The position numbers and the translations under genes are program-made. From the NCBI GenBank assembly GCA_015227615.1, contig JAALGZ010000007.1, positions 1,612,001 through 1,676,000 on the forward strand: a DNA stretch of 64,000 bases. The letters are read 5' to 3'. The stretch is from Labyrinthula sp. Ha (taxonomy: Eukaryota > Sar > Bigyra > Labyrinthulida > Labyrinthulaceae). The notes beneath the pieces are model-generated. The model worked only from the letters and a program-made list of their open reading frames with translations. It made no database searches and was not told the origin of the DNA. Of the stretch, positions 1 through 64,000 are shown one piece after another. Within the stretch, counting starts at the first letter, position 1; every line of letters starts with the position of its first letter.

Positions 1-661
1 GAAAGTTAGAATCTTTTTGTTTATATAACTCAGTAACAACACCAGTTGTTCTCACCCTTGATAATAAAATCTCCTGAGGTGTTGGCACCCAATTCTCACC
101 TCCCCATGCAGGATAATCTTCCAATCTTGTCATAAAATCAGGCCAAGAATCTTCCATTTGAAAAGTATGGCTTTTCTCAATCATGGCTTTTACATTCTCG
201 TCTTTAAACAAAGTCAGCAAGATATGTGCATCTTGATCTGTTACCTTTACAGTTTCCATCCCGTCAGGACGAGACATAGTATCATATCTATTAATACAAG
301 CCTCAGCAGTTTTTTCAATTTCTGGCGAAAAGTTTACATTTTGCACTTTCGCTGCTTTTAAAAGAGCAACCATATTCGTGAAAAGTCCAAGAAGAATTTT
401 TGGTTTCACTTCAAGTTTATCCTTTTCTGAAAATTGTTTTCCATTAAGTAAACGAATTTGTTTCATCACAGTTGATTTCCCTAAAGATAAAAAAGGCGGA
501 AATGAAAATACCGGACTCTCCTGCTCCCAGAAGAAGAAGTTGGATTAACTTATCCCTATATTCCTTATGCTTTCTAATATGGTCACGTACTCTACGCTGG
601 GATGGACTTAAACTACTTAACAAATAAATAAAACATATATAATATACCTTGTATTTCCCAT
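1..661 (-). CDS. G-protein alpha subunit, 5' part (runs off the left edge)
   Basis: Heterotrimeric G-protein alpha subunit, a membrane-attached GTPase that relays receptor signals. Exons read from the right: 648..661, 512..615 and 480..1, with introns of 32 nt (616..647) and 31 nt (481..511), both GT...AG. The start ATG at 659-661 gives MGNTSS, with Gly2 as an N-myristoylation site as in many G-alphas. The P-loop GAGESGKST is at residues 35-43 and the second intron interrupts the Gly40 codon. The long third exon holds the helical domain and then the switch I motif SRVRTTGVV, which contains the Arg that helps GTP hydrolysis and is the ADP-ribosylation site of cholera toxin in animal proteins. 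About 199 residues are visible of a family that is usually 350-400; DxxGQ, NKxD and TCA motifs would lie outside the window. Identification is firm; the subfamily is not determined. Confidence 0.95.
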
Positions 662-3600
662 CTTTTTCCTTGTATTATTATTTTTTTGGTTGAATTAAAA
701 AGGAGTTCTGTTACTTATAAACTCTAAAGTGAGAAGTTTTGAATTTTGCGATGCTAGGATGGAAATGAAAATTGCAACGTGTCTTTAATACAGTATTCGG
801 GTCAAAGTTTCTGGCAAGAAGTTAACTGGATCACATGGTTTGTTTAACTTGTACTAGGGACATCTATGGTTTAAATTAGGGTACCAAGTTCCGGGACAAG
901 AAAGTAGGTGAGAAATAAAGTATATAAAAAAAAAAACAGTATTGAAATCGAATTAATGGTATCAATATACGAATGATATTCGCATATATCGTGTTAAAAG
1001 GGAAATTAAGGAGATTGTAACGGTAAGAATATATTATTTGATATTGAATAAGAACTAACGGGAATTTCCGTTTATTTCTAATATCAGTTTGTAACGGTAA
1101 TAACCGGTAAGAGTATCGAGTAAATGATTAATTCCGATATTCTGAGAAGATTCTTGATATAATACTATGACCTATTTTTTGGGCAGTTCACCATAGTTTA
1201 CGTGTTTTCCTACTTGAAGTCAAAGCTAAGTAAAGCTAGCTAAAACACAAAAAAAAATTTCATTGTGCAACGAGAAATTGTACTTGGAAATGCATGAAAA
1301 ACAATTTCAATAAAACAAGAATCTCTAGTTCCTTCAAGCCTTAAAAATTGGCAGTTCGATCAAATATATGCGAAACACGTACCCAGCACAAGGTTTTTCG
1401 ATGCCCAAAAAACTTGGATGTTCTTCAATTCATAAAGATAATATCTCTACCATTTCACGTGGATTATTCAGTACCTTAGAAGGGTCAATACAAGAGAACA
1501 CACATTTTGGAATTTGCAATTATATGATAAAGATTTGTGTAATTAAAAATGACAAAACTGCAAAGTTAATGTGTTCCTGTTCTAAGCTACCGAAATCAAA
1601 TCTCAGTTAAGGTTTGAGTTCAATCTCGTAGTACTCGACTTAGTTGGAGTCTAGTCTTGACTTTATTGAAGTTCATTTCAAGAACAACTTAATTTAAATT
1701 GAGTTTTAATTACACTCGTTAATATTGAAGCTCTTAACTTTTTTTGAGGAAAACTTGGAATGAGACTAGATTTCCCATACATTTTATTGACAATCATTGT
1801 TCATAGTGTTTGGTTGATTCATATGACCCATTCAGGAATCATGGTCAGTTGCGGATGTACCTATTCACTTTTTTTGAGATCTTAGAAAAATAATGTTTTG
1901 TTAGGGATTCTACAGAAAAAACTTGAATGCTAGAATTAACTTTCTCCTTCGCCTAAATTTATCCCGTTGTTTTCATTGGTTAAATCCAGGGTTCAAATTT
2001 GATTTATTGATAATTCATGAATAACAGTTTTGCCTAAATTCCTCTTTTTCATTAATTCTGATATTTCCCCGACAATTTTGTTTGCTTATTAATATTAAGT
2101 TGATAATTTAGATAAAGACCGAAAAGTTTGATACCAACCAAAATCCCAATTCCCTGATTAATAAACAGAATCAAAACAATTATCAAGTAATAATTAAAAA
2201 TTCTTATCCATTCTAATACCTAGCAAGTTCGGTTTAAATTTCAGACGAGTATCTGTTGAGGTAGTTCACGACCTAAGGTTGAGAAAAGCACCATCTTAAT
2301 CCAATGTCGAGCTTTTTAGCTGTTGAATTACAGCTCGCAAGATAAATTAGAGGTTATAGTCGTTGGTCCTTAGTTGTTGTGGGTTAACCAGAGCAAAAAT
2401 TTAAAGGAATATAGCAAGACTGGGAGTTTTCCTGTTTCAAATGTGCAGACTTAAAAAAATTGAATATTCTGAGTGAAACTTAGCTAGGTTACACCACCCT
2501 ACTGTGGACAAACAATGACAAAGTATTTATGAAGCTATTTTAGTAAAACCCTGATGTCGGAAAAGAGTTAGATCCTCTATAGAGTTGTTCTTCATGATGT
2601 TAAGTTTGAATTTATATTTTTCAACCATCAATAACCTAGGTGTTAATGACCTTATAGTTAGTCTTTTCTAGGGTTTAAAGCTCTCATCCTTATCATGTAA
2701 ACTGAAAATACACATGGTTGAACAAATTTTTTTTTCAGTATTAAGTACTTAGTGGGTGCCAATATTATATGTGAGGTAGATTCCGCACGAAGAAGCAATA
2801 AATACTAGATGTGTTATTCCAGAAATTAAGGTTTTCTTATAGTTCATTTTATTTTACTCTTACAAATATTCATAATAGGGAATGTTAGCATTGATATCCT
2901 ATATTTTTGGTGCCATTTAGAGGAGTTGATCACAAATTTTATTTTGTATCGCCATTTTATTACATTTTTGAATAAATTATTAATAAAGCTATGACTACCC
3001 AGTAATATGAAGTTAACGACAATATCTCTTTGCCTTAGACTTATACTTAATGTAAGAGGTACCGTTAATAATTTTCAAGAGCTCTGTAACATTTTTTCGT
3101 TGTTTTCAATCTGAATTAGAATTGATGAGCTAAAATCTGGTAGTGCTTGCGTCCACCGTAAAGTCATAAAATTAAATTATGCGACTGGGTTGTGATTGCC
3201 GATAGATATTTAGAAAGGTACTGAGAGTCATTTTAGGATATTTACAACTCAAAATTTTTGCTGATAAAAAGAGACTTTAAGACTTGAGGTATTTCAACAG
3301 AAAAAAAGGTTGGCCTAAAAAAAAGTATAGAGCAGCAGCTCAAACTGCTGGAATCTTGAAAGCCTAAAAATCAATCCTTAAATGTATTTTCAAAGATTAA
3401 TATCATAGGCAAAAATAATGAAATAATTAAATGGTGACGTAGATACGCTAAGAGAAGCTATTTCTTGAAAAAAGTCTATCCTTCTCAGATATATAAAGAA
3501 GCGTGAGCACTTAGAAGTTTGCACTAGATAAGAAAAGAAAATATATCATGTTAAGAGAGGAGGTCTAAGATATCATATATTTCCATCTAGTATAGAATCG

Positions 3601-6600
3601 AAAAATATTCAGTGGGAAAAACCAGATTTAGTACACTAAATATAAACTTTTTAAGTTTAGTTTAAGTTTTTGAATTTTAAAACTTATTCAAGCCAGATTT
3701 AGCTAAGCTCAAAGAAATATTATGTAGAAAGATATTTTAGGAAATAAGAGTAGTTTCAGATTGTATGTGCTAACCTATCTAAAAGAAAGTTTAAACTAAG
3801 ATATATCCCTTGTTTGGTTTTGATTAGGTACATTTTCTCGAGACATACGCAGCATTTTCCAGATTTTCTATGTTTAACCTACTTACTATGTGGTTTGCAA
3901 AGAAGGAATAATTTTTAAGGGAAAAGTATCTTGAAACGGTATGTTCTAATATGTTGAAGCCTATTCTAACCATATTTTCTTTTAGGATTGTCGAATTCCA
4001 ATTGATTTCGAGAAAACACTGGTCCAAGAGGACAGCAAGGCAAGTAACCCGGATTTTAGAGTTATCGGAATATCGAATCTAACGGAAAATACCGGCACGA
4101 TACTGTAATGGTTTTAGAGCGGGTTTTCTAACGTTAATAACCGTTTCTCAAGATAGCGAACCTTAGGTAAGAAGATGTATTGGTAAGAACTTGAATACGC
4201 TGTACTTAATTAAGAATGTCTTGGAGTTTTTAAGAATGAAGCGAAAGATCAAGAGAGCGTTTTGAAGAACGGTGCACTGGGCAAACGGTACAAGAAAAGT
4301 GACTTTTTGTAGAGCAACAATTATTGTTACAGGCCTACCAGCAGAGTATGCTTCTTTTGCGCGGGGAAAAGCAACTCTTTTCCTGCATTGACCCTCTTTA
4401 ATAAGTACTAGGTATACATTTTCAAGAAACATGTTATTGCTTCATGGAAATCTACATGAGTGGGGTTTTGTTAATGAGATTTCATCTTTGCCGCGCTACT
4501 TAGAAATTCAAAGCCCCAAGGAGTTTTGAAAACCTTTTGGTTGGGTTATATTAATCATAATAAGTACCATCAATCAAAAGCAATCTTTAATTAAAAAATT
4601 GGCAAGCACAAATGTTAAAAGTTTAGAAAATAATCATGCTAGTTTATATACTTGGCACTTGATGCATCGTTCCTGAGGGCACTGAATGTGTCTGAATATT
4701 GAAAACTTGAAGTTAAGCTTTTTCTGGTCGTCTATTCTGCCTTGCTCAAGGTGAGAAGTTATCACATAAGAACTGAAATAGCAGAACAGTGCATTTCCAT
4801 AGCTCATCCTAATTTGCATGAAACCAGAACCCAAAAACCCAATCCGGGGATAGAGTATAATTCCCGTGACCTCCTACTTTTTCCAATCCCTGTATGTCAG
4901 GGGGGGGGTTCTGTAACAGTACTAGGGAATAGGGGTGCTCATCAGATTAGTGAAATCCAAGAATCCTGGGAAGTAAAATTCTGAAAAAACAACTCTCAGA
5001 AAAGATTCAATAATATATCCTTTTCTCGATATTTCTTGGGTTTCTTGCTTTTTTAGACCAACCTTAATGTATTAAACTTTACCAAACTTAATGAACTAAG
5101 CAATCAAGTAAACAAAAACGAGAACAATCAGAGGTTTCTTTGCCCTAGTGAAATAGGAAAAGTGTGCAAAGTTAGAAGAATCAAGGCAGACATCATCCTG
5201 CTATATAGTTTAAAAGAGCTAGTATTGACACTTTGTTATTGCAAGTATATTACTTAAGTAAGGATGCCTCTGAGCAAGCTTTCTTATCAACTTAGCCCGG
5301 TTTTACTTTTACGAGACAGACAGTAAGGTTTGAATGCTTCAAGAATTTGATCTAGAGAGCCTACCTGATCACTCTTTAACACATACCCTGAATCCAGTGG
5401 GAGAAGATACTCACCCTACACTAACTACTCATTAAAACAACAATAAATAACTCTAACTTGACTCTGATCTAATCACATTTAAGTTTGACTCAAACTACTA
5501 TCCGGTTATGTCTATTTCGTTAAGGTCATCTTTTTTCCATCTTCAAAACTCCTTGGCATCACAGCTAAATCAACTTCTGCTCTGCTCTCATTACCGAGCC
5601 TTTTACGATTGGTTCTTGAATTGGTACCGGTGATCTTTTTATTTTCTACCATTGATTTTAAACCTTACTTTGGATATCAACCCTCAAAACCCTTGCATAT
5701 CTTGCAATTTCACACTACAGAAGAAAATTCTCGAGGAATTCAAACAGTCTAGAACTCTTTCCAAGTCACAGATAAGTAGCAGGAAGTATATCTGATTCCA
5801 GCAAAGCAACCAAGAAAGAGAGCTGAACGGAAGGTGCTTCTCGAACTATCATGAGACCTCCGTACATGTCCTTAAACAATGCCGGAGAAGATAATGATTG
5901 TTTCTTATATTCATACCAAGCTAATGTCATAACACTGCCTCAGATTGATAGTCTGCATAAGACACAGAGCCAACTTTTTTACATTGTTGCCAGGAAGTTT
6001 TATGTATGAATATGACTTGATACATACTACTTTGTTAAATTCGCTTTTAATCACGGCGGTGCGGGGTTGCCCCTGTCGTTGAGTAACATAAGGGAAATAA
6101 TTAAAGCCAATAGCAAAGTGTTCACTAATGAGGCTAAAAAAAGCCTGAAATGAGCACATCATCAGAGTTTTGTGTCATTTATGAAATAAATCTCACTAGA
6201 TCCAGGATATTTATATTTCAAAGTTGATAAGATAACTCCTCGCCACATATCTATTATATAAGACGGGAAATGGAGTTTGATAGATTTTATTTAGTTTACC
6301 ACCAAATTTGTATAAGACAGCAAGTAACATATTAATTGAGCAAAAAATAAAACTAAAAACTCGAGGTCACCCTATAGTTTAATAAAATTGTGACTAACGC
6401 TTAAACACAATTCGCGAACTCAACTTAGTTAAGTTGAAATTGAAATATAGGATGCAACATTGGTTGGCAAGAAAAGGACATTGATCTATGAAGTATTGTT
6501 ACTAAAATTTCAGTACCAACGCGATAGACTCTGTCAATCAAATCGCAAGATGTCTCGACACGGAGGATGGGCAAGCTCAACATTTCACATGGAAAGTAAA

Positions 6601-9600
6601 TCTGGTAGCTCAGACATTGTGGACATAACTTGCGAATATGAAATGGGGTTCATGATTTGTATTAACCATGTACATGTGGTACTCAGCCCAGCGTCAAGAA
6701 ATCATAGATAATAGGGCGTTGCAGAACCTCAAAATTCCGTAAATTTTCTAGAAATGGATTGCAGTTGACCATGATAAACCAACTCTATTATCCAATTTAG
6801 ATTGAATACATCTTGTGCCTTGAACATGGATAATTCTATTGCTTCCTTAGGAGAGTATGTATAAGACTATTTATGTCTAAAGAATGTGTACCTGGTCGGT
6901 TGAAGGACCATTCAAAAGCTAATCTAGAAAGTATCATTACGTTAGGTAAAATAGAAGCTCTTGTAACAAAAAATTATTGTTTTCTGTAAGTATTGGGCTT
7001 ATATTAAAGGTAAGTATGTATCACGCCGGTTTACTTTAAAATTAACTTATGTTTATAATGGTTATCTTCTAACCAACAAGTTATATAAGGTACATTTGTT
7101 GCACTGTAAACAATACACTTCATATCTATCTAGCCCAATCTACCTGATATAAGGAGCAAAGAGCTTATGGAGTCGCGAAGGAAATTTGCTTTGGTGAACA
7201 CTTCCAGCATTCCTCCGCACCAATCATCAAACTAGGTGGGATTGTGCTCTTGAACACATTGGCCTTTACATTTCCTTGTCATCTTTCCATGCATTACTTC
7301 GTTTACAATCGAGCGAACATTTGTGCTGTGTCAGAAGAAAACAATAGCGAATTTTGTCTGCCGTAAAACTTTGTTCCCCCAAAGCCCAGCTTAAGTCATT
7401 ATATGGCTGGAGTCTACGAAAAGATATTTAATAAACCAGAATTTCCATAAATGTTGTTTTTTGTATTCTATAAAATATGCATTTCACCATAGCCCGTATT
7501 AGGTTCTATCAGGGTAGAAATTTATGAACTTGAAAGTTTACTTCAACTGGGACTCTAAGATTAAGATATACTCTTCATTATATTTCCATGCATACATAGT
7601 CTACACACATGGATAGTTTCAACTATTCCTTAGCACTCTCTGAGAAAATAAGATAATTAGAGCTTAATTGCTGTTGGATGAGTAAATTCCATAGTTTGAT
7701 TTAATATAATTTGAATCAAAACAGTAAAAGCAATCCTGAGTGAATGTTCCCAGGTGTCAAAATCCACACTAATGATACGCAAGTCAAATCAGTTATGAGG
7801 TGAAAACAAGACAGCAATTGATATTAATATATAGAGAGAGACTTTAAGTGGGTAGATGATTCAATGCTAATATATACGAAGGGCATTCTATTCCTTCTGC
7901 TCTATCTATGTTAGCTAGATGAGAATCTTAAAGGAGAACGTTTACCTCAGAATAATAGGATATATCTAAAAAAAGTTTCTAACGGTTACCTGACTGTAAC
8001 AATTTCAGTGTATTGCTCCAAATATTTGTTTATATTTTATGGCTCTTAACAATCTTCCTCCAGTCAAACTTAATGGCATCAGAGAGTGCTTAGGTCGAGA
8101 TTACAAAATAAACTCAGCATTAGAAAAAAGCAACATATGGGTGAGATATTTGGAGGTGATTTAATGACTACAAAAAAGGAAACGGTTTCAAAATCTATAT
8201 GATCAATTTCTGTAAGATGGAGAAGCAAGAATTTGATATAGTGGTATTATATCGGTAGCAACAATTTAAAAAATATATTATAAATACAATTGAGCTTTGT
8301 CAAAGTGTCCATGGCGATTATTCATTACCTTCCTACCGGGGAATTGATCAGTGTTTGGTTTTTAGAAGAGTGAAATAACTGTCAAACGTTGTTCAAATCT
8401 TGCTAAAAAGCAGTAACCATATGTCATACATCTCTTTTTTTTATGCTACAGCTGTGTAGACACCATTTCTTGATGACTCTAGCTTATCTCATGATTTAAT
8501 AGGTTGTACAGTTCTTGTGAATTTTTATTTGTAAAATTTTTACCAAAGTTGTTTTTCAATTCTTGCAATCGTAACTGGTTTCCTACATAACTGATTCTAG
8601 GTTTCGAGCCCTTTTGTTCAAGGTAAGGAATAAATTCTATGTATAATGAAAGCAAAACTTAAATCATATGCTAAAAATGAAACGTATAATTGGTTTAAGA
8701 CTTTCAAATCGGAAAATCTGAATCAAGATCAAGCGGACAGGTCCTAAATAAGGTTTTTAATCCATTGAAACATCTCCAAGTTATTTCAAGGAAGATTATT
8801 CAGACTATTTTTTATGTCACATTGTTGATTGTTGTATATTTATTTTCCTAAATAAGTTATGTTTTAGGCATTAAACCAAATTACTACTGGCTGCATTTAA
8901 ACTAAATACTTCTTATCAACACACATACACAATAAATACATTTGCACAGTTGTATGATGAAGTGTCATCTAAATTTGGCAAAACGTTTAATTCAAGAGAA
9001 TGATATATTATTTTTCGCATTACTAGATCATGGTTTTCATAGAATCTCGACAAAAAATTATTTACTATTATTCAAGAAATATTTTTTTTCAATACTATTA
9101 CTACTTACGTGGGTAGAAGCATGGTGAAGAATCATATTTTAAAACAAAATCCACATAGTTAGACATTTAGGGATATGGGTGTGGATATAAAAATATAAGA
9201 TAGGTAGCAAGATGAAGTCAAATAGATTCTTCAACTGAAATGAAAAGAGCCGACCATGTATAAGGAAAAAAATAACACTGCAAAGTCTAGGCAAACATGA
9301 TAGCTAGAATGTTCTTTGTGGATGTTTACCAGTTGCACATCAAGCTTAGATACTTTGAGTAATCTCTGTGATTCATGATCTAGATATATACTGAACGAAA
9401 ATTGAAGCTACTTTAAAACCCTGACAGATACCTATAAATGTTACTGTAAGTAAAGTGTTGTTAGCAATTATAGAGTTTTGGCAACATAATTCTTTGCTAC
9501 TGGTTATAAAAGTTTTTTTATAGAGACTAAGCAGGCAAGCTGACCGCTCGTCATTCTTTTCTTAGATTTTTCCTTAAATTGTGCAAGTATGTTGTATATT

Positions 9601-11144
9601 ACACGCTTGCACACCAAGCCAAGTCATTAGTGTACTATAGGAATATGTTGTACAATCGTTAAGTACTGAAATACAAAAACTCACATATATTCGAAGAGTG
9701 CTCAATTGTCACCCTCAGACAGGTGACATATTTTTTATTTCTTATTAGTTATGCAGTAATTGCAGAAAAAAATATAGTATATCATTAGAAGCTTTAGAAA
9801 TAAACAAAGCTCGAGTGCATAAGCAAGAGCAAGGTATAAATATTAGAACCAGTTTAATTAAATATTTAGAGGGTGATTATTATTTACGGGGTACTAAAAT
9901 TCTTAGCTTCGATTGCTTGCAACACCTTTCTCAATAAATGGCTAACGTTGAAAGTACTGAACCTCAACAAAACCTCTACCGGAACTAGTTGACTACTGAA
10001 GCTTACTGTTCATGGCTCAGTAAATCATTATAAAATAAAGATGCTCACCCAAGACTGGTTTTGATACTATGATTCTTTTCAAAGCCCTGAGGGTTTTTGC
10101 CAGTGGCATTTAGGGCATAGGTGAGAGTATGACAAGAAGTCCACAGCATAGTATACGGGAAGTAGAACCAAGTAGCTTTGGAGTAAAGGGCCTCGAATGT
10201 TAATATCAAATAAATGGTTCGCAAGTACAAAAACTTCCTGAAGTCTAGTAAAAACGTGGGCTAAACTTTGAAATTAAATCCTCTTTCCTCAACTAATATC
10301 GTATTGAGGCCCACTCAGTTACACAGGAAACCCCTCCAGAGTTGCAATGAGTCCATAATGAGGAGTCACTTTGCCCCTCTAGTAAATCTAATGGGCTACT
10401 GCAGCTGTACCAAGATGTTTATGTTTAAATTTTAACATGTTTACAACCGTAAGGCTGAATAATACGTTCAGAGTTGCATCTAGAATTTACTGTAAGTGCA
10501 AAAAATAAAGAGACCTAAATGTGAAGTTGCATTCTTAATTTTTAAACTTGTTTCATTTTAATTTGAGATGCAGATAGACACAAAATATTTCTGGAGATGT
10601 TGCAAAAATACTTATGTAAGGCACCGATAAAGCACGCTGTCTTACTTAATCTCAACAAACGAACAGCTTCAGGGATAGAGTGTGAGCTTGCCTTTGGGCT
10701 GTATATTCAGCAAACAGAACAGAATTTTTTTGTGCTCTTTTTTTCAAATGGAGAAACATTATCTCAGTCATCAAAGGTTTCCTATTCTCAATTCTGAGTT
10801 TGTGTTGCTTGGATGTATCACCCTAGTGACCCCATGCAAACATTGAACTAAGTGCCTAAAGTTGTACATACTAAAATCAACTATGTTGGAAGAAGCATTA
10901 GCTCTTTTGAATACTTCCTTGGAGAAGATTGGTTGCATTTCTCATGGCCATTGGTTGCCCTTTGTTAAATTCTAACTCTACAATGGTCAATCCATATACA
11001 AGTACATTAGATCAATCTTAAGTTTTAAGCAAGGTAAAGGAAGTAACCTCTATCACAAAGAGTAATCTTTCTTTCACTGGAATTTTCTGATATTAACACT
11101 TCATTTCCTACAATTAACCCCAGAATATTTACAATTTCCTACTC
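662..11144. other. Gene-poor AT-rich intergenic DNA
   Basis: About 10.5 kb between the start of the G-alpha gene and the end of the ubiquitin-conjugating enzyme gene. Open frames are all below 90 codons, start and stop without splice-consistent neighbours, and show no family I recognise. Short runs rich in the word GTAACGGTAA near 1010-1120 and GC-richer patches near 7140-7400 stand out slightly but could not be tied to a gene or element. Confidence 0.5.
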
Positions 11145-12434
11145 CTACTTTCTCCAAAACTTTGGAAGAAAGGAGCGAATGTCTTTCTTTTTTTCTACCA
11201 TTTGTATGTTTCTAGACCAATCGCCATCCTCAAACAAACTCAGCTTTTGCACATCACGGTCTATCTCCGGCAAATGAATACGAGCCCCAATTCCACTAGG
11301 CAAAGTTTTCGTCGTAATTTCTTTCCTAGTTCGCATCATTAGTTCCTTGGACAAAGACAAATCAGCAGCAGCATCTTCAAAAAAGTTAAAATTTTCTTCA
11401 GCAGCTCCAAATTCTGAACTCAATCCAAGTTCAGTCGATAAATCATCGAAAAATTGGTAATTTCGATTAGCATAGCCCAACTCACTAAACTTAGCTTTTG
11501 GTGGAAGAGTGAAACCTAAACTATCTACAACATCACCATTCGCTCCATTTCCATCTGGAAGAGCCTCTTGATCAGTGGCAGCTGCCTGATCTCCACTTCT
11601 CGCATTGGAGTTTCCACCCTGGGATGGTCCAGATCCACCCCTTCCAAAACCTCTTCCGTCACCAGAACTCGGATCTTTGTCATCTCTTCCACCTCTAAGC
11701 ATATTTTCTATTCTTTCTTCTTCTATTTCTCGTGCCCGAGAAACTCTTGATGGTGCCTCCGAATCCTCATAAGGATAATCAGTCAAATCCTCTGGATCAT
11801 ATTCGAAGAAATCAGTCTCGACATCTTCTCGAAGCTCAACTTTCTCCACGGGTTTCTTTTTAATAACAGGCTTCACTAACTTAGGAAACTCAAAATCTGC
11901 AGGGACGCTTTCCATACTTTTCTTTGCAAACATAGCACACTTTTGCTTGAACGTGCTCGGGTCGTTTTTATACATACTCGCAGCGCCTGTGTTGGCAGGA
12001 TCCTCAATATTTGGATCTGATAGAAGGGAAACAACAGATAAAATTGCCTGTTCTATTCCAAGTACAGGTCTCCAATACTGCCCAAGTTCATCCGACCCGT
12101 CTGGCCCATTTTGTAGAGTGGAGATGCACACTTTACCATCCTTGTAAATATTTGGATGCAATATTTCACACAAAAATTGAATAGAAGGAGGCTTCATAGG
12201 GTACTCATCAGGAAATTTAAGATGGGCTTTATACACTCCGTTTTCATATAAGGTGTTTGGTGGTCCAATAAGATAAACTTCCCACATTTGTATGTTGTCA
12301 TTCACAAGTTCTAGAAGGTATTAAAAAGAGCCAAAGTATATACCATAAACTTGAAAAAACTCGGAGTGGGGACTTTTCTTATTTTTTCTAAATTCCCTTT
12401 GAAGTAGAACTTGGGCTGGCTTTTGTTTCTTCAT
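11145..12434 (-). CDS. Ubiquitin-conjugating enzyme E2, UBE2R/G (Cdc34/Ubc7)-like, with long acidic tail
   Basis: E2 enzyme that carries ubiquitin as a thioester and passes it to substrates with an E3 ligase. Two exons, 12434..12344 and 12310..11145, are joined across a 33-nt intron (12311..12343); the join restores the UBC strand FFQVYELVND. The start ATG at 12432-12434 is the first after an in-frame stop. The product is 418 residues. The UBC fold has HPN (residues 82-84) and catalytic Cys92 in GKVCIS, followed by the insert NGPDGSDELG, the acidic-loop insertion typical of Cdc34/UBE2R and UBE2G enzymes. After the core (to about residue 165) comes an unusually long tail with a lysine-rich patch, acidic stretches, a Gly/Ser/Asn-rich segment (about 230-285) and two N-F-F/Q-F-F-[DE]-[DE]-like acidic motifs. 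Cdc34 also has an acidic tail that binds cullin-RING ligases, so an SCF role is plausible but inferred. The N terminus is shorter and more divergent than in most E2s. Confidence 0.9.
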
Positions 12435-15400
12435 TTCTTCTAGGCTTGTTTCTTTTCTCCGTTTTGGACCCAAGTCAAATTCCCCGTTTTGTTTCGGTTA
12501 AGTTTAGTAAGGTGTCTAATTTAGACAGAGTGCTGATATTTGGGCGATTTTATACATAGACTAGAGCATCATGTATGTAGACTATACAACTCGTGTGTTA
12601 TGTTCTAAATTAGTACGAGTTATTGCATATAGCGGAGAAGAAGGCTTCTTGATACACAAAAGCTCGTCATAGGTGATTATGATTATATTGTGATAAGCTA
12701 ACATTCAATGAACCCAGAATAAATAAGGAAGAAAGTTGATCCCCTTTTCTTAGCTAAACCATGGGAAAAGCGATGAATCTAAAAACAAACTTTTCAGCAG
12801 AAGAGGTTAAACTAGATAGCGAGTTACTAGAAAACGTACTTTACTGAAAATTAAGTTATTTAAATACGCTGCATGTCTGAATTAGATGAAGAGACAGTTT
12901 AGGGATCCTTCTCATCTTTTGGTAAGGCATTAACTGCCAATTCTAGTTCGGCAGTGAAATTTCAACATATCCTTGGAGACCTTCATGCTTTGTTTTCGTC
13001 GCAAATTATAGTGAGACACGACCTAACTCCGCTAGTTTTCTTTGCATTAAAGCAATAACCCCTTTTTCTGGTCAAGCAGAAACTTAAATGACTAAGGATA
13101 AATCCAATTGCAGCAAAGCCTTTCTTGTTGTTACCTTGTGTGAGGAATAGCAGTCTTGACAAGCCATAAATACTGTATTCTGATGAGTTGTGACGAAAAA
13201 CTTTAAATTGAGAGTAGATGAAACAAGCTGCTGTGGTGTTTTAGAACATATTTTGTTTTGCGCCACTAAATTTAACTAATTTTTAACCGTTGAAAGTACA
13301 TATGACAAGTAGAAGGTATAGTTTGCTCTTGCGAATGAGCATTTCGAGGATCCATCAGTTTTCTTCTGGTTTAAACATGAAGTATACTAAATCATTCATA
13401 TTATTTGAAAACTTCTTATATCTGAAGTTCCCGGCTCAAATCTTGGCAACAGGACAGAAGCTTCATGACGCTTTGTGTTTAGTTACTCATGCGCATCGTT
13501 GCACTTAAAACAATTGAGGCTCTTAGACTTGTTATACTACTACTGCGAATGGCAGTGTAGAGCTGAAAATGCAAGGAAAGCTTACTTCCTCTGCTATACA
13601 AAGCCAAACTTGGAAAAATACGGATTAAAATTTACTGCTCGACCCGTCAGAAAATGTTTTGCAAATTATTCAAGGACCAAGGCTTTTCTAAAGCTACAGG
13701 TCTTTGCAGCAGACACAGTTAAATGCTTAGTCTGACGTAGAAAATGGTATCGTAATAAAGCTTCTGTATCATGATCTTCAATTAGCATTAGTTAATGAGG
13801 TGAATGCAAATTCAAAAGGATAAGTTCTTTCAACTTTGTTTCTTTAACTTTTCGGGTCTTAGCATTAAAATTTTGCTAAAATGAAGATAAAGTTTGCTCA
13901 AAGCCTTGATATTATTCCCATATTGATGTGAATGAATGATTGTGCAAGAATAACTGAGTTTACATGTTCCACATGTGTTTAAAATGAGTCCAAGCTGTAA
14001 AATATTTATCCAGCCTCTTGAATACCTGTATGGAAAGACTGAAAGTGACTAATGAGGAGTTAAAATAAATTCTTTCGGCTTACTAGAATTCTATATCATG
14101 ATGCTAGAGACTATATCAACCTGGTTTAAATAAATTTGTATCAATTTCATCCTGAAAGTCTGTCTAAAGACCTTAACTTCATATCGTATTTGGGAAAAAA
14201 TTGAAGGTTAAGGAGTAGCTCCTCAATGGGTTTAAATCAGTTGTAATGCGTATGTTACTTTTATTCTGTTCCTATGTTCAATAATTAAAGTATGCTTGTA
14301 TTTTGAGCTAACTACAGAGCACCAGAACTAACTCGCAAAAAAACTAGACCTACGACTACGCAAGCATACCCAATATATATATAACAGTTATTCATTGAGT
14401 TGTGTTCGATACTTTAATCACCCTAAAACTAGCAGGGTCATTGATGCAACGCTCTAATGATAGGGATTGATTGGACAAAACTTGGTTATTTTTATCAAAG
14501 TAGGTTCTTTCAATGGCCCGAAATACTCATATTTTTTTCATGTCAAATCTAACACAACATTCTTAAGAGTTCAGGTATCAAGATAGTCTAGAATTACGAG
14601 GGTTCTTTAAATATCAGAGCTGGCGCTGCTGGTCATTGTAGGAATAGAAACTAAATTATATTTTTTATGAAGGTAAGCTGACTGGTTATAACTTTCTATT
14701 TTATTTCTTGGTCCCTAAAAATAGATTTTGTGACGCGGTGGTCTAATTTTCTTGAGAAACTTAATCTTAGGTAGATGAGAAGTTCTTCAAATGACACTTC
14801 TTTCGTCTTCTTGTAATTTTCAGTACCATGAGAGAACTTTCTTTTAATATTCTTTTTCATAATTTTGTCAGCTGATGATTAATTATGAACAAGAAAGGAG
14901 AAACAGACTGAATATCTGTTCTTAGCGGATATTTATGTGAACTAATGGTCGAACATGTAACTTTAACACCAAATGTAACCAAACATTTCAAGACTTCAGA
15001 TATCCAGTTTCTACTTAATAGCAGCCACCGAAGAAATATATCTCTAATAACTTTCCTTAGTAAGAAGATAACCTTAATCATTTAAACAATACACTTTTTT
15101 ACCAATTAGAAAGGTAGACAGTGGAAGATAGAGCAAGTATTTTTCTAGGGTGGGTAATGTTTCAAGACTTTGATTTTGTTAACTTAGATTCCTTTCCAGT
15201 TTTTTTTCAGAAGAGTCAGAATATATTCTCCAAATTGATTATGGGATGTCGTGTATGCTCTGACAATAGAAGCTTGCTGAACTCGAACTGAGATTGATAT
15301 CATCAGTTCTTGGAAATAATGCTTCGTAAAGCTTAAATGTTTATGGTAACTGAAAACAAAGTTAGGAAGTGTTGCTTTAGGCAACTGCAAATTCAAGCTC

Positions 15401-15488
15401 CAATCTCAGAATGATCATGCCAAAGAAGATTAGTGTCTTTGTTTGGTTAGAGCTCTGTATAAAAACTTTCCATTTTAGGAGTTGAAGC
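12435..15488. other. Intergenic DNA between E2 gene and copia element
   Basis: About 3 kb with only short open frames (under 90 codons) on both strands. No splice-consistent exon series or known motif was found. The first 100 bases upstream of the E2 start are T-rich on the plus strand and probably hold its promoter and 5' UTR. Confidence 0.45.
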
Positions 15489-15636
15489 TGTTGACTTATT
15501 ACACTTAGTAAATATATTTGTTGGTTTTTAACTTTTCGGTTTTTGTAACTTGTGGTGGTCGTTACCGTCATTACGGTCTGATTTTCACCCTATATATATT
15601 TATATACTATTCTATATTTAGGTATTAAAACTAATA
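15489..15636 (-). repeat. Copia 3' LTR (left copy)
   Basis: 148-bp long terminal repeat, a near copy of 19861-20010. On the element's strand it begins TATTAG and ends TCAACA, so the termini are TA...CA instead of the usual TG...CA. The TSD GAAGC precedes it on the plus strand. Confidence 0.93.
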
Positions 15637-15660
15637 TTTTCCCCGTTTCTTCTCTCTTCC
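15637..15660 (-). other. Copia polypurine tract
   Basis: On the element's strand the bases just before the 3' LTR are almost all purine (GAAGAAACGGGGAAAA), the usual plus-strand primer of LTR elements. Confidence 0.75.
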
Positions 15661-17082
15661 TCCTCCCCTGTTTCCCAGGTTAAAAGTTTAATTGATTTAT
15701 TGAATACAGTTTTCGAGACTGGTTTGGTGAAAACGTCAGCAACATTCTTGCTGCCTCTAATAAAATGTATTTTCCATCCACATTTTTTCAGTAGAATTCT
15801 TGAGTAAAAATGTTTTGCACCTAGGTGTCTTGTTCTAAAACTCATCGTCTCACCTTCCATCAGTTTTATACAAGATAAACTGTCCGTGTAAAGTGTTACG
15901 TTTTTTACCTTTATCTTCAGAAACTTGCATAGTGAGTTTATCCATTCCATGCTGCTTAGTGCCTTTGAAATACCCACTGTTTCAGCTTCGGTTGTTCAAA
16001 GGGCTATAGTTTTTGCTTTCTTGTTCTCCAAGATAGTGGAAAACCACTTACGAATATTACGTGTCCATCTATAGAGCTGAAATCGCCAGGACCGTTTTGT
16101 CAAGATGCGTCTACATTAATTGTAAAATTTCCCTTCTCTCTGTTCTTGTGGATAAAAATTCCTCTTTTCTTTGTGTTAAATAAGTATGTAAGTACTCTTT
16201 TTGCTGCTTTCAAGTATCTTCTTGTTGGTGCGTTCATAAATACTGAGAGGCGATTAACGATGTATGCAATGTCAGGCCTGCATATTTCTGTGATGTAAAT
16301 TAGGCTAGCTACTATCTGTTGATATAATTTTGGGTCCATTTCTTCGTTTTCTTTGTATAGATATTCAGACGGTATATGGGGAGTCCCAACCTCCTTATCT
16401 TCAGAGGTCTCATAAACGTTTTTCATCGTTTCTATGTATTTTTCCAGATTCAGTAATGTTCCATTAGGTGTATCGTGAATTTCAAATCCTATGAAGATGT
16501 TCGCATCTTTGGTTTTCTTATTATCGTAGACTTTTTCGAGGTTTCTCAATATAGCATTACTGATTCTATCATCTTTGTAACAAAGTAAAATGTCATCGAC
16601 ATAAATCAATAAGTATGCCATCGTGCCATGTGCGTGCATAGGCGGTAAAGGGTCATCTCAACTACACATATTTCAAATCCGATGCTTCTCAAAGTCTTAT
16701 CTAACTCCAAATATCACGCCCTTGACGACTGTTTTAACTCGTAGATCGTTTTCTTGGTTTTCCATGCGTGATTCTTTCTCATATTTTTGTCTTTCTTAGG
16801 CAGTTCGAAGTAATGATCTTGTTCAAGAAACGCATTGAGGAACGCGTTAGATATATCAATTTGGAGTGTCTTGAAGTTATTGGTTTTGATAAAGTAAATG
16901 AAGAAGCGTATCACCTCCTTGTTGGATACTGGACTATAAAGAGAAGAACTCACTTCAGTATGTTTTCCATTTGCCGCAAACCTCACCTTGCATATTTGTT
17001 TATTCAAGACGTTGTCATACTTGACGTTGAACATTTCAATGAGGCGATAAACTTTGGTTGTTGGAGGGATATTCTTTCTCAA
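15640..17082 (-). other. Copia reverse transcriptase and RNase H region
   Basis: The reverse transcriptase shows LQIDISNAFLNAFLEQDHY (copia-type VKTAFLNG region) and the catalytic YVDDILL. RNase H follows, with TDSLSCIKLMEGE and the copia-typical end HFIRGSKNVADVFTKP. Interrupted in several places. Confidence 0.85.
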
Positions 17083-17099
17083 AACCTTTTTGCACTGAC

Positions 17100-18838
17100 C
17101 TATGGTGAGAAATTTTTATATTCTTTTTCATAGGCTTCATACCAGCTGCTCTTGTTTGCATAATATTTTTTAAAGTTGTAGCTTCGTGGAACTATGTTCG
17201 TCTTGATGTTACTTTCCAGAAATATTTCTTCGTATGGTATTCTAGATTTTTGAAGTTGGGTTGCCAATCTAAAGTGTTTGGTCTTTGTAAGTTGCTTAGA
17301 TGCTTTATTTTGAAGTTTCTTGGACCTTCTAATCCAATGTTTTGGGTTTTCATCGATATCTTCATATCTGATGTTCTTGAAAGCTTCTTTTACTTGATGA
17401 GCTACCTTTGAGTTGGGTTTGTCTAGGATTTGTTCTTGTCGTTTCACGCTCTTATTGGTGATATCTCTATATTTTATTCTATTTCTTAATTTCTCAGAAC
17501 GTGTAATATCCTTGACGTTACGAGATAAAACGATCCCCCTACTACTTCTATCCATTAAGATAGATTCTACAGTTTCAGCATTTTCGCCCAAGTAAATAGC
17601 GGGCTTTGCAGGTGGGGATATCTTATTGTTGGAACTTTCGTCAATATAGTAGACTACTTGTCCGAAAAGATTTTCGTTTTGAATATCTTTTTTTCTCCAT
17701 GGATTAATTCATAAGGAGATACACCTATTCTAAATATTGGTATGATATTTAATGAATACACAGCACGTTTTGCCGCGTGGATCCAGTATTTTTGCATGAG
17801 TTTTGCGTCCAGAAGTAGAACCCTTACTAGAGTTAAAACACTTCTGTTTGCTCTTTCCGCTGTTCCATTCAGTTGTAGTGTGTTTGTGGCACTGAATCTA
17901 CTCTTTATTTTATTGTTTAGGAGATAATTGGAAACTTCCTCGTTAACAAACTCGGTGCCTTTCCCCATGAATGCGCATTTAATACTGTATTCTGATATAG
18001 AAGCCAAATATTTTATTATTCCGATGAGAATATGAGGTATTTCTTTCTTCTTTTTATAATTTTTTAGTACTTTATATTTGGAATAACTATCTGTGATAAG
18101 TAAGAATCCTTTCTCTCCAGAAGTTCCAGCAGTTGGCATAGCAACCGTATCACAATACAACCTTTCAAAAGGTGTATCGGGTAAAGTTAACATTTCCTTA
18201 CCTATTGCATTTTTAGTAACTTTCGCTCTAGAACAGTTTTCGCAAAGGTAGGGTTGTTCCAGGTTAGCATTTTTTATTTTATAGTATTTTATAGTGTTCC
18301 GCCGTGTATTGTCGTTTGGGTGGCCGAAAAACCTATGCCAAGGAAAAGTGAGGTTTGTAGAAAAACAGTGTGAATTTGTTTCCATCTTGAATTTTAGGTG
18401 ATAGAGATTATTCTTGTTCTTTGCCGCAGAAAAAATTGTTGCTTGATTTCTGTTTATCTTGATGTTGCTGTCCTTGAACGAAATGTCATATCCATTATTC
18501 GTCAATTTTTCAAAGGATATGATGCCAAAGTCTTTGGACTGATCCAGTATCAAGGTGTTTCTTAATTTCAACATCTTATTCTTAGGGAGTGTCAAGTGAA
18601 GTTCTCCTTTCCTTGATGCTACGGTTGATCCCGAAATACCTTTAATTTTCCTCTCATGTATAGTTTGTATATTTTTCATATACTTATGCATGTTGGTTCC
18701 AACGATGTTGCAGGAAGCGCCCGAGTCTACGTAGAATATAATAGTTTTTGTTGTTTCTGATTCGTTTTGTAATTTCCTAAGAGAGGATTTGGTTTTGGGC
18801 ATTTTCTCGATTCGATCTTTGGATGAGTATGCTATCAT
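17100..18838 (-). other. Copia protease and integrase region
   Basis: The protease motif YVDSGASCNIVG is followed by the GAG-pre-integrase zinc finger (WHRFFGHPND ... CENCSRAK) and a DDE integrase core that begins ERLYCDTVAMP and includes TDSYSKY. The integrase C-terminal part continues towards the reverse transcriptase. The region belongs to the broken pol. Confidence 0.85.
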
Positions 18839-18862
18839 ATGACTTTTGACTGAATTTTTATT

Positions 18863-19840
18863 TTATTTTTCTTGATTTTTTGTATTTTTATTTTTATTTT
18901 GTTTTTCTGCTTTTTTGATTTTTATGGCTATATTCGAAGCTTCTTCTTCATAATCGCTGTCTTCCTCTTCGTAATCTTGTTCATCTTCGATGTATTTTAA
19001 TTTGGTTAGATCTTTCTTCTCAGTACAACTTCTATTGCATTCGGCAACGTTCGCTTTTCCTTTTCTGTAACATTTCTCTGACTTATGACCATATTTTTTG
19101 CAATAGTTACAGTGTTCATCTTGGTCAGTATGCCCATGTTTTTTGCACTGCTTGCAAAATTTGTTGGACTTAACTCTTTGTTTACTCCATTTGTTCTTGC
19201 TTGCTTTGTTCGGCTTAAGTTTTGCCTTTTCTCTTGCCTCAGCAACAATTGCATCAATTTCAGACGAAAGATTATACAATTGAGAATAAACAGAATCAAA
19301 GTTAAGTTCCTTGTTTGATGCTTTCAAGATCACCTGAAAGGTTTCTATTTGTCTATGTTTAACTATGTTTAGCAACATATCAATTTTATCATCTTCGTCA
19401 ATCACATAGTTGAACGCTTTTAGTTTAATGAGGGTCGTCCTGAAACATTCTAGCTTTTCGCACCAGTTTGCACCAGTTGGGTTATGTAGAAGTTTTTTCA
19501 ACGCTCTCTTTTGCTGTTTTCTATCAATGGTAAACCAGTTATCAAGGATGTCCAGTACTTGAAAAGCAACTTCAACTCCTTCTATTCTTTCGAAAATCTC
19601 TGGAGTGATTGAGTTTATGATGATACCGATGATTTTTGCGTTGTGTTTCTTCTCTGCTGAAGTTAGAACCTTTTCTTGCTGTTCACTTTCCGTGTCAGCG
19701 AATTTTTGTCTCTGATTAATAAGAGGCATGTCGAGATTCTTCTCGATCAAGTATGCCTTTAAACAAGCTTTCCAGAGCTTGTAGTTTTTCTTTTCTTCAA
19801 GAGTACGTATTTTATTATTACTTTCCATAATTTTTAGCAT
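18863..19840 (-). other. Copia gag region
   Basis: A Gag-like segment of about 325 residues with a UBN2/copia-type N-terminal domain (MESNNKIRTLEEKKNYKLWK), then basic linker and two zinc knuckles: a variant CKQCKKHGH one and a canonical C-x2-C-x4-H-x4-C one (CNYCKKYGHKSEKC). An acidic, lysine-rich tail follows. Confidence 0.85.
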
Positions 19841-19841
19841 G

Positions 19842-19860
19842 TTAGAGACGGCTGTTAACC
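19842..19860 (-). other. Copia primer-binding site resembling the tRNA-Asn anticodon arm
   Basis: The bases touching the 5' LTR contain, on the plus strand, CGGCTGTTAACC, which is the anticodon stem-loop sequence of many eukaryotic tRNA-Asn(GUU) genes. The bases before it, TTAGAGA, also resemble the tRNA-Asn D-arm end. Copia-group elements are known to prime from an internal cut tRNA (half tRNA), so this position and sequence fit that habit. The usual initiator-Met primer site is absent. The primer assignment is inferred. Confidence 0.6.
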
Positions 19861-20010
19861 TGTTGACTTATTACACTTAGTAAATAAATTTGTCGGTTTT
19901 TAACTTTTCGGTTTTTCTAACTTGTGGTGGTCTTTACCGTCATTATGGTCCGATTTTCACCCTATGTATATATTTATATACTGTTCTATATTTAGGTGTT
20001 AAGACTAATA
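19861..20010 (-). repeat. Copia 5' LTR (right copy)
   Basis: 150-bp long terminal repeat matching 15489-15636 at about 94 percent by eye. The second TSD copy GAAGC follows at 20011-20015. At 150 bp it is short for copia LTRs, which are usually a few hundred bp. Confidence 0.93.
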
Positions 20011-20015
20011 GAAGC

Positions 20016-20269
20016 AGAGAGGACTCCTATTCAGAATTGGAACTGATCTTTTCCCACCACCGGCCTTGTGCTTTCCTAGCACAACTCATGGAAAAATGCT
20101 CACAGCCTGCACATTGTAAGACTAACGAACAGCAAAGCCGTATGCTGCTTCATCTTCCTCTCAGTTATATTCTGCTGCAGCATAACTTTGAGAACCCAGA
20201 ATTAACCAATACAATTCCTTGAAAAAATAGGACAAATCTTAGTCCTTAGATAAAACTTCTACTTCTCCC
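20016..20269. other. Intergenic strip and probable 3' UTR of eIF2B delta
   Basis: About 250 bases between the copia target duplication and the eIF2B delta stop codon. No gene seen; it probably holds the eIF2B delta 3' UTR and polyadenylation site. Confidence 0.4.
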
Positions 20270-21632
20270 TTACCGAGAACCTTCATTCATTTCTCTTACA
20301 ACTACTGGAACCGACGTAGCAGGAATAATGCCTACCTCTGTCACCACACTATCCAGAAACTTCACAGGCGTTAGATCATACATCAAGTTTAACAAGAACA
20401 CTTCCTTTCTATCTCGCCAGTCGCTGAGTGCATCTCGCTTCTTCAATCCATCTTCTCCTATAGTGCTAGGTTTCAAGAGCTGATCAGGATCGTGCAGTTC
20501 ATTATTTGCAATTCCATCTAGCTGTACTTTTGACGAGAACTTATAACTTTCTGCACAGAATACTACAGGTTTATTTCTTGAGATAGCCATTAAACAAATA
20601 GGTGCCGTACCAACACGTGAAAGAACTGAGCCATTTGACATGAGACCAGATGCCCCAAGTATTACCTTTGTAATTTTACTTACAACCAAACTAAGTGCTG
20701 AAAAATCAACATACTCACAAGATACTCCTCCATTTTTCAAAGACTTATACATCTAAAAATAACTAAGAATGAAAACATACATTAAAGCTTTCTTCTATTA
20801 TAGGGTTACTAGCTATAACCACAACTTTAAATCGTTTTCCTTTATTCTTTGCTTCTAAGAACGCCTAAGATAAAAGCAAAGTAATAGTTACACCTTTTTT
20901 ACCACAAATGAATGTGAGTATGTTAAAATAATATCACCATCATGAACAAGATCCGTAACTCTCTGGACGATTACTTCTTGAGCAGCTAAGATGGAGGTAA
21001 AAATAAAAGAGTCAATTTTTTCACAAAGCAACTCCTTTGCCTCAACTTCTTCAACATCCGGAGGTATTTCTAAAATATGTTGCCGAAGAAACTTTATTGC
21101 GTTTCCCATGCTAACTGAATGAGGTCTATAATAAGAATAAAAGGAGGTTTACCTGCAGTCAATCAAAGCTTGGATATATGGTTTTAGTCGCTTATCCAGA
21201 TCACGAGCCACAGAGATTCCAGGTGGCGTTTGATAGCTTGAAATAAAACTTTTAAAAGATTCCAACATAGAAATAGTTCTTGCATTTCCACCAACAAGCT
21301 TTTTTTCTCCAAATTTTAATCCAATTCTCTGCAAGATATTGAAAACATGGATATTACAAGTATGCTTGGATGAAGGGTTTTTGCATCTTCATTTGAAAAG
21401 CTCAATTCACGAGACAATGACGATTCAGTTTCATGCTGCGCTATAAATTTTAGTAGAGAAAGCACCAAGTACGCAGGTGCTGGAACAGATAGACTAATTT
21501 CTGGGTCTTTGTTCTTCTTACAACATGCTTTTTATCTGATCCTCTAGGTTTTTGCTGCTTCCTTTGTTGTTCTAGATATAAAATGACGAAGGTTACCTTA
21601 CTTGTTTGATTGTTTTTATTATCCTTAGGCAT
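20270..21632 (-). CDS. EIF2B4: Translation initiation factor eIF2B subunit delta
   Basis: Regulatory subunit of eIF2B, the cytosolic complex that recharges eIF2 with GTP and is the target of stress control by eIF2-alpha phosphorylation. Seven exons: 21632..21597, 21571..21522, 21493..21358, 21328..21153, 21125..20894, 20864..20781 and 20752..20270. The six introns are 25, 28, 29, 27, 29 and 28 nt, all GT...AG, and joining them keeps one frame of 398 residues. Delta-type signatures are RIGLKFGEKKLVGGNART, DKRLKPYIQALIDCRPHSVS, SMGNAIKFL and, in the C-terminal Rossmann-like domain, VILGASGLMSNGSVLSRVGT, NELHDPDQLL and NLMYDLTPVKFLDSVVTEVG. The RPHSVSMGNAIKFL block separates it from the alpha and beta paralogues. 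The N-terminal extension is short and Asn/Lys-rich, and the whole is shorter than the human subunit (about 520). It looks intact. Confidence 0.95.
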
Positions 21633-24162
21633 TTTCTAACAACTTAGTTTCTGAAGGTATGGCTTAAGGAATGATACGTGGAATCTGCAGTGCTATAGTA
21701 ATGCCGCAATGTGATATGTTGCAATATTTGTTGCTCTTGCTATATACCAACACCGGCAATTAAAACTCAGAAAGTTAGAAACAATTTGAAGTATGGCTAA
21801 TGCAATCCGAAGTTTTTCATTCCACTTTTTGATTGGTTTTGTTTTAAATTTGTTAAAATGTAAATTCAAAATCAAAATAAAAAACCAGCATAAAAGATAA
21901 ATGTTGAAAGATCACGGAACATCAACTTAAACCTAGGGGAAAAGGAAGGAAAAAAAAGAAAGCTGTTATCAATTCTTTCAAGGTGTATTTTTACATCTTT
22001 TTTCACTTTATATTGCTAAAAGTAACATTGTATCAAGATTTTAACTTCGGATCAGAGAGGTATGAACGGCAACTCGGAAGATTCCTTTATGTTTATGGTG
22101 AAAGCTATATATGTAGGTAGAGCAAGTTCATTTATGCTCAAACATGTGAATAAAGTGTTCAAGTTTAAAGAAAAATTATATTTTCAGGATTTCAAGTTTA
22201 GATGAAACAAATATGAATGAAAAAAAATAATTTTAGGCTTCTTATTAAATAATGGCCTCAGGCTAAAATCTCATATAAAACTGCGGATCTGTTGGTAAGC
22301 TTAGGGTTTTCTGAAGGGAGGAAGTGCAAAAGATTCAGAAGTACTTAATTATTTTTATATTTTAGCTCAAAAAAGTTTCAAGGCAAAAAAATAAAAACAA
22401 GAATAAAAAATTCAACTTAAACAAATAGGATTCAGAAACCAACAAGATTTTTTTTATTTTATTTAATAGTTTTTATGGCAAAACAAGTAGAAAAACAAAG
22501 CCAAACTCTGAATGGAAAAGGTAATTACTTTCGAAAATAGTCATCGTAAATAGAGGGCGGGCTTTACATCATTTTTTGAGTTTACCACTCGCTGTTTCTG
22601 TTACGAATATCTTAAGTGGGAGGTTGTGGGTGGTCAAACCTTCATTTATTACAATATCATAAATGACAGTATGGATGGTCTATCATCTCAGTTCAAGTGA
22701 AAAGAATCTATGGAGTTCAATTTATTTTCAATAACTTAAGTGGGGCGGTGAACACCATTTCAACAAAATTCCAAAAAAACACGGAGTTCAAGGTTCGTTA
22801 TCTCAAAATAAAAAAAATGGAGAATAAGGTTTTTTAGCTCAGGAGTCAGATACTCCTCATTCTCATTGGCCAAATTCTTAATTGCCCAATTTTTTTTGAA
22901 AAAATCAAACCAACAAAATTAAAACAAAAAATTACATATAGGGAGCATGAAATAGTAAACACAAAAAACAAAAGGAAAACACAAAAAAAATCAAAAGGGT
23001 AATTGGAACCACAAAAAACATGAGAAAAATGGGAAATAGGGAAACAAGAGGCAAAAAGGAAACAAGAAAAGATATGCGAATTAGAAATCACAAAGAAACA
23101 AAAAAAAACTCGCAAATAGCAAAAAATGCAAGCCTTGAACTCTTATTTAGGGAAAAACACGAAATGAAAGAACATTTGTTAACATAGAACTCGAATATTT
23201 TCTATTATCCTTAAACCATTTAAGTTTAAATTCTCATGTTAACAAAAATCTAAATCTTCTCATTTTCAGTATTTAAAATTACTTGTTTTAAACTTCTAGT
23301 TATGTCAGTTCAGATATTTATTTATTAACGTCTACACATATTTTAATATTTCTGTGTTCGCGCTATGGAAAAAGATTTAAATCCATCCTCATCTTCATGG
23401 AGGGCCGAGCCATGGGTCCATTTTTAAAAACCCGGGGAGCATGAAAGGCTCTCGCGCTACGCTAGGGTCAGGCAACTTCACATTTTAATGTTTTTAACTA
23501 TTAATATATATTTGGTATCCTCTAGTGCACGTCACTTTGTTCCCAGCCCCCTCTATATTTTGTCTATGGGAAATTATTGTTCTGCGCATCGATTATTCAG
23601 ACGAAGTATGGTGAAATTTTGTTTTTGGGAAATCGATCTGACCAATGGCATTGCGAGGAGTATCTGACTCCGTAGTCTAAAAACCCGATCCTAAAAAATG
23701 GAGTTCAATTTATTCTAAGGGAGGAATTATGAAATAGGGTCAAAGTTTTAGGAAGGCGCTAGGGTTAGACTTTGCAAAACATCTAGCCATAGGCAATAGC
23801 ACAGGATAAGATCAAAACAATGATGTACAAGTAGTTCAAGTTTATGAGCCAAAATTCAACCGTAAAAGAATACCCTCAGCATCTCCCTTAAACCTCTTCT
23901 TTCTTATTGCTGGTGATTACAAGTTCAATACAGACTCCTGGGTAGGGGTTTTTCAGTGTCCGAATTACTTGCGAACAAACCATCTGGATTCGCACGTCAA
24001 AATTTTTTCATCATGAGAGTTGCAACCAATGTTTTTCTCCAGCACCAAAATAATAATCTTCGCTGCAAAATAGTTTGCACTCTATCATCAGCTTAGAGTA
24101 CTTCAATGAAGTTTTTTCTAGAGCCTTTCAATTTCCTAGTTTAGGAACCCGAACCTTGAACT
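21633..24162. repeat. Intergenic DNA with short direct and inverted repeats
   Basis: No gene seen. It contains an A-rich low-complexity stretch (about 22380-22450 and 22860-23120). The word TGGAGTTCAATTTATT occurs at about 22708 and 23699, and CTTAAGTGGG at about 22612 and 22737. GGAGTTCAAGGTTCG near 22781 reappears inverted, with one mismatch, at about 24149-24163. These may be edges of an old transposon, but no transposase frame was found. Confidence 0.35.
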
Positions 24163-24769
24163 CTATAATGTTGGACTTTGAAACAGGAACTCTTCCAAGA
24201 TTTTGTAAAGCAACTTCATAGAGAGGATGCTCTTCATGTCTACATCTTGGAAGAAGAAATCTCCTTTCATAAAAAGACCAATGTTTCTGGATACTAATTC
24301 TGCCAAAGTATCTGCATGGAAGACGAATATTGGTCCAAGTCGAACACGAACAAGCTGGAACGATGTCTTGTTGTTTCCATTTAAAATTCTCACGATGTAG
24401 CTCTTCTTATCTTTATAATCTTGAACTGAATATTTTATACCTAGTTTTTTTATTTCAATAGTGTAGCGGTAAGAACCACGCGTTTCATTTTGAAGATATT
24501 GCTTAATCTCATCTGATAATAGTGCATCCTTACGAATCAATTTCTTCAATTTATCTAAAATTTAAATACATATTTTCTTACTAAATTACCATAATATGTA
24601 ACAAATTGATCTAAAATCCATTTTTTTTTGAGTTTTTGCATTCTCCACGAGCTTCAAACTTTCTGTGCATGGACTCTACTCGTTGAGTGATTTTGTTTAC
24701 AAAGCTTAAACACTTCTGAGTAAAAGTCCAGCCCAGCTTATCTTTTTCATTTAATGTTTTTAAGAAGTT
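24163..24769 (-). CDS. Unrecognised multi-exon gene, 3' exons
   Basis: I do not recognise the product. Three exons fit one frame on the minus strand: 24769..24649, a 21-nt exon 24610..24590, and 24554..24163 ending in TAG. The introns between them are 38 nt (24611..24648) and 35 nt (24555..24589), GT...AG, slightly longer than in the well-supported genes. The joined peptide runs ...KITQRVESMHRKFEA, HQFVTYYD, KLKKLIRKDALLSDEIKQYL and ends EEFLFQSPTL. It is lysine-rich and probably helical at the start, with a more mixed strand-like second half (FQLVRVRLGPIFVFHADTLA). The last exon alone is about 130 codons, unlikely by chance in DNA this AT-rich. Upstream open segments at 24875-25165 and 25630-25836 may be earlier exons, but I could not find a consistent join. 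It could also be a decayed gene. Confidence 0.5.
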
Positions 24770-24874
24770 CTATTGTGGGGTTCCTGGAAATCTCAGCAAA
24801 AGTTGTTATACAAAGGGTACCAAAGCGGATAGAGGTTTCAAGTTCTCAAATAGTACCCTATTTATGTCAGCCCG

Positions 24875-25165
24875 TTAATTGTTCAATTCTTCACCAACCA
24901 GGGAGTTACATGAAGAACCTAGGAAGGCCAACACATGTCTAAGACATTGTATATGTGTTGCATGCAATCGCCTGGCCACTCGTGCTAGAGATTTAGAAAA
25001 GTTGGTAATCAATACTTTTACATCTGAAAGCTGTAGATCTTGACAACCTATTATAACATCTGGGGTGTTTTCTGTCTCCATGAATGTGTACCCAAAAAAT
25101 ATTGTGCTCGTGAAGAAAATGACCCGCCTGATAACATGACGAATAATTTGTAATCCGAAATATCG
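24875..25165 (-). CDS. Possible internal exon of the same unrecognised gene
   Basis: An open stretch of about 97 codons preceded by an AG (GATAG) and containing VIIGCQDLQLSDVKVLITNF and SLARVARRLHATHIQCLRHV. The rhythm K-x4-R-x-A-x-H-x2-C-L-R-H-V-L loosely resembles the helical insert of XPD/CHL1-type helicases, but no helicase motif is present nearby, so I do not assign it. No donor downstream joins it in frame to 24769 with a convincing intron, which leaves its membership open. Confidence 0.3.
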   Translation of the reverse strand, partial: RYFGLQIIRHVIRRVIFFTSTIFFGYTFMETENTPDVIIGCQDLQLSDVKVLITNFSKSLARVARRLHATHIQCLRHVLAFLGSSCNSLVGEELNN

Positions 25166-25629
25166 TGTGTACTATCTATCTATCTGGATATAATCCAAAT
25201 CCACAATTTCCATCTTTTTCTGAAGAATTCCTTGGGCCGTTACTCATTTCAATTGAGCTCGGTCAGTTCTAAGTTTGTTAAAGTAAATCTTAAATACATC
25301 ACCTCTTACCAAGCATCTTTCACTACATTGCATTAAGACTTCTATATTTTATCTTATATATCTTCTTTTCTATTTTCAGCTATTTTCATTTGCTTTTTAA
25401 ACAACTATTTTTCTAACAAAATCCAGGAAAATTCTTTAGAACGTACCAGCTCTGCGTGACTAACAGTAGTTTCCCCATTTCCAAGAGTTTAAATAAAATA
25501 TTTTTGGTATTTATTTAGCTCTGAAGTGTATTTCTATAGGTTAAGATCTGTCTTGTACTCGTATCCACTGCGATTAAGTTAAATTGCAACAAGAATATAG
25601 GTTTTTTTTCGCCAAATCAAACATAATGT

Positions 25630-25836
25630 TTACCTCAAAAGGACACTTTTTGCTACTTCGACATACAACTTTGTATCTTTGAAGCTTTCCGCTACCTGAA
25701 TTGGATTTCTGTGTGTCTCTGGCTTCGTAAAGTAGTATGAACTACATTTGACCACCTTAAATCGTCCTGCAGCAAACTTGCTCACAGTTTCTAGTATTTC
25801 CAGCTGAAACAAAACTTTGCAGGGTCCAACTTTCAT
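25630..25836 (-). CDS. Possible first exon of the same unrecognised gene
   Basis: Starts ATG AAA GTT GGA at 25836, after a purine-rich A-rich leader that looks like a 5' UTR, and ends with the donor-like AG|GTAAAC at 25629. It encodes 68 residues including KFAAGRFKVVKCSSYYFTKP and VAESFKDTKLYVEVAKSVLL. Base composition is less AT-rich than the flanks. No family recognised. The next exon could not be placed; a GC-richer patch at 25460-25500 on the same strand may be part of it. Confidence 0.35.
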   Translation of the reverse strand: MKVGPCKVLFQLEILETVSKFAAGRFKVVKCSSYYFTKPETHRNPIQVAESFKDTKLYVEVAKSVLLR

Positions 25837-28800
25837 CTAAGTCCTTTCTTCTTTTGTTGTTGTTTTCTTGTTTTTTAGTGTTTTGATTCCTTTCCTATTT
25901 GTTTTTGATATTTTGATGTTCCGAATTTCATTTCCTGTACTTTTGTGACAAACAATTTCCCGATTTGTGTGCTATAGATGACAGTACACATTACTTCACT
26001 AGCCTAATTCGCAAAATAATAATCACAAATATGAAACTCGGCAAAAAAAGTGGCACAAGAAAAAGGATGAAGTGTTAGGGGACCAAGTAGCGTCAACCAG
26101 GAGAAGAATAAATTTCTAAAAATTGAAAGCGGGTGTATCGTACCTTGATCAATAAGAATATGAATAGATTAAAATTTTATATAAGCTAATGCACGTATTG
26201 AATTCATAGTCTGCAATACATCCTGGAGGTAGCTAAACCTAAGAAAATGAACAATCAACACAAGAAAAAATAAAACGGGGCCCAGATGCAGAGTATTAGA
26301 GAAACGTCAATATTTAAAACATAGTTAATTGTGTCTAGTAACTTAATCATGGGGCTCATGCTCTTACTGTAACAGCATATGATCTAGTTTCTAGCTATGT
26401 AATCTGGACACTTATTTAGCTCCAGTCATTTTTTAATGCGTTGATTTACCAAAAAAAACTAATCATGTACGAATTCACAAAATACAAACTGAACGTTAGG
26501 TTGCAAGACTTAACGAGTGAAAATGATAACCTTTAGTGTTACCTCGATTTCCCTTTTTCTTAGAGAATTAACAGGTTCTGGCTCGATTGAAAAAATGAGC
26601 TGTAATATAGGTGTTTGACTCGACAGTAAAAAAGGTTTTAAGTGGGTTTGAATTATCTCTTAGTTGAGGCATCCGAGCCATTTAACGTGTTTTATGTGGC
26701 CTGGATTATACCTTTTACTTCAGTATGGGGAGCTTCGAGTTATACATAGGTTGCTGATGTTGTGATCTTATTTTTTGTTTCTTGAACTGTTCATGCTATC
26801 CACGTGTATCTTTTCTGAACAGGCATTTCTATTGATTACATTTATAGTGTTTATATGGTCATTCATTCTACTTGGAAAGTGAATATATGAGAGGGTATTT
26901 AGATATCATAGTGGAGATATTGCTCCCAGTTCCTTTGTGAGGATATGAGTTTGATAATGTGTAGTATATTATTGATTCTTGTTGTCAGTCTTGTAATTTT
27001 TCTTTGAGACCAGGTTTTTTTCTCAGGATTACGTTGATTACTGTTGCCAGTGATATCGGTATCTGCTATCGATTGCTGTGGTTTGATCCTAGTATTTCGG
27101 TGAAACTCTCTTATTGCTGATATTTGCTTCCCTTTGCTTTCTATACTATATGGTCTTCATTATTTCGGCTACCATTCAGGAAAAATGGAGGTCTTCAGGA
27201 ACGGATTCCTTCAAGTCATTTGTGGATCATGTGAATCTATCTATGTCCATGGGTAGCCCGTTGTTCTCCCTCCATTATGTTGAAAGGGGTTTGCTAGAGT
27301 GTCTAAGCCGAGAAAAGTGGACCTAGGTTTATGAAACGTAGGGGAGTGTTTTTAACACTCTGCAAAAGTCTGTTATTGTTGAAGAGCTCCAGGGACAAGC
27401 TAACCTCTTATAACTTTCTTCAATTCTGTCAATTATTGCATCATCTGTTGTTTTACCTGCATCAAAGTCCATTCTCTGGTATGAAGTAGCTAATGTATTC
27501 TCCGGCTATGTTTCAAATAAGTGGGTGGAATGATATTCTTGTATCTAAGTATAAAAGAATAAAATTTCACGTTGAACTGATACTATTTGTTCTCTAGTTG
27601 GGTTTGATGCTCTAGCACTCGAGTTACAGTTTTTGTACATCCACAGTCAAACCTTAAATAATACACAGGTTTTCGTTTTTAACAGAACTCTGTTTCAAGA
27701 ATGTGTTTATAATATGATCAATAAACATTTTTTGTACTAATATTTTTAGTATATGATTCATAACCCTAGCTGTGCTCTTATTTTCAGTGTTAGATACTAA
27801 TACAGTATCTTTCATGTAAGGAAGAAAGTGTATAAATTATACGACGTATTCTAAAATACCATGAAGTTGTCCATAGTAATCATTTACATTGTATTTTTTT
27901 CTTTATACTTAAGGAATCGTACAACGATATGTTGTTTTTAATTCTCCAAAATGTGCCACACATAGTAAAGAAAATATAATTAGAAACCAAAAATATCTTC
28001 TTGGAGCACATTTTGTTTATTGAAACTTTTCAGCTTCTTGTAGAGCTTACCATACCTTTCGTTAGTTGCTTTGAGACTGACATAGTTTTCCAGTGGTTAA
28101 ACATCAATTAAATGTTCTATCAGAGGACCTTTTAAAGGCCCGTAACTAGCAGTGAAAAAATTTTATATAAAAAATTTTAAGAAAGGATTTATTTTTTATT
28201 TGCTTGGTAGTTTTGAAGAGAGATTAAATTATATCGACCTTACGACTTCCAGTGCAAAACTCTGTCATATAATGTTTCACTTTATCATTGATTCTACTTG
28301 TAAGTTAGGAATAGAAGTTATTATTATTAGGATAACATTGAGTAGCTTCATTAATCTATTGTTTCTTATCGTCGTTTCCAGCTGTTAAACATGTGTATAT
28401 TTATATACTTTTGGTTGTATATGTAGGGTATCTCCAATACAAAATTAAATTCCATCAGATGTGTCCAATTTATCATTGTTGAAAATTATATTTATATACA
28501 ATAAAATAATTAAAATTTCTCAGCATTATTTGCATTCTTGTTCTGAAGTTGATTTTTACCAGGTGGTATATTGTGGTTTACTCTTCTAGTATGTATTTGG
28601 AGACAATTATAACAGAGTCTTCTTAGTTTGAAACCTAGGCCTTCAATATTTGGTCTTATCATTCAAGAATCTTTCAATGTGATATGAATACACCTTCTCT
28701 CTTCAAAGTATGTGGAGAGTTATATTTCAATGAGATTTAAAGCTTTCTGTAAGAGGTTTTTTGAAGTGTTTTAATTTTCTGGGTTGTGCTTATTGGTCTC

Positions 28801-31800
28801 TCCTCGTCATAACTCTCCATTTTCAGTACGATGCACATCTTTTCCTTCGTATTTTAGTAAAGACATATTTATTTCCTGGTATTTTTGAATAAATCTTTTA
28901 TATCTTGCCATCACCTATGATATTGGTCAGAAAGTTGTTTACTTGCTATATTACAACTTTGGGCTATCAGTTCGAATCGTTTATTTATCTTTGAATGGGT
29001 TGTGTCAAAGTTTAAATTTTCTTTACAATTTGACTATTGTTTTTGGTATATTTATCTATTTCTACTCTTATTAAAGACAAACTAAAGCAAGCCTTTCGCA
29101 TATATACATATACTCAACTGCTTTGGGTAATACTGGATATTATTTATTTCTTTTAATTGGCCTTAAAGGTAGCTTTTAAACATTTTTTCAAATAATCTTG
29201 AATTCTCTGTACTGTTTGCTAAGGTTCTGAAACTAATGTTTCCAAATAAACTCGTTTACATTTTTAGCTACAATTGTTAACAAAGTAACACGATCACTCT
29301 ACTTGCTTTAAACATATTCAATATTTCCATACTATCAATTAGTCTATGGAAAATAACTACATCGTTAGTTTGGACACCATATATCTATGGATGATTAATA
29401 TTCTTATTTGTTAAATTAGAGCTACACCATTTATTGCATATTTATCAGCTTTGAAATATTCTTCTGTATGTTTAGCTTAGCTGTTTTAAGAAACTATATG
29501 AATGTTTTTATATTGCCCATGGTACTATTTGAGAGCCTGCCTGCTTTTCTTTGTTTGGTAAGGTTAATTAATTTTCTCAGAATAAGATTCCAATATGTTA
29601 TTATTCTGTAACATTTTTCATGCCTTTATTTTGCTTTCTGGCTACAATTTTTTTCATAATTGAATTCTTTATATAGTAGTAACGATGCGAATATTAAACA
29701 TAATGGGAAATTTAAGAGAAATTTGAATTAATTCGAGAAATCTTATGTTAGCAAAGATTTTCTTAAGTGGTTTTAATATAATTTTTATAGCAATTCACTG
29801 GAATGAGCTTGACCTAAAGGTATACAACGGAAACTGACCTTAAATTCTTCACTCTTGTTTTAAGATACACAGCGGTTGTCTTATATTGATTATCAAGGTG
29901 CACTACGAGACCGTATTGTTTAATATAGACACAATGTAAATTCTAACTCATAGATTAAATGACAATGTCTTGTTATTTTCTAAAATTGGTTCATAATTTA
30001 GTTTACAGAAGACACAGATTTAAAATGAAGTTTTGCGATCAGTTTCTCTTTACATTTTTTCCTGCCAAAGGAAGTAGTACTACCTTTCCATTCACTATGA
30101 GAACAGCAATAGTAATTGGGTAAAATTCTTTAAAGTGGTAACTAAATGGGACCTAATCAGTTTGTACCAAAATAATGGTTGATAATATTTGAAAAACTGA
30201 GAATAAAACTTAGAAACAGTGCTAAAACTGTTGATATATGATAGAAAGAGTTGATACTTAACCTTATTCAATATCAATAATATATTCACTTCAATATATA
30301 TCATTTGGCCCTGGGCTATTTATTATATTACTTTCTTTTTTCCTTTTACCTTCTTCTTTTATTTCTATACCCAAACAGTTATGGGTTGCTAGAGTTCCAA
30401 TTATTAAACTATTCATGTGCTATTCCCCTGGCTGTAGTATTAACTCTATTTAACACAATTTTTCCTTTTCATTACTCAATATTAATTTTATTTTACTTTT
30501 TCTTTGATATTTCAAGGTGTCTAATTAATTGATCACTATAACTCTAATGCGTGATGCATAATCTTATTAATTGATAGAGGGGCGTGCTAATGACTTTGAA
30601 CTTCGTCCTCCTGACATTATCATCTGGTTGTTAGCCGCATCATTTGTGCTTAACATGGCTACTACTATGATTTCAAAAGTATGGCAAGTATAGGCTGTAG
30701 AATGACTGTACCAACTGACGTTAACCAAGGTTTTGAAGATTTTATGATTGAACAATATCCTGGCTATAACTTATTTTATACCAGGTTCATTGCTTTTCTA
30801 TAAATCTTGCTGTAACTACAGCATTATGAACCAAAGTAGGTTGGAATATTTTGATGAATTTTAGAATTGTGATTATAATCTAACACGGGGGACCAGACGT
30901 TGGAATATTATTTCATTAACGATAGGTGTAATAGCTATTGCAGATCCACTTCATACAATTGTGACATCATCTTTATGAAGCATTATTCGTTTTTTTTCAG
31001 TAAAATTTGCCATAGATGAAGACCAAACATAATTTGCTGTGCAAGTGAGTAAAGATACTAAGAGGCATAATCGCAAACAAAATGTAAGAAAACTTTATCA
31101 CTTGCTCCGCGAAATAGAAGAAAGTAGTAATGCAATGTTAAAATTTTTTGGGTGGAAAAACCTATTGAAAACCATAGACGTTTCTTCAAAAACATGTTTT
31201 GGTCCAAGCTTAAGTACATTTATTACCATCTTCTCATTCAGTGCTACTTGCTGTGTCAAGCTATATCTATTTATTAATGTAGATATCTATTACTCTGCAG
31301 CTGTTTAAGGATATCTACGAATACTATACATGGTATTAACTACACTCGTTATATGTCGAGAATTCATGATTAACTGTATTAAGTAGTTTATTTGTAGAAA
31401 GTATAGCAAATGTGTTCAAGTTGAGCAGGGATTTTTTTTAACTCTTATTTGGATTCGAGTGTATTTTGCTCAATTGAGGTGTCATTATATATACTTGAGT
31501 AATGATAATGGAAAACAAGCTAGCTCTTGACCGCTAGTACGTTTCATAATCAAAGTAATGAGCTCTACGTTTTTCCTTCACAATTCCTGAGGCTGCTTAA
31601 TATGGAAATGTGGCTCACATGCTATGACTTTTCTATTTACAAAATTCTGTTGCCTTAACTCCAAATCCCCACAGAGTTACAAAGCCTAAACATGTAAGAA
31701 TAGGAAAGGTGGCCATATGTGTTAGGCTGTCCGTTTAAGCACCCTTATTTTTTTTAAATGTTCTTAAGCGAGTAAGGATCTCACGACACAGTAGCTAGAT

Positions 31801-33089
31801 AGTTCCGCTTATGGAACTGCAGGACTTGAAGTTATAAACCTGTCATTTTGAAAATTACCGAGGCACCCTGTGAAAAAAAATATTCACTGAGAATAGAGAG
31901 TATCAGAACTAGTTTACTCAGGTAAACTTTTAATGTTTAACTAAAGCCAAATTTCTAAAAAAAATCTCGATATAATGCAACAAGTTTCTAAGAAATAACA
32001 AGAGATATACGGAGAGAAATTAGACTAAGTAGCTCTCACACTGGGATTCACAAGTATCCTTATATTTGTTCATGAAAAAATGCACCAAAAGGGATCTAAA
32101 TAATTTAAGGCTTACGCAACTCGCAAATGCGATAGAAATAAGCGAGGTTGCAGCGACATTGGTATACCCAGCGTTTTTATAGAATTACTTTGGTTTTAGA
32201 TCATTCTTATTATCAATCCTATTTTTAAAAGTAGTGCAAACTGCATTACCACGGCCATTAATTCGTATATGCTTTGGCTCAACTCTGGATAAAATTAGGT
32301 CGTTGCCATAACTATGCACTAACTACGGCATGGGGTATCTCTATGCAGGCCTTGTGAGGTCGATTTCATATAACGAATTACAAGGATACATCAACTCTCT
32401 TATTAATGAATGGAAAAAGTAAGAAGTGAGCAAGATGATCCCTGTTCGGGCCCCAGTATCGCAAGAAAAGTTAATTCAGCGAGAACTGGTGACAGTAAAT
32501 TATGTTGGAATAGATTTCCTATGAACCTGCAGTTCCTTATACCTCTCTTAAAGCTCTCGGTAAGTTTCATACTCAAAGTCCTTAATAAGTTCATGAGTCC
32601 TTAGTTAAAGCGTATGAGAACCTGGCATAAACTTAATTTGCTGCCTGAGAGATTCTTCAAAACTCAGAGAATCCTCAAAAGTGTGCACACTACACGTTGA
32701 ATTCTAAGTGGTCATACATAGTTGAATTGTGATGGGGTAAAATTGGATTTAGTTGTTGTGCGTGTGATGTTACAAACGTTATTAATAATTTTCAGACTTT
32801 TGGCATATAAATAGTATTTAAGTATTTGCTTGTAACTTAACGTCAAAATTTAAAAGACTTATCTGAAAAATTTTGAACAGGACTAGTTAAACTTCATTTA
32901 TTGTTGATTCTAACTTTGTGGATCGAATAATGCCGTGCATTTACGGTTTCTTATCGTATCGTGAATTACGATAGTTAACGGTAACCATGAGAAGAAACCC
33001 TACATGTATCACTTATAAGCTACCGATTCTTACTATAAAATTGGAACTTGCGCTTTGCCATGAAAGTACAGCATAGCCCTGGATAGAAA
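25837..33089. other. Gene-poor AT-rich intergenic DNA
   Basis: Over 7 kb, strongly AT-rich and T-rich on the plus strand around 28000-30600. Open frames of up to 89 codons (for example 31039-31308) have AT-driven composition and no family resemblance. No repeats, RNA genes or splice-consistent exon series identified. Confidence 0.45.
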
Positions 33090-33581
33090 GTGTTCTTTGA
33101 GAGCCGGGAAATCGGCCAACTCAGGATGATGTGTATTTTCTACTATAGACCGCTGCCCGACAAGTCTTATTTCTTTAACTCCAAAAATTCCAACAAAATA
33201 AAGAGTATAGAAGACTTAACGTGTGTTTCTGTTTCAGTGGAAGCGCCAAAGAAAAGAAGATTTTGTTGTCCGATGGATGATCATTCCCTTATGCTGAATG
33301 AAGAACGAGGTGTGTAAGGCTCCTTAGAACGACCTTTCTTGTTACAGGTTGTTCATCTCGGAGGCACGAGTGAAAGTAGCAGAACAGAGGAACAACTATC
33401 GTTCTTGCATTTCTTAGAAAAATTTCACCAGCTTTTACCATGGATATCATTCTTCTTATCTCAGAGTTCGGGAGAAAGAACATTAGCCATAGGGCAAGGT
33501 CCCCGTAAAAACTGTCCTTTGGGCATAAGATTTAGTAGCCACCATCTCCTTCTAGCTAAACTCTATTTGCCGGCCACCTAG
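33090..33581 (+). CDS. Possible spliced small gene, unrecognised
   Basis: Two open segments join in frame across a 36-nt GT...AG interval (33312..33347) to give about 151 codons, in a patch visibly richer in G and C than its surroundings. The peptide includes EAPKKRRFCCPMDDHSLMLN and QLSFLHFLEKFHQLLPWISF. The first codon of the open stretch is not ATG; ATG codons occur about ten residues in. An acceptor-like T-rich tract ending CAG at about 33238 could mean the real exon starts there. No family recognised, and it may be chance. Confidence 0.25.
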
Positions 33582-34174
33582 CCCCATGAAGAAAACTGTT
33601 TTTAAGAAAAGAATAATTTAGAGCTTAGGCTTTAACATTTTTATGAATGAACTAAATTGGCAATACTTGCAGAGATATTTGGCCTAAGGTCATAAAATGT
33701 TTTGCAAGGCGTACTAAACCTTTGTCGAGGTAAAATAACACAATTTTGCGATCGATTAGTTTTTATACGTAGCCAAAGAATAAAGTCATAGCCATTTTAG
33801 GAGAAAGTCATAGCCTTAATGCAGCTTCGGGAGAACAAAAACTCCTTCACTTCGAAGTCTTCAGATATTAAGAACTCACCAAGTACTATTCACGTAAGAA
33901 AATAACACGAAAAGGGCAAAATGAAAGAGTATAGAAAAGAAAACAATATCTCATACGAGATACTTCTTCAGTCAAAGTTTGGTGTCATTTTGGTGTTCCT
34001 TTTTTTGCTGTGATAAGAATAGCGTTTTTAGCTGAATACAGGTTGGAATAAGTAGTTGGAAACAATCGGTATACTAAGAAATCATGCTGAAATAAAGGCC
34101 CAAAAAAAGCATTTTCACCTTAATTTCACATTAAAAAAAAATTCATAGTAAAAAGATTCATACCTGAAGAACAA
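33582..34174. other. Intergenic DNA and 5' region of the membrane-protein gene
   Basis: About 590 bases without a gene. A-rich on the plus strand shortly before 34175, consistent with a promoter and 5' UTR; no specific element recognised. Confidence 0.4.
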
Positions 34175-35200
34175 ATGTCTCATATTGCAAACGATTCCAA
34201 CCAAAGTTTAGTATCAAGTGGCATCTTTTCTAGAAAGCGACAGCAAAATAGGAATAGAGTACCTGGTACTACACCTGGTTATTCACCTTCCCCGGGAGAA
34301 TCCCTGCACGCCTTTCCTCCATCTGCAGAAACAGTCATTTCGGATAAACCACGACCATATGCAAACCACTTTAGAGAAAATAAACGACCTCCTTTGAATT
34401 CTCCAGAGCAAATGCTGAAAGAATATAGAACGACAACTGCTGCTAGAGATTATTCTAGACTTGGGCTTCCTATGCCTCAACCACCCCCACCACCTAGAAG
34501 TTATGGAGACAATAATACAGAGCTAACTGGTGTTGATAGTTTATATTCTAAACCTACACTTTCAAGATCACAAGTAAATACACAAAAAAAAGGACTGTAT
34601 GATTTTGCTGAGCCGCCTCGAGAAAAGAAGTTGAAAAAGTTGGCAAGAAGTAATAGAAGAATACGAATAGTAACTATTATTATTGTACTTGCTTGTTTAA
34701 TGCTTCTTTCTGTTGTTGGAGTTGCTGTCTTATCAACTGTGCAGCAATCCAGTGAGGAAACGGAAGAAGAGGGAGAAGAGCAAGTTTTAACAGAGGAACC
34801 CACCAGTGAACCTACCGAATCATCTGCTCCAACATCTGAGCCAACTATAGCCATTTCTCCTACAGATGAACCTACCCCTTTAGTTACAAATGAGCCAACA
34901 CTTTCTCCTACTTTTTCACCTACGCTTTCTGAAGCAGCTCTTAATGAAATCTGTGCCCAGGTTAATTCATCGGATCGAGACAATGCATTTTGCGCTAGTG
35001 AAACTACTTTTGTTCGCTGTGTCTCCAAAGCTATTGACCCGGATGATAATGGAGATTTGATACGCAGTTGTGAAAATAGAGGTACTGGTTTATGTTTGTG
35101 CCCAAGATTTCAAGTTGTAGAAGATTCATTTCCTTGTGATGGAGATGACAGCAATGACAGCGTTAATTGTGATGTTTTGCCGACTCTTGATTCTCTTTAA
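34175..35200 (+). CDS. Single-pass membrane protein with Pro-Thr stalk and Cys-rich ectodomain
   Basis: Intronless frame of 341 residues. Residues 1-162 are polar and Ser/Pro-rich with a proline run (PQPPPPP, about 101-107) of the SH3/WW/EVH1-ligand type, ending in a dense basic patch (KKLKKLARSNRRIR). One hydrophobic segment spans about 163-188. An acidic stretch and then a stalk of E-P-T, S-E-P-T and S-P-T repeats (about 207-250) follow, and then a small domain with eight cysteines (260, 273, 282, 299, 307, 309, 321, 332) and the Asp-rich DPDDNGD and CDGDDSND. There is no cleavable signal peptide, and the basic patch before the segment suggests a cytosolic N terminus (type II). The Pro-Thr stalk is the O-glycosylated type common on protist surfaces, notably in stramenopiles. 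A surface adhesin or receptor is plausible; function not known. Confidence 0.8.
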   Translation: MSHIANDSNQSLVSSGIFSRKRQQNRNRVPGTTPGYSPSPGESLHAFPPSAETVISDKPRPYANHFRENKRPPLNSPEQMLKEYRTTTAARDYSRLGLPMPQPPPPPRSYGDNNTELTGVDSLYSKPTLSRSQVNTQKKGLYDFAEPPREKKLKKLARSNRRIRIVTIIIVLACLMLLSVVGVAVLSTVQQSSEETEEEGEEQVLTEEPTSEPTESSAPTSEPTIAISPTDEPTPLVTNEPTLSPTFSPTLSEAALNEICAQVNSSDRDNAFCASETTFVRCVSKAIDPDDNGDLIRSCENRGTGLCLCPRFQVVEDSFPCDGDDSNDSVNCDVLPTLDSL

Positions 35201-38200
35201 GAAAAAAATGCTTTTCGTGAATTTTTGGTGTAAGAATTACGTATGACAAAAAGTTGATTGGGCACTAGTTCAACACATTGGAATTTAGAAGGGTTACTTG
35301 ATTTTCAAGTATTAAGGTTAGTATTTAAAGTACTGTCTTTAGACCTATCGTATCTAAGTTTAGTTGAATAATTAAGATAGATTGGTTGCTTCTTATTTCT
35401 CCGAATTTTCAAAAAAGGTATGGAAATTTTGAAATATCTGATAAATTTAAGGCATTACCTTATGAATCGAATAGTATAGTAGAAACTTCCAACGATTTTG
35501 TGGATCAAGCTACAAGTAAGCTTGTTTCCACAAAAATCAAAACTTTATCCATTGTGCTCGTTATATGCACTTAGAAGTAATACCTGGTAGGTTTTCTGGG
35601 TTCTAAATCTAATATGTTCCGATGTTTGATGTTTAATTCAAACAACTTCACTATGAAGTTGACAGTCATCTATGGGAACAAAAGTGAGAAGTATTGAGCC
35701 AAAAATGAGAATGGTAAGTCTCAGAACTAAGGGACTATTTTATATATCAGCCCCAAATAGAAGTAACAGAAATATCATGATACAAGAGTAAAGGAGGGCT
35801 GACTGGAAACAGTTCTAAGAAAGGAAGGAATATTTTTAGTATAGAAGGTAAGAAGGAGAGAGCAAGGAGTCAACTGAATTTTCCATAAAATAAAAATAAA
35901 CTGATTTAATAGTAGAAAAGTATTTTACGAAGTGCAGAACAACAAAAACAGCAGTTGGAATTTAAAATTGCAACTTAGGAGCAGGAGCAAACTATCTATT
36001 CGGCTAACCTCCTCTACTACATTACTTTTCGAGGCTATTAGTAGGTACTGCTCTACTGGTGATGTTTATAGTGCATAGATAAGATGAAAAAATTTCTTGA
36101 ACATCAATTGATATTTAAAGAAGATTACCTTTGTTTTTTCAAATTGGATTTGATGCGCTGCTACTTTGGTAGATGACCAGCAGGGTTATTATGGAAACTC
36201 GCCCATGTCGAAGTGGTTGCCAATGATTAAATCGTTTCTACAACAAAGGCGTAGATGTGAATTTTCTGAACGTAACCTTAATTGCCAGGAATTACTATCT
36301 AATAAACCTTTTCTACAGAGGAAACACATCTAGAATGCAACTACAAACCAAATTATGTCAAGTTTGTTATTTAAAACTTCCACCACCGGAACAATATTTC
36401 TTACTTATATATATATGTCTCTAACGCAATCCGGTGTTTATGGGATATGTTTTTCAATTGCAAGAGTCCTGTATAAACAGCTTCTTCACCTACTCACCTG
36501 CTTTAGTTTAAAAAAGTTGATGCGAATGAAAAGATCTTTCATTTCTTCTAGACTTGGAGGCATTGCAAGTTTTGAAAAAAAGTTTTTTAAAGGCTCACAC
36601 AGAGCATAAGAGAAATAGTATTAATCTTTTGAGTAAGAGATGCGTGGGAAAGATCAGCTATCGACCGTATTTTCCTAAGATTTAAACTTTCATACATTTG
36701 ATACCCCCTGTAGGAAGTGATGGCAGATGATATTATCCTAAATGTTGAAAGATTTCCCTTTGTTTTTCTTGACGTGTTTAACTCTTGAAGTTCTTGTTTA
36801 AGGTCTAAGTAACGAAAGTAAACTGAAGATACAAAACCTTAGTTTCCTGATATTTGTTCAAAAGCTACTAAAAAGACTTGTTAATCTCAAAATATCTAGT
36901 TTCATGTAGTTGAACTTTCACAGACACACCCCTCAACCTATGAATTTTCAAACACATCCACGGAATAAAGCCTTCATCTTTATTATCATCAGTGAGAGTA
37001 TATAGACTAGAAAAGCTTTTCGGAAACATAAATGCTATACCTATAAATGCTGAAAGAAAATCCAGGTTCTAGTACAAGAGCTTTAAGTAAATTTTAGTTG
37101 CACCAATACAAAAGCTCAGTTTTCTTATTACCTATACTCCGCTCCCGACAGTATTGAAGATAACAGAAACCTATGAATAAACTTGAAAATTACTTAGCCT
37201 TTCCTCTAATAGAGTTTCAACTTCTAGTAATTTAAGTATATCAATCCCAGGAAATGCTCCATCAAGTATAGATTTGATAAGATTGACTAAGTACTTTACT
37301 TTGACCAGCGCGTTTAGATTCAATATTTTCAGGGTGGTGACCTAAGTATAGAACAGCAATCCATGAAAGTTTTATAAAGAACCAAAAAAATTACCTCCAG
37401 AAAATAATTGTTATTATTGGAGTCTCCGATATATAGGTCGAAAATTCTTAAGACTAGAATAACCCTAAGCTCAATAAGATTCAAGTACGTGACCTTAAGA
37501 TTAATGTATAGTTTCTTATTACACACTTATAATTGTATCATATGGGCTATACGAGAAGCTATTAGAACACTTATTTTGGCTTATGACTATTGCACTCCAA
37601 AATACCTATGCAGTTTCAAATATGATATATGGTAATTAAGCTTAGAGGACATAAGAGGTGGTTTAATAAGAAATTAAATTGATGGGTTTCAATGTAGTGT
37701 ATTAGAATTATATCGCTTGTGAGAGACTGGCTCCCTATTGAAATCGTTAGGTAGAAGCTAGAAATTAAAGACTGAATTGGGAATTTATATATGAAAAAGT
37801 GGAAGGAATATACTTTCCATCTATAAAACAACTCTAATTTTACGAAAGTATAACCATGGAAGCATAATCAATGAGAAATTACTATGTCATGGTAGTATAT
37901 TTTTAGCCAAACATCTTGCAGAATAGATCACAAATTATGTTATTATTAAGTCTTATTTCTGGTCTTCAACCAATGTATTCAAAGGATAAACACCTCGATA
38001 GCCTCAGATCCATATATGAACTTAGTACCGAGTGTTGGGTCGAAAGCGTCCTTCAAATAAGATTCTAATCTAAAAACCTTATGACCTTTGGTAAGTACAA
38101 ATACAAACTATGTCTCGCCAAGAATTGTATCTAGGGAGATAACTATACAATATACCTACGTAGACTTGCAGCACACTCTAAGTATGTGTTTGGCCACCTT

Positions 38201-41200
38201 TCTGGAAATACAGAATGACCTATACTCTTACCTCGAATTAAAGACATTAACTAATTATTTTCGCCTAAAGCTTTAGTTATTGTAAAAGAGTAAGAACAGA
38301 AATAAACATTTCTTGGAACTTGAGTATTATTTTCTGTTGTTTTTGACGGGAAAATTAGAAAATATATTAGAATTTTAATCTAAGAAATTTCACAAAAAAA
38401 ATCATTATTGGAAGGGGCATCTATTGAAAGATGTAACTTCTTCTCAAATGGCAAAAAAAATGAGTTCTATGCAAGCGATAACATAAATATTAGAGATTAG
38501 CTATATATTATTCATTTAATTGGGTCAATGCAAAAAGACTAAGAAAAATAGCTTTGCAATGGAATATGACAAGTTAAGAAAACACACTATAAGTTCGTAG
38601 GATGACATATAAGTATATGTTATGTAAGTACTGCCAACTAACGAGTACTAGTCTTGTCTTTTTATCATAATGATAGAAGCGGCTACAGCTCACCTTCGCC
38701 TTTCCGGGTTTAAATACATGGAATAAACCATGCCAAAAATCTTGTTGTTATTATCTAAATTAAATAATTTCATATGCCCAAGCGTTAATAAACAGCCAAT
38801 CATTTTGTCTATCAGTTATGCTTTTCATTTTATATTAGTCACGAGGATGACAGTTGGCAAAATTGTATTTAGATAAAAGATTGAATCCAATTGTTCAATC
38901 CGGATAGTTTCCTTCCGTTTCGTGGCGACATATCTTTGACGTATATCACATGTATTTACTCCACTAAATCGTGCCAAATGTCTTAGTACAATAAAAAAAG
39001 GCAGAATTAATTGAGCTAATTTAGCTGATATAATCGAATAAGGTCCCGACATTTTGTAAATATGAGTAGGGTCAGCTAAGTCCAAATCAGGAATGAAAGA
39101 TAACCCAGAAAGAAAAAATCCGAGGCGTACTAAATCCGAGAGATTCAAAATAATCAATCCAGACACTATTCACTCGTCTTTCATGATATTAACGAGTTAA
39201 AAATATGACATAAATTTTTTGTAGCTGTAATAGCCTTATCCCTTACTTTGTTATCTATATATTTTAAAATCTTAGTCGGTGATACCAAGGAAGAATGACC
39301 TGTGGTACTATGTTAGCATTAATTATGAACCTATTCTCTGAAGGACGGAGTGTAATTTTGTGATTTGTTGGGCGGATATTTATACTAGAACTTTTGTTCT
39401 TACTATAGATATTACCTTTAGATGTAGTTTGTGTGTTTTGTGTAGGTCTGATAGGTAGGAGTCATGTCCACTGAAACGATAGAGACAAATAGATTATGTT
39501 CTGTTTGACATCTTCTGCCTCAATATGATCATTACTACCAAGGATATCACTTTTAATATCTGAGGAGCCATTCTATTTAAGAATTTATGATTCTCTCATT
39601 TAGAATATAAATCCTTTCTAAATTGAAATCCAGAGCAAAGTCTATTTCATTTTGTTGTTTATTAACTTTCCAAAAAATATGTGTATGGTCACGGGTACGG
39701 ATTTGCCGGAGTTTGTATTGGTGGATAAATGCCAATGGAGAAAGTGTGACAAATAATATGTTTGTCCAGCTAAATTAGATCTTGCACTGGTACTAAAAAT
39801 TAGTTTCCTACAGTTTAAGAATTGCTTGACAGTATATATCTACTTTGGGATTTTTTATATATGGCATTTACATCTTTCGCCTTTTTAATATCTTTTTTGA
39901 CTGTTTACATAAAGAACCCGCCTACCACACTAGTAATAGTTTCTCTACATTGACTCTACTAATATTTTCAGGAAGTATAATTAGTTCGGTATAGCTTAGA
40001 GATTTGTTTCAGGCTCTTTGCGGAAACAAATCTAACCGAATATGATAAACTTCCTACCATCAGTATAAGAATTTATTTTTCAGACTAAAAAGTGCGGGAA
40101 TTTAAGATCCTACAAAAGTTTCACCGTGCTTAGATTGAATATCTACAGATTTTCTGACCAGATATTAAGCATTATCTAATTTATTACTTAAGATTGAAAA
40201 GGTTAGCCAGTTTTAGCTACTGAGAGTAATTAGACAAAGTAAATCCACTATCAAACAAATTTTTCTTAAGTTTATATTAAAAAACTGTACTAAAATATCT
40301 TATTGGAGCTTGAAGCTGGCGGAAGCAGGTTGGAGATTAGCAGAGACTTTTGTACTTTCACTGTTTACACCAAGGAACAGCTTATTGGCATAACTTTAGA
40401 ACCTCAATATTTTAACCGTTCCTATTATTCAATATGGCGATAGTTCAAAAGCCATTTATATTTTGCGTGATAATATGGAAACACAAGTCTTTGTAAGTAC
40501 TTGAAGCTATTTTCGAGCAGATATCACCATTCAATTACTCACTCTATTTTTTGATGAATGAATATGCAATTTAGGTCTTAGATCAATTAAAGGTAATGGT
40601 TATTTTCAACTGGTCAGTGATATGTTTGCAGTATCTTTTTTTATAATAGTTTAGCTCAAACAGTTCTTTAAGTAACTGCTTCATTTTGCTGTGCAAGCAA
40701 CAATGAACCACAATGCTATCAGCTAATGCTTAAAGCCCTATTTGGGTTGCTCGAAGGTAACCTTGGCTCATTTCCGGGGGTATGGGGGCATTCTTTCTGT
40801 ATTGAGATTAGAATCTTGGTCAAAAAAATATTAATTGCCTGCAGAAACCCAACCCACTAGTTTTGCTCATATAAGTCAACCCGCAGGTTTCACTGCAACT
40901 TAAGGATTTGACTAGTCCATCTGGCCTAATTTTTTGCGATACCTACTATCAAAGTGACTGAGTTCCTACTTCTATTAAATTTTCTTTTTCTTGGTTTCAT
41001 AAAAAATCATTCTAGAACTCTTTAAGAGTCTACAGTACAATTAGTGAATGTCTGCTAGTTACCAAAAAGTGTTCCAAAAACCATCGGAGAAAAAAAAAAA
41101 CACAAATTGAGTTATTTGATCTAGTCGGTCGTCGATAACTCCTTCAGGTCAATTTAGCTTCCTTGGATTTTGATTTCTTGGAAATAGTAAGGTTTTCTAG

Positions 41201-42040
41201 AGAGCTAGGAATGATTTTCTGTGAAGTGTAGTGGATTTGGAATGTTACCCATCTTTTGGCTGTCTGTTACCTTCATTCGGCTCAAAGAATGCTGAGTAGT
41301 AAGTTGATGGGTTGACTTCAGGAGGTATTAGAGTATGATTTTTTTCTTTTAGTAGAATTCAATACCCAGTTGCTGTTTTCTTTGGTGCATATTTTGTTTT
41401 CTTTTTAGTTTATATCTTGCTAGTTCTTTTATTCATGAAGTGTTCTAATCGTGGGTTTTGTTACTCAAAATGACTTGATCTGATTCCAACGTTATTTACA
41501 TTTATATTTAATGTAAACACTAATTTGGATTAGATGTTTATTTTTTCTTTTTCGTGTAACCAGTGGAAGTTCCTTTATCCGGTAGCCCAAACCTTGGCAT
41601 ATACAACTCACGGAGAGATTTTTTTCTTTGGATGGTAGCTACAGCTAAAATTTTGGAAGGGTAATTTCGAACAACATTCTACCCACAGCTAGGTTATCAC
41701 CCAGCTTTCCATTAAGTTTGTTAGACCCCATCTTGTACGGTTCTTACAACTATAAAAACTTCATCTCCGGATTAAGTGAAGTAGGTAACTTTTGTAGCAT
41801 TAAGACCACCTCCGTTGACACATGTTAAGTCTAGTTCTTGTCTAAGCTTGTTTCTATAACCTGGTACTTCGTTGGAAGGTGTGAGAGAGTGTTTACACTC
41901 AAGAGTTGAAAACTCTTTATGTCCTGTTGTTCTTTCTTAAATTCCAAAATTTACTTAACGCCCAAGATTTCAAGGAGCAATGGCGCCTAGTCAAAATCAG
42001 CCATTCTCCAATTTTATTTGTCTGTTGTGAAGACTAAGTA
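35201..42040. other. Gene-poor AT-rich intergenic DNA
   Basis: Almost 7 kb. The longest open frame, 38825-39166 on the minus strand (113 codons), begins with GTG and has its first ATG about 38 codons in; it matches nothing I know. The last 700 bases before 42041 are T-rich and contain the likely promoter and 5' UTR of the next gene. No RNA gene or repeat family recognised. Confidence 0.45.
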
Positions 42041-44020
42041 ATGTCAACAACAAATTCCGAAGAGATAAAAACACCTTCTTTAAAAACCCTTTCCATCCCA
42101 GATACGGTGAGAACTCCCGTTCCAGAAATTTACAACTATGATTCATTTGGAGAGTCACCTATTTCTGTTGCACTCTCTGAAACAGAGAAGAAATCCAGTG
42201 CGGGGCGGAAAAGTCTTGTTTCGAGCATAACAACAAGGCGAAGTTTCTTTGCTCCAAAGTTACATAAGATTACTTTGAACAGGTTGAAACGTCACAATGG
42301 AAAATCAATTCTTGTGGGTGGTGATGCACAAAGTTATAATGTTTTAAAGATATTTGATGAGAAACGTCCAGGCAGTTTGAGGCCAGACCTGGATTTTATT
42401 CCGTCCTTTATAAACTTTTTTAACTCGCTAAAAGACTTTGGTGCAAGTGAGATGAAGTATTCATTTGTGGAAAATGGGAGTTTCAAAGCAAATAATGAGC
42501 TCTATTTCATGATTTGCTCTTTTTTGCATATTTCAGACACTTTGAACGGTACGCACATGAAGACACAGCAAGCTCAAGCAAAGAAAAAAAAAGATCCCTC
42601 AAAAAGACTTCCAAAAACTGATAATCTTTCCCGGGGATACACTAGAAATATTGCACGCTTAACTTATATACACAATCGAAGAAGAAAATATAGGATCAAG
42701 AAGATAGTTAAGAAAAAGGTTGGACGAACTGACTTGTATCGTGGTCAGGTTGAAGCCTTTAAATATCTTCCACTGGACAAGCTTCGAACGTTTCGACAGC
42801 TTGAATCCAAGTTTCGAAAGGGTCTTGTATCTAATCTTGAAGATCTGCTGCTCAGTCTTCTTGCCAGTGAAAGATACACCCTTTCTAACTTTGCAGATGT
42901 TTTCCGAAGACTGCTTCGCACTCTGCGTAGGCCACTATTTCATGATGCCGAAATCAAACATCTTATTTCCGCCTTTCACCAATACCCAACATACAAGAAA
43001 CTAAGAGACGTTGTGGATAATTTTTCATACCCCTCTAACTTTTACTTTCTTAAGATCATTCAATTTTTTCGTGGTTTACAGCCTTCCAATGTGGAGGTAG
43101 AGCTTTTGTCTACTGTGCTGGCGCCCTCTCTGTTCCGAATACAGTCAGAAACAAGAGCTAGGGAAATTATGTTTTCTATAGCCTCTAAAATAGGAGTACT
43201 AAAAATATTAATTGCACCACGGTTTGACTTAAATGTTGGGTTTACAAAAAGGTATAAGTTAAACGGTGGAAAGTATAAAGGTCAGGTGATTCGAATTCCT
43301 GATGTAATTACCTTTTCAGCTAAGATGGTTCTTGAGGATATATCTTATTTTGGCGGCCAGGTAGTTTGGCCAGATGACAGTTCTAAGAGTGAAAGTTCGG
43401 AAAAATCTCAAAACCTTGAAGCTCAGATTAAAATAATGCTCCAATACCCGAAGAAATTGAGTTTCCCAGTATGGGATAGTTTTACTGCGATAGAGGTACT
43501 GCTGGAAACGCTCAATGCTTTGCCCTTAGCTTTGAAACCATTGGTGTCGACGAAAGCTCTGCTCAATTTATGTTTAATATACAATGCACATAACGTAAAA
43601 AAGGCCTTTGGTTTGGAAAAACACAGCTTGTTGATTAAGTTTTTCTTCGAAGAGCTATCTCCTTCAAACTTCACAACGACCTACGACAACCTTGCCCAAA
43701 AACGATTTGGAGTGCTATCTTTTTTTCTTAACCTCTTTTCGAGAATACTTAACGCCGTTTCTGAGCCCCAGCCAGTTATGAAGAAGTTAACTAACTATTT
43801 TTCTAATAGTTTGTTTTTTCCAAGTTTTGAAAAAGTACAAAATCAACTAATTGGAAAAGATGGTAAGGCGATTACTGCCGACGAGCTCTTCATATTCCTT
43901 TGGTACCAGCATAATAAATTTCAACAAAAGCTTGTGAAAAAAGAGGGTTCCTTGAAAGATGTCACAATATTTAAGAAGAGACTATTTAACCAGAAAAAGT
44001 ACCAGAGCAGTGCTGGATAG
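42041..44020 (+). CDS. Orphan protein with a RhoGAP-like segment
   Basis: Intronless frame of 659 residues; an in-frame TAA two codons before the ATG supports the start. Residues about 245-370 follow the pattern of the second half of RhoGAP domains: FADVFRRLLRTLRRPLFHD matches the F-x2-L-x-R-x-L-P-x-P-L-x-P helix, then a helix pair around LRDVVDNFSYP and FLKIIQFFRGL, then ELLSTVLAPSLFR matching N-L-A-x-V-F-x-P-x-L-L-R. The arginine-finger motif G-[IV]-[FY]-R-x-S-G of active RhoGAPs is not visible, and the invariant Pro of the first motif is Arg. It may be a non-catalytic GAP fold. The N-terminal 60-75 residues are Ser/Arg-rich (RKSLVSSITTRRSFFAPKL), and residues about 195-230 are strongly basic. 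The C-terminal half is helical with no known domain. The RhoGAP link rests on pattern only. Confidence 0.75.
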   Translation: MSTTNSEEIKTPSLKTLSIPDTVRTPVPEIYNYDSFGESPISVALSETEKKSSAGRKSLVSSITTRRSFFAPKLHKITLNRLKRHNGKSILVGGDAQSYNVLKIFDEKRPGSLRPDLDFIPSFINFFNSLKDFGASEMKYSFVENGSFKANNELYFMICSFLHISDTLNGTHMKTQQAQAKKKKDPSKRLPKTDNLSRGYTRNIARLTYIHNRRRKYRIKKIVKKKVGRTDLYRGQVEAFKYLPLDKLRTFRQLESKFRKGLVSNLEDLLLSLLASERYTLSNFADVFRRLLRTLRRPLFHDAEIKHLISAFHQYPTYKKLRDVVDNFSYPSNFYFLKIIQFFRGLQPSNVEVELLSTVLAPSLFRIQSETRAREIMFSIASKIGVLKILIAPRFDLNVGFTKRYKLNGGKYKGQVIRIPDVITFSAKMVLEDISYFGGQVVWPDDSSKSESSEKSQNLEAQIKIMLQYPKKLSFPVWDSFTAIEVLLETLNALPLALKPLVSTKALLNLCLIYNAHNVKKAFGLEKHSLLIKFFFEELSPSNFTTTYDNLAQKRFGVLSFFLNLFSRILNAVSEPQPVMKKLTNYFSNSLFFPSFEKVQNQLIGKDGKAITADELFIFLWYQHNKFQQKLVKKEGSLKDVTIFKKRLFNQKKYQSSAG

Positions 44021-46729
44021 TATTGTATCTTCAATTTGTGTTGTTGAAAGCGGCAATGAAAGTGTTTTATAGCCGTCAAATTGTTGTTCTCCACTGTGAA
44101 GTTACCTTTCAAAACGTGTGAAAGCGCTTGGAGTTTTCATATCTCCCTTGTTGAACTCTTTGAAATACATATATCTGAGTTTAACTTGTAACTTTTTCTG
44201 TTCTTCCACTAGTCGATGTTAATCATAGACTGCAAGCAACTTTCACGTAAGCACCCTTATGCAGCTCTGATTAGACTTCATATCTTATAATCCACATATC
44301 AGAACTTCCTGTTGTTGCTCACTCAACAATAGATAAACATCACTATCTTTCTTGTTTCAGTAGAAAAAAGCAATGTATTTATGAAGAGTACTTGTTAGGA
44401 TAAAGAAAGCCTGCTCAAGTATGTGGTTGAACATGCCTCAAGCAGCTTTTCTGGTTGAATGTACTGTAATAAGTGGGTTTACCTGTGAGATAAAATTATT
44501 GAGCCTGAAAAGAAACTTGTGTCTAAAGCTTGTATCTAAACTCCGCCCCAACAAAAGATGTTGTCTGGGAGCTTATGTCACTTTCAGCAATAATATCTGA
44601 CGCCATAAATGCAAAGTACAATAATTTTAGTCCATCCGTTGAACATTACCTAAGGAATGAAGAAAATATGGAGATAGTCACTAGTAGAATTTAATTGCAG
44701 AATGAGTTATGGATGACCATAAGTATTGTATATGTTTGTTACTAGTTTTCTTTAAGCTTATGTATGCTTAGGCTAAGGATATATAATTGCTCAGGCACAA
44801 AGAGCTACGGCGTTCTCTTCATCTGTTAAAAACTTTAGTTTCTGACTTTTGAGAAATAAGTATATTGTATTTTATGAGAATATGGAAAAACTCTACGAGG
44901 TAACTTTATTAATCTATATTTACCTATTAATACAGAGTTTATCCTATTCTTGTTTTAGTCTTTTCCAGTTATCTGTAATTCTATGCAGTAATAATACGTA
45001 TGTTATTTTTCTACAGCTATATATATGTAGTGCTTAAGTTCTACAGAATAACTTAGCATACTACCTGAATGAAACTGCCTATAAAATTAAGGTACATTAC
45101 TTAATCATGTGAAATATTGCACTAAAAATATTAAGATACACACGCGTAACAGCGTGGAGCGAATACTCGTATAAATTATATACCGGCAAGGGCCTAGAAG
45201 CAGAAATAGCATATTTTTATTGATTACAGAAAATGCAGGTCTTGTTGTAAGCTGTCTTAAAATGTTGATTGAGACTATCTTTGAATGAATATTTATCTCC
45301 TTTTTTCCATGAATTTAAATGTTCTAGACTTAAACAAAGCCTTTTTTTCTCTGATTTGGTGTCATTTGCTATTGGCATTTCAATACATGTACGAGTATTA
45401 TTCTTGTCTATTCAGGCTTTCAAACCTGATACAGAATAAGATAATAAAACCTTGTTTTCACTTTCAGTTGTAGTTTATCCACGTAGTCTAGTGCAAGATG
45501 TTTTTCTTGAAGATAACATGTCACAGAGAATTATTACTATAAAAGTAGCTAAATGGAGTTGATGGTGAAAGTTAACCTTCCCTTTATAGATTTATTGACT
45601 TAACTCAATTGTACTTGCTGGCAATAATAATCATATTGCATTATTTTCCAAAGTCATTAGTTCGCTGAACCGTGTCTTCGCAGCCAATGAACCAATTTCT
45701 TATGACTTCATGTATTTTATAATTTTTTGCTTCGGAAAGTTGCTGTATTAACTCAGAGAACCGTGAAATTTATGTTTCAGCAAAACGTACATTATAAATC
45801 TTCAAATACCACTTGTCAATTTTGTCTAGGTGGGTTTTATATAGAGTCTTGTAAGCTAGTACAGTTATGTTGCAGTAAACATTCAATTAATGCATTGCGA
45901 CTCTAATACTAACAGCTTTAATGAACAAGATTAGCACAGCTATTAAAAGTACATGAATGATACTACAGATAACTTTATCTGTATTACAACTTACATTTAA
46001 CTTTCTTACACTCAGATGGTTATTGATCTCGCCTTTATTGAAACTTGAGACATGTATCAATTTGAAAGAAATTAATATTGATCTAAACTAGGTAAACACT
46101 ACAGTTTCTTGGGAGATTATCACTAATATCAACAAGAAAATATTGCTTTGTTATAGGTTGAATGGAGATTGAGATTCATATCAACACATAGTTATATGGA
46201 TTGGTCTTAGGTTAAATTCGATTTGTTAGGGTTACTGCAGTTCTGTACGCTACAGACTATAGAATCTCATGTGGAGATATTTCGAGTTTGATATACCAAA
46301 ACCCTTACAGGGTTTGAAGTTTCAGTCCTAAATAAGATGCAATATATTTTAGGACCAAAATTATACTAAATATAAACGCTTAAAAGTAAACTTGCAAACT
46401 TTGAACCTTTTAACAAATATTGTACAAACATTTTAAGTTAACAGATAACCCATTCAGCTAAATAATGAGCCCAACCGTATATTTCAATAGAAAAAGTTCT
46501 ACATCAACCCATTTTTAACTAACTCTGCTTAAATCATCTACAATGAGCTAAATAATTGCAAACAATCGGTTTTACAGGTAGTAATTCTTATTGAGAATGT
46601 TGATTACGCTATGCTTCATGTTGAATGCTTTTTAGATTGCAAAATAGGCCAGGTATATAGGTTGAACAGAAGTAAGAAAACTTTATACTTGTGAAAACTA
46701 CGTTAAGGGAGAAGCAAAGATATAAGTTT
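44021..46729. other. Intergenic DNA
   Basis: About 2.7 kb of AT-rich sequence without a supportable gene. The start contains the likely 3' UTR of the preceding gene. Small open frames (about 60 codons) are hydrophobic and AT-driven. Confidence 0.45.
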
Positions 46730-49700
46730 TTGAGTGTTTCTGACTATCAAATGTTTCAAGAGGAATGTCAAGGACTGTGAGTCAACCAAAAAAAAACTAA
46801 ATATAATCTATATGAATGGTAGTGGTCTAAATACCATGAAACGGGGCTACGCTCTCCACCTGTCCAAAACTAATTATATCTTAATGCTCCAGGAACTGCA
46901 CAATATCGGAGTGAAAAGAGATAAGAGTAGGGTAAGTGCTAGACCAGCTGTTAGAATTTTTTCACAGCACATGGGAAGGGTCGCCGGTGTTGAGATTTAG
47001 CTTGCTGGAACAGTTGCTAGTCAAGTTGTGGACGAGTATGAGCATTGTGATAGGGCCCCAAAACTGGTTACAAAACTAGAGAAAAGGAAGCACATCGTAT
47101 TAGTAATTATAAATTCTCTTCAAATTAAAGTTAGCACAATAAATAATAAGAGTCATCTGGATGATTGTAACACAAACCACCCAAAATCAACAGATAAAGA
47201 TATGCTCTCGTTTATGGAGATTTAAACGCACAAGTTCCAGGCAAATAATTGAAACCTAATGGAAAGTTAGTCATCACCACAAGATCTAGCAGTAGTAGAA
47301 ATTTGTAAACAGTTTTCATTAAGTGAAAGATATAGAAATTGGGAATCATCCAATGATTAATGGGAAGAAAAGTAAGAAAAACATGTAACTTTCATACCAA
47401 GGTCGGATCGAGAATGCATCTGAAATCAACTATATACTAATGAGTAATATAGCTGCTTTATATGGTTCAAAGATATTAACGGTATAAATATAGAACCTCT
47501 GGGGCGACCAAACTCCGATCCCTTTACACAGAAAGCTACCATCAGCATAGACCAAAAGTACACTGGTAAAAGATCAAGGTAACAACTGGATACCGGCCTA
47601 TTGAAGACCAATACAAAACTTCGAGAACAAATTGACAAGGGCATCAATAAATTAAACTCTCCCAGTACCTCTTCTAAAGACACATTTGAGACATTTCTAA
47701 AAATATCACAATATTTGGCGGAGAAGTACCCTACAAAGTATATTAAACCTCCCTGAATGTACAAAATCTAAGCTAATCACACCTGTTCTAACATTGAAGG
47801 GGGTTAACTGAAGTAAACTAAATAAACCTTTGAAAAAATGAATACCTTGGTGGTAAAATAAATGTCTATGAGAAATTTCTGCAAATGGTTGCAAAATATT
47901 GTGTAGGATATCCAGGCAGAATTTGAGAACCGGAACGCACAAACTACGTATTGACTATTGAAAACAAATAAAACCAGTAAAATAATAGCCATGTATAATA
48001 CATAAAGATGTATCAGAGAAGAAAAGGAAAATACTGGTTGGTTATGTGTCGTTAAATAGTACCTTCAAAAACAATCACTTGTACTGATACCAGAAGGACT
48101 ACCCTCGCTTGAACAAATATCAAACTGTTGTGGTTTAATATATGTGTCGACTCCTATAAACACTATACCTGTGATCCCTCAAATTAAAATTAAATTATTA
48201 GCATCATTTACGCCCTTGTACCAGCTAGTGTCGGAAATACAGTGATGAAACACATCCCAGGAGCCCAAGAACATATTATCAGACATATTCAAACCATCTT
48301 TAGACACGGAAACTTTAGAGTAAAAACTAAAAAAGTTTACAAAAGGAAGGTAATCTAGCTTCACAAACATAAAGGTAACCCAAGAGATCGCTTAATTTAC
48401 TACGAATGTTCTTACTCAAAGAACACCTTAAGCTCCTGACCAAAGTTGTCAATAACACGCAGTACCTATTTTGAACTTTCTGTCGGATTATAAAACAGAT
48501 TCTAGAAGCAGAAGGTTCGCTTTACAAAAGATCAAGTTTTGGTGAGATAACCAAATAATCACAGAAACAAAACTTGTTCTTCAGCTGTTATTTATTAATT
48601 TTAGTAGAATATTTGATAGTGCCTCTCACAGGCGCTGGATTTTAATTCTCGAGGAAATCTTGCTTCGTAGAAGTCGATAAACATCACCTGAACATTCTAT
48701 AAAAAAGGGAAGTATTTATAGCAAGAGATGAAGTAAAAGCCAACTAGTAGATATAAGAAGAGGGATAGCTTCAGGGATACTTCCTTTTACCAAGAATAAC
48801 TATTCTCTGAATCGGTTCTAAAGTTAAAACAATAAAAAGGTATTTTAGATCGACCAAAATTTCAGAATGAAACTTTTAGAAATTTTGAGTCCTCTGACGA
48901 ACTTATCTTTCTTGTTCGAATGGGTGATGAAATTATTAACTTTGACTCCTAAATGTAACCGCATGAGCAAGTCATAGGCCTGAGAATAAATTTAATGAAA
49001 CTAAGGTCGTTGTGACTATCAAAGGTTGCAACGCGATGGTCAGAGTAGCTGATATTGGAATAAACTGCATATTGAAAAACTACTACTGTGACTCTTGTGA
49101 CCGGAAATTTTACATAAAACTATCCCCGAGCTTCCACAGAAGTTTCAATTACTGTGAAGCTGTAAAAAATAAAGCATAGCGATAACACTAGCGGTCTCCG
49201 CCTTTAAATAATTATTAAAGAAAGGATTGATCCAAAGGGCATTGATGTTGGAATAGGGGAAATATCATAGAGGCATTTTGACATTATAAATACTTTGCCT
49301 ACAACCTCTACTCCCAATAAATAAAATCTAAAGCCATCGCCAATAAGATAAACCCGGTCCACGATCTCATCAATAAAATTAGAGATGCACTTAGAGCCAG
49401 AAACACCCAAATAAAAATTAAAAGGATCATGACTCGAGCTGTGATAACAGTCTTAGTACCATGCAACATAGAAAACTATTCACGCTATCGATTCATGTTT
49501 GAAACATCCTGGAAAGTCCCGCGAGATCCCAGGAAAGTTACGGGTGAATCGGAAAGAAATGTCTTCCGACTCGAAGAAGACAACTCGTAGATGGAGAAAA
49601 CAGTGAGGAATCAGAAGTAGGACCCTTCATAAGATTCTAGAGAAGTGGTTGATAGAGAAAGTACAGCTTTCCGTGAATATCAAACTCTAAACCCTTCGGT

Positions 49701-50600
49701 ACCATGAGAACGCAAATCTATATATTATTACCAAATACTCATAATTTAGTCGGAGAGAAACATTCTTCACCTGAATGTTCTTCTTCTCAACCCAAACGAG
49801 AATGAAACTCCAACGATCTTGAACCTAGACCAAGAGCTGGAAGTCCGCAAATAAAAAACGAACTGGGTCAAGTGAAATAGAATACAGAATAAACATCCGT
49901 GCCCGCGCTGGGGATCTACCCAGCATCTTTCTCCGACCTGGCAGTCCTTAACTCAACCGGAATCATTCTCGTAGCTAGGTATCAACAAAGAAACGACGAA
50001 ACAAACGGATGCAGTTGAAGAATATCTCCAGTAGCAGCAGCAACTAGATGTGTGATCAGGGGTATAAAGAATATGAACCCCTAGACCACCACCAACTACT
50101 TGAAGATATAAAACTCAGCCATGCCGAGCTCTAGAAACACCCGGCCAGCTAATGCAACAAATCATGATACAAATAACAACAGCTACTTTACAATGATTTC
50201 TCTAGAGCACGATGGAGCTCTTCCTCTATAAAATGAGCATGGAAAAGTATCAGAGCCTCCACTATCACTCACAGCCAGAAGCAAACCAATAAACCAAGTC
50301 CAAGAGAAATTGAACCCAACTAGCAGTACCCTCAAATATCTACAAAATCTCCATCATAAACCTTTCTTGAAGACCTCCAAACAAGACATGAACCATAGTA
50401 AGCGGTGAAATAACTCATCTCATAATCAAATCCAGCAAACAAAATAGCGAAAGATACAATAGCACATCCATTACAATCAAAAATTCCAAGCCGCATAACA
50501 GGAGTTTGAACATCCTCAGAAACCTTCATGCAATAGGTATCATGTACTGTCAATACTCTGTAAACCGCACAGTTTGATAGCTTCACAAAATGTTTTTATT
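46730..50600 (+). mobile_element. LINE (non-LTR) retrotransposon relic with APE endonuclease and RT
   Basis: A degraded non-LTR element on the plus strand. Endonuclease motifs appear in order in different frames: YMNGSGLNTMKRG (about 46811), YILMLQELHN (about 46877), GDLNAQVPG (about 47217) and SEINYILMSN (about 47425), matching W-N-x-N-G-L, L-Q-E-T-H, G-D-F-N-A and S-x-I-D-Y-I-L-x-S. Reverse transcriptase traces follow: LFINFSRIFDSASHRRWIL (about 48590, the A motif F-x-D-F-x-K-A-F-D-S-V-x-H), RRGIASG (about 48760) and GLRINLMK (about 48978, the G-L-x-I-N-x-x-K-T motif). A later stretch, RDALRARNTQIKIKRIMTRA (about 49386), is the post-RT connector, and INIRARAGDLPS (about 49890) resembles the C-terminal R-x-G-x-L-P-T region. 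Many frameshifts and stops separate them, so it is dead. Both ends are approximate: no poly-A tail or target duplication was found. The region is A-rich on the coding strand, as LINEs often are. Confidence 0.8.
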
Positions 50601-50779
50601 TTCTGGAATCTATGGTTTGCCCATTTAATTAATGGAAAATGCAGTAGGATGAAGATTTTGGACAATATCTCTAAAAGACCTGGTTTGATCAACCAGTTTC
50701 ACGAGTACCGAAAATGCTCGCAGGATGCAGCGAATAGTAATGAAACTTAATAATATAGCGAACAGAAAAATAATAAACA

Positions 50780-50857
50780 GCTAACCTGGACTCGAACATA
50801 GTTCTTAATGGTAGTTAGACATCACAATAGAGTTAGCCTATTGAGCCGTATTAACTC
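50780..50857 (-). repeat. tRNA-like relic (pol III A and B boxes), SINE head or pseudo-tRNA
   Basis: On the minus strand a 78-nt stretch has an A-box-like GGCTCAATAGGC (50837-50848) and a good B box ATGTTCGAGTCC (50789-50800) at near-tRNA spacing. The ends AGTTAAT and GTTAGCT can form a 7-bp acceptor-like stem with two G-U pairs. The anticodon and T stems do not pair, so it is not a working tRNA. It sits just beyond the LINE relic, so a tRNA-derived SINE is possible. Confidence 0.35.
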
Positions 50858-50869
50858 CCTAAAGTAACC

Positions 50870-52874
50870 TAGATAAAAGCCTCAATACAAGAGTACAATT
50901 AACACGGTCTCTATTTAAAAGACACAAATCAACGCGTGAGATCTTCTTTTTGCAAATAATTTCATGTTTAAGTATTGGATCAGTTTCTAATAAAGTTCAT
51001 CTTATCACTATATATGTCCCAGCTCCTCCAATTTTCATTTTCAAATTATCTGTTCTTTTGAGGCTGTGTCTGGAAGAACTTGTATTCTAGGGCATTCAGT
51101 AGTAATTATTCAAACGAACTAAATATTCAAAATTTAAGTCTTTATGGTTTGGGTTAATATCAGCTAAGACTAAGCATTAACAATTTAATTAATCAACTGT
51201 AGTCGGTATGTTTTTGAAAATAGCTAGGTTTTCTCACGTATTTTGCTCATTACTCTGTAATTTCTACATTCGTGACATAGTGCTTCCGGTGCTCGAGCGC
51301 AACTGTTAATGAATTTCATCTGATGTTAGAACATCGAATGAGGGGATCCAAATGAAAATTAAATTTCTTTGTCACTATAATTTATCCTTTTAAGTTTAGT
51401 TTCACCTTGAAACATTGTTAAATGATATTTCAAGCGTAGCTTCAAACCTCTAAAAATTTGAGAATGAAGCCAAAAACGGAACTATGACATAGTAAAACGA
51501 TAATTTGGAACGAGCTTAACGAGCAACAAATATTCTCGCGATAATATCTGTAGCTATCAAAATGTGTAGCAGAATCTAATACAAAAATCAGAACAGTTTA
51601 AGAACGGGGTTTCTGGCCCTTGCAGCTCAAACGATACCCAGAAACTTTCGAGCTTGAACTTGAGGTCAGTATCTTAAGCCACTCGATCTAAAATCAATAC
51701 TTAATAGAAAAACCGGTAGTGCGCGTGGAGGAGCACAATGCCTGTTAAGAAGGAAAAATCTTTATTATTTCGAGAGTACGGCATTTGCGTCAGTGTGTCT
51801 GAGAGATTGTGGGCGTTTCAGGAACCAACAATCGGGTTGGTGCTATTTTTTTTGTCAAATCACACCTATATGTTTTATCTGTGTAGGACCCCAGCAGGCA
51901 CTAAGAGGTAAAATTTTCAGGAATTAACAGATATGAACCAAAATTTGGTTAATGATAACTATGTGGTTTACCACGCTGAGTTACCTCAACACTAGGCATT
52001 TTAAAATCACTTTTTCATTATTTTCCTCATTTTCTGAACTGGAAGCGATCAGTTAAGGGTACTCAAGGGCGGGCGACCCAAATCTTTGGCTCAGTCTAAA
52101 GAAGACTGCAACATATTTATTAGCAAATTTATGACTTAAGGTACACGGGGTATTTCTTGGTAAAGAATTTAACACTAGTAGTTAAGTTCTTATGAGGGTG
52201 TTACTTGTAGCTTTTAATAAAAGAAAACCATGAAGGTTTCCTAGGAATTCTAACTAGATGTTGTATATAGTCTATGAAAAATTAGTCCAAGAAGGAGTAA
52301 CAAGAAATAGAATCAATGGATCATATTTATCAAGTTATAATCAGGTATATTAAATAAATAATGCTTCTTTAGAATACCAAGTTTTTTTGCCGGTATGGGA
52401 ACTTCAGATAGACTAGAGGAGTAAATTCATTTAGAAGAACTTTTGTTACTAACTATACGCTTTTTTTCGATTGTCTCCTTTTGCAAAGAGCCAAAAAATA
52501 TTGTGTATAACCAATAAATATTGTGTTTTAACGGTTAAAATACCAGTTCCGTCAGGTATTCTTCTATTTCGTTCTCCTTATATTCATATTTACCCAGATA
52601 ATTTCCCAAAAAAAATTAGAGCGACTATCAATTTTCCAGGCTGGAAAACGTGATATCGGCAAGAATGCCTGTTTGAGGCACTGTATTATTGTAGCCGGTT
52701 AAATTGGGAAACCAAAAAGTAGGTAAAAGTAAAGGCAAGTACAATCCACATCACGCCTAGATCGAATAAAACCTAAACAACTTCCAAACAGCAATAGCTT
52801 TATCATTTGCTATCAATTACATCGAAGTAGATTTTTCTGAAATAGTGAAGTGGTTTTAATTCTTTGGAGGTTTG
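50870..52874. other. Intergenic DNA
   Basis: Between the LINE relic and the next gene. Apart from the tRNA-Leu-like relic at 51611-51692, no feature recognised; the last 150 bases likely contain the promoter and leader of the next gene. Confidence 0.4.
51611..51692 (-). repeat. tRNA-Leu-like relic
   Basis: The minus strand reads GAGTGGCTTAAGAT (a type-II D-arm like G-A-G-T-G-G-T-T-A-A-G-G) followed by CTCAAGT, the anticodon loop of tRNA-Leu(CAA), at the right spacing. The anticodon, T and acceptor stems are mismatched, so it would be a decayed tRNA copy or tRNA-derived repeat. Confidence 0.25.
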
Positions 52875-53888
52875 ATGGTATTCACAAAAAGGAAGAAAAA
52901 CCTGCGGGAGGAACTGCTGAGTTCGACTTCCTTTCATCACAAATCTTCTGACGACTTTTTGGGAGATGGTTACATTACGGAGAAAAAGGGCTACATTCGG
53001 AGAAGGAACTCACGCCTAAGCCGAAGTGCTTCCTCTTTCACAAGTTTACGGACTCTGCGTACAGTCCGGAACTCCCTAGTCTCATCCTTTTCGAGAAACA
53101 AGTTTGAAAATCCGTTATACAAGAGAACTCCACGAAAAGCACATCAGCCAAGGCGAAACAAATCCAGACTTAATCCTGAAAGAGAAGAATCCTCTAGTGA
53201 TGTTGAATCTGTTATTGATGATTTTGATTTTTACTCTTCTGACTCGGAGACAGAGAGTGATGACTCTGAGAATCACGACGCAAATTCTGGATTAAGTATT
53301 GGACGGTTATCTTTAACAAGACCTTCCTCTATGAAGAAAAAAAGAAACAGCTTTTTCCCTCTCAGTCTTACCCTTAAAACGAAAAAGAAAAAGAAACCAA
53401 CTGCAGTTAATATTTTGAACCAGTTGGAGAATGACTGTTTTAACCTATATAACAAGGAGGGAAATAGATGCCAACTATCATTTAAATATGATTATCTTTC
53501 ATTAAAAGTTTTTGATGATTTAGACATAACAGCAGATATAACGTCTAGAACCGACGTGTATTTCTACGAAGAGCTGATTTCATGGACTAATAATTCCTCG
53601 TTATTTAGTTTGACATTTTTGGATAAGAAGTCTGAGAACATGCGGAAAGAAATCACTTTGTATGTTTCAGATAAAAAAACTTCGAACGCTCTTTCTCCTT
53701 ATGAGATTAATCGTGTATTGAAATTGAAAATTGCAAAATTAGTTGCAGAAAAGCAGAATATTACAGAAGAGAAAGCACTGCAACAATTATATAAAAAGCC
53801 TAGTGATGTCCAACAAGATATGAAGAAAATAAATCGGACATTACAAGATCATAAAATTCAGGATTTCAAGCAGAAACTGCTTATATAG
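52875..53888 (+). CDS. Orphan basic protein with a possible PH/PTB-like C-terminal domain
   Basis: Intronless frame; the first ATG (52875) gives 337 residues starting MVFTKRKKN. Residues about 35-110 are rich in Arg and Ser (RRRNSRLSRSASSF, LRTLRTVRNSLVSSFSR), with many basophilic kinase sites of the R-x-x-S type. An acidic Ser/Asp/Glu run follows (about 105-140, for example SSDSETESDDSENHD), then a short KKKKK patch. Residues about 185-295 look globular, with alternating strands (RCQLSFKYDYLSLKVFDD, TDVYFYEELISWTNNSSLF, ITLYVSD) and a final long helix (EINRVLKLKIAKLVAEK), the order seen in PH, PTB and related lipid- or peptide-binding folds. That fold call is inference. The tail is charged and helical. 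The gene converges on the next one, with stops 312 bp apart. Confidence 0.7.
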   Translation: MVFTKRKKNLREELLSSTSFHHKSSDDFLGDGYITEKKGYIRRRNSRLSRSASSFTSLRTLRTVRNSLVSSFSRNKFENPLYKRTPRKAHQPRRNKSRLNPEREESSSDVESVIDDFDFYSSDSETESDDSENHDANSGLSIGRLSLTRPSSMKKKRNSFFPLSLTLKTKKKKKPTAVNILNQLENDCFNLYNKEGNRCQLSFKYDYLSLKVFDDLDITADITSRTDVYFYEELISWTNNSSLFSLTFLDKKSENMRKEITLYVSDKKTSNALSPYEINRVLKLKIAKLVAEKQNITEEKALQQLYKKPSDVQQDMKKINRTLQDHKIQDFKQKLLI

Positions 53889-54199
53889 TTTTGTTTTCGT
53901 TGAGTAGCAGATATAGTGTTAATTTTATGCCGCCATAGGGTGTTTGACAAGTAGGATGAGACTTTATGGCTTTCATCCGCCAACATGTAATTTGTATGTT
54001 AAAGATAAGCATTCATAGTATTCCGTTTCCTTTAGCTTGGCTTTTTGTTAAAATCATAAGACGTTCGCTTAATTTTGTGGTCGAAGCAGAGACTAGTTCA
54101 AAGTGGAAGGAAGAAAATAAACGCAGAAAGTTAAAGTCAGCCGCGTTTTGAAAAGCACAGTATACAACTAGATCAATATAAACTATCCATATGCACAAT

Positions 54200-56351
54200 T
54201 CATCCATTAAATTCTTCAAGTGCTCTATACGAATCATATTGGTCATCTGTCTGCGAGCGCTCGCCAAACATTATAGATAGTCTCATCACGTGCCCATCTT
54301 CAAGACCGGCTTCTTCCATTATTTTCGTAGAGGCGCGTGAAACCCTTGATACAATGCTATTCCGAATCTTAGCAGTTTTAGTTTTAGTTCGCCTGAGAGT
54401 TCTTGTGAACACCCCTTTGACTGAATGCAGAGCTGTCCTAACACTTAACACGGTGACAACTGTCTTGACTGACCCTTCCCCATCATCCACTTCAGGTTTC
54501 TTCTTAGGGGTTGTTTTTTCATTTTTAGTTGGTTCAGGTTCTAGCATATATAAACTAGCATCAATTCCTTTTACTTTGTTTTTTCGAATAGTTTTCTTGG
54601 TTCGACCAACTGTCTTTCGCTTGGTTTTAACTACTTGTTTCTTTCGACCAGCTGGCGCAGGGTTTTTCTTTGGCTTCTGTAGATTAAGAATATCAAATTC
54701 CAGCTCCATCGTCTTTTCTCTCTTGTTTAATAGTTGAATTTTCTTCTTACTGTAGCCTTGAATATGCACTAACGCCCCCATGCCATCTTGTGCCCTGGGA
54801 TCCCATTTCATACCTCTCTGTATTTTTCGGGGACGTTTATTTACAACTCCGCCTTGCCCATTGGCCGCTGATGTGTCCCAAATCTTGTCAGGAGGAAGGT
54901 CTCGACGCGGTGTATTGACCAGACCGCCAAGCCCGTTTCGTGCCTTCTTGTCCCAGGTCTTACCCTCTGGGATGTTGGCAGGGTCCATTGGTCTAAAAAC
55001 TAGTCTTTTTTGACGATCGGACCACATCATTTCTTGCGGAATTGTTTTTACTGGAGGGGATTTTGTTACTACCTGTGTAGGTCTGGTTTGATTTTTGTTT
55101 GACCTCATTTCTGCAGGTTCTTCATCTTCTTCACCCATGAAGATCACAGTATCGTCATCTACGTCACTTGTTTTCTTTCGTCGTTGCTGCTCCTTACTTA
55201 TCGGGCCGTAGGCGGGAAGTGGAGCTTGTTCCTTGGGAACTGGATCTGGTTCGGCCTGGGGGCGCACTAATGTAGACATATTATAATGCTTCTGAGTTTT
55301 TTTTTGAGCGGAACGCTTAGATCGAAACGTCTCTTCAGCATTAAGAAGATACTTGCTACTTGCCTGATTCTTCTTCTTTCCACGAAGAGTCATCTTGCCT
55401 TTAAACAAACCTTTTGATTTTCGACTATACTAAAACATGAAAGAAAACATACTTGTCAGATTTGCTTCTCCCCGTATTTCCTTTTCTAAAAACACTCATT
55501 CCGAACCTGGTTGAGGACGACTTGCTAGCTGATTTCTTCAAGCTCATCTCAACAGGCCCATACGGTTCCAGATCTTCATAGTGGCTGCTCAGCTTCCTGG
55601 GAATGGGATAGTCTTTCTTCTCGTTTGGAACAAAAATATTAAAGCCGGCAGAGAACATGAACTGCCTCATTTTATTCTTATTCTTCATTAAGTAATCCCT
55701 GTAGCATCTTTTTGTGTCACCCCCACACGAGTCAAAGGAAGACACAGACCATGAACGAGCTGGAAGTACAACATTCGTTCGAGGGACCTTTTTCCTATTT
55801 ACTGTCTCAGTTCCCCCTTCGTAATTAAATTCAGAACCAGTGTCGTGAAAGCTCCGTATACTCGTCACAGAATGAAAGTTAGGATTTCCCTTTCTTCCAT
55901 TCTTCAATATGGAGCGGCCAGTTGTTCCAGGACCATTAAGCCCACTCCTGCTTGCTGTCTGGTTTGTTCGGGTACTCTTCAGCGTGGTATTGGTTGCGTT
56001 GCTCCTTGGTAGTTTTCTCGCTTCTACACCCGTGAAATCTTCCTTATCTTCCTCCGAAGTTTCATCTTTTTTCACTAACCGCCCCTTAGTCTTCTCAGAA
56101 TCTGTAGTAAGACCTTGTGAACGCTGGGAAGCCTTTTTCATTATATTTTTTATTGCCTGTAGGCTTTTTTCCGTATCTTTACCAACTCGTTTCAAAGTTC
56201 TGTTCGCAGCTTCTCGTGTAATAGGTTGTGTTGGGTCAGCAGTGGACATAAGTTGGTCCATTATGGCTGCATTGTCTAGACCAGATGTCACGCTTTCCTC
56301 AGAACTCGTCTTTCGTTGCATCTCAGTCGTTGTTTGTCCGGGTTTTGACAT
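54200..56351 (-). CDS. Orphan basic repeat protein with W-D/G-G motifs
   Basis: Two exons, 56351..55453 and 55424..54200, joined across a 28-nt intron (55425..55452), give 707 residues; retaining the intron would add a frameshift and stop. No known domain. The N-terminal 200 residues are Ser/Thr/Lys-rich and probably disordered. Residues about 240-262 (CYRDYLMKNKNKMRQFMFSA) look structured. Residues about 451-523 hold three tandem 25-residue repeats: GKTWDKKARNGLGGLVN, DKIWDTSAANGQGGVVN and GMKWDPRAQDGMGALVH; a fourth, weaker unit with W but little else lies before them (about 438). The consensus is [GD]-x-x-W-D-x3-A-x-[ND]-G-x-G-[GA]-[LV]-V-[NH]. A lysine-rich segment follows (about 560-600), then an Arg/Thr/Ser stretch (RTLRRTKTKTAKIRNSIVSR) and an acidic end. 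Nuclear or cytoskeletal scaffolding would fit the composition, but function is unknown. Confidence 0.75.
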
Positions 56352-59300
56352 TCACAGTTCAACTTGATTTAGCAGATAAAAGTCGATTCACAATCTCTGC
56401 TTCTCTATTCCTGTGTTCAACGGATTCAGCGCATTCGTCTCGGTAACGGAAGAAAACAAGAAGTCCCGCCAGTCGTAACAGAATCTACCGTTATTCGTTT
56501 TATAGGACATTTCAATTCGGGATATATTTGGGAAAACTATTCATCTTTTTAGTCTTCTGAATGGAGAACGCGCTTCCTAAAGGTATTATGTCACGTTTTA
56601 TTAGGAATACCAAAAATCCCAAAAACCTTTATTATTGTCATTTTGGGATTAATTGTTATTGTTGTGCTAGAAATATTGTATAATAGTTGAAATATCAAAG
56701 GAATACTCTATAGTTAGAGAAAGTATATTGTTATTCTAGTTTTGCATTCAACCTCTCTGTAAACTGCTCTGCGCAAATTGTAGTGCACTTGACTTAAAAG
56801 CAACAGATCGAGCACCCTCAGCTTGAGGAAAATTGGAGTATTTTCATATCTTCATATTTTGAAGAGTGTGTTCCCTAAGTCAAAGGTAGACTAATTTTTT
56901 TCAATTGACTAACTCCCCTGTTGTGCTCAAAAAGAATTAAGCCAAAATACTACTTAGTTCATTACTTGCAACATGGTTTCCGACGTCTAAGGCAGCACTA
57001 GATAAGGCAATCACCAGGTAAAAGTAACATGGCTTTCGATGGTCTTGTTCCGAAGGGTAATTTTTGCACAGGCGTGTACGAAACAGAGTCCAAATGAACC
57101 ATAGGAATGAAAGCATTTGTAACTGCCCTTAAATAAAAAACGTCAAAACAAAAATTTGAGAACACCGATGTTTAATAGGCTTCCATACAAAAGGTTAAGA
57201 CAAAATATTAAAGCTTTGCAAGTACTCCCTACGGACATGGATTCTTGACATAGCTCGAACAAAGCAAACAAAGAAAATTGAATTAACTGAGTTTTCTCTG
57301 GCTATGATTCCGTTGCAACTACCAAAACAAAAGCCAGAAAAAAATACAGCTCTCCGTACCAGTTGAAATACTGCGTTTGAGCGATATAAATATATACATA
57401 TCTATTCTGTTGCCCTGGCAAAGATATTTATGATGATAGAAGATCCTTTTTCTGTATATTGGTAGGAGTTGCTGGTTTGCTCATGCAATAAAGCTGCAGC
57501 GAAGGTTTTTTTCCTTTGTAAAAAAGATATTGAATTCCACCTGGTAATTGCTTTCATTAATATCTAAAAATCCAGGTGATGTCTTTGAATTTGGTTTCAA
57601 TAAGTTGCAAGTGCCGAAAATATTATTAGAGGAAATGTTTACTTTCTTAAATTGAATCAACTTACGAGATTATTTGTAATATACTTGATTATTAAGAATT
57701 ATACTTGTAAAATATAAAACGGACCATTGGAAGTTTTGATAGTGTTTTTAATAGGGATACACTGATAACCTATGATGATATGTTACTGTTAACTTAAGCT
57801 CAGCTGACTAAGCCAATGTGCAAAGTCATGCTAGTTATGTCATGGCCATGCAAAATTGGAAACATATACTTTTTCTCTAAATAGTTTTTGACATTTCTTT
57901 GATTGCTTGCAGTAGAAAAGAGCTTCCATTAATTAACTTTGAATTAATCGATAAAATTAGGTTTTTGCCACTTGTAGCGGTGAAATTTCTGATGAAGTAT
58001 GTAATCATATCTAATAAACATATGTTCTATAACAATGTTGTGACAAAATCCCTTTATGGAGCATCCTTTAAGTTGCGCTTTGTTTGTATAAGTCTACTCT
58101 GTGCTGTAGGTTAATAAGAATTACTTTCTTGTGTTAAGCAGATAAGGATTCAAGTCATTTCGATCTCAGTCACCATACTGAATGATAAGCCTCGCTCAAT
58201 TTCAACGGTGGGACAAACATTAGAACTTAGCATAATGAACATTTTTCGGTTCTCATTTCAAAGTAGGCAGAGTACATCTGTAATCGCATCCACGTTTTTG
58301 TCATTGGATTTAATCATTTTCTTATTTTTTTGCAGAGTCGTTCAAAGGTTTCCTAATAATTGTAGAAGTTATTTAGTTAGGCCATCTGTATTTTCTTTTC
58401 TATGCTAAGCTCTTTCCAGTATCTCTACTTGTCTGATTTCTGTGCTTTTTCTTTTACATAAGAGATAGAGGCCCTATAATTACCGAGTTGTCTATTGGTA
58501 CCTGTTGCACTAGCAGATATTTACATTTGGCTTCGATAGTTCAACTTTTTGGGAGCGGCTTTCTTGCACAAGACTGCAAACATTGCCTCTTGTACTTTAC
58601 TAGGAACTAATTGGCATAGCTGAAACTAATTACAGAAAAAAAATTATTGGAAGTCAAATCTAAAAAAGATTTCTGATAACCAGGGATTGGATATGATTCG
58701 TTGATTATTTATAATTCAAGTTTTCATCCGTTTTTTCTTTTTTGATTGATTCTCATAGTTTCCTAACCATTTTTACTGATTCTTGATGTTTAATTGATCA
58801 TGAATACAAGACTGGGCCAAATAGCTTTCACTGGAATTAAGAAAAAATATTTATTAATTATTTGCACAATGTAGAATCCCCAATAAACGGCCATATGGTC
58901 CAGTAACAACCCGTGGGCGGGATGCAGTTGTGTCAAATGATAATTTTACATGAGCTTCATACGGTGTAAATGGGTTTTTGCCATTTGGCCAAAGGTGGTG
59001 TTGCCCTATACATCATTGATACTCACTTGATATTTAAAATAAAATAAAAACTGTTTGATACGATCTAAATCTTAATTATCTTGCTGATATTCAGCATCAA
59101 TATAATTATCAAATAATTATTGATAAATTTCACCAAATCTAATGTCTACTGAAAACTTTGGTGCCTGTTGCTCCTAGTAGATTACATAAAGTCTCACTAC
59201 TGGGATGGTTAAGCTGAAATCTCTTAATGAGCCTTGTTTTGGAGTAAACAAAGTCAGATGCAGTAGAGCACATTACCGCAACATTTGCATCAGCAAAATT

Positions 59301-62300
59301 TATTTACAAAATGGATAAGGGCTTATGTGTTATTGGTTGTATGTTGTAGTTTGCTATATATAGCGCCCTCTGGAATATCTACGGAAACAAGGGTTACTTG
59401 CCAAACTACGTAAACCCCAGTGAAAAGATTAGTTCATCTTCAGAAATACTGATTACTCAAATTTTTATATATTTTCATAATTCTACAGCTGCCTAATTAC
59501 ATACAGTACAAGAACCCGCTTGAAAAACTATTAATAAAAAACAAAAGAGAGAGAGAGATGACAAGTTTCTACGTTGGTTAATATTTTTAATTCAATTCTT
59601 TTTTGTTATTAGTATGCTAATGTTGAAATTATTCAATTATTTTATCTGTGTTTAGTATGTTTAAGGGCAGTATTTTAGTGGGATGATCATGTCCTCACAA
59701 ATTCTACTTCTTAAAGACACAAAAAGCAAAGCAGACTCATTGTTCATTGTTTTATCTGTGGGTCATTTTATAGAGCGACCCACCCCAGTGGCTTTTATTC
59801 AAAAGCAGATTCTTTTTAGATAAAAAATATAGGTCTCAAGAAAAACGGGAAACGGTGATGTACCTGATACAAGACCACTTTGAGCAAGTCAAACCTGCAT
59901 GCGCCAGCATCGAAACACAATGTTTGAAAATTGGCCTTTATTGTCTCATGTTGAACCTGATTAATGTTTGCGCTCAGAACATTATTTTCCGAAAGTATTG
60001 AGCCGGTTAATGTATTTGCTTAAATACTATTAAAAATGTCACCACTTTGAGTATCTAAGTATTTGGTTGGGTAAAAGTTTGAATCTATTAGCCATGATAT
60101 AGTAGAAATATATTGCTAATCATCACTTTTGTACATAAAACTTTATTTTTACAGGTTTTTAAATAAAAAATAGGAGGTTGAGAAAATTTAAGTATTTCTG
60201 CAAGAGATAATTTTTGGAAAATCATTGTTGAGAAAATAAATAACTTTTTCTTAGAAAAGTTAAGTCAGCCGTGTAATTATATGCTCTATTCTAGAATACA
60301 CTACTTAGAAATCCATGAAGTACGGTGATTCTATATTTTGCTGGTTCCAGTCTTTTGAAAACAGCTTTAATCATGGTATCGTAGCCATGAATTCTTTTTT
60401 TTCATGAAACCTCCACAAGATAGTACCAATGGCTTAATGGATTTTAGAGGTAAACAACACAAGATGAACTATTTATCTAAATTCAGCGAGTAAAACTAAC
60501 TTTAAGTTTCTGTGGAAATATAAACCACAAGATTTACAGAGTAAAATGGGATTTCGCTTTACCTTTGCAAATTTTTGTTGAAATAATCGAAATCATTAGA
60601 GGGTCTACGGAATTAAGCAATAGGATATGTATTCATTTCACCCATAAAATCAAAGTTTCGCTTTAGTGTGCAACGGTAGTCTTATGTGTATATTGAACTG
60701 GGTGGGGAGCAAAGAAACCATACCACGAGGTGGCTAAGAACTATTGCAGAAGAAAGAAATTAGAACATAATAAAACATCACATTTATATTACCAACTTGT
60801 TTGCCACTTAGATCCTCAAAGTAAATTCCATTCCACGCGCTTTCAAGTTTTCTGGTAGCCTTTTTTCTTTAATGAAGAATGTGTTAAAAGGGTATACCTT
60901 AATTGAAACTCATTTTAGCCCAACTTCATTCCACCAACACATATCGTGACACACTACTACTAGAAATGCAGTCTGAGTTCTTAGTGATTTACCAAAAGTA
61001 TTCTTTCCAAAGTTTTCACTTGATTGATTTCGATAAATCCCCGGTACTTTGATTTGTCATTGCTAACCATTGGATTACTGCTACATCAGTCAGAACACAC
61101 ACCTAGCTACTACTCAAAAAGAAAATATCAGCCTTAATTGAGTTATGTTTCCAAACTGTTAGAGGTACAATTTCCTCAGAATTCATTATGATGAACTATA
61201 CTATCATAAGCTTGACCGATTATCCTAGATTTCGGTCTTCTGATGAGGATATTCAACCATATTACAGCTGTTTGTTAGCATTGCTGTACTTGGTATGTTC
61301 TTTGGAGTGTATAGTGGAGATAATGTACCGAAGGGGTGATGCAGTAGATCTTCATAAGTTTACTGGATCTTTTAGTAAGGACTCTAAATTATTAATGTAT
61401 TTCACGAAGTCATGGATATAGTAGAGACAGGAACCTTTGCATGGACGTTAGCCTCTCGATGTAGGGGTGCCAACTACGATTTTTTAATTTCCCCAACAAG
61501 AAATGCATATTTGACTGCTAAGTTGAGCATAAATCAAAAGGTATTTATATTCTAAATAGGGAAAATTGCAAGCTTTTGAATATAAGCTAAACTGTACTGC
61601 CAGCATCAAGGCAAAACTATACAGATCTAGAATAGTTGGGCTTCAAATGAAACAAATCACAACTTGGATAATCCTCGCCTTGGGTGATATTTCAGTGCTG
61701 CAGATCTTTAGTTGCTACCAAAAATGAGTCCCGTTCAATTTATATTTTACATTTGTGGTTGTAAAAGGAGATAAATGTAGCCTATATTAAGCTTAGTTAT
61801 AGTTGGACTGAGGAGCGAAAGTGCAACTTCCCAATATTTATTTACATTGTTAGCTACCATAGCAACGTTATACAATTATGGGAAGAAAATTAAGCATTGG
61901 AGCTGTCGCAAAGAATAAAACGTGCTTCAAATTGTAAGGTAAAGGTTCGGCGCCACCATTCATATACTCACATCTTGGGTTTTTGGTTCCTGACTAGTTT
62001 TGGCATAGGTATCTCAACATATGTCTAGAAGAACTTCGAGTATTCGTTAAAACAATTTTGTGAGGCCTCCAGCTCTGATCTTGGTTAATTTTTTTGCAGT
62101 GAATAGTAAAATAGCATCGCCACAGTATGAACAACTATGGTTTAGATGTATTTAGATATTAAGAAGGCAAAGCACGAGCAACAAATTTTGCTGCTAAAGT
62201 TACTTGATAAAGTTAATATGTCGTTGTGCTTAATAATGACTCGAAAAAAATATTTTGGAATATACTAGTTCCTCATAATATTCGTTACTATACATCCATC

Positions 62301-62660
62301 GATGCTTTATAATTCCACATTATCAACAAATATCTAGAGATCCATATAGACTCAGACATCTGTTCCTTGCTTAACCCTGCACTTATTTTTTGCCTATCAT
62401 CTTTCTAAATGCCTCCTAACAGGAAAACAAAAGAATTTCTCTAATGCCCAGTTTTCTTCCTGAAATGAGTCAAATATCAGATTCAATGAGTTCTTCGTGT
62501 TTTTTCCCCAGATAATGCAGAATCCCATTTGATTCTCATCAAATTCATTTTCCTCTCATATTGGAATTTTCTTTTTAGTTTTTTTGCGGCGCGGAGATAG
62601 TGACTATGTATCACGATATATAATTACCCAAAAAGCCAAAGAAGAAATCAACAAAAAGCA
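56352..62660. other. Gene-poor AT-rich intergenic DNA
   Basis: About 6.3 kb. The first 150 bases upstream of 56351 probably hold the divergent promoter of the W-D repeat gene. A short (GA)n run lies at 59548-59559. Small open frames (for example 61188-61421) show no conserved motif or splice-consistent neighbours. No RNA genes seen. Confidence 0.45.
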
Positions 62661-64000
62661 ATGCAGGCAGGTTTCTATAAGCCGCAAATTCTACTTTGCA
62701 CCCGGATCTTACCTGTACATCTGAAGTAAATAAACCATTTTTGTTTAAAGTTTTAGATATAATGAAAGACGTGGGAAATGGGACTGCAGATATGAAAGTA
62801 GAGCGTTGTTTGAGGATGGTCCCATGTTCAGTGAACTTGGAAAGGCAATTGAAAAAGGAGACTTTTCAGTTTCTTATATTGGAGTCCCACCATGTGATGT
62901 ACCGCCTGAGCAGCAGGAAATTGTTTCAAGACTGCTACGAGCGAAGAACTGTTATCCTATATTCATCTCGAAGAAACTACGAGAAGATCATTTTAATGGA
63001 TATTGCAAGCAGGTACTTTGGCCTTTGTTTCACAACTTCGTGGATAAATCTAGTGGATCAACTTCTGATGGTGTTGCTAACTTAGGTTTAGATACTGCCT
63101 CGCACTGGCCAGCGTATTATCAGGTAAACTCTAGATTTGCGCAGAAAGTTGTTGAAGTTTATAGACAGAATTGTGTTATTTGGGTTCATGATTATCATCT
63201 TCTTTTGATGCCTGGTTTCCTTATGAGAAGACTTCCACAGGCAAATGTCTCATTATTTATGCATGTGCCTTTTCCAAGCTCTGAAATTTTTCGAATTTTT
63301 CCAAAGAGGGAAGATATTTTGAGAGCCATGCTCTGTGCAGATCACATTGGTTTTCACCTCTTTGAATATAGCCGACATTTTATTTCTTCATGTAAACGAC
63401 TTTTAGCTATTTCAAGTGAAGGAAGAAGGGTAGTGTCTTGATTGTTTTTATACATAGGGTGGCACTTTGACAATTAAGCACTCTAACAGGAATATAATTG
63501 TAAGTAGCGTTCACGCTGGTATTAATCCAGATGAAATATTGAAATTGCTTCGTAACAGGCGGGTTTTAGACTTGGCTGCAACATATCATCACAAACAGCA
63601 AAGTCGCTACAACGAAGGCCCAGGACGAGTAAGAGTGATTCTTGGAATTAATGAAGTGGAGCGTCTGCAAGGAATATCTTCTAAGCTCATTGCCTTTAGC
63701 GAGTTGTTGGCACTTCGAGAACGGCAAAAAAATCCTGAGAAAGTGATATTGAGGCAAATTGGAATTCGGTGTTTCGCCTCTAGTAAAGATTATGCTAATA
63801 CAAAGGGTATTATTATGAAGATGATAAAGTCTATCAAAGACAGGTTTGGTGATGTTATCCAGTATGAGGAGCATACGGCCTTTTCCCTGTCTCAACGGAT
63901 TGCTGCGTATGTAAATGCAGATGTGTTCTTGCTTACACCTTGGTCTGAAGGCTTGAATATGATGCCTCTCGAGTTCATTGTTGCCAATAAATTAGGTACC
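62661..64000 (+). CDS. Trehalose-6-phosphate synthase-like protein (GT20), 5' part, divergent active site
   Basis: GT20 family; active members make trehalose-6-phosphate from UDP-glucose and glucose-6-phosphate. Exons 62661..62725, 62757..63429 and 63458 to the right edge, with introns of 31 nt (62726..62756) and 28 nt (63430..63457). The ATG at 62661 leads into RILPVHLKYNERRGKWDCRY, the counterpart of the N-terminal N-R-L-P-V...G-x-W region. Conserved blocks are NGYCKQVLWPLFH (102-114), WVHDYHLLLMP (164-174), HVPFPSSEIF (191-200), DHIGFHLFEYSRHF (217-230) and VHAGINPDE. The nucleotide-binding loop is altered: residues 309-318 read GINEVERLQG where active enzymes have G-V-D-R-L-D-Y-x-K-G, so the Arg and Lys that contact UDP are Glu and Gln. 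SEGLNMMPLEF (409-419) replaces the D-G-M-N-L motif. This pattern suggests a class II or regulatory protein with weak or no synthase activity. A C-terminal phosphatase domain, usual in class II proteins, would lie outside the window. Confidence 0.92.

What the first reader, a model, noticed from the sequence alone, without database searches (positions are those of the whole stretch)
1..64000. Ultrashort spliceosomal introns (25-33 nt) in every recognisable multi-exon gene
Seen in the sequence: 12 introns in five genes (G-alpha 32, 31; E2 33; eIF2B delta 25, 28, 29, 27, 29, 28; W-D repeat gene 28; trehalose synthase-like 31, 28) are GT...AG and join conserved protein motifs exactly. They average about 29 nt. 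Known: most eukaryotic introns exceed 50 nt, and this class is known from few lineages, such as Paramecium and chlorarachniophyte nucleomorphs. The spliceosome of this organism must tolerate almost no branch-point-to-acceptor space. No longer intron was found in these genes, so the tight range looks like a rule.
Basis: partly seen in the sequence, partly recalled or inferred. Interest (0 to 1): 0.88.

Follow-up and report, generated by a model that had tools for sequence, protein, structure and literature searches.

The report
Protist with 29-base introns, altered U6
This single-celled eukaryote has introns of only about 29 bases, among the shortest known, and the one U6 splicing RNA found in its genome differs at two normally conserved catalytic elements, which would make it a natural test of how little the splicing machine needs.

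Summary
The introns are real, and the pattern extends beyond the window. All 12 exist; 10 of 12 stated lengths are right (eIF2B delta's first two are 30 and 32 nt, not 25 and 28; window range 27-33). In 319 kb of the same 50.8-Mb genome a self-trained gene finder called 61 introns outside transposon-like models: 54 are 24-35 nt, median 29. Long calls are no commoner than decoy splice signals give; the one long call I could resolve was really a 29-nt intron, 6 remain unresolved. Four public MAKER proteins of the organism require introns of 27-38 nt; their quality tags, as I recall the format, report transcript-confirmed splice sites. An A lies 7-9 nt from the intron end in 51 of 54 introns, the likely branch point. 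U1 and U2 pairing sequences are canonical, but the one U6 found reads AUAGAGA for ACAGAGA and GGACGAC for GGAUGAC, and U4 pairs with its diverged region. G at +5 is rare (7 of 54). Ultrashort introns are a known kind (Paramecium, Stentor, mikrocytids, Blastocystis); the host is probably a stramenopile, perhaps a labyrinthulid. The U6 changes are the surprising part; splicing itself was not tested.

The parts
1..661 (-). G-alpha gene, 5' part (runs on beyond the window start)
   Evidence: G-alpha structures matched; a G-alpha family hit at C121:1611546-1612481 spans the window edge
616..647 (-). G-alpha intron 1, 32 nt
   Evidence: only 4 residues upstream, so less secure
481..511 (-). G-alpha intron 2, 31 nt, inside the P-loop (GAGES^GKST)
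   Evidence: same position and phase as introns in L004, L006, L008, two of which (L006, L008) match public gene models exactly
11145..12434 (-). E2 ubiquitin-conjugating enzyme gene
   Evidence: UBE2G1 and others, best E 7e-39
12311..12343 (-). E2 intron, 33 nt
20270..21632 (-). eIF2B delta gene, 7 exons
   Evidence: P0001 99% identical
21572..21601 (-). eIF2B delta intron 1, 30 nt
21441..21472 (-). eIF2B delta intron 2, 32 nt
21329..21357 (-). eIF2B delta intron 3, 29 nt
21126..21152 (-). eIF2B delta intron 4, 27 nt
20865..20893 (-). eIF2B delta intron 5, 29 nt (public model: 38 nt, 20865-20902)
   Evidence: homologues keep the 3 residues that the 38-nt version drops; public model
20753..20780 (-). 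eIF2B delta intron 6, 28 nt
54200..56351 (-). gene with short W-D motifs (not WD40)
   Evidence: coding score; no Pfam family
55425..55452 (-). its intron, 28 nt
   Evidence: coding signal only
62661..64000 (+). trehalose-6-phosphate synthase gene, 5' part
62726..62756 (+). TPS intron 1, 31 nt
   Evidence: upstream of the structurally aligned region, less secure
63430..63457 (+). TPS intron 2, 28 nt

Best explanation
The organism, probably a stramenopile and perhaps a labyrinthulid, has a major (U2-type) spliceosome whose ordinary substrate is a 24-35-nt, U-rich GT-AG intron. Shown by sequence: the length class, the GTA...TTTAG ends, an A 7-9 nt from the intron end in nearly every intron, canonical U1 and U2 recognition sequences, U2AF65- and SF1-like proteins, and a single detected U6 gene with AUAGAGA for ACAGAGA and GGACGAC for GGAUGAC. 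Inferred: the A at -7 to -9 is the branch point, so 5' splice site to branch is about 20 nt and branch to acceptor 6-8 nt; U1 and U2 meet across the intron. Also inferred: the U6 changes relax or shift the reading of 5' splice site position +5, in keeping with the scarcity of G there.
For: Decoy control. 54 of 61 intron-35 nt. Four public proteins fit the DNA exactly, each with one solution: introns 34; 31; 30, 28; and 30, 32, 29, 27, 38, 28; of the 8 of these introns that my finder had also called, 7 agree. Their tags give AED 0.00-0.04, with the splice-site field at 1, 1, 1 and 0.83 (field meaning recalled). A 251-nt call in the ARPC1-like gene of L028 resolves by eye to a 29-nt intron. A at -7..-9 in 51 of 54 introns, at most 42 in any other 3-nt window counted. 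U1 AUACUUACCUG and U2 GUGUAGUAUCU. One U6 hit over the family cut-off (48 of 6155 first-look candidates scored) and one core match with 1 mismatch, followed by a T run. U4 pairs with the diverged U6 at 14 of 15 stem II positions, one a G-U. SF1-HH, U2AF65-like.
Against: No RNA reads seen here; transcript support comes from public model tags alone, and one public intron differs (38 against 29). No statistically firm branch motif: a 7-mer scored 17.6 against a best shuffle of 16.9, and a 6-mer did not beat shuffles. +5 G loss does not need a U6 change: the commonest Stentor intron (GUAAUUUUUAUAUAG) lacks +5 G while Stentor U6 keeps ACAGAGA (PMC9505925). A at +5 is only mildly enriched (20 of 56, p 0.011). 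METTL16 and SNRNP27K homologues are present, so loss of these does not explain the splice sites.
Confidence: 0.85

Rival explanations
1. The short introns are one class among others; longer introns exist but were missed because coding signal or homology does not span them.
For: 7 of 61 calls exceed 45 nt (84-389), 6 of them unresolved; I looked at 4 of these 6 (L014 176 nt, L016, L018, L022) in translation without a homologue to decide. Only 319 kb of 50.8 Mb was read.
Against: Calls of 100 nt or more are no commoner with GT-AG (18) than with decoys (19-25), and 45-99 nt calls are rarer (4 against 7-12). The one long call with a recognisable homologue was a 29-nt intron.
Confidence: 0.12
2. 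The intervals are frameshifts or assembly errors, not introns.
For: Multiples of three are not clearly depleted (16 of 54).
Against: They begin GTA (46 of 54) and end in T-rich TTTAG-like ends; interiors are T-rich (49% T against 27.7% in flanking exon); paralogues share an intron position in the P-loop with different sequences; public gene models cut at the same places in 7 of 8 comparable introns.
Confidence: 0.01
3. The U6 found is a divergent extra copy, and a canonical U6 lies in unassembled sequence or was not scored; the ultrashort introns need no change in U6.
For: Assembly has 153 contigs; U1 and U2 show three hits each but U6 only one; 48 of 6155 first-look U6 candidates were scored. 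U6 score 59.9 bits against 104.9 for a canonical contaminant U6.
Against: No other match to the canonical 21-base core within 2 mismatches in 50.8 Mb; the U4 here pairs with this diverged U6; T run downstream and TATA-like tract upstream.
Confidence: 0.25

Closest known systems
Blastocystis introns (stramenopile; PMC5608401, passages including Table 1)
   Same: GT-AG major introns with modal length 30 bp in ST1, ST4 and ST7. (Another paper, PMC12817076, passages, gives a median of 19 nt for Blastocystis species.)
   Different: 84.6-94.6% of Blastocystis genes have introns and ST1 has 346 U12-type introns; here 27 of 57 gene models outside transposon-like ones have an intron call and no U12 was detected (a search that rang in no control genome, so not proof of absence). 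Blastocystis assemblies are 12.9-18.8 Mb; this one is 50.8 Mb.
Stentor coeruleus tiny introns (PMC9505925; abstract, sections 2.1-2.3, start of 2.4, and 2.5)
   Same: AU-rich ultrashort introns, branch A at a nearly fixed short distance from the end without strong consensus, canonical U1 and U2 pairing sequences.
   Different: 15-16 nt with a 5-nt tail after the branch; U6 ACAGAGA and the triplex U reported as conserved, both changed here.
Paramecium introns (PMC5014332, passages)
   Same: Unimodal ultrashort introns (mode 25 bp), no longer class reported.
   Different: Ciliate; strong pressure against 3n introns reported; here 16 of 54 are 3n.
Mikrocytid introns (PMC10245619, passages)
   Same: Very narrow range at the short extreme, in a lineage where genome size is uncoupled from functional reduction.
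   Different: 16 or 17 nt, with a reduced spliceosome (17-19 proteins identified).

Membership tests
U2-type (major) spliceosomal introns | GT...AG ends | tested here: met
   GT-AG was required by the finder; the decoy control shows the short class is specific to it
U2-type (major) spliceosomal introns | Major snRNAs in the genome | tested here: met
   U1, U2, U4, U6; U1 is just under its gathering score (66.2 of 69.5); U5 not searched
U2-type (major) spliceosomal introns | U6 ACAGAGA box | tested here: not met
   AUAGAGA in the only U6 found
U2-type (major) spliceosomal introns | Branch-point factors SF1 and U2AF65 | tested here: met
   SF1-HH over cut-off; U2AF65-like 249.6 bits, under the curated 310.3
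Ultrashort-intron genomes | Mode under about 35 nt and no distinct longer class | tested here: met
   54 of 61-35 nt; longer calls at decoy level; 319 kb sampled
Ultrashort-intron genomes | Removed from mRNA | tested here: inconclusive
   No reads; public gene models with transcript-support tags agree
U12-type introns | U12 snRNA | tested here: inconclusive
   No match, but the search rang in no control genome
Labyrinthulomycetes (host organism) | Closest relatives are labyrinthulids | tested here: inconclusive
   G-alpha: named hits include Aplanochytrium (45%), Thraustochytrium sp. LLF1b (42%), Hondaea (40-41%), Mucochytrium (39%), but also the dinoflagellate record Durusdinium (44%) and most rows are unnamed; eIF2B delta: nearest named hits are oomycetes, no named labyrinthulid among the 120 rows; the 18S search did not complete

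The most novel reading that the evidence does not exclude
The sole U6 snRNA of this organism has changed two of the most conserved bases of the spliceosome: the ACAGA-box base that normally pairs with intron position +5, and the stem-loop base that forms a catalytic triple. U4 and the introns have co-evolved with it, giving a natural spliceosome with a rewired catalytic RNA core that works on 29-nt introns. (From recall, group II introns carry C at the position equivalent to the second change.)
Probability: 0.5. Interest if true: 0.82.

Novelty: new variant of a known kind. Interest (0 to 1): 0.62.

Why it matters
It adds a probable further stramenopile to the lineages with only ultrashort introns, in a genome of 50.8 Mb where predicted coding sequence outside the transposon fills about a sixth of the window (10.5 of 64 kb, a lower bound), so general compaction is an unlikely cause. 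If the U6 changes hold, they are a natural test of how U6 reads the 5' splice site at +5 and of how tolerant the catalytic RNA triple is, questions otherwise studied by mutation.

Tried and rejected
Rejected: loss of METTL16 or SNRNP27K as the cause of the +5 change; both homologues are present. Rejected: the gene finder's long introns as evidence of a second class. Rows dropped before counting: of 68 calls, 7 in transposon-like models (window copia element 30 and 35; L017 55, 27, 27; L018 minus strand 29, 33), leaving 61. Earlier counts kept some of these: 58 of 66 short with only the copia calls dropped, and 52 of 56 for the branch A with L017 dropped too; the conclusion is the same. Led nowhere: motif search for a branch consensus; U6 core in viral contigs (0 hits) and genome contigs (2 hits, one a canonical U6 in a mislabelled MAG contig); a 101-residue G-alpha query, wasted because only proteins of similar length are compared; Rfam on the window (0 matches). 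Paper searches answered. Those on METTL16, ACAGAGA and labyrinthulid introns failed at the database, so I cannot say whether the introns or the U6 of this organism are already in print.
Full report
OBSERVATION. The window is G000:C121:1612001-1676000 of an unnamed 50.84-Mb eukaryote in 153 contigs. I trained an explicit-duration gene finder on its long open frames. With a flat prior on intron length (12-400 nt) and only the dinucleotides required, GT-AG gave 37 introns, 14 of them 25-34 nt; seven decoy pairs gave 34-41 introns with 1-5 of them 25-34 nt. At 100 nt or more the counts were 18 for GT-AG and 19-25 for decoys; at 45-99 nt 4 and 7-12. The short class is therefore real and the long calls look like noise. 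After retraining on the short class, 68 introns were called in 319 kb. I dropped 7 in transposon-like models. Of the other 61, 54 are 24-35 nt (mean 29.7, median 29) and 7 are 84-389 nt. The 20 stretches of 10 kb on six contigs hold 24 of the short and all 7 of the long calls; the rest of the short ones are 12 in the window, 7 at G-alpha loci and 11 at WD40 loci. One long call, 251 nt in an ARPC1-like gene, is wrong: reading the DNA, a 29-nt GT...AG interval joins the two halves in frame (ARPC1 sequence recalled). The other 6 stay unresolved; I looked at 4 of them without finding an anchor.

CORRECTIONS. The first two of eIF2B delta are 30 and 32 nt. A public protein of the same organism (P0001, EukProt, 99% identical) fits the window DNA in one way only, which confirms 30, 32, 29, 27 and 28; it makes intron 5 38 nt, dropping three residues that P0002 and the solved structures keep, so I prefer 29. 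The 'W-D' gene matches no Pfam family.

TRANSCRIPT SUPPORT. Three more EukProt proteins of the organism fit uniquely: P0241 with a 34-nt intron, P0281 with 31, P0326 with 30 and 28. Their names carry MAKER tags: AED 0.01, 0.00, 0.02 and QI strings whose second field is 1; for P0001 AED 0.04 and 0.83. As I recall, that field is the fraction of splice sites confirmed by transcript alignment; this was not checked in a call. The P-loop intron (GAGES^GKST, same phase) is shared by the window G-alpha and by L004, L006 and L008 with different sequences and lengths 31-34.

ANATOMY. Among the 54 introns an A occurs at -7, -8 or -9 in 51; the two overlapping windows next to it have 42, and those further off at most 29. 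On the slightly larger set of 56, interior A is 21.6%, which predicts 29 against 52 seen, and A at -8 alone is 27 of 56, p 1e-5. The branch therefore most likely lies 6-8 nt before the last base. No word motif was firmly better than shuffles. The donor is GTA (46 of 54) with T or A at +4; +5 is G in 7, A in 19, T in 25, C in 3. Introns are 49% T against 27.7% in flanking exon (56 introns).

MACHINERY. U1 starts AUACUUACCUG and U2 has GUGUAGUAUCU, both canonical. U4 and U3 lie beside U1. An SF1-HH protein and a U2AF65-like protein (249.6 bits, under the 310.3 cut-off) are present. The only U6 hit (L039 1501-1609, minus strand; 48 of 6155 candidates scored) has AUAGAGA where the Rfam consensus has ACAGAGA, and GGACGAC where it has GGAUGAC. 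No second copy of the core lies within 2 mismatches of the canonical sequence; one place at 3 mismatches looks like chance. It has a run of T downstream and a TATA-like tract upstream, and U4 pairs with its diverged stem II region at 14 of 15 positions, one of them G-U, so it looks functional. By the canonical scheme (recalled) the changed ACAGA-box base faces intron position +5; G is scarce there. This is a correlation only, since the commonest Stentor intron lacks +5 G with a conserved ACAGAGA, and METTL16 and SNRNP27K homologues are present.

ORGANISM. G-alpha hits name Aplanochytrium, Hondaea, Mucochytrium and Thraustochytrium sp. LLF1b (labyrinthulomycetes), but also Durusdinium, and most rows are unnamed; eIF2B delta names oomycetes first and no labyrinthulid. 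Stramenopile is likely, labyrinthulid plausible, not proven. The 18S search did not complete.

COMPARISON. Ultrashort introns are known: Paramecium mode 25 bp (PMC5014332, passages), Stentor 15-16 nt (PMC9505925, sections), mikrocytids 16-17 nt (PMC10245619, passages), Blastocystis mode 30 bp (PMC5608401, passages; a median of 19 nt is given in PMC12817076, passages). What differs here is the lineage, a large genome with low predicted coding density (10.5 kb in 64 kb outside the transposon, a lower bound), and the U6 changes. Whether the U6 changes are in print I could not find out, because the relevant paper searches failed.

Noticed in passing
L039:1501-1609 (-): Single U6 snRNA hit with AUAGAGA and GGACGAC in place of ACAGAGA and GGAUGAC, with a covarying U4.
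   Followed up: partly
window 15618-19867 (-): Copia-like retrotransposon pieces (my reading of the frames), broken into several frames.
   Followed up: no
C96:200-223 kb and C135:72-77 kb (L029-L031, L037, L038): U1 and U2 genes, with U3 and U4 beside the C96 U1 copies, in what looks like an inverted duplicate on C96 and a further copy on C135.
   Followed up: no
genome-wide: 37 G-alpha family matches (some are pieces of one gene), seemingly many for a protist.
   Followed up: no
window 34175-35200 (+): Predicted single-pass membrane protein with a run of P-T-E-P-T-like repeats, a style I recall from stramenopile proteins.
   Followed up: no
L047:2255-2359: Canonical eukaryotic U6 gene in a contig filed as a Verrucomicrobiaceae MAG: probable contamination.
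   Followed up: no
window 42041-44020 (+): Intronless 659-aa protein with a sub-threshold RhoGAP match (18.5 of 24.5 bits).
   Followed up: no
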